IMG/VR virus record: IMGVR_UViG_3300021964_000036
Location: 18,492 to 82,491 of that record
Source: a virus
Length of the DNA stretch: 64,000 nt
Reading direction: 5' to 3' (one strand)
Shown: positions 1-64,000 of the stretch, piece by piece
Layout of the letters: each line of letters starts with the position of its first letter
Numbering within the stretch: the stretch's first letter is position 1
Position numbers and translations under genes: made by a program
The notes under the pieces: model-generated
The model's input: only the letters and a program-made list of their open reading frames with translations
Databases searched by the model: none
Told to the model about the DNA's origin: nothing

Positions 1-788
1 AGCAAAACCCATTGCAATCTGCCTTATCCAAGATCACAACCGATTCTAAGCTAATTAGCGAATTTATAGAATATTCTCAAAAGGATCTTGACAAGAGTGA
101 TCAACAAGAATTGTTAGCTGATCCGGATTACCTTAAAGACGAATTCGATTATTTTTTAAGTGAAAGAGACCGAGAATATTTTACCCAGGAGGATCTTAAA
201 AAGCTATCTCCAGATTACAAGCCTCCTAAAACAGAGATTATTAAGGATACTGAAATCCTTAAAACTCCAACCCCAACCCCTGCAGCTCAAGAGGTTATCA
301 ATCCTGTAGAAGCTGAACCTGCTGTCAAGAATGAAGAAGTGAAAGCTAAACCTAAGGTTAATTTCAGTCTTGATAAATTAAAGTCCATAACAGCTTTAGG
401 TAAGGAAAAACTCGAAGCTGCAAAGAATGGTACAGGAGTGATTGGACAAGCAGTGAATTCTGTACAGGAATTAAAATCAAAAATGCCAGGTTCCCCTGCA
501 AAGGATGCTGATACTGATTCAGGACCTGGACAATCAGCCAGTGCTATAGAAAGAATAAAGGAGATAGCGGGTAGCTTGAAAAATAATTCTACTACAACAC
601 CAGCACCAGGGGTTGTTAAAAAATCTGAAGCCTCTACTACCAGTGCAGTTACTCCTTCAACTAGTACGATTACATCTAAGGATGCTCAGGAAATTAAATC
701 CTTGCTTGCCTCTATTTACCAGGCACTAAGATCCCCTCTCACAGTTGCAAGCGATATCCCATTTAGGCCTTCGGGAAACAACTTCTAA
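1..788 (+). CDS. Pro/Ala/Thr-rich protein, 3' end (partial)
   Basis: The frame is open to the left edge of the window, so this is the C-terminal part of a longer gene. The first possible in-frame start visible is a TTG at 12, but nothing marks it as a true start. The visible 260 residues are acidic and lysine-rich, then become low-complexity with runs of Pro, Thr, Ser and Ala (roughly residues 85-105 and 165-225). They end in a compact segment finishing FRPSGNNF. No enzymatic motif is visible. Such linker-like composition is common in phage structural or scaffold-type proteins, but I do not recognise the family. The next gene lies downstream behind its own promoter-like element. Confidence 0.75.
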   Translation, partial: QNPLQSALSKITTDSKLISEFIEYSQKDLDKSDQQELLADPDYLKDEFDYFLSERDREYFTQEDLKKLSPDYKPPKTEIIKDTEILKTPTPTPAAQEVINPVEAEPAVKNEEVKAKPKVNFSLDKLKSITALGKEKLEAAKNGTGVIGQAVNSVQELKSKMPGSPAKDADTDSGPGQSASAIERIKEIAGSLKNNSTTTPAPGVVKKSEASTTSAVTPSTSTITSKDAQEIKSLLASIYQALRSPLTVASDIPFRPSGNNF

Positions 789-830
789 CAATTGTTTATA
801 ACTTCATTTTTTCCAAACGGTGGAAAATTG

Positions 831-838
831 TATATTTG
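831..838 (+). promoter_or_regulatory. Bacteroidota-type -7 box (TATATTTG) before dCMP deaminase
   Basis: TATATTTG matches the TAnnTTTG -7 consensus of Bacteroidota housekeeping promoters, with a T-rich stretch about 20 nt upstream. It ends 32 nt before the ATG at 871. This argues that the GTG at 820, which lies upstream of the box, is not the start codon. Confidence 0.5.
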
Positions 839-870
839 TTTCTCAACTACCTTTTAATCCTGAACCGCAA

Positions 871-1431
871 ATGGAAGAAACTTATATTGATCCCTCTAAT
901 TTTTTTAATGACGATAACCTTTCAAGGGGTAATTACTGGATTGCTAGTCCTGCTCTTAATAGGGTATTTTTATCGGAGGATAATTTCAATGAAATAAGCG
1001 AAACCTTTTATACCCTTAAGGATAGGAAGATGGACAGGGTCTATCTAGAAATGGCAAAGGTGTGGGCAACAAACTCATATTGTGAAAGAATGAAAGTTGG
1101 AAGTTTGATAGTCAAAGATAAGTCGATAATATCCGACGGCTACAACGGGGCACCAACTGGATTCCCAAACGTGTGTGAAGATGCTTCTCACGTTACGCTG
1201 CCTCATGTATTACACGCAGAGGCAAATGCTATTACTAAATTGGCTAAGAGTACGCAAAGTTCGGATGGGTCTACACTTTATGTTACCGTCTCTCCATGCT
1301 TCGAGTGTTCTAAACTGATAATCCAAAGTGGAATTAAAAGGTTAGTATTCCAGGAGTTATATAGAAAACTTGAATCGCTCAAATTTTTATTTGACGCTGG
1401 AATTGAACTCATTAGGTTAAATAATAAATAG
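871..1431 (+). CDS. dCMP/cytidine deaminase family protein
   Basis: Zinc-dependent deoxycytidylate deaminase, predicted to convert dCMP to dUMP and feed dTMP synthesis for phage DNA replication. The zinc and catalytic motifs are visible: HAEANAI (His ligand plus the proton-shuttling Glu) and PCFECSKLI (the Cys pair). The preceding KVGSLIVKD and DGYNGAP segments are typical of the family. At 186 residues it is close to the T4 enzyme. The frame extends upstream to a GTG at 820, but that would place the promoter-like TATATTTG inside the coding region, so I chose the ATG at 871. About 50 residues precede the deaminase core and look unrelated to it. Assignment to dCMP rather than free cytidine is by resemblance to phage enzymes. 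Confidence 0.88.
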   Translation: MEETYIDPSNFFNDDNLSRGNYWIASPALNRVFLSEDNFNEISETFYTLKDRKMDRVYLEMAKVWATNSYCERMKVGSLIVKDKSIISDGYNGAPTGFPNVCEDASHVTLPHVLHAEANAITKLAKSTQSSDGSTLYVTVSPCFECSKLIIQSGIKRLVFQELYRKLESLKFLFDAGIELIRLNNK

Positions 1432-1465
1432 GAGGTAAAAGGAAATTACTAGGGGAATCAAAAAA

Positions 1466-2083
1466 ATGGCAAAAGAAAAAAACATACAAATTCTAGCTGA
1501 AAGCTTCATTCAGACTAGAGGAGAGAGGGAATTCAAGTACCTCTACGAAAGAGTAAAACCAGGGGTATTAAATCATTGTTACGGTATTTTGAAAGACTTT
1601 GAGCTAGCGGAGGATGCTTTCCTTAATGCTATGTCGAAGGTCTGGCAAAAGATAGAACAATATGATAGCGAGAGAGGGAATTTTTCTACGTGGTGTTACA
1701 ACATTGCTAGAAATGAATCTCTACTTTTGCTAAAAAGCAGAAAAAGATATATTTCTCAATCTTCTGAAGAGATGGAATACACTTCTGCAAAGGCAGAAGA
1801 AAAGAACAGATCATATGACATTGAAGACGATCCTCTTTGGGATTTCCTTTCGGGAGGTAGCGATATAGATGATGTATATGAGCAAGTAATAGACGAAATT
1901 AAGGAACTTCCGGATATCTATCGTGATATAATGATCGATCGTGAAATAAATGGTATGAAATACAAAGATATTGCTATTAAATACGATATAAAGAAGAGAT
2001 CAATTGCTACAAGAATTAGAAGAGCTCGTACTAAGATCAGAAAGAAGATGGAGGATGCTATGGGTAAATCTGATTTCAAATAA
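1466..2083 (+). CDS. RNA polymerase sigma factor, ECF-like
   Basis: A 205-residue sigma-70 family protein with only regions 2 and 4, the extracytoplasmic-function layout. Region 2 lies at about residues 15-85 (acidic LAEDAFLNAMSKVW, then FSTWCYNIARNESL). Region 4 lies at about residues 150-200 (ELPDIYRDIMIDREINGM, then a helix-turn-helix ending IATRIRRARTKIRKKM). An acidic linker of about 60 residues separates them. It should bind host RNA polymerase core and redirect it to phage promoters. It is separate from the gp55-like factor at 9426, so the phage appears to carry two sigma factors. Its promoter set is unknown. An AGGAGG lies about 30 nt before the ATG, too far to act as a ribosome binding site. 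Confidence 0.85.
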   Translation: MAKEKNIQILAESFIQTRGEREFKYLYERVKPGVLNHCYGILKDFELAEDAFLNAMSKVWQKIEQYDSERGNFSTWCYNIARNESLLLLKSRKRYISQSSEEMEYTSAKAEEKNRSYDIEDDPLWDFLSGGSDIDDVYEQVIDEIKELPDIYRDIMIDREINGMKYKDIAIKYDIKKRSIATRIRRARTKIRKKMEDAMGKSDFK

Positions 2084-2548
2084 ATGATGGGAAGAATTCT
2101 AGCTATTTTTAGGTTATTAAAAATTCTTAAGGAATTAAGGGTTTATTACCAATACAGGATTTCTGTATATGACGAGAGCATTAATTCCCCCATCTGGACA
2201 AGGTTAAGACTCAGGAAGGATTGGTTAAGAAGAATTTATACGGTAGTAAACTTACCTCCTGAGGTTACTATGTCACGTGAATTTCCCGTAGATGCTAGAC
2301 CTGCTTATGTGTTCGAAGAACTTAAGCCCGTAAACGACTATCTCACTAAACTTAATCTGCAGGAGGTTCTTACCCCAGTTCTTAAACCTATACCAGAGAC
2401 TAATGGGGATTCTTATTTAGTTATCTATTATTTCTTTTTTAGGTACCTTTCATGGATATGGATATTTAGATTTATAACAGAGGTAACACTGGTTACTTTA
2501 TGTGTGTTGAACTGGAATGCAATTATAACTTACTTAGGAATTGTTTGA
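2084..2548 (+). CDS. Membrane-anchored protein of unknown function
   Basis: Directly follows the sigma factor stop with no gap (TAAATGATGG), so the two are probably translated together. The 154-residue product begins with a basic amphipathic segment (residues 1-55, many Arg and Lys). It ends with a hydrophobic stretch from about 112 to 154 that could hold one or two transmembrane helices (YLSWIWIFRFITEVTLV and following). No enzymatic motif is seen. Its 3' end overlaps the next gene by 8 nt. I do not recognise the family; a membrane-bound partner for a neighbouring gene is only a guess. Confidence 0.75.
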   Translation: MMGRILAIFRLLKILKELRVYYQYRISVYDESINSPIWTRLRLRKDWLRRIYTVVNLPPEVTMSREFPVDARPAYVFEELKPVNDYLTKLNLQEVLTPVLKPIPETNGDSYLVIYYFFFRYLSWIWIFRFITEVTLVTLCVLNWNAIITYLGIV

Positions 2549-3347
2549 TTTAGAAAATACAAGGAAGGATTACCAGAAGAAGCTAGATATTTTCAAAGAC
2601 TCGAAGTTTATTTTCAACGAATCTGCTCACACGTATCATTTCGAGGGTATTAAGTATGATTCTGTAACAACATATCTAAAAAAATTCAAAGTTCCCTTTG
2701 ATCGTGAATATTGGTCTAATCGTAAAGCTGAAGAAAGGGGAGTAGATGTTTCGGTTATTAAAGCAGAGTGGCAGGGTAAAGCTGATGTTGCTAATGCTCT
2801 TGGAACTAAAGTACATAAGTGGATTGAAGATTATTGGATGGGATTAGATCCTGAAATGCCAGAGGATCCTGAGGTAAGGAGTAGGGTTGAAAAGTTTATA
2901 TCTCTTAAGGAAGAAAGATTTGGAGAACTTGTTCCTCTTGAATCTGAGCTTAAAGTATTTTCTAATAAATGGAGGCTTGCAGGAACCGTTGACCAACCTT
3001 TCTTAATGTGGGATAAAAAGGAGAAAAAGCTTTTATTCCTTATTGGTGACTGGAAGACAAATAAGGAATTTAAGGACGATAAACACCCTAAGGGTAGGTT
3101 TAAAAAACTTTTACACCCATTTGCGGATCTTTATGAGAACTCACATAATGAGTATTCGATTCAAATCAGCTTATACAGACTTATTATTGAAGAGGAAACG
3201 GGATTAGAGACCCATGGTGGTTTTTTATGTCACATTGGTCCCCAGGAAAAACCTAAGTTATATCCCGTTAAGGATTTGAGGGAAAGGTTAAAGGTATATT
3301 TACAACATAATCGTGAAGATTTTGATGTTTTCAATATCTCTGAATGA
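2541..3347 (+). CDS. PD-(D/E)XK nuclease, RecB/Cas4-like exonuclease domain
   Basis: The core motifs of RecB-family nucleases appear in order: an ALGTKVHKWI segment with the conserved His (about residue 92), ESELKVF followed by AGTVDQPF (the G-x-V-D motif), GDWKTNKE (catalytic D-x-K), and the helical YSIQISLYRL (Q-x-x-x-Y). It is 268 residues long with no helicase domain and no obvious Fe-S cysteine cluster, so it resembles stand-alone phage exonucleases. A DNA processing or recombination role is likely. The start is TTG with an 8-nt overlap with the upstream gene, an overlap size that recurs in this genome. The next in-frame ATG would remove the N-terminal strand region. Confidence 0.8.
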   Translation: MFDLENTRKDYQKKLDIFKDSKFIFNESAHTYHFEGIKYDSVTTYLKKFKVPFDREYWSNRKAEERGVDVSVIKAEWQGKADVANALGTKVHKWIEDYWMGLDPEMPEDPEVRSRVEKFISLKEERFGELVPLESELKVFSNKWRLAGTVDQPFLMWDKKEKKLLFLIGDWKTNKEFKDDKHPKGRFKKLLHPFADLYENSHNEYSIQISLYRLIIEEETGLETHGGFLCHIGPQEKPKLYPVKDLRERLKVYLQHNREDFDVFNISE

Positions 3348-3388
3348 AACAATATCGTTTATTAAACTAAAAAATAAAAAGCAATCAA

Positions 3389-3904
3389 ATGGCAAACAAA
3401 AAGACACAAGGAAAGATGGTAGAGCTTGATGCAAGTGAACTAGTTGATCCAATCGGAGAAGAAGCTCTTTCTAGACTAAACGAAGGTAGAATTAAGGCAG
3501 CAGAGGAAAATCTTGAAAATGCAAAGAAAAGGGTTTCTACCAAAGTATATGCAATTCAGTTTGAATCTATGGACCATATTAACAAATTTGTTGATTTCAT
3601 GGAAAATGAAGCTTCCTGGAAAGAAAAAGAATCCCTGGGTGTTATAGAAATTTGTAAAGTATTGGATAATCTCAAATCTGATGGAATAAAGAACAATATA
3701 CTTTACTTACAAGCTTTGCCTTTGGAGGCAAGTCACTACTTCATCTCAAAACAAAGTGGTAAAGGATTAAAGGAGGCGAAAGAATTTATTTCTCTCTTAA
3801 AGCCTTTTGAGCAAGGATTAGAATCTGCTAAAGCAGATGCCCAAGAAATCCAGGACCTTGAAAGAGAACTCGCAGCAGCTCAGCAGGGCATTGAAATAGC
3901 CTAA
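3389..3904 (+). CDS. Hypothetical alpha-helical protein
   Basis: A 171-residue protein preceded by the A-rich leader typical of this genome. The N-terminal 50 residues are charged and helical. The middle (residues 50-120) looks like a compact mixed fold starting TKVYAIQFESMDHINKF. The C-terminal 50 residues are rich in Glu, Ala and Gln and would form a coiled coil. No catalytic motif is visible. It is the last gene before a clear terminator at 3929-3960, so it ends the first transcription unit of the window. Function unknown. Confidence 0.75.
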   Translation: MANKKTQGKMVELDASELVDPIGEEALSRLNEGRIKAAEENLENAKKRVSTKVYAIQFESMDHINKFVDFMENEASWKEKESLGVIEICKVLDNLKSDGIKNNILYLQALPLEASHYFISKQSGKGLKEAKEFISLLKPFEQGLESAKADAQEIQDLERELAAAQQGIEIA

Positions 3905-3928
3905 AAAGGCACAAAACCATTCGAAATG

Positions 3929-3960
3929 AATAGGCTCCATTTGTTTGGGGCCTATTTTTT
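3929..3960 (+). terminator. Rho-independent terminator
   Basis: The stem AATAGGCTCC pairs with GGGGCCTATT (one G-T pair) around an 8-nt loop and is followed by a run of T. It closes the unit ending at 3904. Confidence 0.85.
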
Positions 3961-3981
3961 AGTGTATATGGAATAAGGTTA

Positions 3982-3989
3982 GATATATA
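3982..3989 (+). promoter_or_regulatory. GATATATA late-type promoter element
   Basis: The octamer begins 32 nt before the ATG at 4014 and follows a terminator. It is one of about ten intergenic copies at similar spacing. It probably drives the 4014-6312 cluster. Confidence 0.65.
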
Positions 3990-4013
3990 GTAAAACTAAA
4001 ATTGTAAATAATC

Positions 4014-4307
4014 ATGGTACAAAAAATTAAAGATAACTTTCAATTCATCGTTTTAGGGTTTTTAGTGATTGTCTTTTTCAGACAATGTGGAGTAAATCGC
4101 GATATAGATAGAATTGAAAAGGAGCTTAAAGCTTCTAACGCTGAGCTTAACACTAAATTAGATTCAATCAATACACTAACTAAGGCTGAAATTAGGCACG
4201 AGATGAATCAGGTAATGTTCCAATTCCTTATTTATGAAGATGACTTTGATAAGAAAAGGATTTCTCTGTCTGAGATAAAAAACAAATTAGAAGCAAGTGA
4301 AGAGTAA
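4014..4307 (+). CDS. Small single-pass membrane protein with coiled coil
   Basis: A 97-residue product with one N-terminal hydrophobic helix (about residues 11-25, FIVLGFLVIVFF) and then a charged heptad-patterned stretch (residues 28-65). This suggests a signal-anchor protein with a coiled-coil domain. It resembles phage spanin or lysis accessory proteins in architecture only; no lipobox is present (the single Cys at about residue 26 is not in one). It is first in the unit driven by the GATATATA element at 3982 and overlaps the next membrane protein by 11 nt, suggesting a paired function. Confidence 0.7.
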   Translation: MVQKIKDNFQFIVLGFLVIVFFRQCGVNRDIDRIEKELKASNAELNTKLDSINTLTKAEIRHEMNQVMFQFLIYEDDFDKKRISLSEIKNKLEASEE

Positions 4308-5091
4308 ATCAAAACTCGTTAATGGCTTTATCATAACCACCTTCGTTTCTTTGTATTTGATGGTGTCTGTGATATCTACCATTCACGTTATTGACTTTTT
4401 TAAACTATCCAACCCCACGTGGTTGGCAATTTCTTTGGCAATAGCTTTTGAGGTTGGTGCTGCAGCATCTCTTGCCTCTTTAATTGTAATGGAAAAAATG
4501 AACAAATCCCTTGTTTGGTTCCTATTTATTCTGTTGACCGCAATGCAAGCCATGGGGAACACATACTATGCATTCGTTAATCTGGGTGACTATACTTCTT
4601 GGTCTGAATTATTTGGATTGATAGAGGAGGAAGAGATATTCCAAAAGAGGATACTCTCAATTGTATCTGGTGCTATTCTTCCTATAGTAGCATTAGGGTT
4701 TATTAAATCACTTGTCGATTATATTAAACCAGATAGCGAGGAAAAACTTCAAAACGAAGATTCTGGTATCGAAATGGAGGATGCTGTAGATCTTGGTGAT
4801 GATATAAGCGAGCCTTTAATCTATGATTCCTCTTATGAAATGAGCAACATTCCTGGTGGAAAAATGGAATTAGAAAATAGCTTAAATGAAAACGACGAAA
4901 TTGTTGAGGATTTTTACGGGTCAGAGTCTATTGTTACAGCAGAAACATCAGGATCTGAAAAAAATGAAGAGACCATAAAACCAATTGCAGATAGCAATGT
5001 TGAGATAGTAAATGCAAACGCAAACAAGAGGATTAGACCAAAAGTTGTTGCTATGCCAGAAAATCCTGACATAAACCCCACTAGACTTTAA
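4297..5091 (+). CDS. Multi-pass membrane protein with acidic tail
   Basis: Four hydrophobic segments are visible in the N-terminal 150 residues (roughly 8-35, 40-65, 70-97 and 108-140). A 110-residue acidic, disordered-looking cytoplasmic tail follows. Start is GTG, overlapping the upstream small membrane protein by 11 nt. No transporter or holin signature is recognised. Adjacency to the single-pass coiled-coil protein suggests that the two form an inner-membrane complex. Function unknown. Confidence 0.72.
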   Translation: MKSKSKLVNGFIITTFVSLYLMVSVISTIHVIDFFKLSNPTWLAISLAIAFEVGAAASLASLIVMEKMNKSLVWFLFILLTAMQAMGNTYYAFVNLGDYTSWSELFGLIEEEEIFQKRILSIVSGAILPIVALGFIKSLVDYIKPDSEEKLQNEDSGIEMEDAVDLGDDISEPLIYDSSYEMSNIPGGKMELENSLNENDEIVEDFYGSESIVTAETSGSEKNEETIKPIADSNVEIVNANANKRIRPKVVAMPENPDINPTRL

Positions 5092-5092
5092 T

Positions 5093-5767
5093 ATGAGCGC
5101 AAACATAGGTGATAACTTGGAGATTTTCGGTGGAGGATCTAGTGTAGGTGGCACAGGATCAGGTACTCCTTTTGGCTATGGCGACAGCAATAGTGCATTG
5201 ACTACTGGACAATCCGGTCCGTTTGACACCAAGTATACCCTAATTGCTAACACCCCTGGTTCTTTGAAGAGGGTAAATCTTACTTTCTCAAATTATAATG
5301 ATCCACACGAGGTAAGAATATTCCAAACCTCTATGAATGTTACATATCAAGCAGACATAGAAGAAAAGCTTGACCTTTCCGAATATTTTCACCCACTACA
5401 GTCTTTTTCTGGTTACCAGAAACAAACTTTTGTAATATCACCGGATTCTTCAATTAACCTTGATCCTGGTGATTATGATACCACTTTGGGAGAAGTGAGC
5501 TTACTACTTGCTAGAGCAAGGTATTATGCAGATGCTGAGGAGGATCAAAGGCTTTTATACTGGCATTATAATAGCGGATTAAGATACGTTATGTCAGATG
5601 TGATGATGCTAACCGGACAAGTTAAACCTGATGCTTCTTGGAAAGGATGGCAAACTTTGCCTGATTTAGAAGATCAGGTTGGATATACAGGAGCAGCTAC
5701 TGGTGGATTTGTATTTTCAAATCCAACTGAATATCCAGTTAAGCTAACAATATTAACAGCAAGCTAA
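5093..5767 (+). CDS. Hypothetical protein, paralogue of the next gene
   Basis: A 224-residue, beta-rich protein with a Gly/Ser-rich N-terminus (residues 8-45). Its C-terminal 70 residues share a pattern with the following gene: YWHYNSGLRYVMSDVMMLTG, then GW..LPDLED, then GGFVFSNPTEYPVKLTI. The neighbour has YWTYRNNTYNVGELMILTGG, then GW, LPYEDGGITFSNP and VKLEI. This points to tandem duplication and divergence. The composition suits a virion surface or decoration protein, but nothing identifies it directly. The next start codon overlaps this stop by 1 nt. Confidence 0.72.
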   Translation: MSANIGDNLEIFGGGSSVGGTGSGTPFGYGDSNSALTTGQSGPFDTKYTLIANTPGSLKRVNLTFSNYNDPHEVRIFQTSMNVTYQADIEEKLDLSEYFHPLQSFSGYQKQTFVISPDSSINLDPGDYDTTLGEVSLLLARARYYADAEEDQRLLYWHYNSGLRYVMSDVMMLTGQVKPDASWKGWQTLPDLEDQVGYTGAATGGFVFSNPTEYPVKLTILTAS

Positions 5768-6312
5768 TGGCAACCAGACCTATCATATGTCCTCCACAAC
5801 CTATAGATGGATTCCTTTTTAGAAAGGACAAATTCGTGCTTGAGGAAGATTACAACATAACAAATTTCATAGATTTTAGTGATCTCCAGGATGAAGTTAT
5901 ATCATATTCAAGACTTAGAGTAACACTTAAAAGAAATAAAAGTGTAAAGATAAGCCAAACAGACATAGGTGATGAAAATGGATTCGTCAAATGGATAGCA
6001 GTGAAGGTTAAGTATCCTGCACCAAAAGACCCGGTTCTTTTTGGGTCCCAGACACCAATTATACCTGGTGTTCCAACTCCTACCAATGGAACTCCACAGG
6101 TGAAGAAATATATTTATTGGACATATAGGAATAATACCTATAATGTAGGAGAATTAATGATTTTAACCGGTGGAAAGCTAGGTTCCACTGATTCTGAAAA
6201 AACTGGATGGAATCTAAGTGAGGATTTTTTACCTTATGAGGATGGAGGAATCACATTCAGCAACCCACACACCGACATTGACGTAAAGCTTGAAATTATT
6301 ATAGCGAGATAA
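5767..6312 (+). CDS. Hypothetical protein, paralogue of the preceding gene
   Basis: A 181-residue, beta-rich protein that shares its C-terminal module with the gene at 5093. Shared elements are an aromatic YW.Y start, the segment LMILTGG, a tryptophan-containing turn, the FSNP motif and a final VKLEI strand. The N-termini are unrelated, so the C-terminal module may be a shared fold, for example for multimerisation or virion binding. The start overlaps the preceding stop by 1 nt (TAATGG). No enzyme motif is seen. Function unknown. Confidence 0.72.
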   Translation: MATRPIICPPQPIDGFLFRKDKFVLEEDYNITNFIDFSDLQDEVISYSRLRVTLKRNKSVKISQTDIGDENGFVKWIAVKVKYPAPKDPVLFGSQTPIIPGVPTPTNGTPQVKKYIYWTYRNNTYNVGELMILTGGKLGSTDSEKTGWNLSEDFLPYEDGGITFSNPHTDIDVKLEIIIAR

Positions 6313-6374
6313 TTTTTCCAAAAAACCTGGATTGGTTGGAATATATAATGGAAAAGTTTCAATATCGCAGGTGT

Positions 6375-6382
6375 GATATATA
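6375..6382 (+). promoter_or_regulatory. GATATATA late-type promoter element
   Basis: GTGATATATAAA starts 31 nt before the ATG at 6406. A variant AATATATA lies at 6340-6347. The GTG overlapping this element at 6373 is therefore unlikely to be the start of the next gene. Confidence 0.65.
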
Positions 6383-6405
6383 AAAAGCAAAAAAACACAA
6401 GTAGA

Positions 6406-9198
6406 ATGGACTTACTTAATCAATTAAAAACTCTTAGGGAAACAACCACTAATCCTGAGGTTAAATCGATTTGCGAATCCCACATTAATAAAATACAAAA
6501 TGGGGAATCTGTAAATGAATCCGCAATCCTTGAATCTGTTGACCAGGTAGTAAAGGAAAGCGAAGGCGAAACCGCTGCAAACCCTATCGAAATGCTAAGA
6601 CAGCAAGAAATAGAAAGATCTAAATCAGCAGCTCAAAGGCTAATGGAGTCTTGGGGTGGAATTGGATCTAATTCTTCTAGAAATTCAGGATCTTATGTAG
6701 ATGGTAAGAAAGAAGATACTGCGGAGGTTACTAATATTTCAGAGAGTCTTAAAGAGGTAGCAGAAAAGGATCCTTCAGCTAAAGCATTCCTCGATTCACA
6801 GGCAGTTAACAACCTTGGCGTTTATGAGTCTATTCTATCTTTAAAAGGAACAGGTATTTATGAACATCCAAATGTTAAGATACTTTGTGAAAAGTTCACT
6901 CACCTTCTAAAGAATAATAATACCCCTGAATTTTTATTAGCAGAGGCATTTGTCCAAGAACTACAAAACTTCAACTGGGATAACAAAGTAAAAGCTGCTG
7001 TAGAAGCAATTAAGGAAAATATTGCTTCACTTAGACCTGAAATTGAGGTTTCAAAAGCTTTATATTCTATCGAAAAGAACGCTGGTTCTGATTTTTATTC
7101 GCCAGTAACAGAATCTCTGAATAAGTGGTTGATATCAGAGAATAAGTCCGTTGCACTTTTGTCCAAAGAGATCTCAAGATGGTCTTTCAACCCAACGGTA
7201 AGAAATCTTGTGAATACGCTTTCTCTAATGGAATCTTCAGAGTCTAAGCTAAGTATTCCTGTAAACAACGGAAATTCTTCGGTGAGGAAAGTTTATTCTC
7301 CAGTTCATGTTGCTGGTGGCAAAACTGTATTTACTATTGGTAACAACGTATTTGAAGGTAACTCTGAGGGAATCAAGAGACTTTCAAATGTTGAATATGC
7401 TTCTCTACCAGAAGAGTTTAGATCTTTGCTAGAGTCATTCTATTCTCCGATGGTTAAGATAAATGAGAGTGGTTTAAGTTTCTATGTTGGAAACAGCAGC
7501 TTTAAGATAGTGGAAGAGTCTGATTCGGTATCAATATATTCTAGGGATAATAAGATTAACTTTAGTGACAAAACTCAGCTGGCTAAGCAGATAGCTCTAG
7601 AAATATCTGGAAGCTTAGGAGTTAACGAATCAAAAGCGGTTTCTGACATAATTAACCTTTATGAAAACTTCTCAAATGTTGTTGAACTTGATTTTGCTAA
7701 AAGATTAGAGTCTAAAGTTTTCGAAGGTGTAGCAGTAAACTTGATTAAATGGAACTCAAACCTTTACCTCAACAGGATCAATGAAGGTATGAATGAGAAT
7801 TCCTTATTCCAAGTAAACGGTACACAAGCTACTTCGATGGTTAAGGATCTGATGAAATATGATATTTCTGAAGGACTAACGGAGTTCTTGGATGGAGAGA
7901 ACAGGATTAAGTCAATTATGCTTAATGACAGAAAGCAAATTATTGATAACATCGCTATCGTTGAAAACGAGATTAACAAAATCTCACAAGCAATGTCTAC
8001 AAACCCACTTTATGAAAATTCTAAAGAAATGGTAAGAGCTAAGCATATGCTTGAGCAAGAACTATCTTCTCTTAGAAAAAAATGGGCAGCAGTTAATGAA
8101 GAGATCGAAAAAATAGAATCTTCTTCTGTTGAGGTAGAAGAGATAAACGAGGATCAGAAATTCAATGTTGGTGATTACGTAAAAGTTAAAGAGTCTGGAA
8201 ATACTGGAAAGATTATTTCTATGGATAGCACATCTGGATCTTACACTGTTTTGATGGATAATGGAAGAACCGGTGATTTCAGAATGGATGAGATTGTTGA
8301 TATTGAAGAAGCTTTAAAATCTGCTGGTGAAGAAAATCAGGAAGCTGATGAAACCCAGGAAGATGTTAAAGAGAACGAATCACCAATTGAAACTTCTGAG
8401 GAAATTCTAGAGGATACTTTAGAAGAGTCTTCTCATGATATGGCAGTAGCTCCAGAGAACAAAACAGCATCTGAAAAGGATAAAACTCCAGCCGCTACAT
8501 TAAAAGCAAATACCTCTGAGGCACCTTCGTCTAAAGATCAAGACGAAGATGGTAAAAAGGACATTGAAAAGGAAGATCATGCTAATTTGGAAGAAGCACC
8601 TGAAGGAATTGAGAAAGGGACTGATTATAGTGTCAAGCTTAAAGACTCTTTGGTAGATGAGGTCGGATATAACGTAAACGAAAATACCGAAGAAGTTGAG
8701 TCGGCTGACAACGAAATGTCTTCAGCACCTGCGGAAGGAAATTCAGAGTTATCTGAAAGAGACGTTGAAAACACAGATCAGCAATTAGCTGAAGCCCCAG
8801 GCGGAAGATCTCATGCTGATTATGATGTAAAATCTGTTAAAGGTGAAGAGTCAAACCCAGATATGGTAAAAACAGACCCAGATATGGCATCTGCTCCTGG
8901 TGACGGTACAGATAAAGAATTACACCACGAAATTAGTGGAGAGATGGGATATAACCTTGATGAAGCGGATGACGTGGAAAAAACAGACCAGCAATTAGCA
9001 GTTGCTCCTGGTGGTGAGCACAAAGCAGAATATGATGTTGAAGTAGCTAAGGCAGAAAAAGCAGCAGCTGATATCATGAAAACCAACCAGGAATTAGCAG
9101 AAGCACCAGCAGCTGGCACTGATGCTGAAACAGATGTAGAGGTTAACACAGAAATGGGATATAACCTTGACGAAAGCGAAGAGTCAAAAAAAAACTAA
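6406..9198 (+). CDS. Large acidic virion-type protein with KOW/Tudor-like domain and C-terminal repeats
   Basis: A 930-residue protein. The start chosen is ATG 6406, because the frame's earlier GTG lies inside the GATATATA promoter. Near the N-terminus (residues 35-38) is SVNESAI, a possible prohead-protease site of the NE-S type. Residues about 50-560 are helical and unrecognised. A small beta domain follows near residues 586-640 (KFNVGDYVKVKESGNTGK ... RTGDFRMDEIVDI), resembling KOW or Tudor-like barrels. The last 270 residues are very acidic with degenerate repeats of MGYNLDE ... TDQQLAVAPGGE. The frame ends at TAA 9196 right after a run of nine A; the -1 frame continues the same repeat (see the next entry). 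Probably a structural or head protein. Confidence 0.8.
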   Translation: MDLLNQLKTLRETTTNPEVKSICESHINKIQNGESVNESAILESVDQVVKESEGETAANPIEMLRQQEIERSKSAAQRLMESWGGIGSNSSRNSGSYVDGKKEDTAEVTNISESLKEVAEKDPSAKAFLDSQAVNNLGVYESILSLKGTGIYEHPNVKILCEKFTHLLKNNNTPEFLLAEAFVQELQNFNWDNKVKAAVEAIKENIASLRPEIEVSKALYSIEKNAGSDFYSPVTESLNKWLISENKSVALLSKEISRWSFNPTVRNLVNTLSLMESSESKLSIPVNNGNSSVRKVYSPVHVAGGKTVFTIGNNVFEGNSEGIKRLSNVEYASLPEEFRSLLESFYSPMVKINESGLSFYVGNSSFKIVEESDSVSIYSRDNKINFSDKTQLAKQIALEISGSLGVNESKAVSDIINLYENFSNVVELDFAKRLESKVFEGVAVNLIKWNSNLYLNRINEGMNENSLFQVNGTQATSMVKDLMKYDISEGLTEFLDGENRIKSIMLNDRKQIIDNIAIVENEINKISQAMSTNPLYENSKEMVRAKHMLEQELSSLRKKWAAVNEEIEKIESSSVEVEEINEDQKFNVGDYVKVKESGNTGKIISMDSTSGSYTVLMDNGRTGDFRMDEIVDIEEALKSAGEENQEADETQEDVKENESPIETSEEILEDTLEESSHDMAVAPENKTASEKDKTPAATLKANTSEAPSSKDQDEDGKKDIEKEDHANLEEAPEGIEKGTDYSVKLKDSLVDEVGYNVNENTEEVESADNEMSSAPAEGNSELSERDVENTDQQLAEAPGGRSHADYDVKSVKGEESNPDMVKTDPDMASAPGDGTDKELHHEISGEMGYNLDEADDVEKTDQQLAVAPGGEHKAEYDVEVAKAEKAAADIMKTNQELAEAPAAGTDAETDVEVNTEMGYNLDESEESKKN

Positions 9199-9374
9199 GA
9201 AAAATACTTAGTAAAGTTTGGGCTTTTGCTCCTACTGGAGAGGAACAATCTGAATCACCAGAGCCTTTCGTTGATAATATCAAAGACAAAATGAGCGTCG
9301 CCCCAGATGGAAAAGAACCTACTGGGGACACGCTCATTTCTTCTGAAGATGGGACCGAAGAGGATAAGGTTTAG
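9186..9374 (+). CDS. Probable -1 frameshift extension of the 6406 repeat protein
   Basis: A run of nine A (9186-9194) followed by C forms the heptamer A-AAA-AAC in the zero frame, directly before the TAA at 9196. In the -1 frame the sequence stays open to the TAG at 9372-9374. It reads KKLRKILSKVWAFAPTGEE, later MSVAPDGKEPTGD, and ends EEDKV. AFAPTGEE and MSVAPDGKE match the AVAPGGE repeat of the upstream frame, so this is a real continuation of the same coding sequence. It is reached either by programmed frameshifting or by a natural or sequencing indel in the A run. No strong start codon or promoter supports it as a separate gene. Confidence 0.65.
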   Translation, partial: KKKLRKILSKVWAFAPTGEEQSESPEPFVDNIKDKMSVAPDGKEPTGDTLISSEDGTEEDKV

Positions 9375-9425
9375 ACCGAAACTAACCTCGAGGTTTAAAC
9401 TAAAAATAATACAAGTGTAAAGGTT

Positions 9426-9785
9426 ATGGCAAAGGCTTACGTAAGAAATAAAGATCTGATGGCTGCAGTATTAGAGTCAAAAGAAAAAGGAGAACTTACT
9501 TCAGAGACTATAGAGATGTTTGGTCTTATGGTTCAGGGTATATCTAAAAAGATGGCATATAGGGATCCCGAAGACAAAGCTGATTGTATGGCTTTTGCAA
9601 TGGAGGATCTTTGCAAATATTGGAATAGATTCAATCCAGAAAAATCAAACAATCCGTTTGCTTACTATACACAAATAGCAAAAAATGGGTTTGCTAAGGG
9701 GTGGAAAAAAATACATCCTCCGAAGGCACCTAAAACAATACCATTTTCATATATCACTGGAGACGACAATACGTATAATGTGTAA
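9426..9785 (+). CDS. 55: Late-transcription sigma factor, T4 gp55-like (short)
   Basis: The 119-residue product aligns by eye with the T4 late sigma gp55. It begins with a YVRNKDLMAAVLESK segment like YVNNKELLQAI of gp55. GLMVQGISKKM follows, then DKADCMAFAMEDLCKYWNRF, then NNPFAYYTQIAKNGF like KNPHAYITQACFNAF (T4 text from memory). This is the sigma region-2-like core that melts late promoters. It is much shorter than the T4 protein (185 residues), and no C-terminal sliding-clamp-binding peptide is evident; the protein ends TGDDNTYNV. It sits directly before the gp4-like gene and the portals. It would be expected to read the GATATATA octamers found throughout the window. Confidence 0.75.
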   Translation: MAKAYVRNKDLMAAVLESKEKGELTSETIEMFGLMVQGISKKMAYRDPEDKADCMAFAMEDLCKYWNRFNPEKSNNPFAYYTQIAKNGFAKGWKKIHPPKAPKTIPFSYITGDDNTYNV

Positions 9786-9787
9786 GA

Positions 9788-10273
9788 ATGCCAGATATAA
9801 AGAAAATAAAACCCAATGGGGATTATAAATCTGGACTGTATGTACCACAGAACCCAGATAAATATATCGGTGATGTTCACAATATAATATGTAGGTCCTC
9901 TTGGGAATTTAGATTCTGTCGCTATTGTGACAATAACGATCGCATCTTGAAATGGAGCTCAGAGCCAATATCAATTCCTTATTACAACCCTCTTGATAAA
10001 AAAGAGCACCAGTACCATGTTGATTTTTACATGCAAGTGCTAAAGGACGATGAGCAAACTCAGGATTGGATTATTGAGGTAAAACCAGAAAAGCATTTTA
10101 AGAAACCTATTCTTGAGGGTAATAGTACTTTAAAGAAGTTAAAGTCTTATAATCACAAGATGCAAATTTGGATTACCAATCAGGCTAAATTCAAAGCAGC
10201 TCAGAGGTGGGCAGATGCTAGGGGCTATAAATTTGGTGTGGTTGATGAGAATTTTTTATTTAAGAGCAAGTGA
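9788..10273 (+). CDS. 4: Head completion nuclease, T4 gp4-like
   Basis: In T4, gp4 (also called gp50/65) finishes DNA-filled heads before tail joining. This 161-residue protein shows the family's endonuclease-like core. LYVPQNPDKYIGDVHNIICR is followed by SSWEFRFCRYCD (conserved Glu), KWSSEPISIPYYNPLDKKEH, YHVDFYM (catalytic Asp) and DWIIEVKPEKH (E-x-K). These are the ordered acidic residues of a TnsA/PD-(D/E)XK-type active site. It lies 2 nt after the gp55-like gene and overlaps the next gene by 4 nt (GTGA). That grouping with the portals matches a late head cluster. Confidence 0.88.
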   Translation: MPDIKKIKPNGDYKSGLYVPQNPDKYIGDVHNIICRSSWEFRFCRYCDNNDRILKWSSEPISIPYYNPLDKKEHQYHVDFYMQVLKDDEQTQDWIIEVKPEKHFKKPILEGNSTLKKLKSYNHKMQIWITNQAKFKAAQRWADARGYKFGVVDENFLFKSK

Positions 10274-10875
10274 AATCCTTTGAAGATCAAATAAAGGATC
10301 TAAGGTCCCAATATTCGTCAATAGCACAACTATCCTCTGAATCCAACACTTACTTCAAAAAAAGGTATGGACCTGGAGGTGAAGGAGGGACTTTGGATTT
10401 TAATGGAAATTTTATACCTGGTAAGATCTATACTTGTGAATATAAAACAAAAACAAGAATATCCGATAAAACCCCTTTTATAGACAGATCTCCGATATTC
10501 ATCTTTATGAAGAAGGAGAGATATAAGGGTTCCGAAATTCTAATATCTGTTGATCTAAATGTTATTCCACCTGATTATAGGGGAAATATTATGTTTAAAC
10601 TATGGGATCAGTACTCCTCATTATTTAAAGACAACTCTAAATTACCATACACATCTCAAATACCTATTACTAACATAACAACTTCTTTTAATAGATTACT
10701 TGCTGGAACTGGGTTTCAAACAGCGTTAACTGGATTCAAAAGGGAATATGCTGATAATATTAAGGTAGTTGACTATAAAGATTGGGTAAGAATTCCATAC
10801 CTTTCTGATTTTATAATAGAGGGTCAATCTACTAACGGGATATATAATGATTATAGATCGAAATTAAATGCTTAA
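10270..10875 (+). CDS. Hypothetical late protein
   Basis: A 201-residue protein starting with GTG that overlaps the stop of the gp4-like gene by 4 nt, implying coupled translation. Contents: a charged helical N-terminus; a Gly-rich stretch YGPGGEGGTLDFNGNF (residues 34-49); a likely beta barrel region (ending DRSPIFIFMKKER, then ILISVDLNVIPPDYRG); and a helical C-terminus. No enzyme motif is recognised. The position between head completion and portal genes suggests a head or neck function. Its 3' end carries a GATATATA octamer at 10840 that may serve the portal genes. Confidence 0.72.
   Translation: MKSFEDQIKDLRSQYSSIAQLSSESNTYFKKRYGPGGEGGTLDFNGNFIPGKIYTCEYKTKTRISDKTPFIDRSPIFIFMKKERYKGSEILISVDLNVIPPDYRGNIMFKLWDQYSSLFKDNSKLPYTSQIPITNITTSFNRLLAGTGFQTALTGFKREYADNIKVVDYKDWVRIPYLSDFIIEGQSTNGIYNDYRSKLNA
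10840..10847 (+). promoter_or_regulatory. GATATATA element upstream of portal genes
   Basis: Located in the last codons of the preceding gene, 70 nt before the portal ATG at 10910. The spacing is longer than for most intergenic copies, so its activity is uncertain. Confidence 0.4.
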
Positions 10876-10909
10876 CATTTAGTACAAAAACTAGATTACA
10901 AAATTGTAA

Positions 10910-12529
10910 ATGGCCGGATTTAACGAAAACCAAGAAGGAAGCCCGATATTCCAAAGAATCAGAGAGTCTGTAAAGTCCCTCAGTAACTTTGGTATGCGTT
11001 ATGGCGACATGGTGATTAAGAATTCCCAGGCAATCGGAACTACGGAGGCTGAATTCATGAAGAGGCAATCTGTCGATGACGAAAGTTTGCTATATTCATT
11101 AGGCCGACAAGATACCACAACAAGGCAGTTTATTGGTTATTACGATAAGGATTATGCAGGTAAGAGGGATTATCTTCGAAAGTTTGCACTTAATCCTGAG
11201 ATAGAATACATTCTAGATACTGTTTGTGATGAATCTATAACTTTTGACTCCTATAATTTCTTTGCGTATCCAGCTTTCCTGAACCTTACTGATGTTAAAG
11301 ATAAAGTTAAGGATAGAATACAAGAGAACTATAAGAAGCTTTACGACATGTTTGGCTTCACTGATGATATTACTGCCTGGCAGTATTTCCGCCAATTGAT
11401 GGTAGACGGATTCTTAGCCTTTGAGATTGTTTATGATGATAAGGGTAAGGGAATAATTGGGTTTAAAGAACTTGATGCTACAACACTAATGCCTTCGGTC
11501 GAAAAACAACCTGATGGTACTTATTTAAATGTTTGGTATCAATATCCAAAGGACATCAATAAGAGGAGAATGCTTTATGATTCCCAGATTATTTACATAT
11601 CCTTTGCTAAAGGTAATACGGTTTCAAGAGTTAGCTACGTTGAGAGACTAATAAGACCTTACAACGTACTAAGAATAATTGAATATACCAGGGTTATTTG
11701 GTCTGTAATGAATGCTTCATTTAGAATGAAGATGACTGTTCCTATTGGTTCTAGATCTCCCCAAAAATCTATGCAAACCTTGGGCGAGCTTATGAGCATT
11801 TATAAGGAGGACATTAGATTTAATGATGAAAGTGGTGAATTAACAGTAGATGGTAGACCCAAGATACAATTCTATAAGAATTACCTTATGCCTTCTGGTG
11901 TCAACGGTACACCAACTATAGAGCCCATTAATAATGCTGGTCCTAATTTAAATGATCCGCAGCCGCTTGCTTATTTTTATGATAAACTTGTCCAAGAATC
12001 CAAAGTACCTTTTTCCAGATTCCAAGGTCCTGATGGTGGGTCTATTGGAAACTATTCAAACGGAGCAGAGGGACTTGACAAGGAGGAAATAAGATTTGGT
12101 AAGTTCATAAGTAGACTGAGGTCAATCTTCCAAGATATCCTGGTTAAGCCACTATGGATACAAATGTGTAAGGATTTTCCCGAACTTGAGAAAGATTATC
12201 TATTTAAGAGTCAACTTGGTCTTGAATATGTTTCTGACAATCCTTTCAGAGTCAATCAGGAAATTGAAGCTATGCTTAAGAAAAAGGATCAAATCGATGG
12301 AATGTATGGGTTAATTGACGATTCTGGTGAACCTTTTTTCTCTCTTGCATATCTTATAGAATCTCATTTAGGAATGAATGCTGATGACATTAAAGCTAAT
12401 AGAGAAGCAAGAGAAAAAAGGAAAGAGGAGGAAGCTAAGAAAGCGAAAGAAGAAGGTGCTGAGCCGGAAGAAGAAGGTGCTGAGCCGGAAGAAGAGTCTC
12501 CAGCAGAAGAAACACCCCCTCAAGAATAA
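10910..12529 (+). CDS. 20: Portal protein, T4 gp20-like, copy A
   Basis: The portal forms the dodecameric vertex ring through which DNA is packaged and to which the neck attaches. The 539-residue product is near the usual length for gp20 and shows its long conserved core. Examples are GKRDYLRKFALNPEIEYILD, ITAWQYFRQLMVDGFLAFEI, KGNTVSRVSYVERLIRPYN, RVIWSVMNASFRMK and RPKIQFYKNYLMP. Near residue 390 is EEIRFGKFISRLRSIFQDIL. It ends in a Glu/Pro/Ala tail with the repeat EEGAEPE. A second full-length portal-like gene starts 10 nt downstream. Confidence 0.92.
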   Translation: MAGFNENQEGSPIFQRIRESVKSLSNFGMRYGDMVIKNSQAIGTTEAEFMKRQSVDDESLLYSLGRQDTTTRQFIGYYDKDYAGKRDYLRKFALNPEIEYILDTVCDESITFDSYNFFAYPAFLNLTDVKDKVKDRIQENYKKLYDMFGFTDDITAWQYFRQLMVDGFLAFEIVYDDKGKGIIGFKELDATTLMPSVEKQPDGTYLNVWYQYPKDINKRRMLYDSQIIYISFAKGNTVSRVSYVERLIRPYNVLRIIEYTRVIWSVMNASFRMKMTVPIGSRSPQKSMQTLGELMSIYKEDIRFNDESGELTVDGRPKIQFYKNYLMPSGVNGTPTIEPINNAGPNLNDPQPLAYFYDKLVQESKVPFSRFQGPDGGSIGNYSNGAEGLDKEEIRFGKFISRLRSIFQDILVKPLWIQMCKDFPELEKDYLFKSQLGLEYVSDNPFRVNQEIEAMLKKKDQIDGMYGLIDDSGEPFFSLAYLIESHLGMNADDIKANREAREKRKEEEAKKAKEEGAEPEEEGAEPEEESPAEETPPQE

Positions 12530-12539
12530 GAAATAGAAG

Positions 12540-14141
12540 ATGGCAGGTTTTTTAGATTACGTACAGGAACGATCCTTTTTAGGCAACCTTTATAAGAATT
12601 TGTCTAAGATAGGCAGATTTGGGATGGAGTACGAGGATATGGTTATTCGTAACTCTCAAGCTGTTGGTGCTACTGAATCTAATTTTTTTAATGAGCAAGG
12701 TACCGGGTTTACCGAGAATAATGCATTCTATTGGACGCTAGGATATCAGGATACAAAGGTAAGAAAATACATTGCTTACTTTGATAAGGACTATTTAGGA
12801 AAAAGAGACTTTCTGAGAAAGTTTTCATTAAATGGTGAGATTGATTTTATTCTCGATACACTAACTGATGATGCTATAAACTTTGATGATAAGAACTTTA
12901 TTGGTTACCCCTCTCTTGCAAACATAGACATCAAGCCAGAGTTGGTTGATAAGATAGATGATGTTTATCGAAATATTTATATGCTTTTTGGCTTTCAGCA
13001 AGGTATAACAGCATGGCAGTATTTTAAGCAATTCCTAGTTGATGGCTTCTTAGCCTTTGAGATAGTGTATTCTACTGATGGAAAGAAAATTGTTGGGTTT
13101 AAAGAACTTGATCCCACATCTTTACAACCCGCTACTGAACCACAGCCAAATGGTGAGTTCCAACAAATTTGGATACAATATCCGGAGGACAATAAGATGA
13201 CTCGAAAACTGAAGAGTGAGCAGGTCATTTATATTTCGTATGCAAAGGGAAATACGATTTCTAGAGTAAGCTATGTTGAAAGGTTGATTAGATCCTATAA
13301 CATTTTAAGGATCATGGAAAATACCAGGGTTATTTGGAATGTGATGAATGCCTCTTACAGACTTAAGTTTGTTATCCCAGTTGGTTCTCAGTCTCAACAA
13401 AAAGCCATGCAAACTCTCGGGCAGCTAATGTCTGTTTATAAGGAAGAGATGGAAATAAACGATTCATCTGGCGAACTAACTGTAAATGGTAGACCAAAGG
13501 TTCAATTCTACAAGAATTATCTTTTCCCGGAAAAGGACGGACAATCCCCACAAATAGAGACGTTAGATCCGAATGGCCCTGATTTCAATGTAATGGACAA
13601 TGTTCTTTACTTCTACAATAAATTAAAACAGGATTCCAAAATTCCTTATGCAAGGTTCGCTAATAGAAATGGAACACCTGCTAATTACCAGATAAGCATA
13701 GATCAATTAGAAAGGGATGAAATAAGGTTTGAAAAATTCCTTACCAGACTTAGATCAATTTTCCAAGAGATATTGGTAAAGCCATTGTATATTCAGATGT
13801 GTCTTGATCACCCGGAGTTAGCTAAGGACAGGAATTTCAAATCCAATCTTGGATTAAGCTACACGAGGGAGAACATGTTTGAAGAATTTATCCAACTTCA
13901 GAACTATACCAAGAGAGTGCAGTTTATAAACGACCTTGGAGAGATGAAGCAGAAAATAGGGGAAGAGGAAGAATCCTATTTCGACAAAGACTTCTTAATA
14001 AAAAGATACCTTGGTTTAACCGTGGACGAGTACAAGAAGAACGAAAAATACAAAGAAATCGAATCTAAAATAGCCGAGGAAAAAGCTAAGAGTCAAGAAT
14101 CTTCAGGTGGTGACGAAGGTGGTGAGTCATTTACCCTCTAA
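12540..14141 (+). CDS. Portal protein, T4 gp20-like, copy B
   Basis: A tandem paralogue of the portal just upstream, 533 residues. About half the aligned residues look identical by eye along the whole length. Shared blocks include FGMxYxDMVIxNSQA near residue 27, ITAWQYF, VDGFLAFEIVY, RVSYVERLIRSYN, RVIWNVMNASYRLK, KVQFYKNYLFP and RLRSIFQEILVKPLYIQMC. Both copies start MAGF. No stop, frameshift or loss of the conserved core is visible, so both look functional. Differences cluster at the N-terminal 25 residues, around residues 45-60 and in the C-terminal 100 residues, which suggests altered contacts with partners. Whether the ring is mixed or one copy has another role is unknown. Confidence 0.9.
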   Translation: MAGFLDYVQERSFLGNLYKNLSKIGRFGMEYEDMVIRNSQAVGATESNFFNEQGTGFTENNAFYWTLGYQDTKVRKYIAYFDKDYLGKRDFLRKFSLNGEIDFILDTLTDDAINFDDKNFIGYPSLANIDIKPELVDKIDDVYRNIYMLFGFQQGITAWQYFKQFLVDGFLAFEIVYSTDGKKIVGFKELDPTSLQPATEPQPNGEFQQIWIQYPEDNKMTRKLKSEQVIYISYAKGNTISRVSYVERLIRSYNILRIMENTRVIWNVMNASYRLKFVIPVGSQSQQKAMQTLGQLMSVYKEEMEINDSSGELTVNGRPKVQFYKNYLFPEKDGQSPQIETLDPNGPDFNVMDNVLYFYNKLKQDSKIPYARFANRNGTPANYQISIDQLERDEIRFEKFLTRLRSIFQEILVKPLYIQMCLDHPELAKDRNFKSNLGLSYTRENMFEEFIQLQNYTKRVQFINDLGEMKQKIGEEEESYFDKDFLIKRYLGLTVDEYKKNEKYKEIESKIAEEKAKSQESSGGDEGGESFTL

Positions 14142-14152
14142 TTATTAGTTAG

Positions 14153-15160
14153 ATGCATCTAAAAGAAAGATTAGCTTCAAAGACCATATTGGTCGTTGGT
14201 GATATTATTCTGGATCACTACATTTATGGTAAAGTTTATAGGGTTTCCCCAGAAGCTCCAGTTCCTGTTGTCCTTAAGGATAAATCTACATATTGTTTAG
14301 GAGGATCAGCTAATGTTGCCCAAAACATAACATCCTTTGGAGCAAAATGTTATTTACTTGGGGTAGTTGGTGAGGATAGTACTGCTATAAAAATTCATAA
14401 CCTTTTATCTGAGAAAGAGGTCCTACCAATGCTTGTAAAAGACCCTTCGAGACCAAGTACGGAAAAAACAAGAATTATTGGGAATGGTCATCAGATAGTA
14501 AGAATAGATTCTGAAGTTGATGTTAATGTCTCTGAAGAAATATCAGATAAGGTATTTGAAATGTTCATGTCTATAGTGGAAGACCTGGATGGTGTAATTA
14601 TTCAGGATTATGGTAAGGGATTGCTCAGTAGATCTTTGGTTAAAAGGATTTTACAAGAGACTAAGGAAAGAAACATACCAACACTTACTGATCCCAAGGA
14701 TAAAGATTTTTCTAAATATACAGGATCTGATTGGATTAAGCCAAATTTCTTAGAATTTAAGGATTCCCTTGGCATTCCTTCAAACAGATCTTTGGATTCT
14801 TTGGATGTTATAAAGTTAATTGACGAACTTAAGCAAAAATTTAACCTAAGCAGTGTACTTTTGACACTCTCTGAAAATGGGATGATTGCAAGGTCTAAGT
14901 TTGATTTTGAATCTATTGATGGTATCCAGATAGAGGTAACTGATGTTTCCGGTGCTGGTGATACGGTAAGTGCTGTTTTTATGCTTCTTTTATCCAGTAA
15001 TATTTCTCTTAAGGATTGCTTAAGAATATCCAACCTTTCTGGATCTATCGTTTGTCAAACATCTGGGGCTATTCCGATTGACATTAATACCCTATTCTCT
15101 ACCTTGCATAAATACTCTTGGATTGTGAGTGATAAAACGGGGGAACCAGTTCTCCTATAA
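14153..15160 (+). CDS. PfkB-family sugar kinase, HldE/RfaE kinase-domain-like
   Basis: Closest in appearance to D-glycero-D-manno-heptose-7-phosphate kinase (N-terminal half of HldE), which makes the bisphosphate precursor of ADP-heptose. Features of that branch are VVGDIILDHYIYGKVYRVSPE at the N-terminus and APVPVVLK. CLGGSANVAQNI follows at about residue 48, then RIDSEVD, IIQDYGKG, LTDPKDKDFSKY, and GAGDT (267-271) with the catalytic Asp. At 335 residues it corresponds to the kinase domain only; no nucleotidyltransferase half is attached. In a phage it could support surface-sugar alteration or glycosylation, alongside the glycosyltransferase-like genes further on. It lies 12 nt after portal copy B. 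Confidence 0.85.
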   Translation: MHLKERLASKTILVVGDIILDHYIYGKVYRVSPEAPVPVVLKDKSTYCLGGSANVAQNITSFGAKCYLLGVVGEDSTAIKIHNLLSEKEVLPMLVKDPSRPSTEKTRIIGNGHQIVRIDSEVDVNVSEEISDKVFEMFMSIVEDLDGVIIQDYGKGLLSRSLVKRILQETKERNIPTLTDPKDKDFSKYTGSDWIKPNFLEFKDSLGIPSNRSLDSLDVIKLIDELKQKFNLSSVLLTLSENGMIARSKFDFESIDGIQIEVTDVSGAGDTVSAVFMLLLSSNISLKDCLRISNLSGSIVCQTSGAIPIDINTLFSTLHKYSWIVSDKTGEPVLL

Positions 15161-15187
15161 TTATTTTTTTAGTACGTTCCATTTAGT

Positions 15188-15195
15188 TATATTTG
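15188..15195 (+). promoter_or_regulatory. Bacteroidota-type -7 box (TATATTTG) before DNA ligase
   Basis: TATATTTG ends 17 nt before the ATG at 15213. A T-run about 17-19 nt upstream occupies the place of the -33 element. It fits a host-like promoter for the replication genes. Confidence 0.5.
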
Positions 15196-15212
15196 TAGTA
15201 TAATCATATAAT

Positions 15213-16559
15213 ATGAAAAAGGAACTCGAGATTTTTATCCAAATAGAGAGCCAATCTGGAAACGGATCTCAAAAGATAAAGCAGGATTTAATATCTGACA
15301 ATTTGTCGGAAAAAATGGAATATCTGTTGGATGTTTGTTTTAATCCATTTGTTACTACAAAGCTTCATAAGATTAATCTAATAGAATATACTCCAGGAAG
15401 AAAGTATTCAAAGGATCCTGATGAATTTTGGAATACGTTTAAGGATTTGGTCGAAGAACTTAAGCAAGCACCAGCAGCTAATGATTCTCTTAGACAAAGG
15501 GCGGAAGATTTGATAGATCATACTTTTTCGCCGGATACTGAGGAGGATATGGGAATTAGAAAGATGCTTATGAAAGTCCTTACAAAAAGGATGAACATTG
15601 GTCTTGGAGCTAAATTAATTAATAAAGCTGTTGGCAGGGAATTGGTCCCAGATCCTTCGTTAATGCTAGCCACTGATAAACAAGAGGAAATTGAAAAGTG
15701 GGATAAAATTTATTGTGAAGAGAAATATGATGGGGTTCGTGTTATTGCAATGATGAATCCTGACACCTCATTTTCATTTTACACCCGTGCATTCAACGAA
15801 CTTGACTCATCGAAGCTTAGTAACATTTCTAGGGATTTGTCTGCTATTTCAAAGAAAGCTGGCCACAGTTCTATTTTTTACGATGGAGAGCTAACTGACT
15901 TAAATAGAAAGTCTGTCTCTGGAAAAGTGACACAGATTCTTAAAGGCACAGCCCCAGACGATATAGATGCAAACTTCCTTTTTAATGTGTTTGATTTAGA
16001 GGATAGCTCAACACTTGAAAAGGGTAGGGGCTCTGTCCTTTATACGGAGAGAAGGAAGAGATTGGCTGAAACCTTAGATCTTCTCCCACCAGTATCAAAC
16101 ATAAAACTAGGCCAGATGTGGGAGGTTGGTTCTATGGAGGATACTTTGGTTATCTACAAGGATATTGTTAACCAGGGTGGTGAGGGTGTTATATGTAAGA
16201 ACGATCATCTTTATGAGTGTAAAAGAAGCAAAAGTTGGATAAAGCTTAAAGAGGTTAATGATTGCGATCTCGAGGTTGTTGGCTGGTATCCAGGTGAGGG
16301 AAAAAGAGAAGGTTTTATAGGTGGGTTAGTATGTACTGATAAATCTAAAACCCTCAACGTAAAAATTGGTGCTGGATTTACTGACAAGGATCTAGAAATA
16401 CTAAGTGCAAACCCAGATGACCTGGTAGGTAAGATTGCAGCTGTACAGTATAACGTAACAATTACTGACAAGTATGAAAATCGAAGTTTATTCCTTCCAA
16501 GATTCATAGAAATAAGGAACGATAAATCTGACCCAGACGACATGTCTAACTTGTTCTAA
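15213..16559 (+). CDS. 30: ATP-dependent DNA ligase, T4 gp30-like
   Basis: Joins nicked DNA during replication and repair. The adenylation motif EEKYDGVRV gives the nucleophilic Lys at residue 171. Later nucleotidyltransferase motifs are visible as FYDGEL, LFNVFDLED, GGEGVICKN and KSWIKLKEVND. After these comes a C-terminal OB-fold region (DLEVVGWYPGEGKREGFIGGLVC ...). The N-terminal 160 residues are helical, as in the T4-type DNA-binding domain. At 448 residues it is slightly shorter than T4 ligase (487). It has a host-like promoter upstream and a strong hairpin downstream. Confidence 0.93.
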   Translation: MKKELEIFIQIESQSGNGSQKIKQDLISDNLSEKMEYLLDVCFNPFVTTKLHKINLIEYTPGRKYSKDPDEFWNTFKDLVEELKQAPAANDSLRQRAEDLIDHTFSPDTEEDMGIRKMLMKVLTKRMNIGLGAKLINKAVGRELVPDPSLMLATDKQEEIEKWDKIYCEEKYDGVRVIAMMNPDTSFSFYTRAFNELDSSKLSNISRDLSAISKKAGHSSIFYDGELTDLNRKSVSGKVTQILKGTAPDDIDANFLFNVFDLEDSSTLEKGRGSVLYTERRKRLAETLDLLPPVSNIKLGQMWEVGSMEDTLVIYKDIVNQGGEGVICKNDHLYECKRSKSWIKLKEVNDCDLEVVGWYPGEGKREGFIGGLVCTDKSKTLNVKIGAGFTDKDLEILSANPDDLVGKIAAVQYNVTITDKYENRSLFLPRFIEIRNDKSDPDDMSNLF

Positions 16560-16573
16560 ATGGGAAACTTAAG

Positions 16574-16608
16574 GCTCTTTTTTCTGTACAAGAATAAAGA
16601 GCTTTTTT
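16574..16608 (+). terminator. Hairpin with T-run between ligase and clamp loader
   Basis: GCTCTTTTTTCT pairs with AAGAATAAAGAGC (one mismatch, GTAC-type loop) and is followed by six T that run straight into the ATG at 16609. It looks like a terminator, or an attenuator or intercistronic hairpin, because no separate promoter is evident for the next gene. Confidence 0.65.
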
Positions 16609-17556
16609 ATGATAGACCAACTCCTTACTGAGAAGTTAAGACCTAAAGAAATCAGGCATATGATCTTACCCGATAGGATCAGGTCTTTGTTTGATAATAA
16701 AGGATTAAACCACAATGTTTTATTGGCTGGATCCCCAGGGTGTGGTAAGACAACCTTAGCTAAGATTCTTTCTAATGATCTCCCACACATTTTTATCAAC
16801 GTTTCTGATGAGAGTTCAGTAGATACCATCAGGACTAAGATAAATGACTTTTGTTCTACCATGAGCATCATGGATGGTAAGTCTTCTAAAAAAGTCGTTG
16901 TCCTTGATGAGTTCGATGGAGCGTCTGACCAATTCTACAAAGCTCTTCGGGGAACAATTGAAAAGTTTGCTTCCAACACTAGATTCATAGCTACCTGTAA
17001 CTGGCTTAACAAAGTACCAGATGCTATTCAGAGCAGGTTCGAGGTAATTAACTTTGATCCAATAAATCAGTCTGAAGAAGAGAAAATTAGGACAGAGTGG
17101 AGATCTCGCATCAAGCTTATTCTAGGAAAGCTTTCTATTTCAATAGACGATGCTTCTCTTGATGAGTTTGAGAAGGAGTACTTCCCAGATCTTAGATCCT
17201 CCCTTAACCGGATCCAATCGTGGGTAATTGAAGGAGTTAAAGAGATCGACATTTCGAGGGTTCGTGATTCTGGATGGTCTTATGAGGATCTATACAATAT
17301 GATATTTACTTCTAAAGACCCAATAGGCAACTACCAAGTTATAGTTGGACAATATTCATCTAAAGTTGATGACGTAATGGCAGCGCTTGGTGAAGAGTTT
17401 GTCCAGTGGATAATGAAGAATAAATCATCCCACGCAAACATCATACCTGCAGTGGTAGTAGAAGTTGCTCATCATCAAGCCCAAAGACAATTGGTAATTG
17501 ATCCCGTTGTTAGCTTGCTTTCTTTAATTTTTAAAATACAAAAACTTATAGACTAA
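16609..17556 (+). CDS. 44: Clamp loader ATPase subunit, T4 gp44-like
   Basis: AAA+ ATPase that loads the sliding clamp on DNA. The Walker A is GSPGCGKT (41-48), the Walker B is VVVLDEFD (96-103), and an arginine finger lies in the IQSRFEVINF segment near residue 145. Length (315) matches T4 gp44 (319). In T4 the loaded clamp also activates late transcription together with gp55, and a gp55-like protein is encoded at 9426. The ATG directly follows the T-run of a hairpin, which may control its expression. The next gene's ATG overlaps its stop by 1 nt. Confidence 0.92.
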   Translation: MIDQLLTEKLRPKEIRHMILPDRIRSLFDNKGLNHNVLLAGSPGCGKTTLAKILSNDLPHIFINVSDESSVDTIRTKINDFCSTMSIMDGKSSKKVVVLDEFDGASDQFYKALRGTIEKFASNTRFIATCNWLNKVPDAIQSRFEVINFDPINQSEEEKIRTEWRSRIKLILGKLSISIDDASLDEFEKEYFPDLRSSLNRIQSWVIEGVKEIDISRVRDSGWSYEDLYNMIFTSKDPIGNYQVIVGQYSSKVDDVMAALGEEFVQWIMKNKSSHANIIPAVVVEVAHHQAQRQLVIDPVVSLLSLIFKIQKLID

Positions 17557-17846
17557 TGGACTTATTACCAGAAGAGATTAGAAAAAACACATACCTCTAT
17601 AAGTTTTATAAAAGAGGTGAAAAAGCAATGATGTACGAGCAAATAGAACCTGATACTGGTATCACTGTTGCTTATGAAGTGTTTAAGAGAAAAATAGATA
17701 AGCCAAAGGTCGTTTTTGGAATCGAATTAAACGAGAGAGAAATCTTTCCTGGTAATGAGGATTTTGGAAAATGGGCTTGGGCCATTTCTGACGAGCAGAG
17801 AGCATTGAAAAGGTTTGATGCTATAGAGAATCAAGTTGATGAATAG
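17556..17846 (+). CDS. Hypothetical protein
   Basis: A 96-residue protein whose ATG overlaps the clamp loader stop by 1 nt. It begins MDLLPEEIRKNTYLYKFYKRGEK. It has a central beta-rich segment (AYEVFKRKIDKPKVVFGIEL) and ends with a conserved-looking FGKWAWAISDEQRALKRFD. No catalytic motif is seen. The tight linkage to the clamp loader suggests a replication-associated role, but the family is not recognised. Confidence 0.7.
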   Translation: MDLLPEEIRKNTYLYKFYKRGEKAMMYEQIEPDTGITVAYEVFKRKIDKPKVVFGIELNEREIFPGNEDFGKWAWAISDEQRALKRFDAIENQVDE

Positions 17847-18183
17847 ACAAGGATTAATATTTTTTCTGATTATTGCATTAGCACAGTCCGGTGCATGGTT
17901 TCAGCAATTTTCCCAAATAAGATGGGTGTGGTTTAAAAACAACACCTGGTTTAATATTGGTGTTCTAGGAATTCTACTTTCTATCTTATTTGTTTATGGA
18001 GCTAAAATAGGATACACTGCATGGGAAAGTGTGTGGAAGGTTAGATTAATACAATTTTCAATAGGTGCTTTCGTAGTATCTTTTTGGAGCTGGATCATTC
18101 TTGGAGAGGGGGTAAACTTAAAAACTTTTGTCTGCTTGCTTCTTGCATTAATGATTATACTTATTCAGGTTTTTTGGAAGTAA
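17839..18183 (+). CDS. Small four-helix membrane protein, DMT/SMR-like appearance
   Basis: A 114-residue integral membrane protein starting at the ATG (17839) that overlaps the upstream stop by 8 nt; a TTG one codon earlier is less likely. Four hydrophobic segments are visible (about residues 6-17, 32-53, 65-86 and 90-112). The FWSWIILGEGVNLKTFVCLLLALMI segment resembles the Glu-containing helix pair of small drug/metabolite transporters. That resemblance is weak evidence. It lies between replication genes and has no clear partner. Confidence 0.68.
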   Translation: MNRQGLIFFLIIALAQSGAWFQQFSQIRWVWFKNNTWFNIGVLGILLSILFVYGAKIGYTAWESVWKVRLIQFSIGAFVVSFWSWIILGEGVNLKTFVCLLLALMIILIQVFWK

Positions 18184-18184
18184 T

Positions 18185-18706
18185 ATGAAAAGGCTTATAA
18201 TTATAGGAAAGGGCGGGTCTGGTAAGGATCATCTAAGGAAGATTTTGCAAGATAGGGGTTTTAAATACTGTGTTTCCCACACTACCAGACCACCTAGAGA
18301 TGGAGAGGTAAACGGTAAAGATTACCATTTCATTTCTGTTGATGCAGCTAATCACGAGTTTATACGTGCTGGAAATTTTTACGAGTATGTAATTTTTAAT
18401 GGATGGATTTATTGTACATCCCTTAAAGAATTTCACTCGAGTAATCTTTTTATTATGACACCTTCCGGTCTTCTTTCTATGAAGCCTGCAGACAGGAAAG
18501 AATCTATTGTGTTATACCTGGATATTGATGAGAGAACAAGAAGATCTAGACTATCCAAAAGAAACGATGCTGATAAACTTGAAAGAAGGTTAGAAGCTGA
18601 TTATAATGATTTCAAGGACTTTAAGGATTACGATTTTAGAATCACAGACCCTTTCTTCAAGGACCTGGGTGAATGGGGAAATTTAAATTTTTATCAAAAT
18701 GATTAA
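18185..18706 (+). CDS. Guanylate kinase-like nucleotide kinase
   Basis: Phosphorylates GMP/dGMP to the diphosphate for phage DNA synthesis. The P-loop GKGGSGKD (8-15) is followed by the guanylate kinase signature SHTTRPPRDGEVNGKDYHFI (31-50), which contains the GMP-binding Arg and Tyr residues. A lid-like region RRSRLSKRNDADKLERRL follows near residue 118. At 173 residues it is shorter than bacterial Gmk (about 205), mainly at the C-terminus. Its last 8 nt overlap the start of the 5'-3' exonuclease gene. Confidence 0.85.
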   Translation: MKRLIIIGKGGSGKDHLRKILQDRGFKYCVSHTTRPPRDGEVNGKDYHFISVDAANHEFIRAGNFYEYVIFNGWIYCTSLKEFHSSNLFIMTPSGLLSMKPADRKESIVLYLDIDERTRRSRLSKRNDADKLERRLEADYNDFKDFKDYDFRITDPFFKDLGEWGNLNFYQND

Positions 18707-19835
18707 CGTACTTATAGACGGAAATTACATATTCCACAAAACATTTGGGGTATTTGGTGGATATGGAAACAAAAATCCAATGGATATTCTTGGTACAGAA
18801 AGTGAACAATCCATGTTTATCCGTAAAATTTCTACGGACCTTACTTCATCTTTAAGATCTATTCCTACTGGGGGTAGGCTAGTCTTTACAGTAGATAGCA
18901 GAAGTTGGAGGAAGGATGTTGAGATCGAGGGTGGAGGATATAAATCCAATAGAGTTAGGGATGATGAGGTTGATTGGAGCGTATTTTTTAACCTCTTAAA
19001 TTCTTATGGCGAACATTTAGAAGACATGGGATTTGTATTTTCTAAGGTCAATGGAGCTGAGGGTGATGACCTTCTTTACTTCTGGGCTGATTATTTAAAC
19101 ACAAAGGGAGAAAATTGCATTATAATATCTGGTGATAAGGATTTACACCAACTTGCCAGGTGGAATAAAAATAACTGGACAATTGTCTGGAATGCTAATT
19201 CGAAAAACAATATTCTCTCCGTTCCGCGGGGGTGGGAAGATAAGTGGTTAAATAAATCATCGGAGGCTTCTATTTTTGATATGGGGAGCGTAATGGATCC
19301 GGATAAGGAGAAACTTAAGGAATTCAGTAAGAAGGTAGAAGTCAATGAGATTATCCCTAGGGATTTTGTGTTTATAAAAATGTTGGTTGGTGATAAAGGT
19401 GATGCTGTCCCTGGAATTTGGGAAGTCCAAAGTGGATCAAGGACTCAAAGAATTACACCGAAAAAAGCAGAGTCCGTTTTAGAATCCCTACAAACAACTG
19501 AATGGGCAACTTTGCCATTTTCGGATTTAATAGAAAATAATGATTTCTTAGAATGGACAGCAGGATATTGCCTAAGATTACTCAAGGACATTGATAATAA
19601 GGAAAATAGGGAAAAGGCTGCTAGTAATTTAAAAAGAAACTATCAGCTAATGTGGCTTGATAAAACAGTAATACCGACAGGAGTAATAGAAGGAACTTTG
19701 GAGGAATTAAAGAGAGGAATATCTCTGCCAAAAAAATCTATAACTCTTGATAGGGTAAAAATTATAGAGGGCACCAGCTGGGTAAGCTCACAAGGTGCTC
19801 CTAGTCAATTTGACCCATTTAAAGATTTTAACTAA
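18699..19835 (+). CDS. 5'-3' exonuclease / RNase H, FEN family (T4 rnh-like)
   Basis: A flap-nuclease-type enzyme expected to remove RNA primers and trim 5' ends. The metal-binding acidic residues appear in the expected order: VLIDGNYIF near the start, AEGDDLLYFWADY, IISGDKDLHQLAR, and later MLVGDKGDAVPGI. This last is followed by a helix-hairpin-helix-like stretch TPKKAESVLESL. Length is 378, longer than T4 RNase H (305), with an insertion at about residues 170-215. The start overlaps the upstream stop by 8 nt. Ligase, clamp loader and this nuclease together give an Okazaki-maturation set. Confidence 0.88.
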   Translation: MINVLIDGNYIFHKTFGVFGGYGNKNPMDILGTESEQSMFIRKISTDLTSSLRSIPTGGRLVFTVDSRSWRKDVEIEGGGYKSNRVRDDEVDWSVFFNLLNSYGEHLEDMGFVFSKVNGAEGDDLLYFWADYLNTKGENCIIISGDKDLHQLARWNKNNWTIVWNANSKNNILSVPRGWEDKWLNKSSEASIFDMGSVMDPDKEKLKEFSKKVEVNEIIPRDFVFIKMLVGDKGDAVPGIWEVQSGSRTQRITPKKAESVLESLQTTEWATLPFSDLIENNDFLEWTAGYCLRLLKDIDNKENREKAASNLKRNYQLMWLDKTVIPTGVIEGTLEELKRGISLPKKSITLDRVKIIEGTSWVSSQGAPSQFDPFKDFN

Positions 19836-20260
19836 TGGAGCTATTTGACGTAATAAAAACAATATTCAAAAAGGATAAGGATTGGGACAAGGTTTCAAGG
19901 AATGATAAGGTAAGGAACTTTTTCATGATTAATAGAATCATGTCCGTGCAATTTCCAATTCAAGCACAACAATTTAATCACACAAAAGTTTTACCTAGAC
20001 CTGTTGTAGATTGGTGGCATGCTACCCTAAGCAAGCATTACACAAAGATGCCAGGATGGATTTTTACAAAAACTAAAAAATCCAAGAACAATACTGTTTC
20101 CACATTAGATTATGAAGCAGATCCCCTGGTTGAAAGATTCATACTCAATAGATTTGAAATCTCGAAGAGGGAGCTTTCTGACCTTAAGAAATTTTATCCT
20201 GAAAAATATAAGGAGTGGGTAGAATCCATTAAGGAGCAAATTGATATGACAAAGAAGTAA
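19835..20260 (+). CDS. Hypothetical protein, possible clamp loader small subunit (gp62-like)
   Basis: A 141-residue, basic, helical protein whose ATG overlaps the exonuclease stop by 1 nt. The stretch VRNFFMINRIMSVQFPIQAQQFNH, then a WW motif and GWIFTKTKKSK, recalls the short clamp-loader small subunits of T4-like phages. In those, FLTNR...SYFPD and a basic W.K segment occur. The match is from memory and partial. A clamp loader gp44 homologue lies 2.3 kb upstream and no other gp62 candidate is in the window. Treat as tentative. Confidence 0.45.
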   Translation: MELFDVIKTIFKKDKDWDKVSRNDKVRNFFMINRIMSVQFPIQAQQFNHTKVLPRPVVDWWHATLSKHYTKMPGWIFTKTKKSKNNTVSTLDYEADPLVERFILNRFEISKRELSDLKKFYPEKYKEWVESIKEQIDMTKK

Positions 20261-20277
20261 GCTTGATATATAGCTTA
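20258..20277 (+). promoter_or_regulatory. GATATATA element in a hairpin loop
   Basis: The octamer (20265-20272) begins 35 nt before the ATG at 20300. It is framed by a perfect 6-bp inverted repeat TAAGCT/AGCTTA. Confidence 0.6.
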
Positions 20278-20299
20278 TACTTTCCCTAATTGATTTAAT

Positions 20300-20842
20300 A
20301 TGAGACAAGACTTTAGAAAGCTTATAGACAAGGTACTTCAAAGCTTAGATTGGGATACAATTTACGAAATACACAAAACATTCAAATTCGGTATTGGTGA
20401 AGGAAGTGAGGTAATTCCAGGTTTAAAAAGAAAGATATACAGTGAACAACTCACTAAAAATGACGTCAAGAACGAGCTTAAAGCCCTTTTAAGGTTCGTC
20501 ATAAACAATGACATTTCTAAATTTTCTTACGGGCCTTGGATGCTGCTTTGGTTTAATCAGGACTGGGACATTATTTTTGAGGATCCTGAAATGGATGAGA
20601 TGACAGAGGCAGAGATGGACGAATTCAAGGTAGACTCTAAATTGGAGGTTTTATTTGCCCCTCAGAGAATATGTTTAAGTGTTGACGCAAGGCCTGAACA
20701 GAAAGGGGATGAGCTCTCAAATGAGGAAATGATACTAACCAAGATGCTGAAGAAAGCTTTGAAGTCAGAAAATTACGAGCTTGCTGGTAAAATACAGGAG
20801 GTGCTGGATTCAAATAATTCTGAGTCCACTACAGATAAATAG
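20300..20842 (+). CDS. Hypothetical protein with UVR-like C-terminal helix pair
   Basis: A 180-residue acidic protein driven by its own GATATATA element. The N-terminal half is helical and contains YGPWMLLWFNQDWDIIFEDP near residue 78. The C-terminal MLKKALKSENYELAGKIQEVLDSN resembles the UVR helical hairpin of UvrB/UvrC and McsA (pattern L..A...E.YE.A..I...I). That short motif mediates protein-protein contacts and is not catalytic. The gene begins a small unit with the predicted capsid-targeted protein at 20861. Function unknown. Confidence 0.68.
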   Translation: MRQDFRKLIDKVLQSLDWDTIYEIHKTFKFGIGEGSEVIPGLKRKIYSEQLTKNDVKNELKALLRFVINNDISKFSYGPWMLLWFNQDWDIIFEDPEMDEMTEAEMDEFKVDSKLEVLFAPQRICLSVDARPEQKGDELSNEEMILTKMLKKALKSENYELAGKIQEVLDSNNSESTTDK

Positions 20843-20860
20843 ATAAAATAAATCCTTCTT

Positions 20861-21343
20861 TTGAGGTATATTAAAACCATAAACGAATTTTTTGATACTG
20901 GGGTATTTGGCGATACCTATGGATATGGTGGTGCTAATGGTATCTTCAAGGTCCAATATAAACCATATAAAGACCTTTCTGTGTCAGTGGGACCAGATCC
21001 TAATCAAAAAAGAACGGTAAGAGGTTCCCAGTTTCAGGTTGGTGATATTGTGATCGGGGTTCCAGTAGATTCAAAGGAAAAGGTAGCAGGAATGATAGTT
21101 CGTACTGAAAGAACCCCCGATAACAAGTCATATAAGTATTTTGCACAAGTGCATTCTAAGGGGAAGGATACTGAGGAAGTTTTAGAGCTAATTCCAGATA
21201 CCGTGGAATTTGCAGATAATGGTGATAAAGGTCATAAGCAAATTATATCTCATTTCAAGCTAGATACTATGCCTTCGGGTGTTTATAATTCACCAACAGT
21301 TTATAATAATACCAAACTTGGTATAGAAGCAATAGGAAGTTAG
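20861..21343 (+). CDS. Predicted capsid-targeted protein with SH3-like barrel
   Basis: A 160-residue protein whose first nine residues, MRYIKTINE, fit the short basic/hydrophobic leader ending in NE that recurs in this genome and resembles the T4 capsid-targeting peptide. Processing would leave FFDTGVFGD at the N-terminus. A Gly/Tyr-rich stretch follows, then a probable SH3-like barrel (FQVGDIVIGVPVDSKEKVAGMIV ... EEVLELIPDTVEF, about residues 63-125). The start is TTG; no ATG in the N-terminal region would keep the leader. Predicted as an internal head protein, by inference. Confidence 0.62.
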   Translation: MRYIKTINEFFDTGVFGDTYGYGGANGIFKVQYKPYKDLSVSVGPDPNQKRTVRGSQFQVGDIVIGVPVDSKEKVAGMIVRTERTPDNKSYKYFAQVHSKGKDTEEVLELIPDTVEFADNGDKGHKQIISHFKLDTMPSGVYNSPTVYNNTKLGIEAIGS

Positions 21344-21377
21344 AAACTTTCACCTCTTTGCCTGCTAAAACATATTG

Positions 21378-22256
21378 ATGATACTAGGCAGGAATCTTAA
21401 TCAAATAGGATATGTTAATCGAGAATCCTCTTCAACTGCGGAGGGGACTTTTCTTTTTGCACAGGGTGTACTAGATCTCATGAAGGATAATCATGAAAAG
21501 GGAATACCCGTTACCTGCATTGAAATTCCCCAAAATTTTAATAAATTGGATTTTTCTAGTATCGAGGAGGAAAGTAGGGAATCTGATGTTATTTGGTCAA
21601 CGTTCCAGTTTATAAAGTCTAATAGACATAGACTATTTTTCTTTCTCCCTAATTACTTCTTCCTTGGAAGTCAAATTGAGGGGGTGGTAGAAGAAAGTAA
21701 ATCTGTGATTACCGAACTCTCTACTTTTTTAGATCAAATTGGTGTAAAAGAAACTTCTATAATTCTTAGGATAGGTAGCGCATACGGAGCTAGGAAAACT
21801 ACGATGGAAAGGTTTTGTAAGGAGGTTAAGTCTCTTGGTGATACTGTTGTAGAGAAGCTTTCTGTTTGCAATGACGAGAAACCAAGTCTTTTCTCGGTGA
21901 CAGATCTTTTAAGCGGTGTTTTCTATTCTGCTGGCTTGCCAATAGTTTTCAGATTTCTACCTCACCAGTTTAACAGTGGTGGACTTTCCACAAGGGAAGC
22001 TTACTTCTTGGCTGTGTCTACGTGGGTTAAAGGGAAGGTACCTATCTTTATTCATTCTGAATCACGTGAAGTTGACGAAAATGGGGTTTCCCTCTCGCCG
22101 GTACCCTCAGATACATTGTTACATAGAATACCCACTTTTGGGTTAGAAATAGATGTTATCTTAGATATACCAAGTGGTCTTCAGGGATGCTTAGTTTATC
22201 TTGCTAATTATATTTCTCTCAGACCAATGGTAATCAATAAAGTTGGCAGAAAATAA
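21378..22256 (+). CDS. UvdE-like TIM-barrel protein, probably without metal-binding site
   Basis: The order of segments matches UV-damage endonuclease (UvdE/UvsE). GRNLNQIGYVN is at the start. FFLPNYFFLGSQ stands where HPGQF is expected. ILRIGSAYG follows with the RF segment after it, then LSVCNDEKPSLFSVTDLL (for L-ENDD-...-DLL), GLPIVFRFLPHQF (for GIPVVFD-HHH) and IFIHSES. Several metal ligands are substituted: the HPGQF His by Leu, the IHIGG His by Arg, the END Glu by Cys, and the FD Asp by Arg. The fold seems kept while the endonuclease centre is lost. It lies next to two DNA repair genes. I chose the ATG at 21378, one codon after a TTG. Confidence 0.55.
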   Translation: MILGRNLNQIGYVNRESSSTAEGTFLFAQGVLDLMKDNHEKGIPVTCIEIPQNFNKLDFSSIEEESRESDVIWSTFQFIKSNRHRLFFFLPNYFFLGSQIEGVVEESKSVITELSTFLDQIGVKETSIILRIGSAYGARKTTMERFCKEVKSLGDTVVEKLSVCNDEKPSLFSVTDLLSGVFYSAGLPIVFRFLPHQFNSGGLSTREAYFLAVSTWVKGKVPIFIHSESREVDENGVSLSPVPSDTLLHRIPTFGLEIDVILDIPSGLQGCLVYLANYISLRPMVINKVGRK

Positions 22257-22280
22257 TTTTTATTCAACGGCCTCTTTCCT

Positions 22281-22288
22281 TAGTTTTG
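22281..22288 (+). promoter_or_regulatory. Bacteroidota-type -7 box (TAGTTTTG) before glycosylase
   Basis: TAGTTTTG matches TAnnTTTG and ends 14 nt before the ATG at 22303. This implies a very short 5' leader. Confidence 0.5.
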
Positions 22289-22302
22289 TATAAAATCTAA
22301 TT

Positions 22303-23097
22303 ATGCCAGAATTAGCGGAATTAAAGCTTACCTCTGACTATGTAAATGGAATATCGGAGGGAAAGGTATTTACACACATAAGTAAAAACCCAGATCACAA
22401 GTGGAAGGATGTAGATTTCGGTGGGTGTTTTACAATAAGATCGTTCAGCAGAGGAAAGGAGATAAAATTAGTTCTTTCTAGTACTGAATCAAACAGGTCC
22501 GATAATTTGATGATGACAATGGGTATGGGTGGTAACTTCCAGTGGGCTTCCAAGGGAGAAAGTATAAAGCACACACACTTATTTTTTCATTGCTTAGATG
22601 GTGGTCATTTAGCTTTTGTAGATATTAGAAGGTTTGGCAAATGGAAATGGGGAGACTGGAATAAGGATAGAGGTCCAGACCCAACAACCGAATACTTTCT
22701 ATTCTGTAATAATATTCTACAGAATCTGCACAAGCGTGCTTTTGATCGTCCCATTTATGAGGTTTTAATGAACCAGCGATATTTTAATGGAATTGGAAAT
22801 TATCTAAGGGCTGAGATTTTATTTAGGATACCTGACGAGAATCCTTTTGTTTCTGCACGAGATTACATTGAAAAAAACAAATGGAGGCTTTTTGAACTTT
22901 GCAGGAATATTCCTATAAAGGTTTATGAAATTGGTGGTGGTACTATAAAGGATTGGAAAAACCCATTTGGGGAAGTATCCTCCGTTTCTGATCTTATGTT
23001 GTGTTACGGAAATCCTTACATGCTAAAGATTGAGGACAGAGGGGGGAGAATGTTCTGGTATGACCCAAAATGGAAAAAAATAGAATATGATAGATAA
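22303..23097 (+). CDS. Fpg/Nei-family DNA glycosylase, zincless
   Basis: Removes oxidised bases and cleaves at the abasic site. The N-terminus is MPELAE, with the catalytic Pro2 and Glu3, and Lys52 lies in FSRGKEIKL. The helix-two-turn-helix is NGIGNYLRAEILF (162-174), followed by PDENPF. The C-terminal finger region LCYGNPYMLKIEDRGGRMFWYDPKW (234 onward) keeps the shape and the DNA-contacting Arg of Fpg fingers but has lost the zinc cysteines, as in zincless family members. Length (264) is normal. Its 3' end overlaps the exonuclease gene by 11 nt. Confidence 0.88.
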   Translation: MPELAELKLTSDYVNGISEGKVFTHISKNPDHKWKDVDFGGCFTIRSFSRGKEIKLVLSSTESNRSDNLMMTMGMGGNFQWASKGESIKHTHLFFHCLDGGHLAFVDIRRFGKWKWGDWNKDRGPDPTTEYFLFCNNILQNLHKRAFDRPIYEVLMNQRYFNGIGNYLRAEILFRIPDENPFVSARDYIEKNKWRLFELCRNIPIKVYEIGGGTIKDWKNPFGEVSSVSDLMLCYGNPYMLKIEDRGGRMFWYDPKWKKIEYDR

Positions 23098-23794
23098 AAG
23101 AATTTTAGAGAATTGTCTCTTTTTAGATGTTGAGACTGCAACTGGCTGCCCTGATTTTGAAACCTTGTCCGAGGTGGATCCAAGATTAGCGGAACTTTGG
23201 AAAAAGAGGGCAAAATATTACAGAACTGCATACGAGGATATGAACGGTCTTGCTACTTCTGAAATTTATAAAGAAAAGGCAACCCTGGAGCCGGAATTTT
23301 CAAAGGTCGTTTGTGTGTCCTTTGGTGTTCAGCAGGAGAATGGACAGGTTCGTATGACTTCCTTTTATGGTGAGGACGAGGAAGATATTCTAAATAAGAC
23401 TGTCAAGGTCTTTAATAATGCTCTTGTTAAGAACATGAAGCTTGCTGGACATAACATAAAGGGGTTTGATATTCCCTGTCTCGGTAAGAGAATGATTTAC
23501 AAACTGAGTTCACCAGTTCTCCCACAAAATCTAGTTATTTGGGACAAAAAGCCATGGGAGATTCCTTATTTGGATACATCGGAGGTTTTCTCATTTGGTA
23601 GTTGGTCGCATCAAAAGTACCTTTCACTAGATCTTCTTGCTTGCTCTTTAGGAGTTGACTCTCCTAAGGGTGATATGGACGGATCTAAAGTTAGTGAAGC
23701 CTATTGGAATGATAGGGATTTTGAAAAGATTAAAGAATATTGTGAAAGGGATGTTCAAACTGTAATAGACGTCCTAAACAAAGTAGCAACATAG
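23087..23794 (+). CDS. DnaQ-like 3'-5' exonuclease, PolB-exo2 type
   Basis: A stand-alone DEDDy exonuclease of 235 residues. Exo I is CLFLDVETA (D and E near residue 15), Exo II is AGHNIKGFDIPCL, and Exo III is YCERDVQTVIDVL (Tyr and Asp). The pattern VVCVSFGV after Exo I and the SLDLLACSLG segment are typical of predicted exonucleases related to the B-family polymerase proofreading domain. No polymerase domain is attached. It overlaps the glycosylase gene and precedes a combined terminator/promoter. Confidence 0.85.
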   Translation: MIDKRILENCLFLDVETATGCPDFETLSEVDPRLAELWKKRAKYYRTAYEDMNGLATSEIYKEKATLEPEFSKVVCVSFGVQQENGQVRMTSFYGEDEEDILNKTVKVFNNALVKNMKLAGHNIKGFDIPCLGKRMIYKLSSPVLPQNLVIWDKKPWEIPYLDTSEVFSFGSWSHQKYLSLDLLACSLGVDSPKGDMDGSKVSEAYWNDRDFEKIKEYCERDVQTVIDVLNKVAT

Positions 23795-23818
23795 AATTTC
23801 CTTTTTCTATTTCCTTCT

Positions 23819-23859
23819 GGGATTGTTTGGATATATAAAGTCCAAATAATCCCTTTTTT
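23819..23859 (+). terminator. Terminator hairpin with GATATATA promoter in its loop
   Basis: GGGATTGTTTGGA (23819-23831) pairs with TCCAAATAATCCC (23841-23853) with a single non-Watson-Crick position, then six T. The octamer GATATATA spans 23830-23837, using the last stem bases and the loop. The T-run abuts the GTG start at 23860, 30 nt after the octamer's first base. Confidence 0.8.
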
Positions 23860-24651
23860 GTGGGCGCAGTTTTAGATTTTAGTAGATTTGTTTTAAACGA
23901 GGATAAGATTGGTTCTTTCTATAACGATGAACTAAATCCAAAGTTCTGGGACAAATACAAAAACAAGAATGGTGAAACCCAATGGGTCTTTGATAGGCTA
24001 GTAAGAAAAAAGTTGCTTAAGATAGCCGAAGACTTTTACGAAAAATATAGCGATCTATTAGGAGATCTTCCGATTGAGGATATACAACTCACTGGATCAT
24101 TAGCTAATTTTAACTATACTGATAAGTCGGATCTTGACGTTCATGTGCTCGTTGACTTCAATAAGGTAAAGTCAAAACCAGAAATGGTAAAAGCAGCAGT
24201 TGATGGAATTAGGTTTGTTTGGAATCTAAGACATGACGTTGTTATCAGAAATCATGATGTTGAGCTTTATCTCCAGAACATACACGAGCCACATACAGCT
24301 TCTGGTCTTTATTCTCTACTTAATGATAAGTGGATAAGAAAACCAAAGTTTGATCCGCCAGAGGTAGACGAACAAGATGTAAGAAAGAAGTTTGATGGAT
24401 TAGCATCTGAAATTAACCAAATGGAATCCAAACTTGTTACTTCTTCATCCCTTCCCAAGGATGCAAAGGAGATGTATAAAAGGCTTATTCGGTTAAAAGA
24501 AAAGATACAGAAAATGAGAAAAGACGGACTTTCCAAGGACGGAGAATTCTCGATAGGTAACCTCGCCTTCAAAATGCTGAGAAATGAGGGATATATAAGT
24601 AAGCTCATAGATTTAATTTCAAAAGCTTACGCTAGAATTTACTCGGAGTAA
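23860..24651 (+). CDS. Nucleotidyltransferase-fold protein with capsid-targeting-like leader
   Basis: The N-terminus MGAVLDFSRFVLNE fits the F-rich leader ending in NE that recurs here, so the product is predicted to be packaged in the head and trimmed after Glu14. The body carries the NTase-fold signature: LTGSLANFNYTDKSDLDVHVLVDF (Gly-Ser at 79-80, acidic pair DLD at 91-93), with a later acidic strand DVELYLQ (133-139) as third carboxylate. The C-terminal 90 residues are helical (QMESKL ... RLIRLKEKIQKMRKDG). Substrate is unknown; members of this fold transfer nucleotides to RNA, proteins or small molecules. Start is GTG, directly after a T-run. Confidence 0.68.
   Translation: MGAVLDFSRFVLNEDKIGSFYNDELNPKFWDKYKNKNGETQWVFDRLVRKKLLKIAEDFYEKYSDLLGDLPIEDIQLTGSLANFNYTDKSDLDVHVLVDFNKVKSKPEMVKAAVDGIRFVWNLRHDVVIRNHDVELYLQNIHEPHTASGLYSLLNDKWIRKPKFDPPEVDEQDVRKKFDGLASEINQMESKLVTSSSLPKDAKEMYKRLIRLKEKIQKMRKDGLSKDGEFSIGNLAFKMLRNEGYISKLIDLISKAYARIYSE
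24590..24597 (+). promoter_or_regulatory. GATATATA element upstream of 24669 gene
   Basis: Lies within the last codons of the preceding gene, 79 nt before ATG 24669. The longer spacing makes it a weaker candidate than the intergenic copies. Confidence 0.35.
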
Positions 24652-24668
24652 AAACTTTAATTGAAAAT

Positions 24669-27362
24669 ATGTTACTAGTATTTAGAAAAGGACTGGACTA
24701 TAAAGGAAGCATGAACGGCCTTCCTGAAAACCAGGACGAGAACATTTTTCCCATAATGTCAATTCCACTTGATTTAGAGGGTGAAGAAACTGATCTTAAT
24801 GATTTCCAATGGTGGGCTTATACTGACAAGTGGAAGAAATGGTTGGATGCAAATCCAAGAGAATGGAAAGCTGAATCCCACGATGTTAGGTTTGATAAAG
24901 CTGAGCAAATTTTAGAGGCCATAGTAACTTCTAAAAATCCAGTTACTGAATATGTTTCTCATCAAGCTAAATCCTTATGGAACGAGGGTCAAGTTTCTTC
25001 GTTTGCGGATTATGTAAAAATATTGGAAGCAGAAGATTCTTCTGGGTCAAGAGAAGCAACAAAAAAGTTTATAAAACTAGGATATGCTATCGAAAAGCTT
25101 GCAAAAGAAGGCAAGCTTAAGGACATCTTAAATATGGATGATCTGGAGGAAGGTAAACAATATGCTGTAGTTGTTGACCCGATGACCGAGGAGGGAGATC
25201 CAGTTCAAGAGGCAAGGCAAGCTTTAAGACTAAAGAAAATTAGCGAGTCAACTGGTATCGTTGTAGCTGAGGTTGACTATAGCATTCCGTTAGGCGATGT
25301 GGAAGATACTAAGGATTTTATGGACAAGGTCGCAGAATTTGCTAAAGATGTAGCAATAGGCGGTGCAAGCCTTGCTGCTCTGTATGGTGTAGCTCAAGTG
25401 GCTGGAAGTCTTTACTTAGGATGGAGACTTTTAAAAGGAGCACGCGGTATTTATAGAAATTTTGGTAGAGCTAGGAGAATCCACGGAGCTATTTCAAGTG
25501 TAAGAGGTACAGCAGCACCTGCTTGGAACTCTGTCAGACAGTTTGCTACAAGAGCTTTTACTAGGAGAGCAGGGGCACAAGCAGTTGCAAATGCTGCTAG
25601 AATTACTTTGCCTTCTGGTGCATTTGTTGAGGGTGGATTAGCTTATTCTACAAGGGCAACTGGAAATGTATTATTAAAAGGTGCAGCAGCACAATCTACT
25701 AAAGCAGCAGCACAAAGACTAGTAGCTCAAGGTGGGGCAAGAGCGGCAACAGCAGTAGCCGGTAGAGCTGCTACAGCAGCTGGTGCAAGTTCACTCGTTG
25801 CTGCTGAAGCTTCTAATCCGGTTGGTTGGATTATAGCAGCAGCATCTGTAATAGGTTCTGGAATTAATCAACTATGGAATTGGTATAGTGATAAACAAGC
25901 ACCTAGGTACGGTGAAGTTGAGGACTTTGCGTATGGTAGTTTTAATCCTAAAAATATACCGGTTGGAAAATCGATCACTGTTTGTTGGACAAGCGACGGT
26001 GGAGGTGGCGGATGGGGATTCGTTATGGATCTGTTGACTTTTTCTAAGGATGATACTAGGACAACTATGGAATTAGTCAAGCTTGGTGAGTTTAATGATA
26101 GATCGGTCTTTGTGATGCTTCAGGTAAACTCTGAAATGTTTGAAAAGACAATGAAGGATAATGACCTTATACTTCTTTCCTTTGCCAACAACGATTCTTT
26201 TGAAAGAGGAACATTTGATAACGATGATTTGGAATTCCAAACTATTATTATACCAGATGTGTCTGAACTTACAATTGCTACATCATTTGTGGGTTATTCA
26301 ACATGGGATGAAATGAAAGAGGCATATAAAGCAAGTCCAGACAGTCCTATTTACGTACCAAGCGGAGCAAGAAAGGACTACCAATTCCACTACACCGATG
26401 CGGACGGAAACGACGTAAATGTAACAGGAACACTCGTAAATGAAAATGAAATAAGCGATACAGTCTTACAGGATTTAGTTCCAGGTGCAGCTGGTGCTGT
26501 TGATGAATCTGCTACTTCTGGTCTAGATTACTCACACTTAGTAAACGAAAGTAAGGTCCTATCATTCAAGGACTTCTCAATTAGAACTAATCCTATAATG
26601 GAAGAAGACGCTGCCAATGCGGAGGATGCTGAAAATACAGAAAATGCAGAGGGTGCTGAATCTGCAGAAGAGAATACTTATGAGGACGATTTACTAACCT
26701 CTGTTTCTGCTGCATCTGCTTTGGAGGCAGAGTACAGTCAAATCCCAGTGTTAGCATATAGGGTTAATACAATAAGTTTTGTTGACCCAACTGTTAATGA
26801 GAACGTTGATCAATTCAACTACTTTATAATTGGTGAGCAAAGTATGGATCCTAAGATAAATCAGCCAATCTTAGTTGAATCCGCTTCCGAAGCTGGTATT
26901 GAAGATCCAAGATTTGGTTTAAAAACTTATGTCCCACCTGCACCCGAAGAGGATGATAAGGATGAAGAAGCCCCAGAGGTTGAAGACACTGAAGTAATCG
27001 ACATTGAAGGGGTGGATGAGCCATCTTCAAAATCTGTACAAACTGCTAGGGGTGATGTCCAGATCAAAAGTAAAACAGGTTCTTTAACAATTAAAGATAG
27101 AGATATGGAAGGTGGCATAAACATCTTTGATGAATTTGCTACAAGTGATCTTAAGAAAGACCTAAACATAGGAGATTGGAAAAACATCACTAGTGTGAGA
27201 GTCAGATACGATAAAGACGAGGAACCAATTAAGGTAGTGCTTAAAAATAGGTTCGCTAAAGCTGGTGATAAAAGAAGGGTAATCAGAAAAGGAGAGCAAG
27301 GATTTGATTCAGCTCTAAGTTTTGCTGAAACCGTAGAAGGGGGTATATCTTTCTCCGGATAA
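24669..27362 (+). CDS. Large virion-type protein with hydrophobic Ala-rich central region
   Basis: A 897-residue protein. Residues 1-220 are soluble, with a Trp-rich opening. From about 225 to 410 there is an unusually Ala/Gly/Arg-rich, partly hydrophobic region. It includes two likely membrane-seeking stretches (VAIGGASLAALYGVAQVAG; NPVGWIIAAASVIGSGIN). A beta-rich middle domain follows, then near residue 627 the segment HLVNESKVLSFKDF, which contains the NE-S site, then acidic low-complexity and a basic final domain. Placed directly before the prohead protease and capsid genes, it may be an internal head or ejection protein able to enter membranes. Family not recognised. Confidence 0.65.
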   Translation: MLLVFRKGLDYKGSMNGLPENQDENIFPIMSIPLDLEGEETDLNDFQWWAYTDKWKKWLDANPREWKAESHDVRFDKAEQILEAIVTSKNPVTEYVSHQAKSLWNEGQVSSFADYVKILEAEDSSGSREATKKFIKLGYAIEKLAKEGKLKDILNMDDLEEGKQYAVVVDPMTEEGDPVQEARQALRLKKISESTGIVVAEVDYSIPLGDVEDTKDFMDKVAEFAKDVAIGGASLAALYGVAQVAGSLYLGWRLLKGARGIYRNFGRARRIHGAISSVRGTAAPAWNSVRQFATRAFTRRAGAQAVANAARITLPSGAFVEGGLAYSTRATGNVLLKGAAAQSTKAAAQRLVAQGGARAATAVAGRAATAAGASSLVAAEASNPVGWIIAAASVIGSGINQLWNWYSDKQAPRYGEVEDFAYGSFNPKNIPVGKSITVCWTSDGGGGGWGFVMDLLTFSKDDTRTTMELVKLGEFNDRSVFVMLQVNSEMFEKTMKDNDLILLSFANNDSFERGTFDNDDLEFQTIIIPDVSELTIATSFVGYSTWDEMKEAYKASPDSPIYVPSGARKDYQFHYTDADGNDVNVTGTLVNENEISDTVLQDLVPGAAGAVDESATSGLDYSHLVNESKVLSFKDFSIRTNPIMEEDAANAEDAENTENAEGAESAEENTYEDDLLTSVSAASALEAEYSQIPVLAYRVNTISFVDPTVNENVDQFNYFIIGEQSMDPKINQPILVESASEAGIEDPRFGLKTYVPPAPEEDDKDEEAPEVEDTEVIDIEGVDEPSSKSVQTARGDVQIKSKTGSLTIKDRDMEGGINIFDEFATSDLKKDLNIGDWKNITSVRVRYDKDEEPIKVVLKNRFAKAGDKRRVIRKGEQGFDSALSFAETVEGGISFSG

Positions 27363-27393
27363 AAAAACGTCAAATTTTCTGAAAAAGAAAATC

Positions 27394-27401
27394 GATATAT
27401 A
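27394..27401 (+). promoter_or_regulatory. GATATATA late-type promoter element
   Basis: Begins 34 nt before ATG 27428. It is preceded by a small inverted repeat ATTTTC/GAAAAT (27374-27392). Confidence 0.65.
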
Positions 27402-27427
27402 AAGTTAAATAATAGTAAAGTCAAGAA

Positions 27428-29434
27428 ATGAACGAGTCTTTATTGAATGAAAATCTCCTCTTTATCCTTGAAAAGCAAGATAATAGTCTTTCTGTCAACG
27501 ATAAAAACGAAGATGGCTATGTACTCAAAGGTATAGCAGCACAATTTGGAAAGGAGAATAATAATAACAGAATCTATGAGGAAGGTGAATACCTACCCCA
27601 TTTGGAGTACCTAAAAGATAAGATAGGTCAGAAAAGATTGGTTGGTGAATTAGACCATCCTGAAAAATTCGATGTTTCTCTTAAGAACATTTCTCACGTT
27701 GTTGAAGACCTTGTTTATGATAAAGACGGAAGAGTATTAAATATTAAGGTTCGTTTGCTTGACACACCAGCTGGACAAATTGCTAAGAAGCTAGTTGATG
27801 CTGGTATCCCTCTTTCTATTTCATCTAGAGCAGCTGGAAATGTTGGTCCTGATAAGAAGGTCCAAATCAAAAAAATCTTTACATACGATCTAGTAGCAGA
27901 TCCTGGTTTTCAGGATGCTCAACTTGAAAGAGTTTACGAGAGTGCTGGTTTTGATGCTTTTGAATTTCAAGAAAGGTCAAAGAAGTCAATCGTAAACAAC
28001 TTAGAGTGTGTAAACGAATCGCTAGGTTTAGAAAATGAATCTGGAGTGAAGATATATAAAGTTGAAAATAGCGAAGAATTCGAAAAAATCCTTAATCAAG
28101 ACAAAAATAAATCCAACATTATGGAGGCCAACAAAGAATATGTTACTGCTGACGAGCTTAATAAGTATTCTATCTTTTTGAAAAATAAGATGGATGAGCT
28201 TGAAACGCAGATTTCTGAAATGAAACAACAAGAAACTCAAGTTTCTGAAAGTGAAAACGACAGTGTAGACTGTAAAGCGCTCGAGGAAAGGGTTGCTAAA
28301 TTAGAGAAGTACTCCGAGTATCTTGCTGAAAATCTAGAAAGCGCTATCAAGTACGGCGAGTATTTGGCAGAAAATCTAGATAGCAGCATTACTTATTCTA
28401 AGTATCTTGCTGAGAATTTAGACAAGACTATCTCTTATTCAAAGTATTTGGCCGAAAATGTTGATAAGGGTATTTCTTATACCGAATATGTAGCTGAGAA
28501 TGTTGATAAGTCTATTGATTATTCTAAGTATTTAGCAGAAAAACTAGACGATGGTATTCAATACACAGAATACGTGGCTGAAAATCTTGATAAGAATATA
28601 GCTTACTCTGAGTATCTAGCAGAAAATGTTGATAAGAACATTGCTTATTCTGAGTATTTGGCAGAGAATCTTGATAAGGGTATTTCTTACTCTGAATATC
28701 TTGCAGAGAACTTGGATAAAGGAATCGCTTATTCTGAGTACATCGCAGAAAAATTAGATCAAGGCATTAATTACACAGAGTATCTTGCTGAAAATCTAAA
28801 CAAAGGTATCGCTTATTCCGATTACCTAGCTGAAAAGCTCAATGGCAATATTGCTAACACTGAAGCTCTTCACGAAAGCGCAAAGACAGAAAAAACTCCA
28901 ACACTAAACGAAAGTGCTAGAGAAAATGCTGAAAGCGCATCTAAAACTGAATTGGTTGAATCAGGATTTGCTGGAGATTATGAAAATCTCGGAAGCAAAA
29001 TTGATTCTCTAATTGAATCAGTCAAAACACAAAAGACTGAGGAAAATATAAACGAGGCACAAACGAAAGTTATGCCGACTGCTCAAACACAAAAAGCAGA
29101 TGAGGCAATCAACGAAGCCAAAGAAGAAAAATTGGTAGAGTCATCAGGTCACAAGTTTATTGATGAAATGCCAGAAGATTACGCTCCGTTATGGGAGTCA
29201 CTAAATGAAAGCCAAAAGCAATCAGTGATTGCACAATCAGCTTTCTATAACTTAGAGACTACATATCAGATCAAGAATTTCTGGTCAACACGTCAGCTTG
29301 GTGCTAAACCAGTGGGACTTCAGAAACTTCAAGAGAGCCAAGAAACACCAGAGCCTAAGACGGCTACAGCCCCTCAGGGGTATTCAAATGATTACCTTAA
29401 TTGGGTCGCTAAGTCGCTCGAAGGTAAGTTTTAA
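27428..29434 (+). CDS. 21: Prohead protease (gp21-like) fused to repeat-containing scaffold
   Basis: Residues 1-200 match T4-type prohead proteases, which cut scaffold and capsid proteins during head maturation. RLVGELDHPEKFDVSLKNIS carries the catalytic His (about 77), and AGIPLSISSRAAGNV the catalytic Ser (about 130-133). FTYDLVADPGFQDAQ follows. The rest resembles the assembly core: a helical region, 13 tandem 14-residue repeats (295-476), then segments with several candidate cleavage sites (LNESA, INEAQ, INEAK, LNESQ). T4 encodes protease and scaffold separately, so the fusion is notable. An in-frame ATG at 28121 could produce the scaffold alone. The N-terminus MNESLLNENLL itself has candidate self-cleavage sites. 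Confidence 0.88.
   Translation: MNESLLNENLLFILEKQDNSLSVNDKNEDGYVLKGIAAQFGKENNNNRIYEEGEYLPHLEYLKDKIGQKRLVGELDHPEKFDVSLKNISHVVEDLVYDKDGRVLNIKVRLLDTPAGQIAKKLVDAGIPLSISSRAAGNVGPDKKVQIKKIFTYDLVADPGFQDAQLERVYESAGFDAFEFQERSKKSIVNNLECVNESLGLENESGVKIYKVENSEEFEKILNQDKNKSNIMEANKEYVTADELNKYSIFLKNKMDELETQISEMKQQETQVSESENDSVDCKALEERVAKLEKYSEYLAENLESAIKYGEYLAENLDSSITYSKYLAENLDKTISYSKYLAENVDKGISYTEYVAENVDKSIDYSKYLAEKLDDGIQYTEYVAENLDKNIAYSEYLAENVDKNIAYSEYLAENLDKGISYSEYLAENLDKGIAYSEYIAEKLDQGINYTEYLAENLNKGIAYSDYLAEKLNGNIANTEALHESAKTEKTPTLNESARENAESASKTELVESGFAGDYENLGSKIDSLIESVKTQKTEENINEAQTKVMPTAQTQKADEAINEAKEEKLVESSGHKFIDEMPEDYAPLWESLNESQKQSVIAQSAFYNLETTYQIKNFWSTRQLGAKPVGLQKLQESQETPEPKTATAPQGYSNDYLNWVAKSLEGKF
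28051..28058 (+). promoter_or_regulatory. Internal GATATATAAAG element inside protease-scaffold gene
   Basis: This in-gene copy has the same extended form (GATATATAAAG) as the intergenic copies at 23830, 27394 and 38815. It lies 70 nt before the in-frame ATG 28121. It may give a separate transcript for the scaffold part. Confidence 0.4.
28121..29434 (+). CDS. Nested scaffold product from internal start (putative)
   Basis: The in-frame ATG at codon 232 of the protease-scaffold gene is preceded by an A-rich leader like those of real starts in this genome (ACAAAAATAAATCCAACATT). A product from here would be 437 residues: a short lead, a coiled region, the 14-residue repeats and the C-terminal part without the protease. 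This is the arrangement known from the lambda C/Nu3 overlap, where the scaffold is made in excess from an internal start. It is inferred from layout only. Confidence 0.4.
   Translation: MEANKEYVTADELNKYSIFLKNKMDELETQISEMKQQETQVSESENDSVDCKALEERVAKLEKYSEYLAENLESAIKYGEYLAENLDSSITYSKYLAENLDKTISYSKYLAENVDKGISYTEYVAENVDKSIDYSKYLAEKLDDGIQYTEYVAENLDKNIAYSEYLAENVDKNIAYSEYLAENLDKGISYSEYLAENLDKGIAYSEYIAEKLDQGINYTEYLAENLNKGIAYSDYLAEKLNGNIANTEALHESAKTEKTPTLNESARENAESASKTELVESGFAGDYENLGSKIDSLIESVKTQKTEENINEAQTKVMPTAQTQKADEAINEAKEEKLVESSGHKFIDEMPEDYAPLWESLNESQKQSVIAQSAFYNLETTYQIKNFWSTRQLGAKPVGLQKLQESQETPEPKTATAPQGYSNDYLNWVAKSLEGKF
28310..28855 (+). repeat. 13 tandem 42-bp coding repeats (14-residue unit)
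   Basis: The consensus unit is YSEYLAENLDKGIS, repeated 13 times without interruption at residues 295-476 of the protease-scaffold protein, with variation at the third base and at a few residues. Two helical heptads per unit are implied (YSEYLAE, NLDKGIS), giving a long regular coiled or helical rod. Copy number may vary between related phages. Confidence 0.92.
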
Positions 29435-29459
29435 AAAACCTAAAAAAAATTAGTAAAAA

Positions 29460-31181
29460 ATGAAACTAATCAACGAAGCAGAAATCTTCGAAACCTGGTC
29501 TCCTATCATCGAGCAGAAGGCTGGAATTCAAGATGCTGAGAAAAAAGGATGGTTGAGCAAGTACTGCCACTACCATTCATTAAACGAGTCTGCTGGTGCA
29601 TATCAGTCACTAGCAACTGTAAACGGTATGGGTGCCGTAGCTCCACCCGCATACCCAGGTGGGTATAACTCCACTGGTTCTGCAGTAGGTACGCAAGCAA
29701 ACGCTGCTTTCTACAACGCTGCTAACCAAGGTTCAGGAGATAAGTTTCCTTCACTTCTTCCTTTGGCAATTCAGGTTGCTGCGAAGACAGTTGGATTCGA
29801 TATCGTTCCTGTAATTCCTATGTCAGGTCCTACTGGCGTACTTTCTTACCTAGATTACGTATACTCAGGTGGTAAAATCAGTCCTGCATCTGCTGGCGCA
29901 TCTGCTGCTGAAGCCCTTGCAACTGCACCTTCTATGATCAAGGTAGAATTGACAAACGCTGCAGCAGGATATCCTGGTAACTTTGCAGTAGGTACTACTT
30001 ACTACATCACTAACGCTTCTTCAGCTGGTGCTTACATCACAACTGAATTTGTTGGTCTTTCTAGAATCGATGGTTTCCCAATCTTCAGAATCGTTGGATT
30101 AACAGCTGGTGAAACTGTTTCTGCAGTTCTTGATGGCGGTGCTACTAAAATTGGTACTGCAGTAGATGGAAACCAAGCTGGTACTACAACTGCAAGAGCA
30201 GAATTGGTTAAAGCTCTTGAGGATCACATCCAAGGATTCTCTGGTGCTGGTTTTAACAACGACCAAGACTGGCAAGGACCATTCGTAGATGGTACTAAGA
30301 CTTACAACCCAATGCTAAGAGGTGTAGGTGAAAGCACTTACTACCAATCAATGGGTCTATCAACGTTCACTAAGTTCGTTGAAGCTGATACTTTCCAAGT
30401 AGCTGCTTCAGTAACTACTGAACAGATCCAAGACCTTAACAAGCAATTCGGTATCGACGTAATTTCTATGATCGAGAACGCATTGGTTAATGAGGTATCT
30501 CAAGCTATTAACAAGCACATCCTATCTAGAGCATTCGCTCTTGGTTGGTCTAACCACGATGAATTCTTGACTACAGAAGGTCAGAACTTGAACCTAAACC
30601 TCGTTATCGGTGGTACTGCTGGTTCATACACTATTCCTTCTTACGTAGGTAAGTCTGACACTGGTATCTCTATCGCTTCTGTTGCAGGTCCTGCTTCAGG
30701 TGGATACGAGAACTTGTCAACTCTACAGAGAAGACTATTCTCTAGAATTCTAGCTGGTGCTAACGTAGTAGCTAACAGAGGAAGAAGAGGTCCTGCTAAC
30801 TTCATCGTTACTAACGCTAACGTTGCAAGTGCATTGCAAGACATCTCTCAGTTCACTTTTGCACCTTTCTCTAACACACTAACTCAAAACAACGGTACAC
30901 TTTACCCAGTAGGTTCGCTTGCAGGTATGACTGTTTATGTTGATCAGAACATGAAGTTCGGTGATAACAGAGTATTAGTTGGTAGAAAAGGTGGTGACGA
31001 CGAACCAGGACTTAAGTTCATGCCTTACATGATGGCTGAGTCTATCCAAACAATCTCTGAGGGTACTATGTCACCTAAGATTGCGGTTAAGTCTCGTTAC
31101 GCTCTAGTAGAAGCTGGTTTCCACCCAGAAACTATGTACTTCTGTTTCCACGTGAACGTTCCTGCTGGAGGTCTATCCTAA
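29460..31181 (+). CDS. 23: Major capsid protein, T4 gp23-like
   Basis: The main shell subunit, 573 residues (T4 gp23: 521). Its place after protease/scaffold and the HK97-fold segments support this: FPSLLPLAIQVAAKTVGFDIVPVIPMSG, STFTKFVEADTFQVAASVTTEQIQD, NRGRRGPANFIVTN, and AGMTVYVDQNM. The N-terminal 43 residues end in HSLNE followed by SAGAYQ, so prohead processing after Glu43 is likely. A second candidate site is LINE-A at the start. Codon choice differs from neighbours, with C-ending codons (AAC, TTC, ATC) preferred, as expected for a very highly expressed gene. A strong terminator follows. Confidence 0.95.
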   Translation: MKLINEAEIFETWSPIIEQKAGIQDAEKKGWLSKYCHYHSLNESAGAYQSLATVNGMGAVAPPAYPGGYNSTGSAVGTQANAAFYNAANQGSGDKFPSLLPLAIQVAAKTVGFDIVPVIPMSGPTGVLSYLDYVYSGGKISPASAGASAAEALATAPSMIKVELTNAAAGYPGNFAVGTTYYITNASSAGAYITTEFVGLSRIDGFPIFRIVGLTAGETVSAVLDGGATKIGTAVDGNQAGTTTARAELVKALEDHIQGFSGAGFNNDQDWQGPFVDGTKTYNPMLRGVGESTYYQSMGLSTFTKFVEADTFQVAASVTTEQIQDLNKQFGIDVISMIENALVNEVSQAINKHILSRAFALGWSNHDEFLTTEGQNLNLNLVIGGTAGSYTIPSYVGKSDTGISIASVAGPASGGYENLSTLQRRLFSRILAGANVVANRGRRGPANFIVTNANVASALQDISQFTFAPFSNTLTQNNGTLYPVGSLAGMTVYVDQNMKFGDNRVLVGRKGGDDEPGLKFMPYMMAESIQTISEGTMSPKIAVKSRYALVEAGFHPETMYFCFHVNVPAGGLS

Positions 31182-31208
31182 TCAGTAGTTAGTACACACT
31201 AATATTAA

Positions 31209-31237
31209 ACCCCAGGTTTTTGCCTGGGGTTTTTTTG
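31209..31237 (+). terminator. Strong Rho-independent terminator after capsid gene
   Basis: CCCCAGG pairs with CCTGGGG around a T-rich loop and is followed by seven T. It closes the capsid transcript. Confidence 0.93.
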
Positions 31238-31246
31238 TGATCTGTT

Positions 31247-31254
31247 GATATATA
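31247..31254 (+). promoter_or_regulatory. GATATATA late-type promoter element
   Basis: Begins 30 nt before ATG 31277, just after the capsid terminator. It should start the internal-protein unit. Confidence 0.68.
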
Positions 31255-31276
31255 GAATAAATGTGATTACTGTATA

Positions 31277-32377
31277 ATGAGGAAATTGAACTCACATAAG
31301 CAATTCCTTTTGGAAAGGGACCTTTCTATTGAGGTGGATCAGGTAGTATTAACGGAAATGCTCCTTGACTATTATGATATTAATGAAGGAAAGGCTTTGG
31401 ATACTATTAAAAATTCTGTCTCTAAGGCTTTATTTGGCCCCTTTTCTAGATTATCAGTAATAGATACCATAAGGAAGGGAAATTTAGACATCCAGAAAGA
31501 AATCATCACCAAAAGATATGATCTGGAGGATGAGATATTGGATTTAGATGGAAAAATAGAAGACTTAAGAAGAAGTGGTTCTTCAAGAAACGAAATCTCA
31601 AGAATACAAACACAAATTGATCGTAAAAGGAGAGAATACAAATCTTTTGTTCAAATGAAAAAAGAACAAACGAATAAGGGTATGAAGCTTCTTGAAAAAA
31701 CCATAGGTAAAAATCCTAGGAGAAAGGAATATTACGAAGCTGGTTTTTTAGACGATAAGTATGAATTAGCAAAATTTGAATATGAACTTGCGCAAAAGAA
31801 ATCTGCTGATCCTGGGGATGTAAAAGAACTAAAGAAAGATCTTGAGGATGCATCAAAGAAAGCAGAATCTTTCGTTGCCAACATTAAAAGCTCAGCTCAG
31901 ACCAAAACTAGAATAAAGGACTCAGAGCTTGAGGATATATCAGCTCTTAGAAAAAAGATAAGTGCAAAGGATACTGGGGTAATTGTTTCTTTAAGGGAGA
32001 AATCTAAAGAACGTGTAAATGAATTAAAATCACAAATGGGGAAGACGCTCCAGAATATGAAATCTTTTATGTCAAAATCCCCATCGTATGATGAAGTAAA
32101 ATCCTCTGGCAAAATATCTAATGGCATAAAAGATTTAGAATCAAAAGCCAATGAGGTGGATGCTTTAGAGAATCTTGTTAAAGTATATTCAGATTCGATA
32201 GCATCTAAGGATAAATCTCTTTCCAGCGAATCCGCATTAACCAATCTTTTTAGCAAGATAAATTCAGCTATTGCTGATGGCAATGATGCTGGGTCTGGTA
32301 TAACTAAAGATATTATAGATATGAAATCTGATATTACACTTAAAAAGATCAGTAACCTAATAAAAAAATTAGTCTAA
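31277..32377 (+). CDS. Coiled-coil protein, predicted internal head protein
   Basis: A 366-residue, highly charged helical protein. The N-terminus MRKLNSHKQFLLERDLS fits the basic, F-containing leader type, and a clear [IV]NE site appears slightly later in YYDINEGKALD (Glu37). Long coiled-coil segments follow (about residues 65-135 and 160-330), rich in Lys, Glu and Ser. It is first in a group of four genes behind the capsid gene that share this style. No enzyme motif is seen. Packaging into the head is inferred from the leader and the location. Confidence 0.7.
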   Translation: MRKLNSHKQFLLERDLSIEVDQVVLTEMLLDYYDINEGKALDTIKNSVSKALFGPFSRLSVIDTIRKGNLDIQKEIITKRYDLEDEILDLDGKIEDLRRSGSSRNEISRIQTQIDRKRREYKSFVQMKKEQTNKGMKLLEKTIGKNPRRKEYYEAGFLDDKYELAKFEYELAQKKSADPGDVKELKKDLEDASKKAESFVANIKSSAQTKTRIKDSELEDISALRKKISAKDTGVIVSLREKSKERVNELKSQMGKTLQNMKSFMSKSPSYDEVKSSGKISNGIKDLESKANEVDALENLVKVYSDSIASKDKSLSSESALTNLFSKINSAIADGNDAGSGITKDIIDMKSDITLKKISNLIKKLV

Positions 32378-32378
32378 C

Positions 32379-33272
32379 ATGCTTCTGAAATTTAAAGAGT
32401 GGGAATCACACAATATTAATGAAAAAGATGCCAGCATTGATAAGATCATGAACTGGCTAAGTTCCAATTTTGGTGGTACTATATCAAAGATAGATAGTTT
32501 GCTCGCAGACATTAATTCTATTGAATCACAATATTCAAAAGATTGGAATGATATTCAAACTGACATAGATGCACTGGAAATAAAGAAAGCTCAAACAAAA
32601 AGTGATCCTGCAGAATCTAAAAAGCTAGAAAGGATGATTGATAGAAATCAAAAACTAGTTGTTGCTTTGAATAAAAAGAGAAAAGCTGATATTGATAAGA
32701 TTGATAATAAGGTCGAAAAGCTTACTAAGGGTAAGCAAAGACTAGTATCATATTGGAACCTTAAAAAATCTGAATTGGAAGCTGATCTTGCTGAGAAGAT
32801 GTATAAGATGGCAAAAGATTTAACAGATGAATCCATTGCAGACGATCTTTATGACAAATATAAGGAGGCAGCTCTCCAAGCAAAAGCTAAGGATGAGAAA
32901 TTTAGGGAAAAGTTTGGTAAACTGGAATTAGCTAAACCGTCTACATTAAAACAAGATGCTGAAACTAAAGCCATATCTGGTTCTAATTTTTCAATGGATC
33001 CTATCTTCTCCATGAATGCTCCACAGTTTACTAAGTTTGTACAAGACCTTGAAAAAAGTCAAGTTAGTGCTTTAATTAAAGCAATGCAGTCTGAAAGGAA
33101 TGAAAGATATGCAACTTTAGATACCGAAAGAGATAGACTAGAGGCGCAAGCAAAAAAGAAAGGCCTTTCTTCGGATAGCGTCAAAAAGGACCTTTCGGAC
33201 CTCAGAGAAACCTTGATGAGGCAGATAAGAGATTTAAGAACTAAAATAACTATTGCTAGAAGGTATGCATAA
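32379..33272 (+). CDS. Coiled-coil protein with capsid-targeting-like leader
   Basis: A 297-residue, Lys/Glu/Asp-rich helical protein starting 1 nt after the previous stop. The first 15 residues, MLLKFKEWESHNINE, match the recurring leader, with processing expected after Glu15. Coiled-coil is likely over most of the rest (notably 45-165 and 215-290). It is similar in style to its upstream neighbour but without obvious sequence repeats between them. Probably an abundant internal head protein; function otherwise unknown. Confidence 0.7.
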   Translation: MLLKFKEWESHNINEKDASIDKIMNWLSSNFGGTISKIDSLLADINSIESQYSKDWNDIQTDIDALEIKKAQTKSDPAESKKLERMIDRNQKLVVALNKKRKADIDKIDNKVEKLTKGKQRLVSYWNLKKSELEADLAEKMYKMAKDLTDESIADDLYDKYKEAALQAKAKDEKFREKFGKLELAKPSTLKQDAETKAISGSNFSMDPIFSMNAPQFTKFVQDLEKSQVSALIKAMQSERNERYATLDTERDRLEAQAKKKGLSSDSVKKDLSDLRETLMRQIRDLRTKITIARRYA

Positions 33273-33534
33273 TCACATCAAGAGCTTAAACGATTTCCCC
33301 CTTTTTGAAGGTGTGAACGAGGACCTTGTAAAAGCAAAGGCTGACGTTAATGCTAAGCAAGCAGAAATTGCTGAAGAGATAGCTAAGCAAAAAGAAACAA
33401 CTGATCTAAAGGAAAAAGCGGCAAGCATTAGAAACCAGGCAAGATTAACAGGACAGATGCCAGGTCTATTAAATGCTTTAGCAAACGCTATGGACGCAAA
33501 GGCTGATTCCGGAGATACAACAAATATTTACTAA
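33265..33534 (+). CDS. Small capsid-targeted helical protein
   Basis: An 89-residue protein. I chose the ATG at 33265, which overlaps the upstream stop by 8 nt, instead of the TTG at 33253; this puts the leader MHNHIKSLNDFPLFEGVNE at the N-terminus. Removal of the leader after Glu19 would leave a 70-residue Ala/Lys/Glu helical peptide. Its size and style recall the small internal proteins of T4 (IPI-IPIII), which carry a similar cleaved leader and are injected with DNA. The actual role is unknown. Confidence 0.68.
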   Translation: MHNHIKSLNDFPLFEGVNEDLVKAKADVNAKQAEIAEEIAKQKETTDLKEKAASIRNQARLTGQMPGLLNALANAMDAKADSGDTTNIY

Positions 33535-33536
33535 AG

Positions 33537-35930
33537 ATGGCAAATAATTATCTTAAAAGAAACCCAGTAGCAAATCAGATGTCAATTGAGACATTTAGAT
33601 TGTTCGAAAATCAAGATGTTGATAAGGCTTTAGAGATATCTGTAAATACCCTATTAAGTCTATATAAGAAACTTACGTTCGATTTAGCCTCTGATAGGAA
33701 CAGAACTTTTGACTCCTTTTCTAAGAAGTTAATAACTGTTAGTGATGCTTCTTCAATTAAGTCATTAGTTGCTAACATTAAGGATGTCTGCGAAGACGTT
33801 GATCTTTCTGATAGTGTTCTTGCACCATTAAAGAAAAGGTATTTAGATTCTATTGATATGGTAGGGGATGCTATTAAGAGAATGATAGAATTAGATCCTT
33901 CGTTAGAAGCAAAGGCTATTGAATATTTTAAGAAGTCGAGTAAGGTCTTAATGGAAACAATTAAAAGGGTAGCAGACCAATACAAAGAGAAACTTAACGA
34001 GTCTACTGCAATTGGTGTACCTGGAAGAATGGAGAGGTTAAAGAGAATCCTTTTAAACCATATTGTTGATTCGAAGGGAAAGGATGCTAAGTCAGGATAT
34101 GGTAGGGACTGGCATCGCTTGTTCTCAACATTAGAGCAGAAGCTTTCTGCAATTAATAGTGATAAGGCAACATTTTCTGATGCTGATAGAAAAAACTTGT
34201 CGGAGCTTGAAAAAAAGACTGATAGTCTTGTACAGGAGTATAATCAATATAAGGTTAGAGCTGTTGAGACAATGATGTCCAAGATATTAAAGGACTCTGA
34301 TCTGGAAGCTAAGTTTTCTGATTTTATTGAAATAATGACAAATGCCCTAGATGGAGTTACAAAATCTAACACTGAAGAAGGGTTAATTGAGGTAAAGGTT
34401 AGAGAGAACCTTGATGACAAAGAAACTAGGATGCAAGATAGAGTATTCCCATTAAAGGCGGGTGATAAAGACAATGATGCTAAGCTAAAGGGGTCGGGGT
34501 TAATCCAGGCTATTCAAAAGTCTCTAATTGATGCATTTGTACCTATCAAAAATCTTTTAGATCCAAGAGGAGGTGCAAACGGAAACTTTGATACCTCCAT
34601 GGGAGTTGCTGTCAAATCTATTCAGGCTTCACTGGGTAATAAGGATGTAAGTGGTAAATTAGATAAGCCACTCTTAGATGTTATCCTCAAGTTGGACCAA
34701 GTATCGTCTGAAAACAAGGACTCTATTAAGGAAGCTATTGGAAAACTTAGGGTTTCATATTCTACTCTTAGTGAATCCGGTAATGCGTTAAGTGTTAGCG
34801 AGTTTATGAGATTGATGGAAGCAATGACCTATATTGATCCGAATGAAATTGAGGATAAGATTAAGCTTTATAGTGAAGAAATAACGGAGGATGATGAATC
34901 AATGTCACAGCCGACTACTTCTGATTATTCTATGGCAGAGGCATTAGCAAAACTTCTTAGAACAAAGAACTACAATAAGAATGCAGAAGCAGAAGATTTC
35001 CTTAAAGAAGACGGTACACTAAAAGGATCTTGTCCTCACGATTTTGTTAGTGGTTGGACAAAAGCTATCTCTGGGGATAAGCCAGTTTCGTTCTTCTTTA
35101 TAGAGGACGAGGAAGGCGGATCCCTTTACCCAACAAAGAGAATTTCTGGTAATGTAAACAAGCCATGTAACTGGAAAAGATATAAATCCATATCTGGAGA
35201 CGAAACGGAAGACATCCACAAGTTTGGAAAGTGGTATACCACATACTGGAAAAACTTTGGTGGCGTTGGCTCCGAAATCAAAGGAAAGGTACTTGATGAT
35301 GTAATGAAATCAAATTGCTCTTTAGCAAAGGAGGAAAAATTGGATGACGTTGTTACAATTTATGAGGAGCTAGAAAATTCTTTTATGCCACATAAGGAAG
35401 AAATTTGTCATGGCTACCTTAGACCTGAATCAATGAAAGGCATATGCTCCAGCGTAAAAGGAATGATGGGTAATGACGGAATAGATAATTTAAGCCCTAG
35501 CGAACTTAGATCTCTTTATAACACTGTGGTCGTAACATCCCCTCTTATTACATTTGACAAAGAAAATGACGAATGGGTTCCTGCTTTAAATATGTTATGT
35601 AAGAATTTGAATATATCTGAAGACGAGCTAATTTCTGGCATTAAGAAGAACGGATCCCTAGGGAAATCTGGAAAGATGAGTGCTGAAAAAATTGCTTACC
35701 TGGACACAAGACCTAACCAAGACTCCAACAACAATGAGATTCTAAAGTCTACAATTCTGGGAAGTACAGAGGACCCTGAGAAGGTTGCAAATATGAAGTC
35801 TACCTTGGATAAGATTAAATCGATAACAAAGAGTCTTTCCAAACACACAAAAAGAATTGGAATCTCCAAAAGCGATGACATAAGTCCGGATGTTTCGGAT
35901 TCTATGGTTATCATTACGATGGAGAGGTAA
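33537..35930 (+). CDS. Large predicted internal head protein with peptidoglycan-binding-like segment
   Basis: A 797-residue protein in the internal-protein cluster. Near the start, MSIETFRLFENQDVDK (from residue 15) fits the F-rich leader style less strictly. Residues 1-310 are helical, with KLNESTAIG (about 152-160) as a possible cleavage site. Around residues 320-400 the pattern GSGLIQAIQKSL ... GANGNFDTSMGVAVKSIQASLG ... SGKLDKPLLDVI resembles PG_binding_1 domains (NG-F-x-T-x-x-AV-x-x-Q). The C-terminal part has scattered cysteines (SCPHDF, KPCNWKRY, SNCSLAKE, EICHGY). It may be delivered with DNA and touch the cell wall, but this is speculative. Confidence 0.65.
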   Translation: MANNYLKRNPVANQMSIETFRLFENQDVDKALEISVNTLLSLYKKLTFDLASDRNRTFDSFSKKLITVSDASSIKSLVANIKDVCEDVDLSDSVLAPLKKRYLDSIDMVGDAIKRMIELDPSLEAKAIEYFKKSSKVLMETIKRVADQYKEKLNESTAIGVPGRMERLKRILLNHIVDSKGKDAKSGYGRDWHRLFSTLEQKLSAINSDKATFSDADRKNLSELEKKTDSLVQEYNQYKVRAVETMMSKILKDSDLEAKFSDFIEIMTNALDGVTKSNTEEGLIEVKVRENLDDKETRMQDRVFPLKAGDKDNDAKLKGSGLIQAIQKSLIDAFVPIKNLLDPRGGANGNFDTSMGVAVKSIQASLGNKDVSGKLDKPLLDVILKLDQVSSENKDSIKEAIGKLRVSYSTLSESGNALSVSEFMRLMEAMTYIDPNEIEDKIKLYSEEITEDDESMSQPTTSDYSMAEALAKLLRTKNYNKNAEAEDFLKEDGTLKGSCPHDFVSGWTKAISGDKPVSFFFIEDEEGGSLYPTKRISGNVNKPCNWKRYKSISGDETEDIHKFGKWYTTYWKNFGGVGSEIKGKVLDDVMKSNCSLAKEEKLDDVVTIYEELENSFMPHKEEICHGYLRPESMKGICSSVKGMMGNDGIDNLSPSELRSLYNTVVVTSPLITFDKENDEWVPALNMLCKNLNISEDELISGIKKNGSLGKSGKMSAEKIAYLDTRPNQDSNNNEILKSTILGSTEDPEKVANMKSTLDKIKSITKSLSKHTKRIGISKSDDISPDVSDSMVIITMER

Positions 35931-35981
35931 ACCAGAAACTTATTTCTTATTGCTCCCTATAATTCGTGTAAATTAATTTAG

Positions 35982-36914
35982 GTGGGTAGTAGAGGAAAGC
36001 TATATTTATTGAGTTTTTGTAGTGAGGGACCTCCTGCTGATTCTGGTGAGGATCTTTCCGGTAATGTGAATAATATAAAAACTCTACTAAGCGATTTTTT
36101 CGATGATATTTTCATTTATAGCCCATCCTCTCTAAAAGAGTGCGACGGTAGCCAAGATTTTTGCAACGTACAGGAGGGGGTATTTCCACTAAATCCTGGA
36201 ATACACGCTAATGGATGTGGTGATTTTAAATCATTCCTGATAGATAGGAAGCTTTCCGAGATGGATGAGGGAGATATACTGTTTTATCACGACTGTAATT
36301 TTCATAAATATCCACAGTACTGGCAAACTGATTGGGGTAATTTAAGGGATATGGTAGATTTTTTGTTGACAGAAAACAATTCAGATATCTTTATACCCTT
36401 TGAGCATGATGCATTTGGTGTCAAGCCCCAAGTTAGAATGCACGGAAAAAGGTACACCACAGATATTATTATAAAGGATCCGAAGGAGTCTAAAATCGTA
36501 TCCCAGTGTTGGGAAATAGCATCCAGCAGGATGGTTATTAAGAACACTGAATTCTCTAGACACTTTTTTAAGGAATATAAGGAACTTTGCAGAAGGAAGG
36601 ATCTGCTAACAAAATACCCAAATCCAAACCCATATCCGGAATTTACCCACAGTTGTCCAGAGCAGCATGTTTTAAATTGTTTAATTTACAGGTATATTCT
36701 CGAAGGTAAGCTGGATAAGCATTTCCCAAGATATTCCTTTCCTGAAAGAAAACTTATACTCAATAAAAATGTTGAGTATAGGATAAATGAGGAACTATCG
36801 AAATATATGTCAGTCAAAACCATAAAAGAATTTGAAAATACTCATAGGAATGGGAGGAAAGATAAAAATATTCGAAGGGCCAAGAAATTCGGGCAAGACA
36901 TTTTTGGCACGTAA
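35982..36914 (+). CDS. Glycosyltransferase-like protein
   Basis: A 310-residue protein starting GTG. The centre EGDILFYHDCNFHKYPQYW (about residues 97-115) looks like a nucleotide-sugar-binding strand ending in a D-x-N variant of the DxD motif. Later come FIPFEHDAFGVKPQ and HSCPEQHVLNCLIYRY (about 226-241), a segment typical of small capsular or cell-surface glycosyltransferases that act near the donor site. No membrane segments are seen. Family identity is tentative. The downstream kinase gene overlaps its 3' end. It could modify virion or host surface sugars together with other sugar genes here. Confidence 0.5.
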   Translation: MGSRGKLYLLSFCSEGPPADSGEDLSGNVNNIKTLLSDFFDDIFIYSPSSLKECDGSQDFCNVQEGVFPLNPGIHANGCGDFKSFLIDRKLSEMDEGDILFYHDCNFHKYPQYWQTDWGNLRDMVDFLLTENNSDIFIPFEHDAFGVKPQVRMHGKRYTTDIIIKDPKESKIVSQCWEIASSRMVIKNTEFSRHFFKEYKELCRRKDLLTKYPNPNPYPEFTHSCPEQHVLNCLIYRYILEGKLDKHFPRYSFPERKLILNKNVEYRINEELSKYMSVKTIKEFENTHRNGRKDKNIRRAKKFGQDIFGT

Positions 36915-37398
36915 GTATTCTGAAGTGCACAACCTCCCGATTTATAAGTTTGATTTCGTTGGGTGGTTTAATAGGTTCCAATTAGATAATGAATCTCGGG
37001 AAACACACTCATTTGCTCTTGGTAAGGAACTAATGTTGTTGCAACTTTCAAGGGACGGGCTATTGCCAGATTTTATTCTCGACAGAGGAATTATAACGGT
37101 TTTATCATGGGGAATATTGTCTAATAGGATAACTGAAGAATTTGCTCACAATCAACTTAAAATGATTGCTGAGCAGGGGTTGCTTGATAATTGTGAGATC
37201 TACTTTGTAACCGGCGATAATCCAGACAAGTCACCAAGGAATAAAGATAACTGGGATTTTACAGAGCAAGACAACAAGGAGCTAGAGATAGTTGAAAATC
37301 TTATTGGTTGCATACAGAGTCAACCTTACAATGTTTACGTGCATAGGGTTTTTAACAGCTTCACCAACAAGACAATAAATGATTTAAAGCATATCTAA
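36850..37398 (+). CDS. P-loop kinase, (deoxy)nucleoside/thymidylate kinase-like
   Basis: A 182-residue P-loop protein: IFEGPRNSGKTFLARKYS near the N-terminus is a Walker A, followed by DRGIITVLSWG, the DR-type motif of thymidylate and deoxynucleoside kinases. A short C-terminal region rich in acidic residues follows. I chose ATG 36850 because the TTG at 36832 would add only a non-conserved six-residue lead and a longer overlap (both overlap the previous gene). The substrate may be a nucleoside, a nucleotide or something else; the motifs do not decide. Confidence 0.68.
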   Translation: MGGKIKIFEGPRNSGKTFLARKYSEVHNLPIYKFDFVGWFNRFQLDNESRETHSFALGKELMLLQLSRDGLLPDFILDRGIITVLSWGILSNRITEEFAHNQLKMIAEQGLLDNCEIYFVTGDNPDKSPRNKDNWDFTEQDNKELEIVENLIGCIQSQPYNVYVHRVFNSFTNKTINDLKHI

Positions 37399-38799
37399 AT
37401 GTGTGGAATAGTAATAACAAAAAACCTAGAAGAGGAAGTAATTGACTCTATCAAACATAGGGGAATCGAAAAAACCGTTATCTCAAAGAATGGGCTTAAT
37501 CTATGTCACCACAGGCTTCCTATTCAAACTGCCGATGGTGATGATTGGAACCAGCCAATAGAGGTATCAGACGGCATCTATTTGCTGTTTAACGGGGAGA
37601 TTTTTAACTATGATACAGATAGGTTTGGTTCTGATATAGAATATCTAACAAATTTATTTTCTAGGTACCGTGGGGGAAGCTTCGAGATGTTTTGCTCACT
37701 TTTTGTGCCAACCATACAGACTTGGGATGGTTTCTGGGCGATTACTATTTATGATTCTTCAACCAATGAGGTAATTGCTTTTACGGATCCTCTTGGCAGA
37801 AAGTGTCTTTATTATAATTCATTAGGAGATATTGCTTCTGAGATAAAGCCTTTGGTATATGATAATTCTCAGATTGATGAATCTTTTATTAGTACCGTAA
37901 GAAAATGGGGATACAACACTGACGATAGAACTGCTTTTGGCGATGTTAAAAGAATACTTCCAAATAATATCTATTCTTTTAACATGGATTCACCGGAGTT
38001 TAAGAACGTTTATAAGACATATTATAAGGGGTTCGATTACCCCATTCAGGAGCTGGTTGGTAAGGGGTATGAAGAACATATGGAGTGGCTTTGGTCCAAA
38101 ATGTTTGAATCTGTAAGAAATAGACTTGTTTCAAAGGATTATCCAATATCTCTTCTTATTTCTGGTGGTTTGGATTCTTCGATAATTGCATCTATACTTA
38201 ATGAAATGGGCGCCGATGTTAGGTGGTTCAGTATTGAAAACGGTGAAAAGGAATTTGTAGATATTCTTGCAAATAAACTCGGTAAATCTGTTTCATTCCT
38301 TGATTATTCTATGGATGAATCGATGAATGAAGAAATTTATAAAAAATGGAACGAGTCTCCTATAGATCTTGGATCTGTTATACCACAATACCATCTTTTT
38401 GATGCAGTTAAGAGATTTGGAGGATATCGAATAGTACTTTCTGGTGATGGTGCTGATGAATTGTTTGGTGGATATAAAAGAATTCATGAATACGATTCAC
38501 AAAAGTCAGATGTTTTTGACGAGCTCTCATATTATCACCTACCTAGATTGGACAAGATGTCGATGGCACACACTCTGGAGTTAAGAAGTCCTTTTTTGAA
38601 TCTAGATCTTGTAAGGTTTGCTTTACATCTTCCTTTAGAATGGAGAAAGGATAAGAAAATCCTTAAAGACACATTTGCTCCATTACTTCCTGATGAGATA
38701 GTAAATCGTAAAAAAGCACCGCTCAAGAATCCTAAAATCAAGGAGGATAAAATTGCTTACCGATATAAGGCGGTAGATCTTTTCTTGGGGAATAGATAA
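37399..38799 (+). CDS. Glutamine-dependent asparagine synthetase (AsnB-like)
   Basis: Two domains. The N-terminal glutaminase has the nucleophile Cys2 in MCGIVIT, plus LCHHRLPIQ and LLFNGEIFNY. The C-terminal synthetase has the PP-loop LLISGGLDSSIIASIL (253-268) and SGDGADELFGGYKR. KMSMAHTLELRSPFLN follows near residue 385. At 466 residues it is shorter than AsnB (554) but keeps all the recognised motifs. It may aminate aspartate, or, as in some phage and secondary-metabolite members, another carboxylate. The start directly follows the kinase stop. Confidence 0.9.
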   Translation: MCGIVITKNLEEEVIDSIKHRGIEKTVISKNGLNLCHHRLPIQTADGDDWNQPIEVSDGIYLLFNGEIFNYDTDRFGSDIEYLTNLFSRYRGGSFEMFCSLFVPTIQTWDGFWAITIYDSSTNEVIAFTDPLGRKCLYYNSLGDIASEIKPLVYDNSQIDESFISTVRKWGYNTDDRTAFGDVKRILPNNIYSFNMDSPEFKNVYKTYYKGFDYPIQELVGKGYEEHMEWLWSKMFESVRNRLVSKDYPISLLISGGLDSSIIASILNEMGADVRWFSIENGEKEFVDILANKLGKSVSFLDYSMDESMNEEIYKKWNESPIDLGSVIPQYHLFDAVKRFGGYRIVLSGDGADELFGGYKRIHEYDSQKSDVFDELSYYHLPRLDKMSMAHTLELRSPFLNLDLVRFALHLPLEWRKDKKILKDTFAPLLPDEIVNRKKAPLKNPKIKEDKIAYRYKAVDLFLGNR

Positions 38800-38809
38800 A
38801 TTGTGTTCT

Positions 38810-38836
38810 GGAGCGATATATAAAGAAAAACGCTCC
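38810..38836 (+). promoter_or_regulatory. GATATATA promoter element in a GGAGCG/CGCTCC hairpin
   Basis: The octamer occupies 38815-38822, 25 nt before ATG 38840. It is enclosed by a perfect 6-bp inverted repeat whose right arm ends 3 nt before the start codon, so the stem would also shield the translation start if transcribed in full. Confidence 0.65.
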
Positions 38837-38839
38837 ATA

Positions 38840-39520
38840 ATGGCTAATAATATTAAATCATTTAGTGATTTTAAATCTGCTAGCGTTTCTGATGTGAACG
38901 AGAACTGGGTTTCTGATCTTTTGGGATACGCTGGTGGAGCATTCAGTGACGTACTTAAAGGAAAAGCTTCTGCTTATCTAATGAGTTTTTTCGGCATTGG
39001 TGAACAATCTATATTTAGTAAGCTTGTACAAAACTTTGTAGAACAAATTCCAATTGCAGATCTTACTAAAATCATATTTGCTGGTAAGGCTAATTCAGCT
39101 TATTTAGCTCCTAAGATGGCAGATGCAACTATAGAATTCCTATCAGAAAAAGGTTTGGATGGTATTGCACAGGATCTTCATATCGACCCTTCAGGTTGGA
39201 TATACAGGACCCTTTCAGAAATCGTAAGCAACCAAGCAAGAAGAGAAAACTTTAGAGAGCAATTGGTCGGATTTTATTTACAAGCATTTAATGGATTTGA
39301 AAGCCCAGATATGGATGAGTTTAAAAATTCGTTATCCCCAATGGAAACAAGAAGCCTGGAAAAAGGTTTAGAGGATGTTGCTAGAAGGTCTGGAGGAGAT
39401 ATAAACATTACACCAAGCGAAGGTGGTGCAGATTTAGTCACTAACTTTTTAAGTGGATTAGTTGGAAATGGACAATCAATGCAATCACTGGGGCTTAGCA
39501 CTGGGGGAACAATTCAATAA
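38840..39520 (+). CDS. Predicted capsid-targeted protein
   Basis: A 226-residue protein starting at ATG 38840, just after a GATATATA element; an upstream TTG of the same frame (38801) would lie before the promoter. The leader MANNIKSFSDFKSASVSDVNE ends in NE at residue 21. The body begins with a Gly-rich amphipathic stretch (LLGYAGGAFSDVLKGKASAYLMSFFGIGEQS), which may interact with membranes, and continues helical to a Gly/Ser-rich end. No known enzymatic motif is visible. Predicted to be packaged and possibly injected. Confidence 0.68.
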   Translation: MANNIKSFSDFKSASVSDVNENWVSDLLGYAGGAFSDVLKGKASAYLMSFFGIGEQSIFSKLVQNFVEQIPIADLTKIIFAGKANSAYLAPKMADATIEFLSEKGLDGIAQDLHIDPSGWIYRTLSEIVSNQARRENFREQLVGFYLQAFNGFESPDMDEFKNSLSPMETRSLEKGLEDVARRSGGDINITPSEGGADLVTNFLSGLVGNGQSMQSLGLSTGGTIQ

Positions 39521-39532
39521 AATATTTAGACC

Positions 39533-39901
39533 ATGAATATAAATGACGTATCAAAGAGAGAAGTTTTAGACTTTGATCAGTTTAAAAAGAAGGTTCACGA
39601 CGAAACCTACAAACCATTCTCAGCTGAGAATCAGGAAAGCGGTGAAGGAAAGACCGGATTACATAAGATAAAAAGAGAGCCTGCTTATGATTGGGTTGGC
39701 TATGCTGATGCAGTATTTAGCCCAGAAAAAGCAGGAATTGAGGTTCCTGGATATAATGCTGATGGCGATAGAGAGTACAATATAGCAAACGCGGGTCCTT
39801 CTATTGTAAATGCTCCAAATTCAGCACAGACGCTTTCAAGCGCACTTGGGGAATCTGCTGTAAACGAGTCATTCTCTATCAAAAGGTTAGAGGACTTCTA
39901 A
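39533..39901 (+). CDS. Small predicted head-associated protein with NE site at its C-terminus
   Basis: A 122-residue acidic protein after a 12-nt gap. The N-terminus (MNINDVSKREVLDFDQFKKKVHDE) is reminiscent of the leader style, ending HDE at residue 24. The C-terminus ALGESAVNESFSIKRLEDF has a clear NE-S site followed by a basic, F-containing tail, as if a targeting peptide were placed at the C-terminal end. The middle is Pro/Tyr-rich. It is the last gene before a strong terminator. Function unknown. Confidence 0.65.
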   Translation: MNINDVSKREVLDFDQFKKKVHDETYKPFSAENQESGEGKTGLHKIKREPAYDWVGYADAVFSPEKAGIEVPGYNADGDREYNIANAGPSIVNAPNSAQTLSSALGESAVNESFSIKRLEDF

Positions 39902-39926
39902 AATTCTAGCTATTACATTACATTTA

Positions 39927-39959
39927 AAGACAAGTTTCTTTTGAAACTTGTCTTTTTTG
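39927..39959 (+). terminator. Strong Rho-independent terminator
   Basis: AAGACAAGTTTC pairs perfectly with GAAACTTGTCTT around TTTT and is followed by a T-run. It ends the 38840-39901 unit. Confidence 0.93.
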
Positions 39960-39987
39960 TTTGCTATAAATCATATAAGCAAATCTG

Positions 39988-40656
39988 ATGAATATAAAAT
40001 TAGTTCACATTTTGACAGAGCCAGATACTAGGAGGGAAGTTTCATCTATAGGGTCTTTGTCTCCTTTGGGAGAATTGGGTTTAGAATACATCCAACAAAT
40101 AAATCAACGGTATGTAGGTGATGCCTGGAAATCAACCCCAGCTTTAAGTCAATCACCTGCTACAAACCACGGTCCAGGACATTATGGAGCTTTCCAGTCT
40201 TTTAAGAAAGCAATGCTAGATAATTTTACTGAGGATCTGGATGCTTTGGTTCTTTGTGAATGTGATTGTGTACTAGAATGCTCGCCCGAGGAATTCATGT
40301 TTACGCTGAGAAGGGGCATAGATTTTTGCAAAGATAATGATCTTAAGTACCTATCATTAGGATCTAGGTTTGTAAACGGGGTTTTACAATCCCCAGAGAC
40401 TGGTTCTGATGCTAATTTTCCGGACTTTTATGTTACAAACAAGGTTATTTTAGCACACTGTATTGTGTTACCAGCATCTTCTAGGGACCTTATTCTTGGT
40501 GCAATTGATAAATTTAGCTGGGATAGCCCAGATATTTGGTTTAATGAAGCACTTTGGAGGTCTGGTGTTAATAGATTTGGTATAGTTAAGGAAAGACTTG
40601 CAAGACAACACGAGGGGATATCCCTAATCGATAACGTCTGGAAAGAATCTCAATAA
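39988..40656 (+). CDS. Glycosyltransferase-like protein (GT25-style acidic motif)
   Basis: A 222-residue protein with VHILTEPDTRREVSSI at the N-terminus, YGAFQSFKKAMLDNF (about 66-80), and the strand LDALVLCECDCVLECSPEEF with an ExD-type motif (about residues 83-102). This order (start strand, helix, acidic strand) resembles LPS-type GT25 and related small glycosyltransferases. DIWFNEALWRSGV near the end fits an acceptor region. Identification is tentative. It is convergent with the only minus-strand gene, with 1 nt between their stop codons and no terminator between. Confidence 0.5.
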   Translation: MNIKLVHILTEPDTRREVSSIGSLSPLGELGLEYIQQINQRYVGDAWKSTPALSQSPATNHGPGHYGAFQSFKKAMLDNFTEDLDALVLCECDCVLECSPEEFMFTLRRGIDFCKDNDLKYLSLGSRFVNGVLQSPETGSDANFPDFYVTNKVILAHCIVLPASSRDLILGAIDKFSWDSPDIWFNEALWRSGVNRFGIVKERLARQHEGISLIDNVWKESQ

Positions 40657-40657
40657 T

Positions 40658-41386
40658 TTATTTCCTTTCTCTTTCTTCTTTGCTTATCTCCCTAATAAAT
40701 AGCTCTTTAGCTATTTTGAGTGTTACCGATTCTTCATTAAAATCCTCGTAAATTTCCATCACATTTACTGCTGGATCAATTGAATGTTCTAGATTCATTA
40801 TCTCTATTATCTCGTGAACGATGAATTCGTATGACATCGAGAAGTAAGAATTTCTAAGGAAGACTCTTTTCATAAGCGTACCTGCTGATCCCCTTCCCAT
40901 TTTTCCATTTTGCCACCAGTATGCGATAATTTGATCGCTTGACATATTTCTAAATATAAGTATGCCTTGATCTTTTTTAAGTGCATCCCCAAATCTTTCG
41001 AGACTGAAAGATTTTATTCTGCTCTCTATATTTTTCCAAAGATCCATACCAAGGTCAGCGTACTTATAGAGTATGTTAAGTGAGTTTTCTATAATTTTCT
41101 TAACTTCCTCCCTCTCAAATTCTTCTAACCTTGAAGTCTCGTAATATTCAACTAGATTTTTTATATGTGTTGGAAGATCTTTTGGTATATCCTTGAATTC
41201 CTTTTCAATCCAAATTTTCACAGAGCTTAGTTCCTTAATCATGGAGAAAATCTTTTTTATTGGATAATAAATATCCTCCTCCCTAATGTCTTTATTGACA
41301 GTTGATAGGAAATCTAATAAAACGTATTGTTTGTATTCTTGATCGATTGGATGTTCGATGAACCATGTGGGTTGAATGTCTTTCAT
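40658..41386 (-). CDS. Minus-strand hypothetical protein
   Basis: The only gene on the minus strand in this window. The 242-residue product is acidic/basic mixed and mostly helical, beginning MKDIQPTWFIEHPIDQEYKQYV. A segment ILIFRNMSSDQIIAYWWQNGKMGRGSAGTL (about residues 143-172) looks beta-rich and Gly-rich, followed by SMSYEFIVHEIIEIMNLE. No catalytic motif is identified. It has its own AATATATA element 33 nt upstream of the start, facing the plus-strand element at 41468. It may be an inserted accessory gene with a regulatory or exclusion role, but there is no direct evidence. Confidence 0.72.
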   Translation of the reverse strand: MKDIQPTWFIEHPIDQEYKQYVLLDFLSTVNKDIREEDIYYPIKKIFSMIKELSSVKIWIEKEFKDIPKDLPTHIKNLVEYYETSRLEEFEREEVKKIIENSLNILYKYADLGMDLWKNIESRIKSFSLERFGDALKKDQGILIFRNMSSDQIIAYWWQNGKMGRGSAGTLMKRVFLRNSYFSMSYEFIVHEIIEIMNLEHSIDPAVNVMEIYEDFNEESVTLKIAKELFIREISKEERERK

Positions 41387-41411
41387 GGTGGAAGAATTAT
41401 GTTTGTTACTC

Positions 41412-41419
41412 TATATATT
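41412..41419 (-). promoter_or_regulatory. AATATATA element on the minus strand
   Basis: Read on the minus strand, the octamer starts 33 nt before ATG 41386. That is inside the 25-37 nt window seen for the plus-strand GATATATA copies, with A replacing the first G. Confidence 0.45.
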
Positions 41420-41467
41420 GTCCCCTGGGTATACTTCTTGACTTTAAAAGAACCTGTTTAGTTGCGT

Positions 41468-41475
41468 GATATATA
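41468..41475 (+). promoter_or_regulatory. GATATATA late-type promoter element
   Basis: Begins 32 nt before ATG 41500. Divergent from the minus-strand element at 41412. Confidence 0.65.
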
Positions 41476-41499
41476 ATACATAAAAAAAGTGGTCACAGT

Positions 41500-41937
41500 A
41501 TGCCAAGGATAGACGATTATATTTCATTTAGCTCTAGTAAGAAAAACAACGTTTCTAGCGAGTTTTCTTTCTCCAAAGAATTAGGTATGCTGGATGTCCA
41601 AATTGTAAACAGACCACCAGAAATTTCAGACGTAGATTCTCTTGAACTTGAAATAGAATACAAGGTTTCAATTGCAAGAAGAAAGGACGGTATACAGGAT
41701 TTGGATTTTATGGTTGAAAGTATGGAACTTGAAATAAAAGTCGATGATTACCCTAACGAGCAAAAGGAATTTGAGTTTGATATTGTTCCTGATGTTAATA
41801 TTGCAATACCTTCTGTTGTGATCCAAAAGGGTTCAAGACTAGTTCCAACAGATCCAACATTTGCAAGAATTGATATGAGAAAATCAATGAACCCAAAAGA
41901 CTTCAGAATACAAATACTCTTTGGCAGTAATGAATAA
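41500..41937 (+). CDS. Hypothetical beta-rich protein in head/internal-protein group
   Basis: A 145-residue acidic protein. The opening MPRIDDYISFSSSKK loosely resembles the leader style but has no NE site. The remainder is strand-rich (for example LDVQIVNRPPEI, LELEIEYKVSIARR, MELEIKVDDY, FEFDIVPDVNIAIPSVVI). No enzyme motif is seen. It shares a transcription unit and an 8-nt overlap with the predicted capsid-targeted protein at 41930. Confidence 0.68.
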   Translation: MPRIDDYISFSSSKKNNVSSEFSFSKELGMLDVQIVNRPPEISDVDSLELEIEYKVSIARRKDGIQDLDFMVESMELEIKVDDYPNEQKEFEFDIVPDVNIAIPSVVIQKGSRLVPTDPTFARIDMRKSMNPKDFRIQILFGSNE

Positions 41938-42847
41938 GGCTTTGAACTTTGCCCAGTTTGGTAAAATAAACGAATCACTCTCAATATCAAAAAAAGATGT
42001 TGGGTTAATTGGTCCCAATATGGATGGGGAAATTAAGCTGAGAATTCCTAATCCTGGCATAACTTTAAAAAGAATAGATGACGGGGAGAATTACGTCTTT
42101 GAGATAGGAGAAAAATCTTGTTCGGTCCCTAAAAAATTCATTTCATTATCAACCCAACCCGGTTATGACATTGTTTCGTTTAATACTAACACTAATTGGT
42201 TTAAACAGGAAAATAATTCGGAAAGAATCTCTGATGTGATTGAAGAATTCCTCACATCTCAGTATAAAAGTCTGTCTAAAAGTAGCGACCCAATTAAGGA
42301 TGACGTTAACATTATTTTGGATGCTTTTGGTATTGAGGATGATGTTACAGCATTCAATTCCAATTCACCATTACAAATGGATGGACAGACACAAAACGGG
42401 ATGGAGTTTGAGATAGAGAAAGAAACTTCGGAGGATCTCTTTAAAAAGTTTTTTTTGTATAAGGATATTGACTCAATACATCCCATGATTTCTATTAAGA
42501 GGAAGGGAGCAAGATTCAATTGTATCTATAGAACACCAAAGGGAAACTTTGAATGTAAGCATGATTCTATTGATGAGATGCTAAATAGCCCAACTGATAA
42601 GTATCTTATGTCAGTTTGCATTGGGAATGAATCGGAGGAAAATCAAAGAAACCTTGTGGATCACTTGATGAGGCTTTTCAAATATCATTCCTGGGATAAA
42701 GCAGATTCGAAAGCGAAAGCAAGCAAAAATGCAGAGGAGAGGAAAGAGATTAAGAAGATAATGAATATTCTCAAAAACACTATCTCCGAGGACCATATTG
42801 GGGAGATGTACTCTGATGCAAGGTCTAAATTCATGGGTAACAGGTAA
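41930..42847 (+). CDS. Predicted capsid-targeted protein
   Basis: A 305-residue protein from ATG 41930, which overlaps the upstream stop by 8 nt; the frame's TTG at 41921 is less likely. The leader MNKALNFAQFGKINE (NE at 14-15, followed by SLS) matches the recurring type well. The body has a small beta-rich N-terminal part (ITLKRIDDGENYVFEIGEKSC). Acidic and hydrophobic segments follow (ISIKRKGARFNCIYRTPKGNF, about 187-207), and a helical C-terminus. Function unknown; packaging into the head is predicted from the leader. Confidence 0.68.
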   Translation: MNKALNFAQFGKINESLSISKKDVGLIGPNMDGEIKLRIPNPGITLKRIDDGENYVFEIGEKSCSVPKKFISLSTQPGYDIVSFNTNTNWFKQENNSERISDVIEEFLTSQYKSLSKSSDPIKDDVNIILDAFGIEDDVTAFNSNSPLQMDGQTQNGMEFEIEKETSEDLFKKFFLYKDIDSIHPMISIKRKGARFNCIYRTPKGNFECKHDSIDEMLNSPTDKYLMSVCIGNESEENQRNLVDHLMRLFKYHSWDKADSKAKASKNAEERKEIKKIMNILKNTISEDHIGEMYSDARSKFMGNR

Positions 42848-42966
42848 AGCCCGGAACACTTTTGCACATTCACCATATAACAATTAAATCCAGCAATGCT
42901 GCCCGGTGAATTGTTTTTACACAAATATTTTCAAGTTTCGGTTAAACTCCTAACAATTGGAATCAA

Positions 42967-43641
42967 ATGGGATGGCTGAGTCGATTATTTAAGAAAGAAA
43001 AGAAGATGGATCTTAAAGAAAAAACTTTACCAGAGATTAGGGAAGAATTATCCAAAGTTGACTTCCAATGGATAAAAGGTGATAAAGCAGGAAATGTCGA
43101 AAAATTCGACGACGTTTTAAGCGATGAATCTACAGGGATGACCTTTGTTAGCTTTAAAGGTGGTGGGAGAATCAATATAGAATTACTTGGTGAATATCTT
43201 GATACTTTCCCCGCTTCAAAGGTTGACTTTAATAGTGTAGCTGTAGATAATCCACCTATTCCTAATGTTTTAAGTGAAGCAACGGGACAAGATAAAAAGT
43301 CAGCAGCACCTGTCCGCAGAAATACTGTTTCATCCATCGAGCTTGAAGAATCTCCGATATATAAACTATTAAAACAGCAGAAGGAAAATTGGGTAAGCGT
43401 GAATATTTCGCTTAAGCTTAATTTACCTCCTAAAAATCTGTACAATGTTTTAATTACTTCCTTTGATGGGGCAAACGAGGAGATTGTTGATTATGTAACT
43501 GAGGGAATTGACATAGAGGATATAAGAGCTGCTCTGGCAGAATCTATTTTAGCATACTATAATGTAACCCAAAAGTCAACTAGCCAGAGATCAAAGAAGA
43601 ACATTGAAGAAAATAAATCCGTTGAGGATGGAGAAGAATAA
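42967..43641 (+). CDS. Hypothetical protein at start of tail gene block
   Basis: A 224-residue protein following a 119-nt intergenic region in which I see no GATATATA and no clear terminator. N-terminus MGWLSRLFKKEKKMDLKEK is amphipathic and basic. FDDVLSDESTGMTFVSFKGGGRINIELLGEYL (about 46-77) is beta-rich. A disordered segment (about 100-120) and a helical domain follow, with a charged tail. Likely a tail or baseplate assembly factor by position only; the family is not recognised. It contains an internal GATATATA (43356-43363) that does not lie near any start codon. Confidence 0.65.
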   Translation: MGWLSRLFKKEKKMDLKEKTLPEIREELSKVDFQWIKGDKAGNVEKFDDVLSDESTGMTFVSFKGGGRINIELLGEYLDTFPASKVDFNSVAVDNPPIPNVLSEATGQDKKSAAPVRRNTVSSIELEESPIYKLLKQQKENWVSVNISLKLNLPPKNLYNVLITSFDGANEEIVDYVTEGIDIEDIRAALAESILAYYNVTQKSTSQRSKKNIEENKSVEDGEE

Positions 43642-44203
43642 AATATTATACGAAACGCCAGGTTTGCATCTTGTAGAAAGGGATGGAAGAATTGGGGTTG
43701 TACCCACTTTTATGAATGTTGTGGTTATGCCTTTTATCTCTGATGAACAGGGTCTTCCTCTAGCAGTTGGAGTACTTAAAGAACCAAACCCTTTTAGGGA
43801 GGGTGGAATGACTATCTCTTTGATTACTGGAACAAGCGATGACGAGGACCCAGATTTGCTCACAACCGCTAAGAGAGAATTATTAGAGGAAAGCGGATTT
43901 CAGGCTGACGGAAACGAAAGATGGTACTATTTAGGATCTGTCACTTCATCAAAGTTCGTAGATCACGAACAACCTTGTTTTGCCGTAGATGTTACTGGAT
44001 TAGAAAGAGGTGAACCAATTACTGATGGTAGCCCAGAAGAGCAAGAGATGGAATTTAAATTCATTCCTGCTAATGACGTGGTAAAAGCTAAAGATATTTT
44101 TATTCCCGGACTTTTCCTCAAGCTCTTCAAATATGTTCTTGGCATAGATATACAGGGAACTGGTGAGGAATCTAAAGGCGTGGATTTAAATCTTAAACAA
44201 TGA
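43628..44203 (+). CDS. Nudix hydrolase-like protein
   Basis: A 191-residue protein from ATG 43628, which overlaps the preceding gene by 14 nt; a TTG at 43604 in the same frame is rejected as too far inside that gene. Nudix features: an N-terminal beta region (GVVPTFMNVVVMPFI), then a Nudix helix TTAKRELLEESGFQ matching R-E-x-x-E-E-x-G. The expected upstream Glu of the box is not at its usual place (Pro there). Acidic residues after the helix and the strand EMEFKFIPANDVV fit ADP-ribose-type members. It probably cleaves a nucleoside diphosphate derivative; the substrate is unclear. It sits unusually among tail genes. Confidence 0.75.
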   Translation: MEKNKILYETPGLHLVERDGRIGVVPTFMNVVVMPFISDEQGLPLAVGVLKEPNPFREGGMTISLITGTSDDEDPDLLTTAKRELLEESGFQADGNERWYYLGSVTSSKFVDHEQPCFAVDVTGLERGEPITDGSPEEQEMEFKFIPANDVVKAKDIFIPGLFLKLFKYVLGIDIQGTGEESKGVDLNLKQ

Positions 44204-44541
44204 GTCAATCTAGAAGACAAAGAAGACAAATGGCCAAACATTTCGGCTTTTTGGGAAAAAAGGAATCATTTGATGAAATGAGGGAAAGGATAAGAAGATC
44301 CCAACAAATGGGTAAGCAGATCCACCTCAAGAACATGGAAAACATCAAGAACAATCAAATTGAAACCCAAAAGGAAAGGGATATTGCTTTGCAAGAGGAT
44401 CTTATAAAGGAGACCATTTCTGAAAATGGGATTAGTTCCAACGAAAGTATTGAATTAAATACTGGATCTTTCGATTTCTTGAATGATATAAAAGATGGAC
44501 CTCAGGCTTCTGGTGAAAAAGAAACCGAAGATAATGCCTAA
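44200..44541 (+). CDS. Small basic/helical hypothetical protein
   Basis: A 113-residue protein overlapping the Nudix stop by 4 nt (ATGA). The first 60 residues are strongly basic and helical (SRRQRRQMAKHFGFLGKK ... MRERIRRSQQMGKQ); the rest is acidic. The polarity suggests a protein or nucleic acid binding adaptor. T4 has small baseplate-hub assembly factors (gp26, gp28, gp51) at a comparable position, but no sequence match was recognised. Confidence 0.62.
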   Translation: MSQSRRQRRQMAKHFGFLGKKESFDEMRERIRRSQQMGKQIHLKNMENIKNNQIETQKERDIALQEDLIKETISENGISSNESIELNTGSFDFLNDIKDGPQASGEKETEDNA

Positions 44542-44869
44542 GGAAATACCAGATACAAGATTCGTTTTAACGTCAAGGTCCCTCAAAGAGGCCAAAAGAA
44601 AATACTGCTCTGATAAAACCTATTACATAGTTGACATAGGTAAAATTATTAGGGAGCTCGGCTATGATACTGATGAGCTTTCGCCAGAGTCAGAGTTTGT
44701 AATCAATTACGCGGTTCAGAAGAAAATAACACAAGGAATATATAGTACAAGATGTAATGACATCTTGGTAGTGTATAAGAACATCTCTCAGAGATTTGCA
44801 GAAAATCTACACCATTTTCTCCAGGAAGAAATGGAAGAGGAGTTCGAATTCACTATCGAGGTAGAATGA
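44534..44869 (+). CDS. Hypothetical protein
   Basis: A 111-residue protein. I chose ATG 44534, which overlaps the upstream stop by 8 nt, like several other genes here; an earlier ATG at 44495 would add 13 residues and a 47-nt overlap. Content: a basic N-terminal part (RFVLTSRSLKEAKRKYCSDKTYYIVDIGKIIREL), a central VINYAVQKKITQGIYS, and an acidic C-terminus (EEEMEEEFEFTIEVE). No enzymatic motif. Position suggests an assembly chaperone or hub component. Confidence 0.62.
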   Translation: MPKEIPDTRFVLTSRSLKEAKRKYCSDKTYYIVDIGKIIRELGYDTDELSPESEFVINYAVQKKITQGIYSTRCNDILVVYKNISQRFAENLHHFLQEEMEEEFEFTIEVE

Positions 44870-44890
44870 AAAAAAATCTTGGCTATATAA

Positions 44891-46861
44891 ATGGGGAATC
44901 CTCAAAATTCAAGTACTGGATCTAGATCTGCTACCGAAGCTTATTTTAATAGGGCTTCAAAATTTAAATTTGGTAATTCTTCTGGGAGTCCAACTACCGC
45001 TGCAAATAGTGCTATCCATGGATCAAGAGAGGCACAACTTGACAGTGCATCCGCACAAACAACGTCAAGAATGTCCAACTTGGGGTCAGTTAACCCTAAC
45101 AAAGGACCATCACCTAGGACTTTATTTTACAATGGCGGTTTTTATTCATCGGATGATGCAAAGTACGGTCAATTTTTATTTTACTCTTTTGGTAATAATG
45201 AAAATACTTTTATCCAAGAGTATTACAAATCTGAAAATCGGGAATTTAATTCCAGAATTTCCCCCGTTTCGACTATTACCGGAAGTGGTGCAAGCAAAAA
45301 TCCTTCAGCTGGACAACTTGTTAGAATAACACAACAACTTAGAAATGAAGCTGATCCTTCCGTCGGAACTGATTCACAGGATTCGGGTGGAAGCTTTGGG
45401 ACAAGGACAAATAAATCGCTTATAATTGGTGGTTTATCTGCTCCATATGATTGGAAGGATTTTCTATACTGCAAGTATTATGGAAGTATTCCAAATAACT
45501 ACATGATTACTCTCAGGAGATTTCCTGCCCCAATGCGAGATAACTTGTCAATTCCAGACCAGCTTTTAGCAACAGATCTTTATAAAAAACAGGGAGCTGG
45601 TAGACCTGTTGCTCAAGCTGTAACTTGGTGGGGCGGAAATACGGATAACTCCCTAAATGAGGTCATAGGGTTTAGTGCAGGTTTAAATTGGGACCAAAAA
45701 ACCCAGGATGATGTAAAATACCAAAAGGGGATTGATCAAGGGTTTTTTAAAAGTGTTTTGGGAAGAGCATTCGCGGGAGCAGCTGCAGGAGCAGGAGCAG
45801 GAGAATTATTGGCAACACTAGGTGATGTTGCTAACTTAGCTGTTGCAGCTACTGATGGTGGTAGAGATGAGGTGACAACTCCAAAAATAAATTTTGCTCT
45901 AAGGGACAAAATGATATCTGATGGAGGACCTTTATCTGATTTTATATTTGTTTCTGTAGATACAGTAGATAAAACTTGGGTCAGGGGAAGAGGTTTAACC
46001 TTCAGTGAGGCACCAATAAAATTAAAGTTTCACTATGAGCTTACTTCTTTGGGTGAGGTAAATACCAAAGCTGCCATGGTTGACATTATAGGTAATTTGC
46101 TTTCAATTGGTACAAATTACGGTAATTTTTTAACCCCAGATATTAGATATGATAATTCTTTCCCTGCTATTGGATTCCCGGGAGGCGACGAGGGTTTAAG
46201 GTCTTTTTATTCAGATCCGATTAAATGGACTAAAACAGCAATTAAATATCTTTCTGATCCAGATGCTTCTACAATGAATGACCCGCAAGCCCAGCAATTT
46301 AAGGAGTCTGGTGATGCGGTTCAAAAAGCTGTAAACGAGCTTCAAAGTGTTGTAAAGCAACTTGCAACAAGTGATATGCAAGCACTTAACGAACTTGTAG
46401 AATCCGATGCAGCTGTTGGTAATATAATTGCCTTTGCACTTGCTGATGATTTTATACAAAATGTACAGCTTCCAGTTGCTCTTCAAACAGGAGCACCTAC
46501 TGGTGAATGGCATATGGTAGTGGGAAACCCTATGAATCCTATAGCAATGGTAGGTAATCTAGTTTGCCAGGGGGTTGAAATAGAATTTAGTGATGTGTTA
46601 GGTCCTGATGATTTTCCTACTGAAATTACAGCTACCTTTACTATGCTACACGGGAGAGATCGAGAAAGGGGAGAAATAGAAAGTATGTTTAACAGAGGTG
46701 ACGGAAGACTTTATCAAAGCACAATTCCAACTTACGCAAACAACCAGTCCATATACAACCAAGGTCTTTCCGACGGAAGCATTGTTCAAACTTCTAGTGA
46801 TAACACAACTATTATTAATCCTTCGGATACTGTGGCTCAAACTGGTGGACAACCAAATTAA
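44891..46861 (+). CDS. Tail/baseplate structural protein
   Basis: A 656-residue protein starting 21 nt after the previous stop. The N-terminal 160 residues are Ser/Asn/Gly-rich and probably flexible. The core begins at about 175 (LIIGGLSAPYDWKDFLYCKYYGSIP) and includes an Ala/Gly-rich hydrophobic helix (GRAFAGAAAGAGAGELLATLG, about 291-311). Near residue 535 comes GEWHMVVGNPMNPIAMVGNLVCQGVEIEFSD, followed by PDDFPTEITATFTMLHGRDRERGEIESMFN. This ending is like that of structural proteins of large myophages, as I recall. Precise T4 equivalent uncertain (tube-associated or hub). Confidence 0.68.
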   Translation: MGNPQNSSTGSRSATEAYFNRASKFKFGNSSGSPTTAANSAIHGSREAQLDSASAQTTSRMSNLGSVNPNKGPSPRTLFYNGGFYSSDDAKYGQFLFYSFGNNENTFIQEYYKSENREFNSRISPVSTITGSGASKNPSAGQLVRITQQLRNEADPSVGTDSQDSGGSFGTRTNKSLIIGGLSAPYDWKDFLYCKYYGSIPNNYMITLRRFPAPMRDNLSIPDQLLATDLYKKQGAGRPVAQAVTWWGGNTDNSLNEVIGFSAGLNWDQKTQDDVKYQKGIDQGFFKSVLGRAFAGAAAGAGAGELLATLGDVANLAVAATDGGRDEVTTPKINFALRDKMISDGGPLSDFIFVSVDTVDKTWVRGRGLTFSEAPIKLKFHYELTSLGEVNTKAAMVDIIGNLLSIGTNYGNFLTPDIRYDNSFPAIGFPGGDEGLRSFYSDPIKWTKTAIKYLSDPDASTMNDPQAQQFKESGDAVQKAVNELQSVVKQLATSDMQALNELVESDAAVGNIIAFALADDFIQNVQLPVALQTGAPTGEWHMVVGNPMNPIAMVGNLVCQGVEIEFSDVLGPDDFPTEITATFTMLHGRDRERGEIESMFNRGDGRLYQSTIPTYANNQSIYNQGLSDGSIVQTSSDNTTIINPSDTVAQTGGQPN

Positions 46862-46872
46862 AATTTTAGATT

Positions 46873-47529
46873 ATGCTTGAGATTGATGTACTATCAAGAA
46901 ATAAAAACATTTTTAACCCCAATAACCAGGACCAGAAAAGGAATTATGGCATTTGGGATCTGACTAGGTCAAGTATTTCTTATGTAAATGTTGATGTTAG
47001 ATTTAAAAAGTATTTCGTTGTAAAGGAGGATGAGCAGATGAGGCCAGATTTGATGGCTTATAGAATGTATGGATCTATGTCAAATACTGGTTCACTTCTT
47101 AAGTTAAATGGTGTATCAAACCCATTTGCAATAGATGTTGGTGAAGTTTTTGCTGCACCAACCACAAAGTCTCTGGATAGTATGTTTTCAACAAGGGCTT
47201 CTCTTTTGCAAAGTGATGAAGCAAATAACAACCCAAACTCTGAATTTAGAAAATCACAAGAGCAAAGAAGGTTTAAGGTAAGCGATTCTAGAAAGGATTT
47301 CTTGGAAAGAAGATCAAGGGCTAAAAATTCAACTCAACAAATATTACCTCCTAATTTACTGCAAGACGGTGAAAGACAAACAGTAAGAACTGACCTGGTT
47401 ATTGGTCTGGGTCCAGACGCTAGTAATGGCGTACAAGGTGGACAAGGTGGACAAGGTGGAGTACAAAGGACTAACTCTGTTATTGGCTTATCGTCGGATA
47501 CTTTACAAAATCCAAATGCTAACACTTAA
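46873..47529 (+). CDS. Baseplate protein with LysM-like segment, gp53-like
   Basis: A 218-residue protein. The N-terminal half contains RFKKYFVVKEDEQMRPDLMAYRMYG ... LLKLNGVSNPFAIDVGEVFAAP (about residues 43-98). This pattern (a small hydrophobic helix, a turn, N-G-x-x-N-PF, then VGEVF) resembles LysM-like modules in baseplate proteins such as T4 gp53. The C-terminal half is disordered, with basic stretches and a GGQGGQGG run. It lies between structural genes, 5 nt before the gp27-like gene. Moderate confidence. Confidence 0.55.
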   Translation: MLEIDVLSRNKNIFNPNNQDQKRNYGIWDLTRSSISYVNVDVRFKKYFVVKEDEQMRPDLMAYRMYGSMSNTGSLLKLNGVSNPFAIDVGEVFAAPTTKSLDSMFSTRASLLQSDEANNNPNSEFRKSQEQRRFKVSDSRKDFLERRSRAKNSTQQILPPNLLQDGERQTVRTDLVIGLGPDASNGVQGGQGGQGGVQRTNSVIGLSSDTLQNPNANT

Positions 47530-47534
47530 TCCAT

Positions 47535-49028
47535 ATGGCTTCAGACCAAATTATAATAAACAATTATTCCAAAACCGGGATTCTGCTTGACGAATTGGTC
47601 GTTCCGAATAGAAGCGGAGATATTGTACCCGGAAATACACTAGCAAGTGATGCTGATGATAAATCTTGGGGAGCATACAGACCAGTTGTGTTTATTAATG
47701 GTTATTACGTAGACCAGTATATGGATTACTTTGAATTTTCCCAGATTGATTTTTTGCCTATTGTAAGATTTAGCTTCACCGCTGATGATCCGATGTTTAT
47801 TAGCGTGAATTACCCAAAGGATGGTGACATAGCTTCGGTTTATATAAGATCAAGAGAGGACATTTATAAACCTATAAGGATGGATTTTAATATTTTAAAT
47901 GTTAGATCCTCACAATCAAGAGATCCCGAGGGAAGTAAAATTAGATTTACCGTGCTTGGTGAAACACGCATACCTGGTTTATACACTGAGGTTTCTAAAG
48001 CTTTTAGGGATATGACTTCTTATGATACCCTTTTCGAAATTTCGCAGGATTTAGATTTAGGATTTTCTTCAAACGATAGCGAATTAGACGATGTAATGAC
48101 ATGGATATGTCCCAATTTTTCTTATTACAAGTTTATGCACGAGGTTTCGGAGAGGTCATATAAGAATGATGAAAGCTACTTCAAACTTTGGATTGATCCG
48201 TATTATAATTTGACATTTGTTAACCTAAATAATCAACTAACTGCTGAAGATTATGTACAGCAAGTAAAAGTTATTATTGGTAATGACACTGCTAATGACA
48301 CCTTTATTCCTGGTACTCAATTGGACTCTCAGGAAATGCCGTTGGTCCTAACTAACCAAAAGGGTTCTGGTGATTTGCCTTTCTTTGTGAATAGTTTTAC
48401 CCTTCTTTCGAGATCTGGAAATACTGCAAACAAATATGGCTACATCCAGGAGGTTCAGTTTTATGATGAATCCGTAAATGTTCAGAATTCTTTCGCCGAA
48501 AAGTACGTTAAATATACAATTGAAACAAGTACCTCTGAGAATGTAGGAGAGAATCAAATACTCCAAAAGGGAAGGGTCCGAGAGGATTTATATAAGACTG
48601 AAGTTAGGAAAGCATGGTATGGTTCCCTTAATAATAGCGTAGGCGGTGTCCATGATAATTTTATTCAGGCGCTAATACAAAATGAATTTAACCTAGGCGA
48701 TCTTGAAAAATTTACTCTTAGGGTAGAATTAAGTGGATATTATGCGGGTATCTATAGAGGTCAAGCAGTACCAGTTCTTTTATACGCTAACAAACAAGGA
48801 AAGAGAAAAGAAAACACCGGTGTGTCTAGCGATCAAAAACCAGAGAGTGATATTGATCCGGTTTTGGATAGATTCCTTTCTGGTGTTTATATAGTGACTT
48901 CTATGGAGGTTAAATATGAGACTATAAGAGGTATGTACCAAGTGCTCTACCTAAATAAGAGGGAGTGGACACTAAATAGTGCTGGCTCATTCCCTAAATC
49001 TTTCCCAATAAATCTTCTGACCGGATAA
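47535..49028 (+). CDS. Baseplate hub protein, gp27/gpD-like
   Basis: A 497-residue beta-rich protein. Segments include FINGYYVDQYMDYFEFSQIDFLPIVRFSF near the start, EGSKIRFTVLGETRIPGLYTEV and VMTWICPNFSYYKFMHEVSERSYKNDESYFKLWIDPYYNLTFV. GYYAGIYRGQAVPVLLY then precedes FLSGVYIVTSMEVKYE at the end. This is the style of the hub ring that sits on the tail tube tip (T4 gp27, P2 gpD). The OB-fold spike gene follows two genes later, as expected. Identification is from overall pattern, not a named signature. Confidence 0.6.
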   Translation: MASDQIIINNYSKTGILLDELVVPNRSGDIVPGNTLASDADDKSWGAYRPVVFINGYYVDQYMDYFEFSQIDFLPIVRFSFTADDPMFISVNYPKDGDIASVYIRSREDIYKPIRMDFNILNVRSSQSRDPEGSKIRFTVLGETRIPGLYTEVSKAFRDMTSYDTLFEISQDLDLGFSSNDSELDDVMTWICPNFSYYKFMHEVSERSYKNDESYFKLWIDPYYNLTFVNLNNQLTAEDYVQQVKVIIGNDTANDTFIPGTQLDSQEMPLVLTNQKGSGDLPFFVNSFTLLSRSGNTANKYGYIQEVQFYDESVNVQNSFAEKYVKYTIETSTSENVGENQILQKGRVREDLYKTEVRKAWYGSLNNSVGGVHDNFIQALIQNEFNLGDLEKFTLRVELSGYYAGIYRGQAVPVLLYANKQGKRKENTGVSSDQKPESDIDPVLDRFLSGVYIVTSMEVKYETIRGMYQVLYLNKREWTLNSAGSFPKSFPINLLTG

Positions 49029-49052
49029 ATATAGTAAAATAAATAGACCCTT

Positions 49053-51308
49053 ATGGGAATTAGAGCAACAGATAAGAATAGGAATTTATTTTTAAAGGGT
49101 TTTAAATTATCCGATTCCGGACAAAACGAAGACCCAACCTATTTGGGTTTTAAAATAGTTTTCGACCCCGGAATTCTTCCAATCAACCCCGACTATGGGT
49201 GGGCGCCAAGTCCTTTGTTAAGGGCACAAAACTACACAGAAGCAAACGGTGCTGGTGCTGCAACCAACCTGGGTAATCCTTTTGGTCAACCCCAATACGA
49301 AAGAAGGCAAAGTGATGTTATCTATTATTCTGCCTATAACTATTTACTGGAGAGGGAAGCCAATTTTCCTGGCGGGGACACACAAAGAAGAGCACAAGCT
49401 CTAAGGCAGTTCCAGAAGCTTTTGCAGGAAATTAATACAAATTCCCCGTGGTTTTTCCAATCAATAGAAGGATTAAATACTTTGGATAAGGTGTCTAAAA
49501 GTGGGTTTCAAGATCAAGATGGTATAGATTTTTTCGACAATCAAAGAACTAGAGATAAAACTCTAACCATTAATTGCTTGGAGTCTCTGAATTTAAGGAT
49601 AAGTGCATTAGCAGATCTTTATAATCAAGCAACATTTGATGCCGACAATATGAGGTATTTAGTTCCAAGAAATTTAAGAAAGTTCACAATGTGGATTTTT
49701 GTTACTGAAATTAGGAACTTTTTCAAAACAAGCAGATTAACTGCATCCAGTACCGCACTTACTGCTATTGACAATCTTAGCTCTTTACTTACAACAAACA
49801 ATAATCCGGGATCCTCTGTTGTTTCTCAAGGAAATGGTCAGTATAACGTAGATGGGTTTAATCTTGGTGCTGAAAGGCCTCAAGCTGGTGGAGCTGGTGG
49901 TGCTTTCAAATCTTTTGTCAATAACGTTTTTAGCGGATCTGGTCTGCAAAATGATTTACAAGCTTTTACTAACCAGCAGGACCAGAGTGGAATTAAGCCC
50001 GTTTTAATTTACGAATGTAGCCAATGTGAATTTGACTTTAGTAATAGCACTCCTGTAAAAAGCACTATAGACATGGGATCTAGCACGGCAGAACCTGAAG
50101 ACCAGTCTTTTCAAATACACGTTGGTAAAGTAAGGATGAAAAATCAATATCCTAATATAAGACAAGATAAGAAGCCATTGGTACTTGCTGATGGGTGGGA
50201 CCAAAACAGGTCCAGTTACCAGTTTCTTGGAGATGATACCTTATCACTAGAGAGCCTGTTAGGTCTTGGTCAACAAGCATTAACTAATGTGGTTTCTAAT
50301 GCGGTATCCGATTTAGTTAATGAAGGCATAAATCAATTTATAGATCCTGCCTTGAGCGGTATAGACCAATCCTTATTAGGAAACATATATTCATTTAATC
50401 CAACGCAGCTTTCAAGAATGACAAGCCAAAACGGATCATTTGGATTCAATAATCTGGAAAACTTTTTGAACGGTGCTGCTGAAACTGGTATAGATAATAT
50501 TTTTAAAGGTAATCTACCAACTCCACAAACAATGGGGGAGGGAGGACCAACCGAAAGGGTTTATCCTCCGGTTCCACCAGCAGATGTTTATGCTGGTGTA
50601 CCTGGGGAGGATCTTGGGGTTCCAGATAGGGTTTATCCCGGAGTAAAATCTGATGTCTACGAGAATGTTCCTGGTTCAGATCTTGGGGTTCCTGATAGAG
50701 TTTACCCGCAGGTAAGTGATGATGTTTATGAAAATGTTCCGGGATCGGATTTAGGATCTCCAGATAGAGTTTATGCACAACCTTCTGGCGATGCTTATGA
50801 TAATGTTCCTGGGGAAGATCTTGGAGTGCCTGATAGAGTTTATGCACAACCTTCTGGCGATGCTTATGATAATGTTCCAGGAGAAGATCTTGGTGTACCC
50901 GATAGAAGGTATGATTTTAATAGGGCTGGTGATGTTTACGCAAATAATCCAGGATCTGACCTGGGTGTGCCTGATAGAAACTATTCGCCACAACTAAGTG
51001 ATGATGTTTATACTGATTCTAATTTTACAACAGACTCTTTGGGTAAAAGTAAGGTTTACAGTGAAACCTCACAAGTATCATCAAGAGGAGAATTAAGATC
51101 TCCAGAAAGCAATTTTACAGAGCCTCCTGGTAGGGTTTATTCCCCATTAAGGAAAAACCAATCTTCTGGTGAAATCGGGAACGTATACCCAGTAACATCT
51201 GGGGATTTTATTATAGAGGATCCGCTCAATTTGGGGAACTCAAAACCATCTGATAAATATAATGTCAGTCTTGGTGATTATAACCCAGATGATTACGAAG
51301 AGCAATAA
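49053..51308 (+). CDS. Large baseplate/tail protein with 23-residue tandem repeats
   Basis: A 751-residue protein. N-terminal domain: YLGFKIVFDPGILPINPDYGWAPSPLLRAQNY, RRQSDVIYYSAYNYLL, KTLTINCLESLNLRISAL. A middle domain of KPVLIYECSQCEFDFSNS with two close cysteines and a beta-rich VGKVRMKNQYPNI follows (about 315-380). From residue 502 there are six tandem repeats of about 23 residues, each containing DVY..VPG.DLGVPDRVY. A Ser/Pro-rich tail follows. The repeats may form an extended fibre or a flexible arm. Located between the hub-type and spike genes, so probably a baseplate component; family not recognised. Confidence 0.62.
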   Translation: MGIRATDKNRNLFLKGFKLSDSGQNEDPTYLGFKIVFDPGILPINPDYGWAPSPLLRAQNYTEANGAGAATNLGNPFGQPQYERRQSDVIYYSAYNYLLEREANFPGGDTQRRAQALRQFQKLLQEINTNSPWFFQSIEGLNTLDKVSKSGFQDQDGIDFFDNQRTRDKTLTINCLESLNLRISALADLYNQATFDADNMRYLVPRNLRKFTMWIFVTEIRNFFKTSRLTASSTALTAIDNLSSLLTTNNNPGSSVVSQGNGQYNVDGFNLGAERPQAGGAGGAFKSFVNNVFSGSGLQNDLQAFTNQQDQSGIKPVLIYECSQCEFDFSNSTPVKSTIDMGSSTAEPEDQSFQIHVGKVRMKNQYPNIRQDKKPLVLADGWDQNRSSYQFLGDDTLSLESLLGLGQQALTNVVSNAVSDLVNEGINQFIDPALSGIDQSLLGNIYSFNPTQLSRMTSQNGSFGFNNLENFLNGAAETGIDNIFKGNLPTPQTMGEGGPTERVYPPVPPADVYAGVPGEDLGVPDRVYPGVKSDVYENVPGSDLGVPDRVYPQVSDDVYENVPGSDLGSPDRVYAQPSGDAYDNVPGEDLGVPDRVYAQPSGDAYDNVPGEDLGVPDRRYDFNRAGDVYANNPGSDLGVPDRNYSPQLSDDVYTDSNFTTDSLGKSKVYSETSQVSSRGELRSPESNFTEPPGRVYSPLRKNQSSGEIGNVYPVTSGDFIIEDPLNLGNSKPSDKYNVSLGDYNPDDYEEQ
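50556..50975 (+). repeat. Six tandem 69-72 bp coding repeats
   Basis: Residues 502-641 of the 49053 gene carry six 23-24-residue units with the shared motif DLGVPDR and a DxY before it. A partial seventh unit follows. The fourth and fifth units are almost identical at DNA level (about 50763-50900), indicating recent duplication or recombination. Confidence 0.88.
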
Positions 51309-51319
51309 AACCTTTAATA

Positions 51320-51994
51320 ATGCCTTATAATCCACCTAAAATATACCTTGGTGAAATAGTAGATATCGAAGACCCTCTGAAGCAAGGAAGGGCCAAGATA
51401 AGGGTGTTTGGTCTTTTTGACGAGCTTGAGATTGAGGATATTCCTTGGGCAAGTCAAGTTAATGGTATTTCGTTCGGAGGTAGCGGAAACGGTAGACTTT
51501 CAATACCAAGGTTAGGAGCTGTAGTTGCTGTTGAATTTGATGGACAGAATTATTACAGGATGGTATACTACGGGGAGTGGGAAAGTTCCCCAGAAATGCT
51601 CGCAGAGATTAGTGATTCTTATGAAGGAGCTCATTCATTTGCGTATGACGTTGGGGCTGAACCCGGGCCATTAAAAATCTTTTACACACAAAAGAAGGGG
51701 TTAAATCTTATACTTGGTGATGCTAAAGTGCAACTTGATACACAAGATGGCGGACAGCTTCGCGTTGTAATCGAGATGGGCAGAGATCAGATTAGGATGG
51801 AAAACAATAAGGTAATTGTAAATTCCAATAACATAGAACTAGGGGAGGCAGCAATTGAATCTGTAATAAAAGGAAACACATTCCAAACATATTTTAACAG
51901 TCATACCCATATAGGTAACCTGGGTGGACCAACATCTCCCCCAGTAATTCCTTCAGACCCTACTCATTTGTCCAATGTCTCTAAAACAAAATAA
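51320..51994 (+). CDS. Baseplate spike protein, gp5/gpV-like OB-fold, no lysozyme domain
   Basis: A 224-residue protein. The N-terminus is the OB fold of gpV/gp5: YLGEIVDIEDPLKQGRAKIRVFG, then IPWASQVNG and GAVVAVEFDGQNYYRMVYYGEW. The C-terminal part has a short beta-helix-like stretch (LNLILGDAKVQLDTQDG, IEMGRDQIRMENNKVIVNSNNIELGE) and a final HTHIGNLGGPTSPPV. T4 gp5 has a lysozyme domain between these two parts; none is visible here. So wall penetration must rely on other proteins, or on the mechanical spike alone. Confidence 0.82.
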   Translation: MPYNPPKIYLGEIVDIEDPLKQGRAKIRVFGLFDELEIEDIPWASQVNGISFGGSGNGRLSIPRLGAVVAVEFDGQNYYRMVYYGEWESSPEMLAEISDSYEGAHSFAYDVGAEPGPLKIFYTQKKGLNLILGDAKVQLDTQDGGQLRVVIEMGRDQIRMENNKVIVNSNNIELGEAAIESVIKGNTFQTYFNSHTHIGNLGGPTSPPVIPSDPTHLSNVSKTK

Positions 51995-51997
51995 TCT

Positions 51998-54805
51998 ATG
52001 CCTTTTTTACCGGACAAAATATTAGAGGAATATGAAATAGAGGCATTCAACAAAAGAGTAAACGATTCTGCTGAAGGTATAATAAGTGACTCCAAGTTTA
52101 AATTAACAACATCCAATATTCCTGGATTATCCCTTCTAATCAAAATTATGATTAGAACTTTTGAGAAGAGTATCTCTGCTTCTCTCTTCCCTTTATTTAT
52201 AGGAAAAAAAGCACTTTCCGAGGGATTTCGAGGGATAAAGGAAGCTATTGAAAGTTTATTTAACATATTTAAGAATCCTTTACAGTTTTTATTGGATGAG
52301 GGAATCAATAATGTGTTGGGTGACTTTCCATTTCCAATTAGATTTGAACTAGGGGTACGCTCAGATGAACCTTTAAATTTACCACAGAGTGACGGTAGAA
52401 ATTTTACTTCTTTTTTTGATTACAGCTATATTGGTGTTTTTGGATCTAATGATTTCCCCTTACAGGGTCAATATACTACCCCGCAGGCATCAATACCCGA
52501 AATTTCGGAGGTTATAATAAACACCTCTACAAATGGTGGTATTGACAACCCATTACTTAGGAATTTGGCTAGTGGTGATGAAATACAAATTTCAGATGAA
52601 TCATTTTCTGGAACCTATATAGTAAACAGTTCTTCTTTCTTAGAGGAAGAGCAAAGTGTAAGGTTAGATGTTACTGTTAAGGCTGTAAAGAATTTACAAA
52701 GTGGAACTGGAGAAACCTCCATCCCAGGATTTCCTAATTCCAGCTTAGCCCTAAATGAATGTCAGCTAGCAATTAGACCTTACATACAGCCTGATGGGAC
52801 CTTAAGGGTTTCTCTCAAGTCCTTAGGAGTTGACATTCCTTTGTTATCCAATCTTTCCCTTGTTATAGGAGACTTCAGTAGTGTACAAGATTCTTCCCCA
52901 TCAAAACAATACATCGATAGGTTATCTGAAGAAACCGGTGTTGAATTTCAGGAGTTGCTAGGTGGTATACTTAATGGCAAATTTCCATCTTTAGATTTTG
53001 CTAAAATCCAGGAGGAGACTGAGAATGATATAGATGTATCCAGTGAACAAAATAAGGAAGATCTTATCGTTTTTGCTAGAATTCTTGAAATTGCTGCTAC
53101 CAATCCCTGTTTTATGATTGGTATAATAATTAATTATTTAAAGCTCCTTTTGATCCCTATCCGTATAGCTGGTGGAGTACTCAAAGGACTTGGTGAGGAA
53201 ATTACTGGTCCAATCAAACTTATTAAAACTGTAATAAGGGGATTAACAGACCCTATTGGTTTAATCTGTGACCTTATAGCTAAGGGTTTTTTGGAGTCAA
53301 TGAAACCCTATATACAAGTTCCACTCCAAGTTGCTAATATAACCTGGGAGGAAGCACTAAACGACCCAAAAGATTCGAAAAGAGGCTTGCAACCTATGGT
53401 TTCCGATATGGTTTGTGGAGACTTTGCAAGAAAGCTAAAAAATTACAAACCAAACCCTGCTTTCTTTGAAGAGCTAGCCGGTACATTAGGTTCCCGTGGT
53501 GGAGATGGAGCTGGTCCACAGATTACATACGATTTAACTACAATTGGAAATGCACCAAAAGAGGGTCAGGTGTTAGTTAATTCCGATAAAACATCACAGA
53601 TAACGAATTTTAAAGTATCAACTTTTTCAAATACTGTTGAAAACGCTTTACCATATCTAGCTTATCTTTCTCCAGGCGACGAGTTTGATTTTAGGTTTGC
53701 TGATCAGTTTGGGAGATATAGAGTAAGTGCAAAGGTTTTTGTGAATGACGGGAATTTCCCCTATTTTAATATAGATGTTTTGCAGGTCAAAAGTTTGTTC
53801 GAACAGGCAGAAGAAAAATCTATTGGTGAGCTTATGTTAGATGGAGCAAACCCAGATACTTTGAAATCAAGCCTGAACGTAGAGAATCCTGATGCGATTT
53901 TCTTGTTTATAATTGAAAGATATCTTCCTGAAAAGGTAGTAGCTGTATGGGAAGCTATAAAAGGCCTGATTGCTATTTTTGGTGGGTTAGCACTGCAAGT
54001 GCCGTCTTTAATTCCAGCTATACTAAGAAGTATATTGGGCTTGAATGTTGGGAAAAGCAGGGCTGAAATTGAAAGTATGCTTGATGATGATTTCAACTTT
54101 CCTAATGTTTCGGTAGAATCTGTAATTGAAGTTGTTAATCTACTATTTAAGCCTAATGCTAATTCCCTACTTGTTGAGGGTACAAACAGGGATCCTAGTG
54201 GACTCCTTGTAATCCTAGACAGAAATGCTAGAGCTACAGCTTCTGATATTATTCAAAATTCCAAAAATAATACAGAACCTGGGATTGAAGATTTTTTTTA
54301 CGATCTTTATGACTCGTTGGAAGCTTCTGGAAAAGATACTGCTATCTACAAGTCAAAGCTTTCCCCTCTACCAGGCAAGCCAACTATAGGTAACAGATAT
54401 CTAAATAGATCTGAGGGTATTTTCGGGTATAAATATCCAGAGTTAGCCCTTAGCAAGAAAGATTTCTATTGGGGTGCATACAATATTAGGGAACTTGGGG
54501 ATAGCGTTAAAATAAGATCCCAAATTATGCTTTCAATTACCAACACATACTACTTTTCTCTTCTGATTACAAATATGATTAACCTCGAGAAAAGAAAGAT
54601 TAAAATTTATGGTAACAGCTACGAGGGTGAAGAGGTTTCTAGGAGGGTAATATACGATGGATCTGTTCTTGATGCTTTAAATAAGTACAAGCTCACAAAT
54701 ATTTCTTATAACAAGAAAGAAACTTACTATGACTTAAGAATTAAGATAAACAGGGAAATGGATTTCGTTCTTAATTATGCCTTGCCTTCTCTTCTTGAAA
54801 GCTAA
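51998..54805 (+). CDS. Large tail/baseplate structural protein
   Basis: A 935-residue protein starting 3 nt after the spike stop. It alternates beta-rich parts with hydrophobic helical ones: FEKSISASLFPLFIGKKAL (about 50-68), FMIGIIINYLKLLLIPIRIAGGVLKGLG (about 370-397), and ALQVPSLIPAILRSILGLN (about 662-680). These are not typical transmembrane helices, being interspersed with charged stretches. The placement directly after the spike suggests a central baseplate or tape-type role. No enzyme motif or close homologue recognised. Confidence 0.65.
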   Translation: MPFLPDKILEEYEIEAFNKRVNDSAEGIISDSKFKLTTSNIPGLSLLIKIMIRTFEKSISASLFPLFIGKKALSEGFRGIKEAIESLFNIFKNPLQFLLDEGINNVLGDFPFPIRFELGVRSDEPLNLPQSDGRNFTSFFDYSYIGVFGSNDFPLQGQYTTPQASIPEISEVIINTSTNGGIDNPLLRNLASGDEIQISDESFSGTYIVNSSSFLEEEQSVRLDVTVKAVKNLQSGTGETSIPGFPNSSLALNECQLAIRPYIQPDGTLRVSLKSLGVDIPLLSNLSLVIGDFSSVQDSSPSKQYIDRLSEETGVEFQELLGGILNGKFPSLDFAKIQEETENDIDVSSEQNKEDLIVFARILEIAATNPCFMIGIIINYLKLLLIPIRIAGGVLKGLGEEITGPIKLIKTVIRGLTDPIGLICDLIAKGFLESMKPYIQVPLQVANITWEEALNDPKDSKRGLQPMVSDMVCGDFARKLKNYKPNPAFFEELAGTLGSRGGDGAGPQITYDLTTIGNAPKEGQVLVNSDKTSQITNFKVSTFSNTVENALPYLAYLSPGDEFDFRFADQFGRYRVSAKVFVNDGNFPYFNIDVLQVKSLFEQAEEKSIGELMLDGANPDTLKSSLNVENPDAIFLFIIERYLPEKVVAVWEAIKGLIAIFGGLALQVPSLIPAILRSILGLNVGKSRAEIESMLDDDFNFPNVSVESVIEVVNLLFKPNANSLLVEGTNRDPSGLLVILDRNARATASDIIQNSKNNTEPGIEDFFYDLYDSLEASGKDTAIYKSKLSPLPGKPTIGNRYLNRSEGIFGYKYPELALSKKDFYWGAYNIRELGDSVKIRSQIMLSITNTYYFSLLITNMINLEKRKIKIYGNSYEGEEVSRRVIYDGSVLDALNKYKLTNISYNKKETYYDLRIKINREMDFVLNYALPSLLES

Positions 54806-54845
54806 TAATTAGAGTGGATATATACAGTAATTAACTTTCTAATTA
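54806..54845 (+). promoter_or_regulatory. GATATATA element framed by an 8-bp inverted repeat
   Basis: The octamer (54817-54824) starts 37 nt before ATG 54854 and is flanked by the perfect arms TAATTAGA (54806) and TCTAATTA (54838) with a 24-nt loop. Confidence 0.6.
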
Positions 54846-54853
54846 AAAAATAA

Positions 54854-56020
54854 ATGAACACACCCGAAACCAAAGATCATCTCCAAGAGGAGTTTAACTG
54901 GAACATCCCAAACAGAAGAACAATAAACAGAAACGTTGAAGTTTTTGACGATTCTAGAGTTTACTGCCAGGAGGATTATGCGCAATCCCTTTATTATCAA
55001 ATGGCAGAAAGTCTAAAGGGAGTTAATTCTTCTAAAGATCTTAAAACCGGTAATGCTTATGATAGCACTATTACAGCAGTAACAGAAAAGTATGCTATAG
55101 CACAAACTTATGAGGGACAATCAATCTATATAGACCTTATAAAGGAAAGAAAGGATGCTGAAAAACTTGGCATTGGTGGAATTTCTTTCGAACCTGGTGC
55201 TGAAATCCAAACCATTGTAAGGAATGTTAATGATACCTATTATGGATCGGTCATTGACTGTTTTATTGAAAATACAAAGCAAGAATTTTTTGAGCAGATT
55301 AAAAAGGAAACTCTTGCATACGAAGCAAGGATAGAATCAATCAACAACGGTGGATATCTCGTTGATGTTCACGGAATTAAATGTTTCCTTCCAGGATCAC
55401 TTGCAGCTGCTAATAAAATAACTGACTTCGAATCTTATTTAGGCAAGAAAGTTTATGTAATGATTGACGGGTATGTTCAAAAGAAAGACATATTCGTTGT
55501 TTCTTACAAAAAGTATTTGAGTAAGATCATGGATGAAAAGATTCAGGAACTTGATCTTACTAAGAAATATAAGGGTCATGTTACTGGAACTTCTAGCTTT
55601 GGTGTGTTTGTTGAGTGGGAAGACATTTACACTGGGCTTATTCACAAAACTGAATTTGATAATCAGAAGGTTCAAGGATTTACTGCAGGAGACGAGATAG
55701 AGTTTTATGTTAAGGAGGTTAAAGACGATAACAGACTTACACTAACATTTGGAGAGCCTGTTGATAAGACATTAAAGATCTATGAGTTAAAGAAAGAAAT
55801 CGACGAAGGTTCCAATCCCATTTCTAATGCAAAAGTCAAGCACAAGAGAAAAAATGGAGCTTTGGTGGAACTACCAGAAATGGGATTGATGGCTATGATT
55901 CCCCAAGGAAGACTTAGCAGAAATCATAAAGGATTAAAAACTGGTGATCAGGTATTGGTATCAGTTTATGAAGTTGACCCGGTAATGGGAAAAATATTTG
56001 TAGAACCCCTAAATGAGTAA
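54854..56020 (+). CDS. Multi-S1-domain protein, ribosomal protein S1-like
   Basis: A 388-residue protein with apparent S1 (OB-fold RNA-binding) repeats. The clearest is KKYKGHVTGTSSFGVFVEWEDIYTGLIHKTEF ... GDEIEFYVKEVKDDNRLTLTF (about residues 237-302). An earlier segment, EARIESINNGGYLVDVHGIKCFLPGSLA, with VMIDGYVQKKDIFVVS, looks like another S1 repeat. A third is NAKVKHKRKNGALVELPEMGLMAMIPQG ... VYEVDPVMGKIFVEPL. A further barrel may exist before residue 150. In bacteria S1 binds mRNA for translation initiation, and Bacteroidota lack Shine-Dalgarno use. Its placement within baseplate genes, with its own late promoter and an 8-nt overlap with the next gene, is odd. It could be a translation factor or a structural protein reusing the fold. 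Confidence 0.72.
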   Translation: MNTPETKDHLQEEFNWNIPNRRTINRNVEVFDDSRVYCQEDYAQSLYYQMAESLKGVNSSKDLKTGNAYDSTITAVTEKYAIAQTYEGQSIYIDLIKERKDAEKLGIGGISFEPGAEIQTIVRNVNDTYYGSVIDCFIENTKQEFFEQIKKETLAYEARIESINNGGYLVDVHGIKCFLPGSLAAANKITDFESYLGKKVYVMIDGYVQKKDIFVVSYKKYLSKIMDEKIQELDLTKKYKGHVTGTSSFGVFVEWEDIYTGLIHKTEFDNQKVQGFTAGDEIEFYVKEVKDDNRLTLTFGEPVDKTLKIYELKKEIDEGSNPISNAKVKHKRKNGALVELPEMGLMAMIPQGRLSRNHKGLKTGDQVLVSVYEVDPVMGKIFVEPLNE

Positions 56021-57410
56021 TTATACCCACTTTGATAAAAGACAGCTACTTTCCTCCGCCGTTTTAGGATTTGAATTCGAATTCTTTTCTGAAATGGTGA
56101 GGGGAAGAATTGTCGAGTCTTTATCAAAGCTTTTGGGTAAGAAGGTTATTCTTTCAAACAAATATCATTCTAAGGATCCAGTAAATGCTGATACGTTTAA
56201 GTTAGAACCAGATTATTCTGGGGGTGGCAAAATGAACGAGCTAGTGACTGGCCCTCTTCCGTATGCTGAAGCTATCCCCGTCCTTATAAAAGTACTTAGG
56301 TGGATAGATGAAAATGGATGGACTACAGACAAATGTGCTTTCCAATTTTCTCTAAGTTTTGATAAAGGTGATAGATCTCTGAAAAGGATGGAAGAATTGG
56401 ACAGGCTTAAGTTTATTCTTGGTATAGATGAAGGTTTGATCTATTCTAAATTTGGCAACAGGAAAAATAACGTTTATGCCAGATCCATAAAAAAAATAGT
56501 TCCTAGAAATAGATTTTCGATTTTAGAGAATGTATCACATATAGATCCAAAACTTTTTAAGATTCCTGAGGAAAAATATTACGGGGCAAACTTTAGCAAA
56601 ATACCAAAGGGGTATGTTGAGATAAGGTATCTTGGTGGACGAGACTATCAGAAGAAAATTGGTGCAATAAGGGATGTGATAGATTATGTAATTCTTTATA
56701 CACACGATATACTTTCTGGCAGGTCAGTTTATGACAAAAACGATCTTGAGAACCTTAGGAAAATGATGAAGGAATATACTAAGGTTGTTAGAAGTTTTTC
56801 TAACCCAGAGAGCTTTTTTACTAACTTTCCAGATTTTCACCTTCTTGTAGATCTTAAGGGATATGAGGAAAATATTAAAACATATTTTCCGTATATCAGG
56901 GAAAAGATTTTTGATTTGATTGTTGAGGGTAATGTTAGAAGTGGATTTTTCAACTATGATACCACAAATGGCAGATTCCAGCTTAAGGATGCTAAAATAA
57001 AGAATGCATCGTTCCTAGATAACATGGACCTTGTGAACTGTAAAATAAGGTCTGCTAAACTAGATAATTGTAGAATATTTGGCTGTGATATTAGAAACAG
57101 TGAAATCTCCAATTCTGAAATAACGAATGTTAATAAGGTAGAAAAATCTAAACTTAAAAACTGTAGTGCGGACTATGGTAATAAACTCATTGAATGCTAT
57201 ATTGATTGTCCGGAAAAGATGATTGATTGTGAAGTTACTGGTGGCGTGCTTAGAAAAGCAGACTTAGGTAGGAATGCACAAGTTAGCAAGGAAACTGAAA
57301 AAGCGAAAGACTTTAACGAAATAAGAAATGGTAGGTTCATAACAGATTCTAGGCTTAAGAATTTAAATGACCCAATTTCTAGGATAAAGTTTAAAAATCA
57401 GAACTACTAA
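56013..57410 (+). CDS. Amidoligase-family protein fused to pentapeptide-repeat helix
   Basis: A 465-residue protein. The N-terminal 260 residues resemble the amidoligase (GCS-like COOH-NH2 ligase) family. GFEFEF (19-24) carries the acidic metal-binding residues, KLEPDYSGGGKMNELVTGPLPY follows at about 62-83, then CAFQFSLSFD and GYVEIRYLGGRDYQ near residue 205. Residues about 325-400 are a pentapeptide-like run (KIKNASFLDNMDLV, KLDNCRIFGCDIRNSEISNSEI), which forms a right-handed beta-helix. Family members catalyse amide bond formation on peptides or wall components. The combination suggests an enzyme held in or against the baseplate. It overlaps the S1 gene by 8 nt. Confidence 0.68.
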   Translation: MSNYTHFDKRQLLSSAVLGFEFEFFSEMVRGRIVESLSKLLGKKVILSNKYHSKDPVNADTFKLEPDYSGGGKMNELVTGPLPYAEAIPVLIKVLRWIDENGWTTDKCAFQFSLSFDKGDRSLKRMEELDRLKFILGIDEGLIYSKFGNRKNNVYARSIKKIVPRNRFSILENVSHIDPKLFKIPEEKYYGANFSKIPKGYVEIRYLGGRDYQKKIGAIRDVIDYVILYTHDILSGRSVYDKNDLENLRKMMKEYTKVVRSFSNPESFFTNFPDFHLLVDLKGYEENIKTYFPYIREKIFDLIVEGNVRSGFFNYDTTNGRFQLKDAKIKNASFLDNMDLVNCKIRSAKLDNCRIFGCDIRNSEISNSEITNVNKVEKSKLKNCSADYGNKLIECYIDCPEKMIDCEVTGGVLRKADLGRNAQVSKETEKAKDFNEIRNGRFITDSRLKNLNDPISRIKFKNQNY

Positions 57411-57411
57411 A

Positions 57412-58188
57412 ATGACTTTAGAAGAATTAGTACAGGAAATAAAGGACGATCTATCAGCAAGTTGTTCTTTGCCTTATAATTTGAATGATGATGAGATTCA
57501 TAGGATTATAAGAAGGGCAAAGTTGTATATGTATGACAACTACCAATATGCTGCAGAAGAAAGGGTCTTCGTCCTGGCTAACAATCTTTTTGGTCATGAG
57601 GAGTTTAGGAGAACCCGACAAATAAAGCTTCCTGAAAAAATAGTAAGTGTTTATGATGTTAGGGAGGTAAACGGAATGGGAATAGCAGGAACCCCGGATA
57701 GAGATTTTGGAGATTCTAAGTTGCTTGGGTCTGAGCTGTTACTATCACCCTTTACTGGAGATAACCTAGTTTATAGGACGGTGATGTATTCTTACTTTGA
57801 CCTTGCACAAGCTTATTTGCTACCAACATTTGCCTTTAAATTCAATAAGAATAATAAGAAGCTTACAATATTGGGAAGAGATCCAAATAGATCTGGGTCT
57901 GGTGGAGTTGGTACTGGCTACAACCAAAATGGAATGGATGTTGCAGTAAGATGCTTCATAGCTATTGATGATTATGAGCTATACGATGACGAGTTATTTG
58001 TAAGGTATTGCTTAGCTAAGTCTAAAATATCACTTTCAAGGGTACTTAGTGCATTTGATTATAACCTACCTGGTGGGGTAAGAGTAAACACATCAGAACT
58101 TAGGTCTGATGGTGAAAGAGAACTCCAAGAAGTGATGGATATGATCAACGGAGAGAACACTCCTTCCTATTTCTTACAGTGGAACTAA
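57412..58188 (+). CDS. Structural protein (neck/tail connector type)
   Basis: A 258-residue protein beginning 1 nt after the amidoligase stop. Its N-terminal helices (EELVQEIKDDL ... LNDDEIHRIIRRAKLYMYDNY) and RQIKLPEKIVSVYDVREVNG, then YSYFDLAQAYLLPTFAFKFNKNNKKLTILG, look like a compact phage structural fold. DELFVRYCLAKSKISLSRVLSAFDYNLPGGVRVN follows, then a helical end. The shape (initial helical bundle then beta sandwich) recalls neck or connector proteins. No confident T4 counterpart; by position it could also be a baseplate part. Confidence 0.6.
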   Translation: MTLEELVQEIKDDLSASCSLPYNLNDDEIHRIIRRAKLYMYDNYQYAAEERVFVLANNLFGHEEFRRTRQIKLPEKIVSVYDVREVNGMGIAGTPDRDFGDSKLLGSELLLSPFTGDNLVYRTVMYSYFDLAQAYLLPTFAFKFNKNNKKLTILGRDPNRSGSGGVGTGYNQNGMDVAVRCFIAIDDYELYDDELFVRYCLAKSKISLSRVLSAFDYNLPGGVRVNTSELRSDGERELQEVMDMINGENTPSYFLQWN

Positions 58189-58192
58189 TCTT

Positions 58193-58219
58193 GATATATA
58201 TGGGGAATTAAAATTTCCC
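58193..58219 (+). promoter_or_regulatory. GATATATA element followed by hairpin abutting the start codon
   Basis: The octamer (58193-58200) begins 27 nt before ATG 58220. A stem GGGAATT/AATTTCCC (58203-58219) ends directly at the ATG and could affect start codon access. Confidence 0.65.
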
Positions 58220-58591
58220 ATGATAGAGATTTATAACAGAGATCCGTCGGACCCAAATTACAAAGAGAACATTGTTGAGATAACTCAACCGGTCGAGATT
58301 TGTGTTGGCCAACTTAAAATGCTTTTGTTAACAAACAAGGGTGAGGTTTTAGGGGATCCTAAATTTGGTTTGAATTTGGAGGATCTTGTTTTTAGCTTAG
58401 AACTTTCAGAGAAAACATTAAGGGATGAGATTGACAAGGGTTTACGATTTTATGTACCCTTATTTGCTCAGTTAGGTGGATATTTTGATTTGAAATTTTA
58501 TCAGGGAACTGAAAGGGATATTTGTTTGCTTGACTTCTATATTCCTTCGTCAGGGAATGAAAGCCCAACAATATCATTGAAAGTAAGTTAA
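58220..58591 (+). CDS. 25: Baseplate wedge protein, gp25-like
   Basis: A 123-residue protein of the gp25/GPW family, the small wedge protein that starts the sheath assembly. It shows the family layout: VEITQPVEICVGQLKMLLLTNKGEVLGDPKFGLNLEDLVF, followed by a helix LSEKTLRDEIDKGLRFYVPLFAQL and a final beta-hairpin. Length is close to T4 gp25 (132). The following gene is the gp6-like wedge subunit, 4 nt downstream, matching the usual gene order. Confidence 0.88.
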   Translation: MIEIYNRDPSDPNYKENIVEITQPVEICVGQLKMLLLTNKGEVLGDPKFGLNLEDLVFSLELSEKTLRDEIDKGLRFYVPLFAQLGGYFDLKFYQGTERDICLLDFYIPSSGNESPTISLKVS

Positions 58592-58595
58592 CAAG

Positions 58596-60371
58596 ATGGC
58601 TAATAATATTTTTAGGAAGAATAACATTCTAATAAAGGGTCTTTTGTCAGATTCTTTTGAATTCCTGCAAAGGACATACAACCAAACAAGAAATGTCTTT
58701 ACAGTTTCTTCTGCTTGGGGTCAAATACTTTTTGTATTAGAAAACTTATCACAGCTTATCCTCTATTTTATCGAGGATTCCATTACAGAGCTAAACATGC
58801 AAGAAGCAACCAGAAGCTACTCAATTAAAAGTTTAGCTAGAATTGCTGGATACGATCCAGCTAGAGGTATGTCTGCTCAGGGAGAAGCATCAGTAGCATG
58901 GAACCTTAGGGAAGACGATGCTGGCGGAGGAGCAGTTATTTTGAGTAACAACCCAAAATTACAAAGTATTCAAAATGGATTACCATATACTCTTATATTA
59001 AATTCCCCATCTATAAAGATTCCGCTGGCCAGGGGAAGATCATTTAACTTTAAGATAGTTCAGGGTTCGTTTTCGTCCACCTCGTTTACCGGAACTGGAA
59101 GGTCCTTACAAAGTTTTAATCTACCGTCAAAAGCTGGTGCTTATATCGATCAATTTTATGTAAATGTATACATAAATGGGTCTCCATGGGAAAGATATGA
59201 ATCTCTTTATGACATTCCTTATGAGGCTGAAGGTTATTTAGTAAAGACAGGTATTGGCGAGGGGATTGACATATACTTTGGTAATTCAAACTTCGGAAAA
59301 ATCCCTCAAGCAGGAAGTATAATAACTGTTGAGTATCTACAAACCTCCGGTTTTAGCGGAAATCTTCAGTCGAGATCTGATTCAACTTTAACCTATAAAT
59401 TCTTAGATAGCGGGACTGACCTTTTCGGCAATGATGTTAACTTAAATAACTATCTGAGTGTCACTGGGGTTTTGGATCCTAGTTTTGGTGCTGATCCAGA
59501 GCCAGTAGAACTTACTAGATTAGTTGCACCTAAAACAAGTAGGTCGTATGTCTTTGCAAATGCGGAAAATTACGAGATCTACTTGCAAAAGCTAAATATA
59601 TTTTCTCAAATTCAGGCATTCTCAACTTTCGACGATGAATACCTGGATGACGATAACGTTGTTTATATTTTCTTGGTACCCGATGTAACCATATCGATGA
59701 CATCGAACCAAGATTACTTTAACATCTCCCAGAGCCAATTTTTATTAACACAGTCTCAAAAGATTTCTTTGCTTGATTTAATAGAAGATTCTGGTAGAAT
59801 GATCGCAACAACTGTTGTTAAGATACTGGATGCTGAAATTAAAAGATATGTTGGTAACGTTTCAATGTCAATATTCGAAGGCTACGATCCAGAGGTTTTA
59901 AAAGACATTGTTAGAGAAAGGATCTCGGATTATATGCTAAATCTAAAAAGGCGGGATAGAATTCCAAAATCCGATATTATAGCTATTATAGAAGGAATAG
60001 ATGGTGTTGATTCGGTGGCATTCTCATTCGTAGGGGAGGCCAACGAGAGATACCACGAAACTGTCGACAACCTTTCAAATGCTTCTTCTGCACAACTAGA
60101 TCGTCAAATAGGACTTGATGATTTTGGTGACGTAATTATAGGAAGGGGCGAGTTAATACTTATGAGAGGTGGATGGACTGATAGATATGGTAACATTTAT
60201 GAGGAAGGCATCGTTCAAGGTAAGCCCTCTGCTTTAAATATTTCAATCACTAGCATTAACCCAAGAAATTTCTTGAATGAGCTTAATGCTAAAGCCAAAG
60301 AGAATATTGTAAACAGGGACAGAAATTCTGTTAGTTCTTCAATGTCAAATTCAACAACTTCAATGCGATGA
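58596..60371 (+). CDS. 6: Baseplate wedge subunit, gp6/gpJ-like
   Basis: A 591-residue protein of the baseplate J family. Indicators: the N-terminal FEFLQRTYNQTRNVFTVSSAWGQILFVLENLSQLILYFIED helices, EATRSYSIKSLARIAGYDPARGMSAQGEA (about 67-95), and the beta region following. Then SLLDLIEDSGRMIATTVVKILDAEIKRYVGNVSMSIFEGYDPEVLKDIVRERISDYML, with the typical SDIIAIIEGIDGVDSVAFSFVG near residue 463. T4 gp6 is 660 residues. It lies between gp25-like and the gp7-type large protein. Confidence 0.85.
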   Translation: MANNIFRKNNILIKGLLSDSFEFLQRTYNQTRNVFTVSSAWGQILFVLENLSQLILYFIEDSITELNMQEATRSYSIKSLARIAGYDPARGMSAQGEASVAWNLREDDAGGGAVILSNNPKLQSIQNGLPYTLILNSPSIKIPLARGRSFNFKIVQGSFSSTSFTGTGRSLQSFNLPSKAGAYIDQFYVNVYINGSPWERYESLYDIPYEAEGYLVKTGIGEGIDIYFGNSNFGKIPQAGSIITVEYLQTSGFSGNLQSRSDSTLTYKFLDSGTDLFGNDVNLNNYLSVTGVLDPSFGADPEPVELTRLVAPKTSRSYVFANAENYEIYLQKLNIFSQIQAFSTFDDEYLDDDNVVYIFLVPDVTISMTSNQDYFNISQSQFLLTQSQKISLLDLIEDSGRMIATTVVKILDAEIKRYVGNVSMSIFEGYDPEVLKDIVRERISDYMLNLKRRDRIPKSDIIAIIEGIDGVDSVAFSFVGEANERYHETVDNLSNASSAQLDRQIGLDDFGDVIIGRGELILMRGGWTDRYGNIYEEGIVQGKPSALNISITSINPRNFLNELNAKAKENIVNRDRNSVSSSMSNSTTSMR

Positions 60372-60898
60372 GAAGAAGAAATTACACGCCATATTTACCC
60401 CCAGTAGAACAAGCTTACACAGTTAACGGCATTAAATTCAGAACCTACACCAGTGATTTTGAGACTGAAGATGACCTTTACAAATCAAAAGATGAAGCAG
60501 AGGAAAGAGCATATAATATAGGTTGTGCTGGATACCGAAAAGTTATAACGGATGCACTGGGAAGTCAGCTTTATGGCCCTTGTTCGGACTTGAATACATA
60601 TACAAATATTACAAAGAGTATTAAACCAAATTCGATGTCTAGAAAATATTATCAATTTGATCCTACTGAGAATATTTACGATGTTAGGGACTCGATAAAC
60701 GATACAGCAAAAAGTGGGTTTGATTATAAGAACCAAATTTTTGAAAAGACTCTTTCAAACGTGATGTTCAGGGATCCTCAAAAAACCGCAATTCTTGCTA
60801 ATATGCAGAGGGTAGTTTTTGCTTTAATCGAATCTGTGAAGCAGATAAAGAATTTCTTTAACTATACGGTTCCATTTAATAATAAAAGGGTATTCTAA
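60368..60898 (+). CDS. Small baseplate-associated protein
   Basis: A 176-residue protein overlapping the gp6-like gene by 4 nt (ATGA). It begins MRRRNYTPYLPPVEQAYTVNGIKFRTYTSDFETEDDLYKSK. It continues AYNIGCAGYRKVI and ends in a helical stretch (KTAILANMQRVVFALIESVKQIKNFF). The C-terminal helix could pack against wedge proteins. No known family recognised. Location between gp6- and gp7-type genes suggests a wedge accessory subunit. Confidence 0.68.
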   Translation: MRRRNYTPYLPPVEQAYTVNGIKFRTYTSDFETEDDLYKSKDEAEERAYNIGCAGYRKVITDALGSQLYGPCSDLNTYTNITKSIKPNSMSRKYYQFDPTENIYDVRDSINDTAKSGFDYKNQIFEKTLSNVMFRDPQKTAILANMQRVVFALIESVKQIKNFFNYTVPFNNKRVF

Positions 60899-60901
60899 AA
60901 A

Positions 60902-63900
60902 ATGGCTAACAGGCATTTAAAATTTTATAATAAACAAGGAAATCCTTTAAACTTTGAGTACATTGGAGCAAATGCTGAAGTTCCATTAACTTACACGTTT
61001 AATTACGAAACAGCATCAGGAAGTGTTGCCCCGATTGATGGAAAAATATCTTTCATAGATATTTCAAGTAATATTATTTACTTGAATGTTCTGGACATGA
61101 ACGGGTTTAATATCAGTAATTGGGCACAGAGTGTTAATCAAAATATACAAAAAGGTGCTAAGATAAAAATTAAGTTTAGCATCCAACCAGCCAATGTAGT
61201 TGTCGCTACAATATCTTCGACTTCTATTGCTTCCGGAATTGTAACTTTGAACCTTAGTGGATTTACTGGGCCTACTGCAATATCCAACAGTAATATAGTA
61301 TATTGTGAAACACTACCCCAAGATCTGCCAGGGGGTCATTTCAGTGGAAGTATGTTCTTCGAACCTGTTTCTTCGGGTCTGTATGAGAATGAACAAATAT
61401 TCGTTCTTCAGGAGTTCAAGGATTCTGTAAGTGGATCTAATTTTGTTGGGTTCCCGCATACTACAGCTACTGGAGCAACTGCTTCCCCCCTATGGAGATC
61501 AAGGTGGGAAAATGACTCATATGGTGATGTAGATGTTTCCAACATCATATTTACTTATAAGATAACTGAAAATGATCCGGATCTTTCGGGAGATCCTACG
61601 ATCACTAATTATCAGAATATTGCATTTGAGGTCATAAAAAACCCCTTGGATTCATATTCCAATGGGTATGTTTCCACCCCAGAGGTTTCAACTCCATCAA
61701 GAGCTTTACAGGTAAATGTTGCTATTAATGCTCCAGATCAAGGAGCAGAGGTTTATCAGAGGAAGCTGATCCTAGAAGACATAACTTCTGGTACCCCAGA
61801 AAAAGTTGCTGAAATTGAATTCTATGGACAAATAGTGGGGTCCGATGAAAGGCTTGATGTCTTAACTAGAAATCTTGGACGTGCTTTTGTTGGGGAGGAT
61901 TCTACAATACTTCGAAATCATGATCCTAATGAACCACTTCCCGACTATATTGAAATTAATGAGAAGAGGAAGGAGCTTATGGTTGCTGGGGAGGAGATTT
62001 TCCCTTACATAGGAAGTTATAAAGGTCTTATTGGTGCTCTTAAGTTTTTTGGCTATCAGGACTTAAGAATTAAAGAATACTGGCTCAATCTAAATTACCA
62101 AAGAGTAAACCTTACCCCACTTCAGGAGAATCAGATATTCTTAGATAATTACAATAATACTAAGACTCCAAACCAAACGGTTTTAATAGCGGATGTCTTA
62201 GATAATGAAAACACTGGAAAGTATAGGCTAGAGCAAACATATGGACCCAATTCTGATGGTGAATATGTGCTTGATGTTTCTTCTGAGAACACTCTAGTTC
62301 CTTCAAGAACTTACAAAAAAACATCACTCTTCGGTCTTTATTACGATATAAATACAACCTCCTCTACTGTTGATCCGTATGGATATCCAGTAACTCCGGA
62401 AGCTTTTTCTTTTACCCAGGAGGAGGTACTTGTTAAACTTTTTGCCCTTAAGCAAAGATTGAAGGAAAGCTATCTTCCGCTAAACGCAAGAATTGTAGAC
62501 ATTACTGGTGAGGGGGTATATTATAATGTTTATAACACAAAAGCTTGGACAGATACACTTGAAAGAGACGAGATAGATTCTGGAAATAATATTAAGTTTA
62601 TTTCCAACCCAGATTTTGGGTTTATAGAAGATCTTAGAGCATTTGGTATAAGAACTGACGCTAAGTCTATCCAAGCCCCTATGAACTACAATAATGTGGT
62701 TGACATAGATGTGCAAGTTATAGGACCTTCCGGAGATGCTTTTAGGTTCTCCACAACAAATACGTTAAACCCAACCATCTCGATACAAAGAGGTAAGGAA
62801 TACAATTTCAATCTGATTACAAGTGGATTTGATCTTTACTTTACTACGGATGCTTCTTTAGCTCAGGTAGATCCTGTTGGAGTTTCAAATAATGGTGCAA
62901 CAGGTGGTGTTGTTAGTATAGATGTTAATCCTAATGCAACAGGACCATATTACTACTATTCTTCTATCAACCCTTCTAAGATGAATGGATCGGTGATAAT
63001 TACGGATTCTCCGGTTTCTGATTTTGGTAATGTAGTTAAGCCCCTTCATAATAACCAAAGGTATACCGCAAGTCAAAATGCAAGCCTTTTAACTGCTATT
63101 TCTAATTTCTACACCAAGAAAATGAATGGTGAGATTAAGAATCTTGGCGATAATATTTCGACGTCATTACCGGTTGAAGATTGTGGCGTTGATATAGGAA
63201 TGCCTGTGGTTCTTGAATTGCTTCCTGACACTTGGGATTGGGATGAAATGGGCATGTCTTGGGATTCCTTAGAGCTTCCTGCTTTTACTTTGAGTGATAG
63301 TAGGTCACTTACTTGGAGAACAATAGATTTCTCAGCTTATAACGAGATAGAATGGGTAATAAACAAGTCCCAAAACCAGGTTGGTTCTGGTTATAATTTT
63401 TCATATAGGGGCTATGCAGTTGATTTTTATAAGTTAGCTCACTTTTTACCATATACCGGCGAGTATGATGTTACCTGTTATCTCTATGATGCTTTTAACT
63501 TTAAGAATAGGAAGATCGTTAAATCCTCAATCACAGTTTCCCCTAGGACAACATTGTTGGATGGGTGGACAAGGTATAGAGAGAATGAAAAATATTCTTG
63601 GGATTTAACCATAAGAGATTGGAATAGCTATGATTCTATCTGGGAATATCCAGCGGAAGGCAAAACTGAGAGCGAACTTAAAAGGGAGATTCCGGAACAG
63701 ATTTTAGATTTTGCTGTTTATGGCAACAATGCAATAGATGGTCAGATATTTAAGGTTGGTAGAGATGTACCTTCAGTTGGTGCGTCTGGTGATATCAAGA
63801 TAACTCAAACCATATTAGATGTTTCTAAAGTTTATTCCCTTCTCATCTCTGGAAGCCAATATGGATTTGCTAACGTATTTACAACCCAGCCGCACAACTT

Positions 63901-64000
63901 TATTGATGGCTCTGATGTTTTCATTACTGGCAGTATAGATGATCTCAACAAGTCGTGGAAAATAACTATACCTCCAGGATCAACTGGGTATTCTTTCCAA
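60902..64000 (+). CDS. Large baseplate wedge protein, gp7-like (partial at right edge)
   Basis: An open frame from ATG 60902, 3 nt after the preceding stop, continuing without a stop through the end of the window (1033 codons so far). It is beta-rich, with repeated Ig-like or barrel-type strands. One helical segment EIFPYIGSYKGLIGALKFFGYQDLRIKEYWL lies near residue 365. Its position directly after gp6 and a small gene, and its size (T4 gp7 is 1032), support a gp7-type wedge. The sequence match to gp7 itself is not certain, and the 3' end is outside the window. Confidence 0.65.
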   Translation, partial: MANRHLKFYNKQGNPLNFEYIGANAEVPLTYTFNYETASGSVAPIDGKISFIDISSNIIYLNVLDMNGFNISNWAQSVNQNIQKGAKIKIKFSIQPANVVVATISSTSIASGIVTLNLSGFTGPTAISNSNIVYCETLPQDLPGGHFSGSMFFEPVSSGLYENEQIFVLQEFKDSVSGSNFVGFPHTTATGATASPLWRSRWENDSYGDVDVSNIIFTYKITENDPDLSGDPTITNYQNIAFEVIKNPLDSYSNGYVSTPEVSTPSRALQVNVAINAPDQGAEVYQRKLILEDITSGTPEKVAEIEFYGQIVGSDERLDVLTRNLGRAFVGEDSTILRNHDPNEPLPDYIEINEKRKELMVAGEEIFPYIGSYKGLIGALKFFGYQDLRIKEYWLNLNYQRVNLTPLQENQIFLDNYNNTKTPNQTVLIADVLDNENTGKYRLEQTYGPNSDGEYVLDVSSENTLVPSRTYKKTSLFGLYYDINTTSSTVDPYGYPVTPEAFSFTQEEVLVKLFALKQRLKESYLPLNARIVDITGEGVYYNVYNTKAWTDTLERDEIDSGNNIKFISNPDFGFIEDLRAFGIRTDAKSIQAPMNYNNVVDIDVQVIGPSGDAFRFSTTNTLNPTISIQRGKEYNFNLITSGFDLYFTTDASLAQVDPVGVSNNGATGGVVSIDVNPNATGPYYYYSSINPSKMNGSVIITDSPVSDFGNVVKPLHNNQRYTASQNASLLTAISNFYTKKMNGEIKNLGDNISTSLPVEDCGVDIGMPVVLELLPDTWDWDEMGMSWDSLELPAFTLSDSRSLTWRTIDFSAYNEIEWVINKSQNQVGSGYNFSYRGYAVDFYKLAHFLPYTGEYDVTCYLYDAFNFKNRKIVKSSITVSPRTTLLDGWTRYRENEKYSWDLTIRDWNSYDSIWEYPAEGKTESELKREIPEQILDFAVYGNNAIDGQIFKVGRDVPSVGASGDIKITQTILDVSKVYSLLISGSQYGFANVFTTQPHNFIDGSDVFITGSIDDLNKSWKITIPPGSTGYSFQ

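What the first reader, a model, noticed from the sequence alone, without database searches (positions are those of the whole stretch)
20861..42847. Family of proteins with a short leader ending in [ILV]NE: predicted capsid-targeted cargo
At least seven proteins of different folds start with a short, F-containing, basic/hydrophobic peptide ending in NE: MRYIKTINE (20861), MGAVLDFSRFVLNE (23860), MLLKFKEWESHNINE (32379), MHNHIKSLNDFPLFEGVNE (33265), NIKSFSDF...DVNE (38840), MNKALNFAQFGKINE (41930). Less strict cases are at 31277, 33537 and 39533. The capsid protein has SLNE-S at residues 40-44, the scaffold has several NE-S/NE-A sites, and the 6406 protein has SVNE-S. In T4 the internal proteins carry a similar cleaved leader and are injected. 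The same motif in shell and cargo points to one protease and one packaging signal for a whole set of possible host-directed effectors.
Basis: partly seen in the sequence, partly recalled or inferred. Interest (0 to 1): 0.82.

Follow-up and report, generated by a model that had tools for sequence, protein, structure and literature searches.

The report
Capsid-targeting leaders across huge phages
A huge-phage lineage, probably infecting Bacteroidota, appears to mark dozens of unrelated proteins, including whole enzymes, with a short removable start tag like the one phage T4 uses to load its internal proteins, so the tag predicts from sequence which proteins travel inside the virus head.

Summary
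In an 82-kb fragment of a T4-like huge phage, seven ORFs in and near the head module carry an N-terminal leader: Met, an aromatic pair spaced FxxF, a spacer of 0-10 residues, then [I/L/V]xE, often followed by a small residue. [quoted passage not shown] The layout matches the T4 capsid targeting sequence. A gp21-type protease, a gp23-type capsid protein and a conserved [LI]xE capsid propeptide site are present.

The system is far larger than the window: about 50-70 leader proteins in relatives of 373-434 kb (roughly 10% of ORFs). Mature parts are mostly unrelated and include adenylate kinase, a RimK-type ligase, a MoxR-like ATPase, a DnaQ-like exonuclease and peptidoglycan enzymes. LR756500 and phage PAU use their own leader dialects.

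Corrections: 33265 is cut at LFE, not VNE; 20861 is weak; 39533 is not a case. New: 24669 carries an internal leader flanked by two cleavage sites. Packaging, cleavage and injection remain predictions.

The parts
23860..24651 (+). Leader protein: leader 23860-23901 (MGAVLDFSRFVLNE|D), then a nucleotidyltransferase-like domain with GS...DLD motif
   Evidence: A3 alignment: P1 Glu at least 90% conserved, P3 I/L/V, spacer varies; weak NTP_transf_2 match; leader low-confidence in the model
32379..33272 (+). Leader protein: leader 32379-32423 (MLLKFKEWESHNINE|K), coiled-coil-like mature part
   Evidence: 50 distinct N-termini in homologues keep F..W or F..[WY] and [ILV]NE; rank 6 of 79
33265..33534 (+). 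Leader protein: leader 33265-33309 (MHNHIKSLNDFPLFE|G); the VNE at residues 17-19 is not the conserved site
   Evidence: Homologue comparison; rank 3 of 79
33537..35930 (+). Leader protein: leader 33537-33608 (...MSIETFRLFE|N)
   Evidence: F.L[NFY]E|N in homologues; rank 4 of 79
31277..32377 (+). Leader protein with two candidate sites: LLE|R at residue 13 (31277-31315) or INE|G at residue 37 (to 31387)
   Evidence: Both conserved in homologues; rank 7 of 79
38840..39520 (+). Leader protein: leader 38840-38902 (MANNIKSFSDFKSASVSDVNE|N), helical mature part
   Evidence: A4: F11 invariant, E21 at least 90% conserved; rank 1 of 79; residues 1-23 below pLDDT 50
41930..42847 (+). Leader protein: leader 41930-41974 (MNKALNFAQFGKINE|S)
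   Evidence: Rank 2 of 79; homologues in all ten relatives tested
20861..21343 (+). Doubtful leader protein: MRYIKTINE|F (20861-20887)
   Evidence: [IL]xE conserved but FxxF half variable and next residue unusual
26544..26606 (+). Internal leader in ORF 24669-27362: VNE|SKVLSFKDFSIRTNPIME|E, residues 625-645, predicted cuts after E627 and E645
   Evidence: Same arrangement at 65-75% of the length in about two thirds of 47 distinct full-length homologues
27428..29434 (+). Prohead protease (gp21/S77 type) joined to a scaffold-like region with repeated L/V-AE-N/K units, many of which fit the cleavage motif
   Evidence: phrog_207 1.3e-32; Peptidase_S77 7.6e-7; T4 gp21 match 2.0e-5
29460..31181 (+). 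Major capsid protein (gp23 type) with propeptide 29460-29588 ending SLNE|S
   Evidence: PF07068 9.6e-41; [LI]xE conserved at the boundary in relatives including T4

Best explanation
The leaders are capsid targeting sequences of the T4 type. The aromatic pair (FxxF or FxxW, after a start such as MKxIK) docks the protein on the prohead core, probably on the scaffold-like part of ORF 27428. The cargo is enclosed as the gp23-type shell assembles. The gp21-type protease then cuts after [I/L/V]xE, the motif it also cuts in the capsid protein and scaffold. This frees the mature cargo inside the head, from where part of it is probably injected with the DNA. In this lineage the signal sits on some 50-70 proteins per genome, so it works as a general loading tag for a changing set of cargoes. 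Shown by sequence: the tag, its statistics, its conservation, its agreement with T4 internal proteins, the protease and the capsid site. Inferred: core binding, cleavage, packaging, injection.
For: Held-out profile ranks the seven window ORFs 1-7 of 79 and T4 IPI, IPII, IPIII 1-3 of 248. Literature places targeting at T4 IPIII residues 4 and 7 and processing at 8 and 10, with gp21 cutting after L/I-X-E (PMC9026906); the leaders have the same layout. Excess over decoys with near-chance controls. P1 and P3 conserved while P2 and spacer vary. S77 protease and gp23 capsid protein present with [LI]xE at the capsid boundary. 183 leader proteins fall into 99 mature clusters, and the leader precedes complete known folds.
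Against: No proteomic or biochemical data. Not every relative with the protease has leader cargo (PTm1, MaF61, S-PM2). The cargo is acidic on average (-2.4 per 100 aa), unlike the basic T4 internal proteins. Endolysin-like cargo is unexpected inside a head.
Confidence: 0.83

Rival explanations
1. The leaders are core-docking and maturation peptides of structural inner-head proteins only: the window proteins build the prohead core and inner body, and nothing is delivered to the host.
For: In the window all seven lie in or near the head gene block and are conserved across relatives; coiled-coil-like composition of 31277 and 32379.
Against: In relatives most leader proteins lie outside the head block, are lineage-specific and include complete enzymes.
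Confidence: 0.2
2. The N-terminal peptide is a sorting signal for another compartment (membrane, assembly site or phage-made body), and the [IL]xE triplet is incidental or is cut by a host protease.
For: Some cargo are cell-wall enzymes; targeting and cleavage have not been observed.
Against: No hydrophobic core as in a secretion signal; layout and profile match T4 internal proteins; P1 Glu is conserved and agrees with the capsid site.
Confidence: 0.1
3. The enrichment is chance or composition bias, or a single diverged gene family.
For: [ILV]NE alone is common in these proteomes.
Against: Decoys, shuffles and altered triplets; 99 mature clusters; in G001, 109 similar N-terminal pairs against 5 and 2 at internal positions; held-out ranking.
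Confidence: 0.02

Closest known systems
Phage T4 capsid targeting sequence of IPI, IPII, IPIII (and the shorter Alt propeptide), processed by gp21
   Same: Short N-terminal peptide, aromatic pair spaced by three, optional spacer, [IL]xE then a small residue; gp21-type protease; gp23 site of the same kind; mature parts unrelated to each other
   Different: About 50-70 proteins instead of a handful; Asn favoured at P2; complete enzymes as cargo; an internal doubly flanked copy in ORF 24669; cargo not basic
Phage P1 DarB N-terminal packaging signal
   Same: An N-terminal signal loads an injected anti-restriction protein into the head (PMC9024508)
   Different: That paper found no consensus among Dar N-termini; a different head system
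Propeptides of phiKZ-like giant phages such as SPN3US
   Same: Inner-head and ejected proteins cut after Glu by a gp21-related protease (PMC5694885)
   Different: Motif A-X-E (S/A/G-X-E in phiKZ) and mostly propeptides longer than 100 residues, without a shared FxxF leader
Sphingomonas phage PAU N-termini MKT[LI]xxLYE (own analysis)
   Same: 19 proteins share N-termini but not mature parts; many have LNE|[AS]; gp154 is annotated as internal capsid protein
   Different: A separate dialect, LxxLYE instead of FxxF

Membership tests
T4-type capsid targeting sequence | N-terminal peptide of about 10-20 residues | tested here: met
   Most leaders end at residues 9-25
T4-type capsid targeting sequence | Aromatic targeting residues spaced by three (Y4 and F7 in IPIII) | tested here: met
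   F at 0 and F/W/Y/H at +3 are the strongest profile positions; the profile finds T4 IPI-III first
T4-type capsid targeting sequence | L/I-x-E cleavage motif | tested here: met
   P3 I/L/V and P1 Glu conserved in families
T4-type capsid targeting sequence | gp21-type protease and gp23-type capsid protein with a propeptide site of the same kind | tested here: met
T4-type capsid targeting sequence | The peptide is sufficient for packaging and is removed in the head | not testable with these tools
   Needs virion proteomics or reporter fusions
T4 internal proteins as a protein family | Small basic injected proteins | tested here: not met
   Mature cargo averages -2.4 net charge per 100 aa, median full length 206 aa
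T4 internal proteins as a protein family | Injected into the host with the DNA | not testable with these tools
   Inferred only by analogy
phiKZ/SPN3US-type propeptides | S/A/G-X-E cleavage and mostly long propeptides | tested here: not met
   P3 is L, I or V and leaders are mostly 9-25 residues

The most novel reading that the evidence does not exclude
These huge phages run a proteome-wide loading code: a lineage-specific N-terminal tag, plus an internal copy cut on both sides, delivers about 10% of the encoded proteins, including complete enzymes that could act on nucleotide pools, ribosomal protein S6 and the cell wall, into the host with the genome before any phage gene is expressed.
Probability: 0.45. 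Interest if true: 0.9.

Novelty: new variant of a known kind. Interest (0 to 1): 0.77.

Why it matters
Most huge-phage genes have no known function. If the tag is a packaging signal, it sorts virion cargo from cytoplasmic proteins by sequence alone, names dozens of candidate early takeover or counter-defence proteins (T4 IPI blocks a type IV restriction enzyme; T4 IPIII is needed on E. coli strain ECOR17, PMC9391042), and extends a handful of T4 examples to a general protein-delivery code with readable dialects. One virion N-terminomics experiment would test it directly.

Tried and rejected
Rejected: chance enrichment and one diverged gene family. 'NE' as the essential motif was replaced by [ILV]xE. 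A single leader-plus-promoter cassette: leader DNA is shared between unrelated genes only in three pairs (83-86%), and their upstream DNA is not alike. The nucleotidyltransferase-like 23860 could not be placed beyond the pol-beta superfamily: best PDB matches (a CdnE c-di-GMP synthase, AadA) have TM-scores near 0.24, too low to use. The model of 38840 is low confidence (mean pLDDT 65), so no fold search was made with it. The leader-bearing DnaQ-like protein found no PDB relative by sequence. PADLOC gave two matches for 76 leader proteins. Ligase-like proteins with KMDGSAF match the regex and were removed as false positives. One literature search for virion proteomics of PAU or Tenacibaculum phages found none.

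Full report
What the window is. It is bases 18492-82491 of an 82,491-bp viral record. Upstream lie the large terminase and tail sheath; inside are two adjacent portal-type proteins, a gp21-type protease joined to a scaffold-like repeat region, and a gp23-type major capsid protein. Relatives by capsid protein are metagenomic contigs of up to 434 kb; named matches include huge phage LR756500, Prevotella Lak phages, Tenacibaculum PTm1 and PAU. The host is therefore probably a member of Bacteroidota (inference).

Observation. The quoted N-termini are real. In the related loci [ILV]NE is about ten times more frequent in residues 1-20 than in most of the rest of the protein. With the aromatic pair included, five genomes show about 8- to 13-fold excess over internal 30-mers and 8- to 18-fold over shuffled N-termini, while EN, KE, NK and ND in place of NE stay mostly near chance. 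P2 prefers Asn (67 observed, 7.3 expected), but Phe and Ser are also enriched.

Profile. I built a position-specific score (nine positions around FxxF, spacer 0-10, then P3 to P1'). At threshold 12 it finds 89 of 1033 ORFs in G001 and G003 against 3.6 expected. Iterated, at threshold 11, it lists 79, 54, 23, 20 and 7 proteins in G001, G003, G005, G008 and the window record. At 13 or more, G001 has 69 of 614 ORFs and G003 50 of 500. These are ORF-caller counts with a few per cent false positives; G005 and G008 are incomplete. The T4 N-termini read from the record are MKTYQEFIAE|A and MKTFKEFTSTTTPVSTITE|A. Mutational work on IPIII placed targeting at residues 4 and 7 and processing at 8 and 10, and gp21 cuts after L/I-X-E (PMC9026906). 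The megaphage leader has the same layout.

Conservation. In the 23860 family (45 sequences, 27-98% identical to the window protein) the P1 Glu is at least 90% conserved, P3 is I/L/V, P2 is almost any residue, and the spacer varies. In the 38840 family F11 is invariant and E21 at least 90% conserved. The capsid protein has [LI]xE at the propeptide boundary in the relatives compared: SLNE|S here, ELYE|N in LR756500, ALME|N in PAU, IINE|S in PTm1, FLTE|A in T4, GLNE|A in KVP40.

Cargo. 183 leader proteins form 99 clusters by mature sequence, 33 of them in two or more genomes with the leader kept although its own sequence has diverged. Aligning 76 leader proteins of G001 gives the consensus MxxIxxFxxFxNE followed by almost nothing. 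Pfam and PHROG matches include adenylate kinase (3.9e-39), RimK-type ATP-grasp ligase, MoxR-like AAA ATPase, a DUF2201 metallopeptidase domain, class-I glutamine amidotransferase, RNase_T/DnaQ exonuclease, and SLT, CHAP, YkuD and OmpA peptidoglycan proteins; the second set also has a Zn_protease match. In adenylate kinase and RimK the known fold begins at residues 24 and 27, after the leader, so the tag is an add-on to a complete enzyme. AlphaFold models are least confident over the leader in 23860 (segment 9-16) and 38840 (1-23). Leader genes cluster: 23 adjacent pairs in G001 against 7.6 expected.

An internal leader. ORF 24669 has VNE|SKVLSFKDFSIRTNPIME|E at residues 625-646. The arrangement [LI]xE|S - SFxDF - [LI]xE recurs at the same relative position in about two thirds of 47 distinct full-length homologues. 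This suggests a protein cut on both sides of an internal targeting segment into a large N-terminal and a smaller C-terminal product. I know of no such arrangement in T4; Alt is trimmed at both ends (PMC5694885).

Dialects and absences. LR756500 has 29 leader proteins at a threshold where none is expected, in the form MKYIxEYEEFLxE; without any model, 71 of its proteins share N-termini but not mature parts. PAU has 19 such proteins, mostly MKT[LI]xxLYE, 11 of them in the 100-120 kb piece that also holds its protease and capsid genes, including gp154, which its depositors called an internal capsid protein. KVP40 has a few. PTm1, MaF61 and S-PM2 show none. Lak-A1 shows a small group, MNKxIKKLLESLFDD, whose cleavage residue is unclear.

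Mechanism and its limits. The simplest reading is the T4 one: targeting to the core, enclosure, cutting by the shell protease, release in the head, then injection of part of the cargo. Only sequence evidence is available. For the window's own proteins a structural inner-head role is as likely as an effector role. Of 5.39 million open-access papers, 15 hold the phrase 'capsid targeting sequence'; those opened concern T4, P1 and SPN3US, and none of the 15 titles concerns these huge phages, so the extent reported here looks new within what I could search. Subscription papers were not covered.

Noticed in passing
window 10910-12529 and 12540-14141: Two adjacent genes both match the portal family phrog_213 (6.3e-58 and 1.1e-60): two portal-type paralogues side by side.
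   Followed up: no
window 39533-39901: A strongly conserved small protein with LDFDQF near the N-terminus and AVNESFSIKRLEDF at its C-terminal end, a possible site and docking segment at the wrong end.
   Followed up: no
window 27428-29434: Protease and scaffold-like region in one ORF, with many repeats of the type YSEYLAENLDKGIA, most of which contain an [LV]AE triplet that fits the cleavage motif.
   Followed up: partly
L090:10745-14521 (G001): Neighbouring unrelated genes share almost the same leader (MKHIxTFxQH[IV]NE); leader DNA 83-86% identical, the following DNA not alike.
   Followed up: partly
L210, L202, L216 (Prevotella phage Lak-A1): Several unrelated proteins start MNKxIKKLLESLFDD under code 15, perhaps another leader dialect with a different or absent cleavage residue.
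   Followed up: no
L132:17114-18577 and related RimK-type loci: A RimK-type glutamate ligase with a leader occurs in all four large relatives examined; a Zn_protease (RimB-like) match also appears among leader proteins.
   Followed up: no
window 40658-41386, - strand: The only long minus-strand gene of this region, 242 aa, unknown, between leader genes.
   Followed up: no
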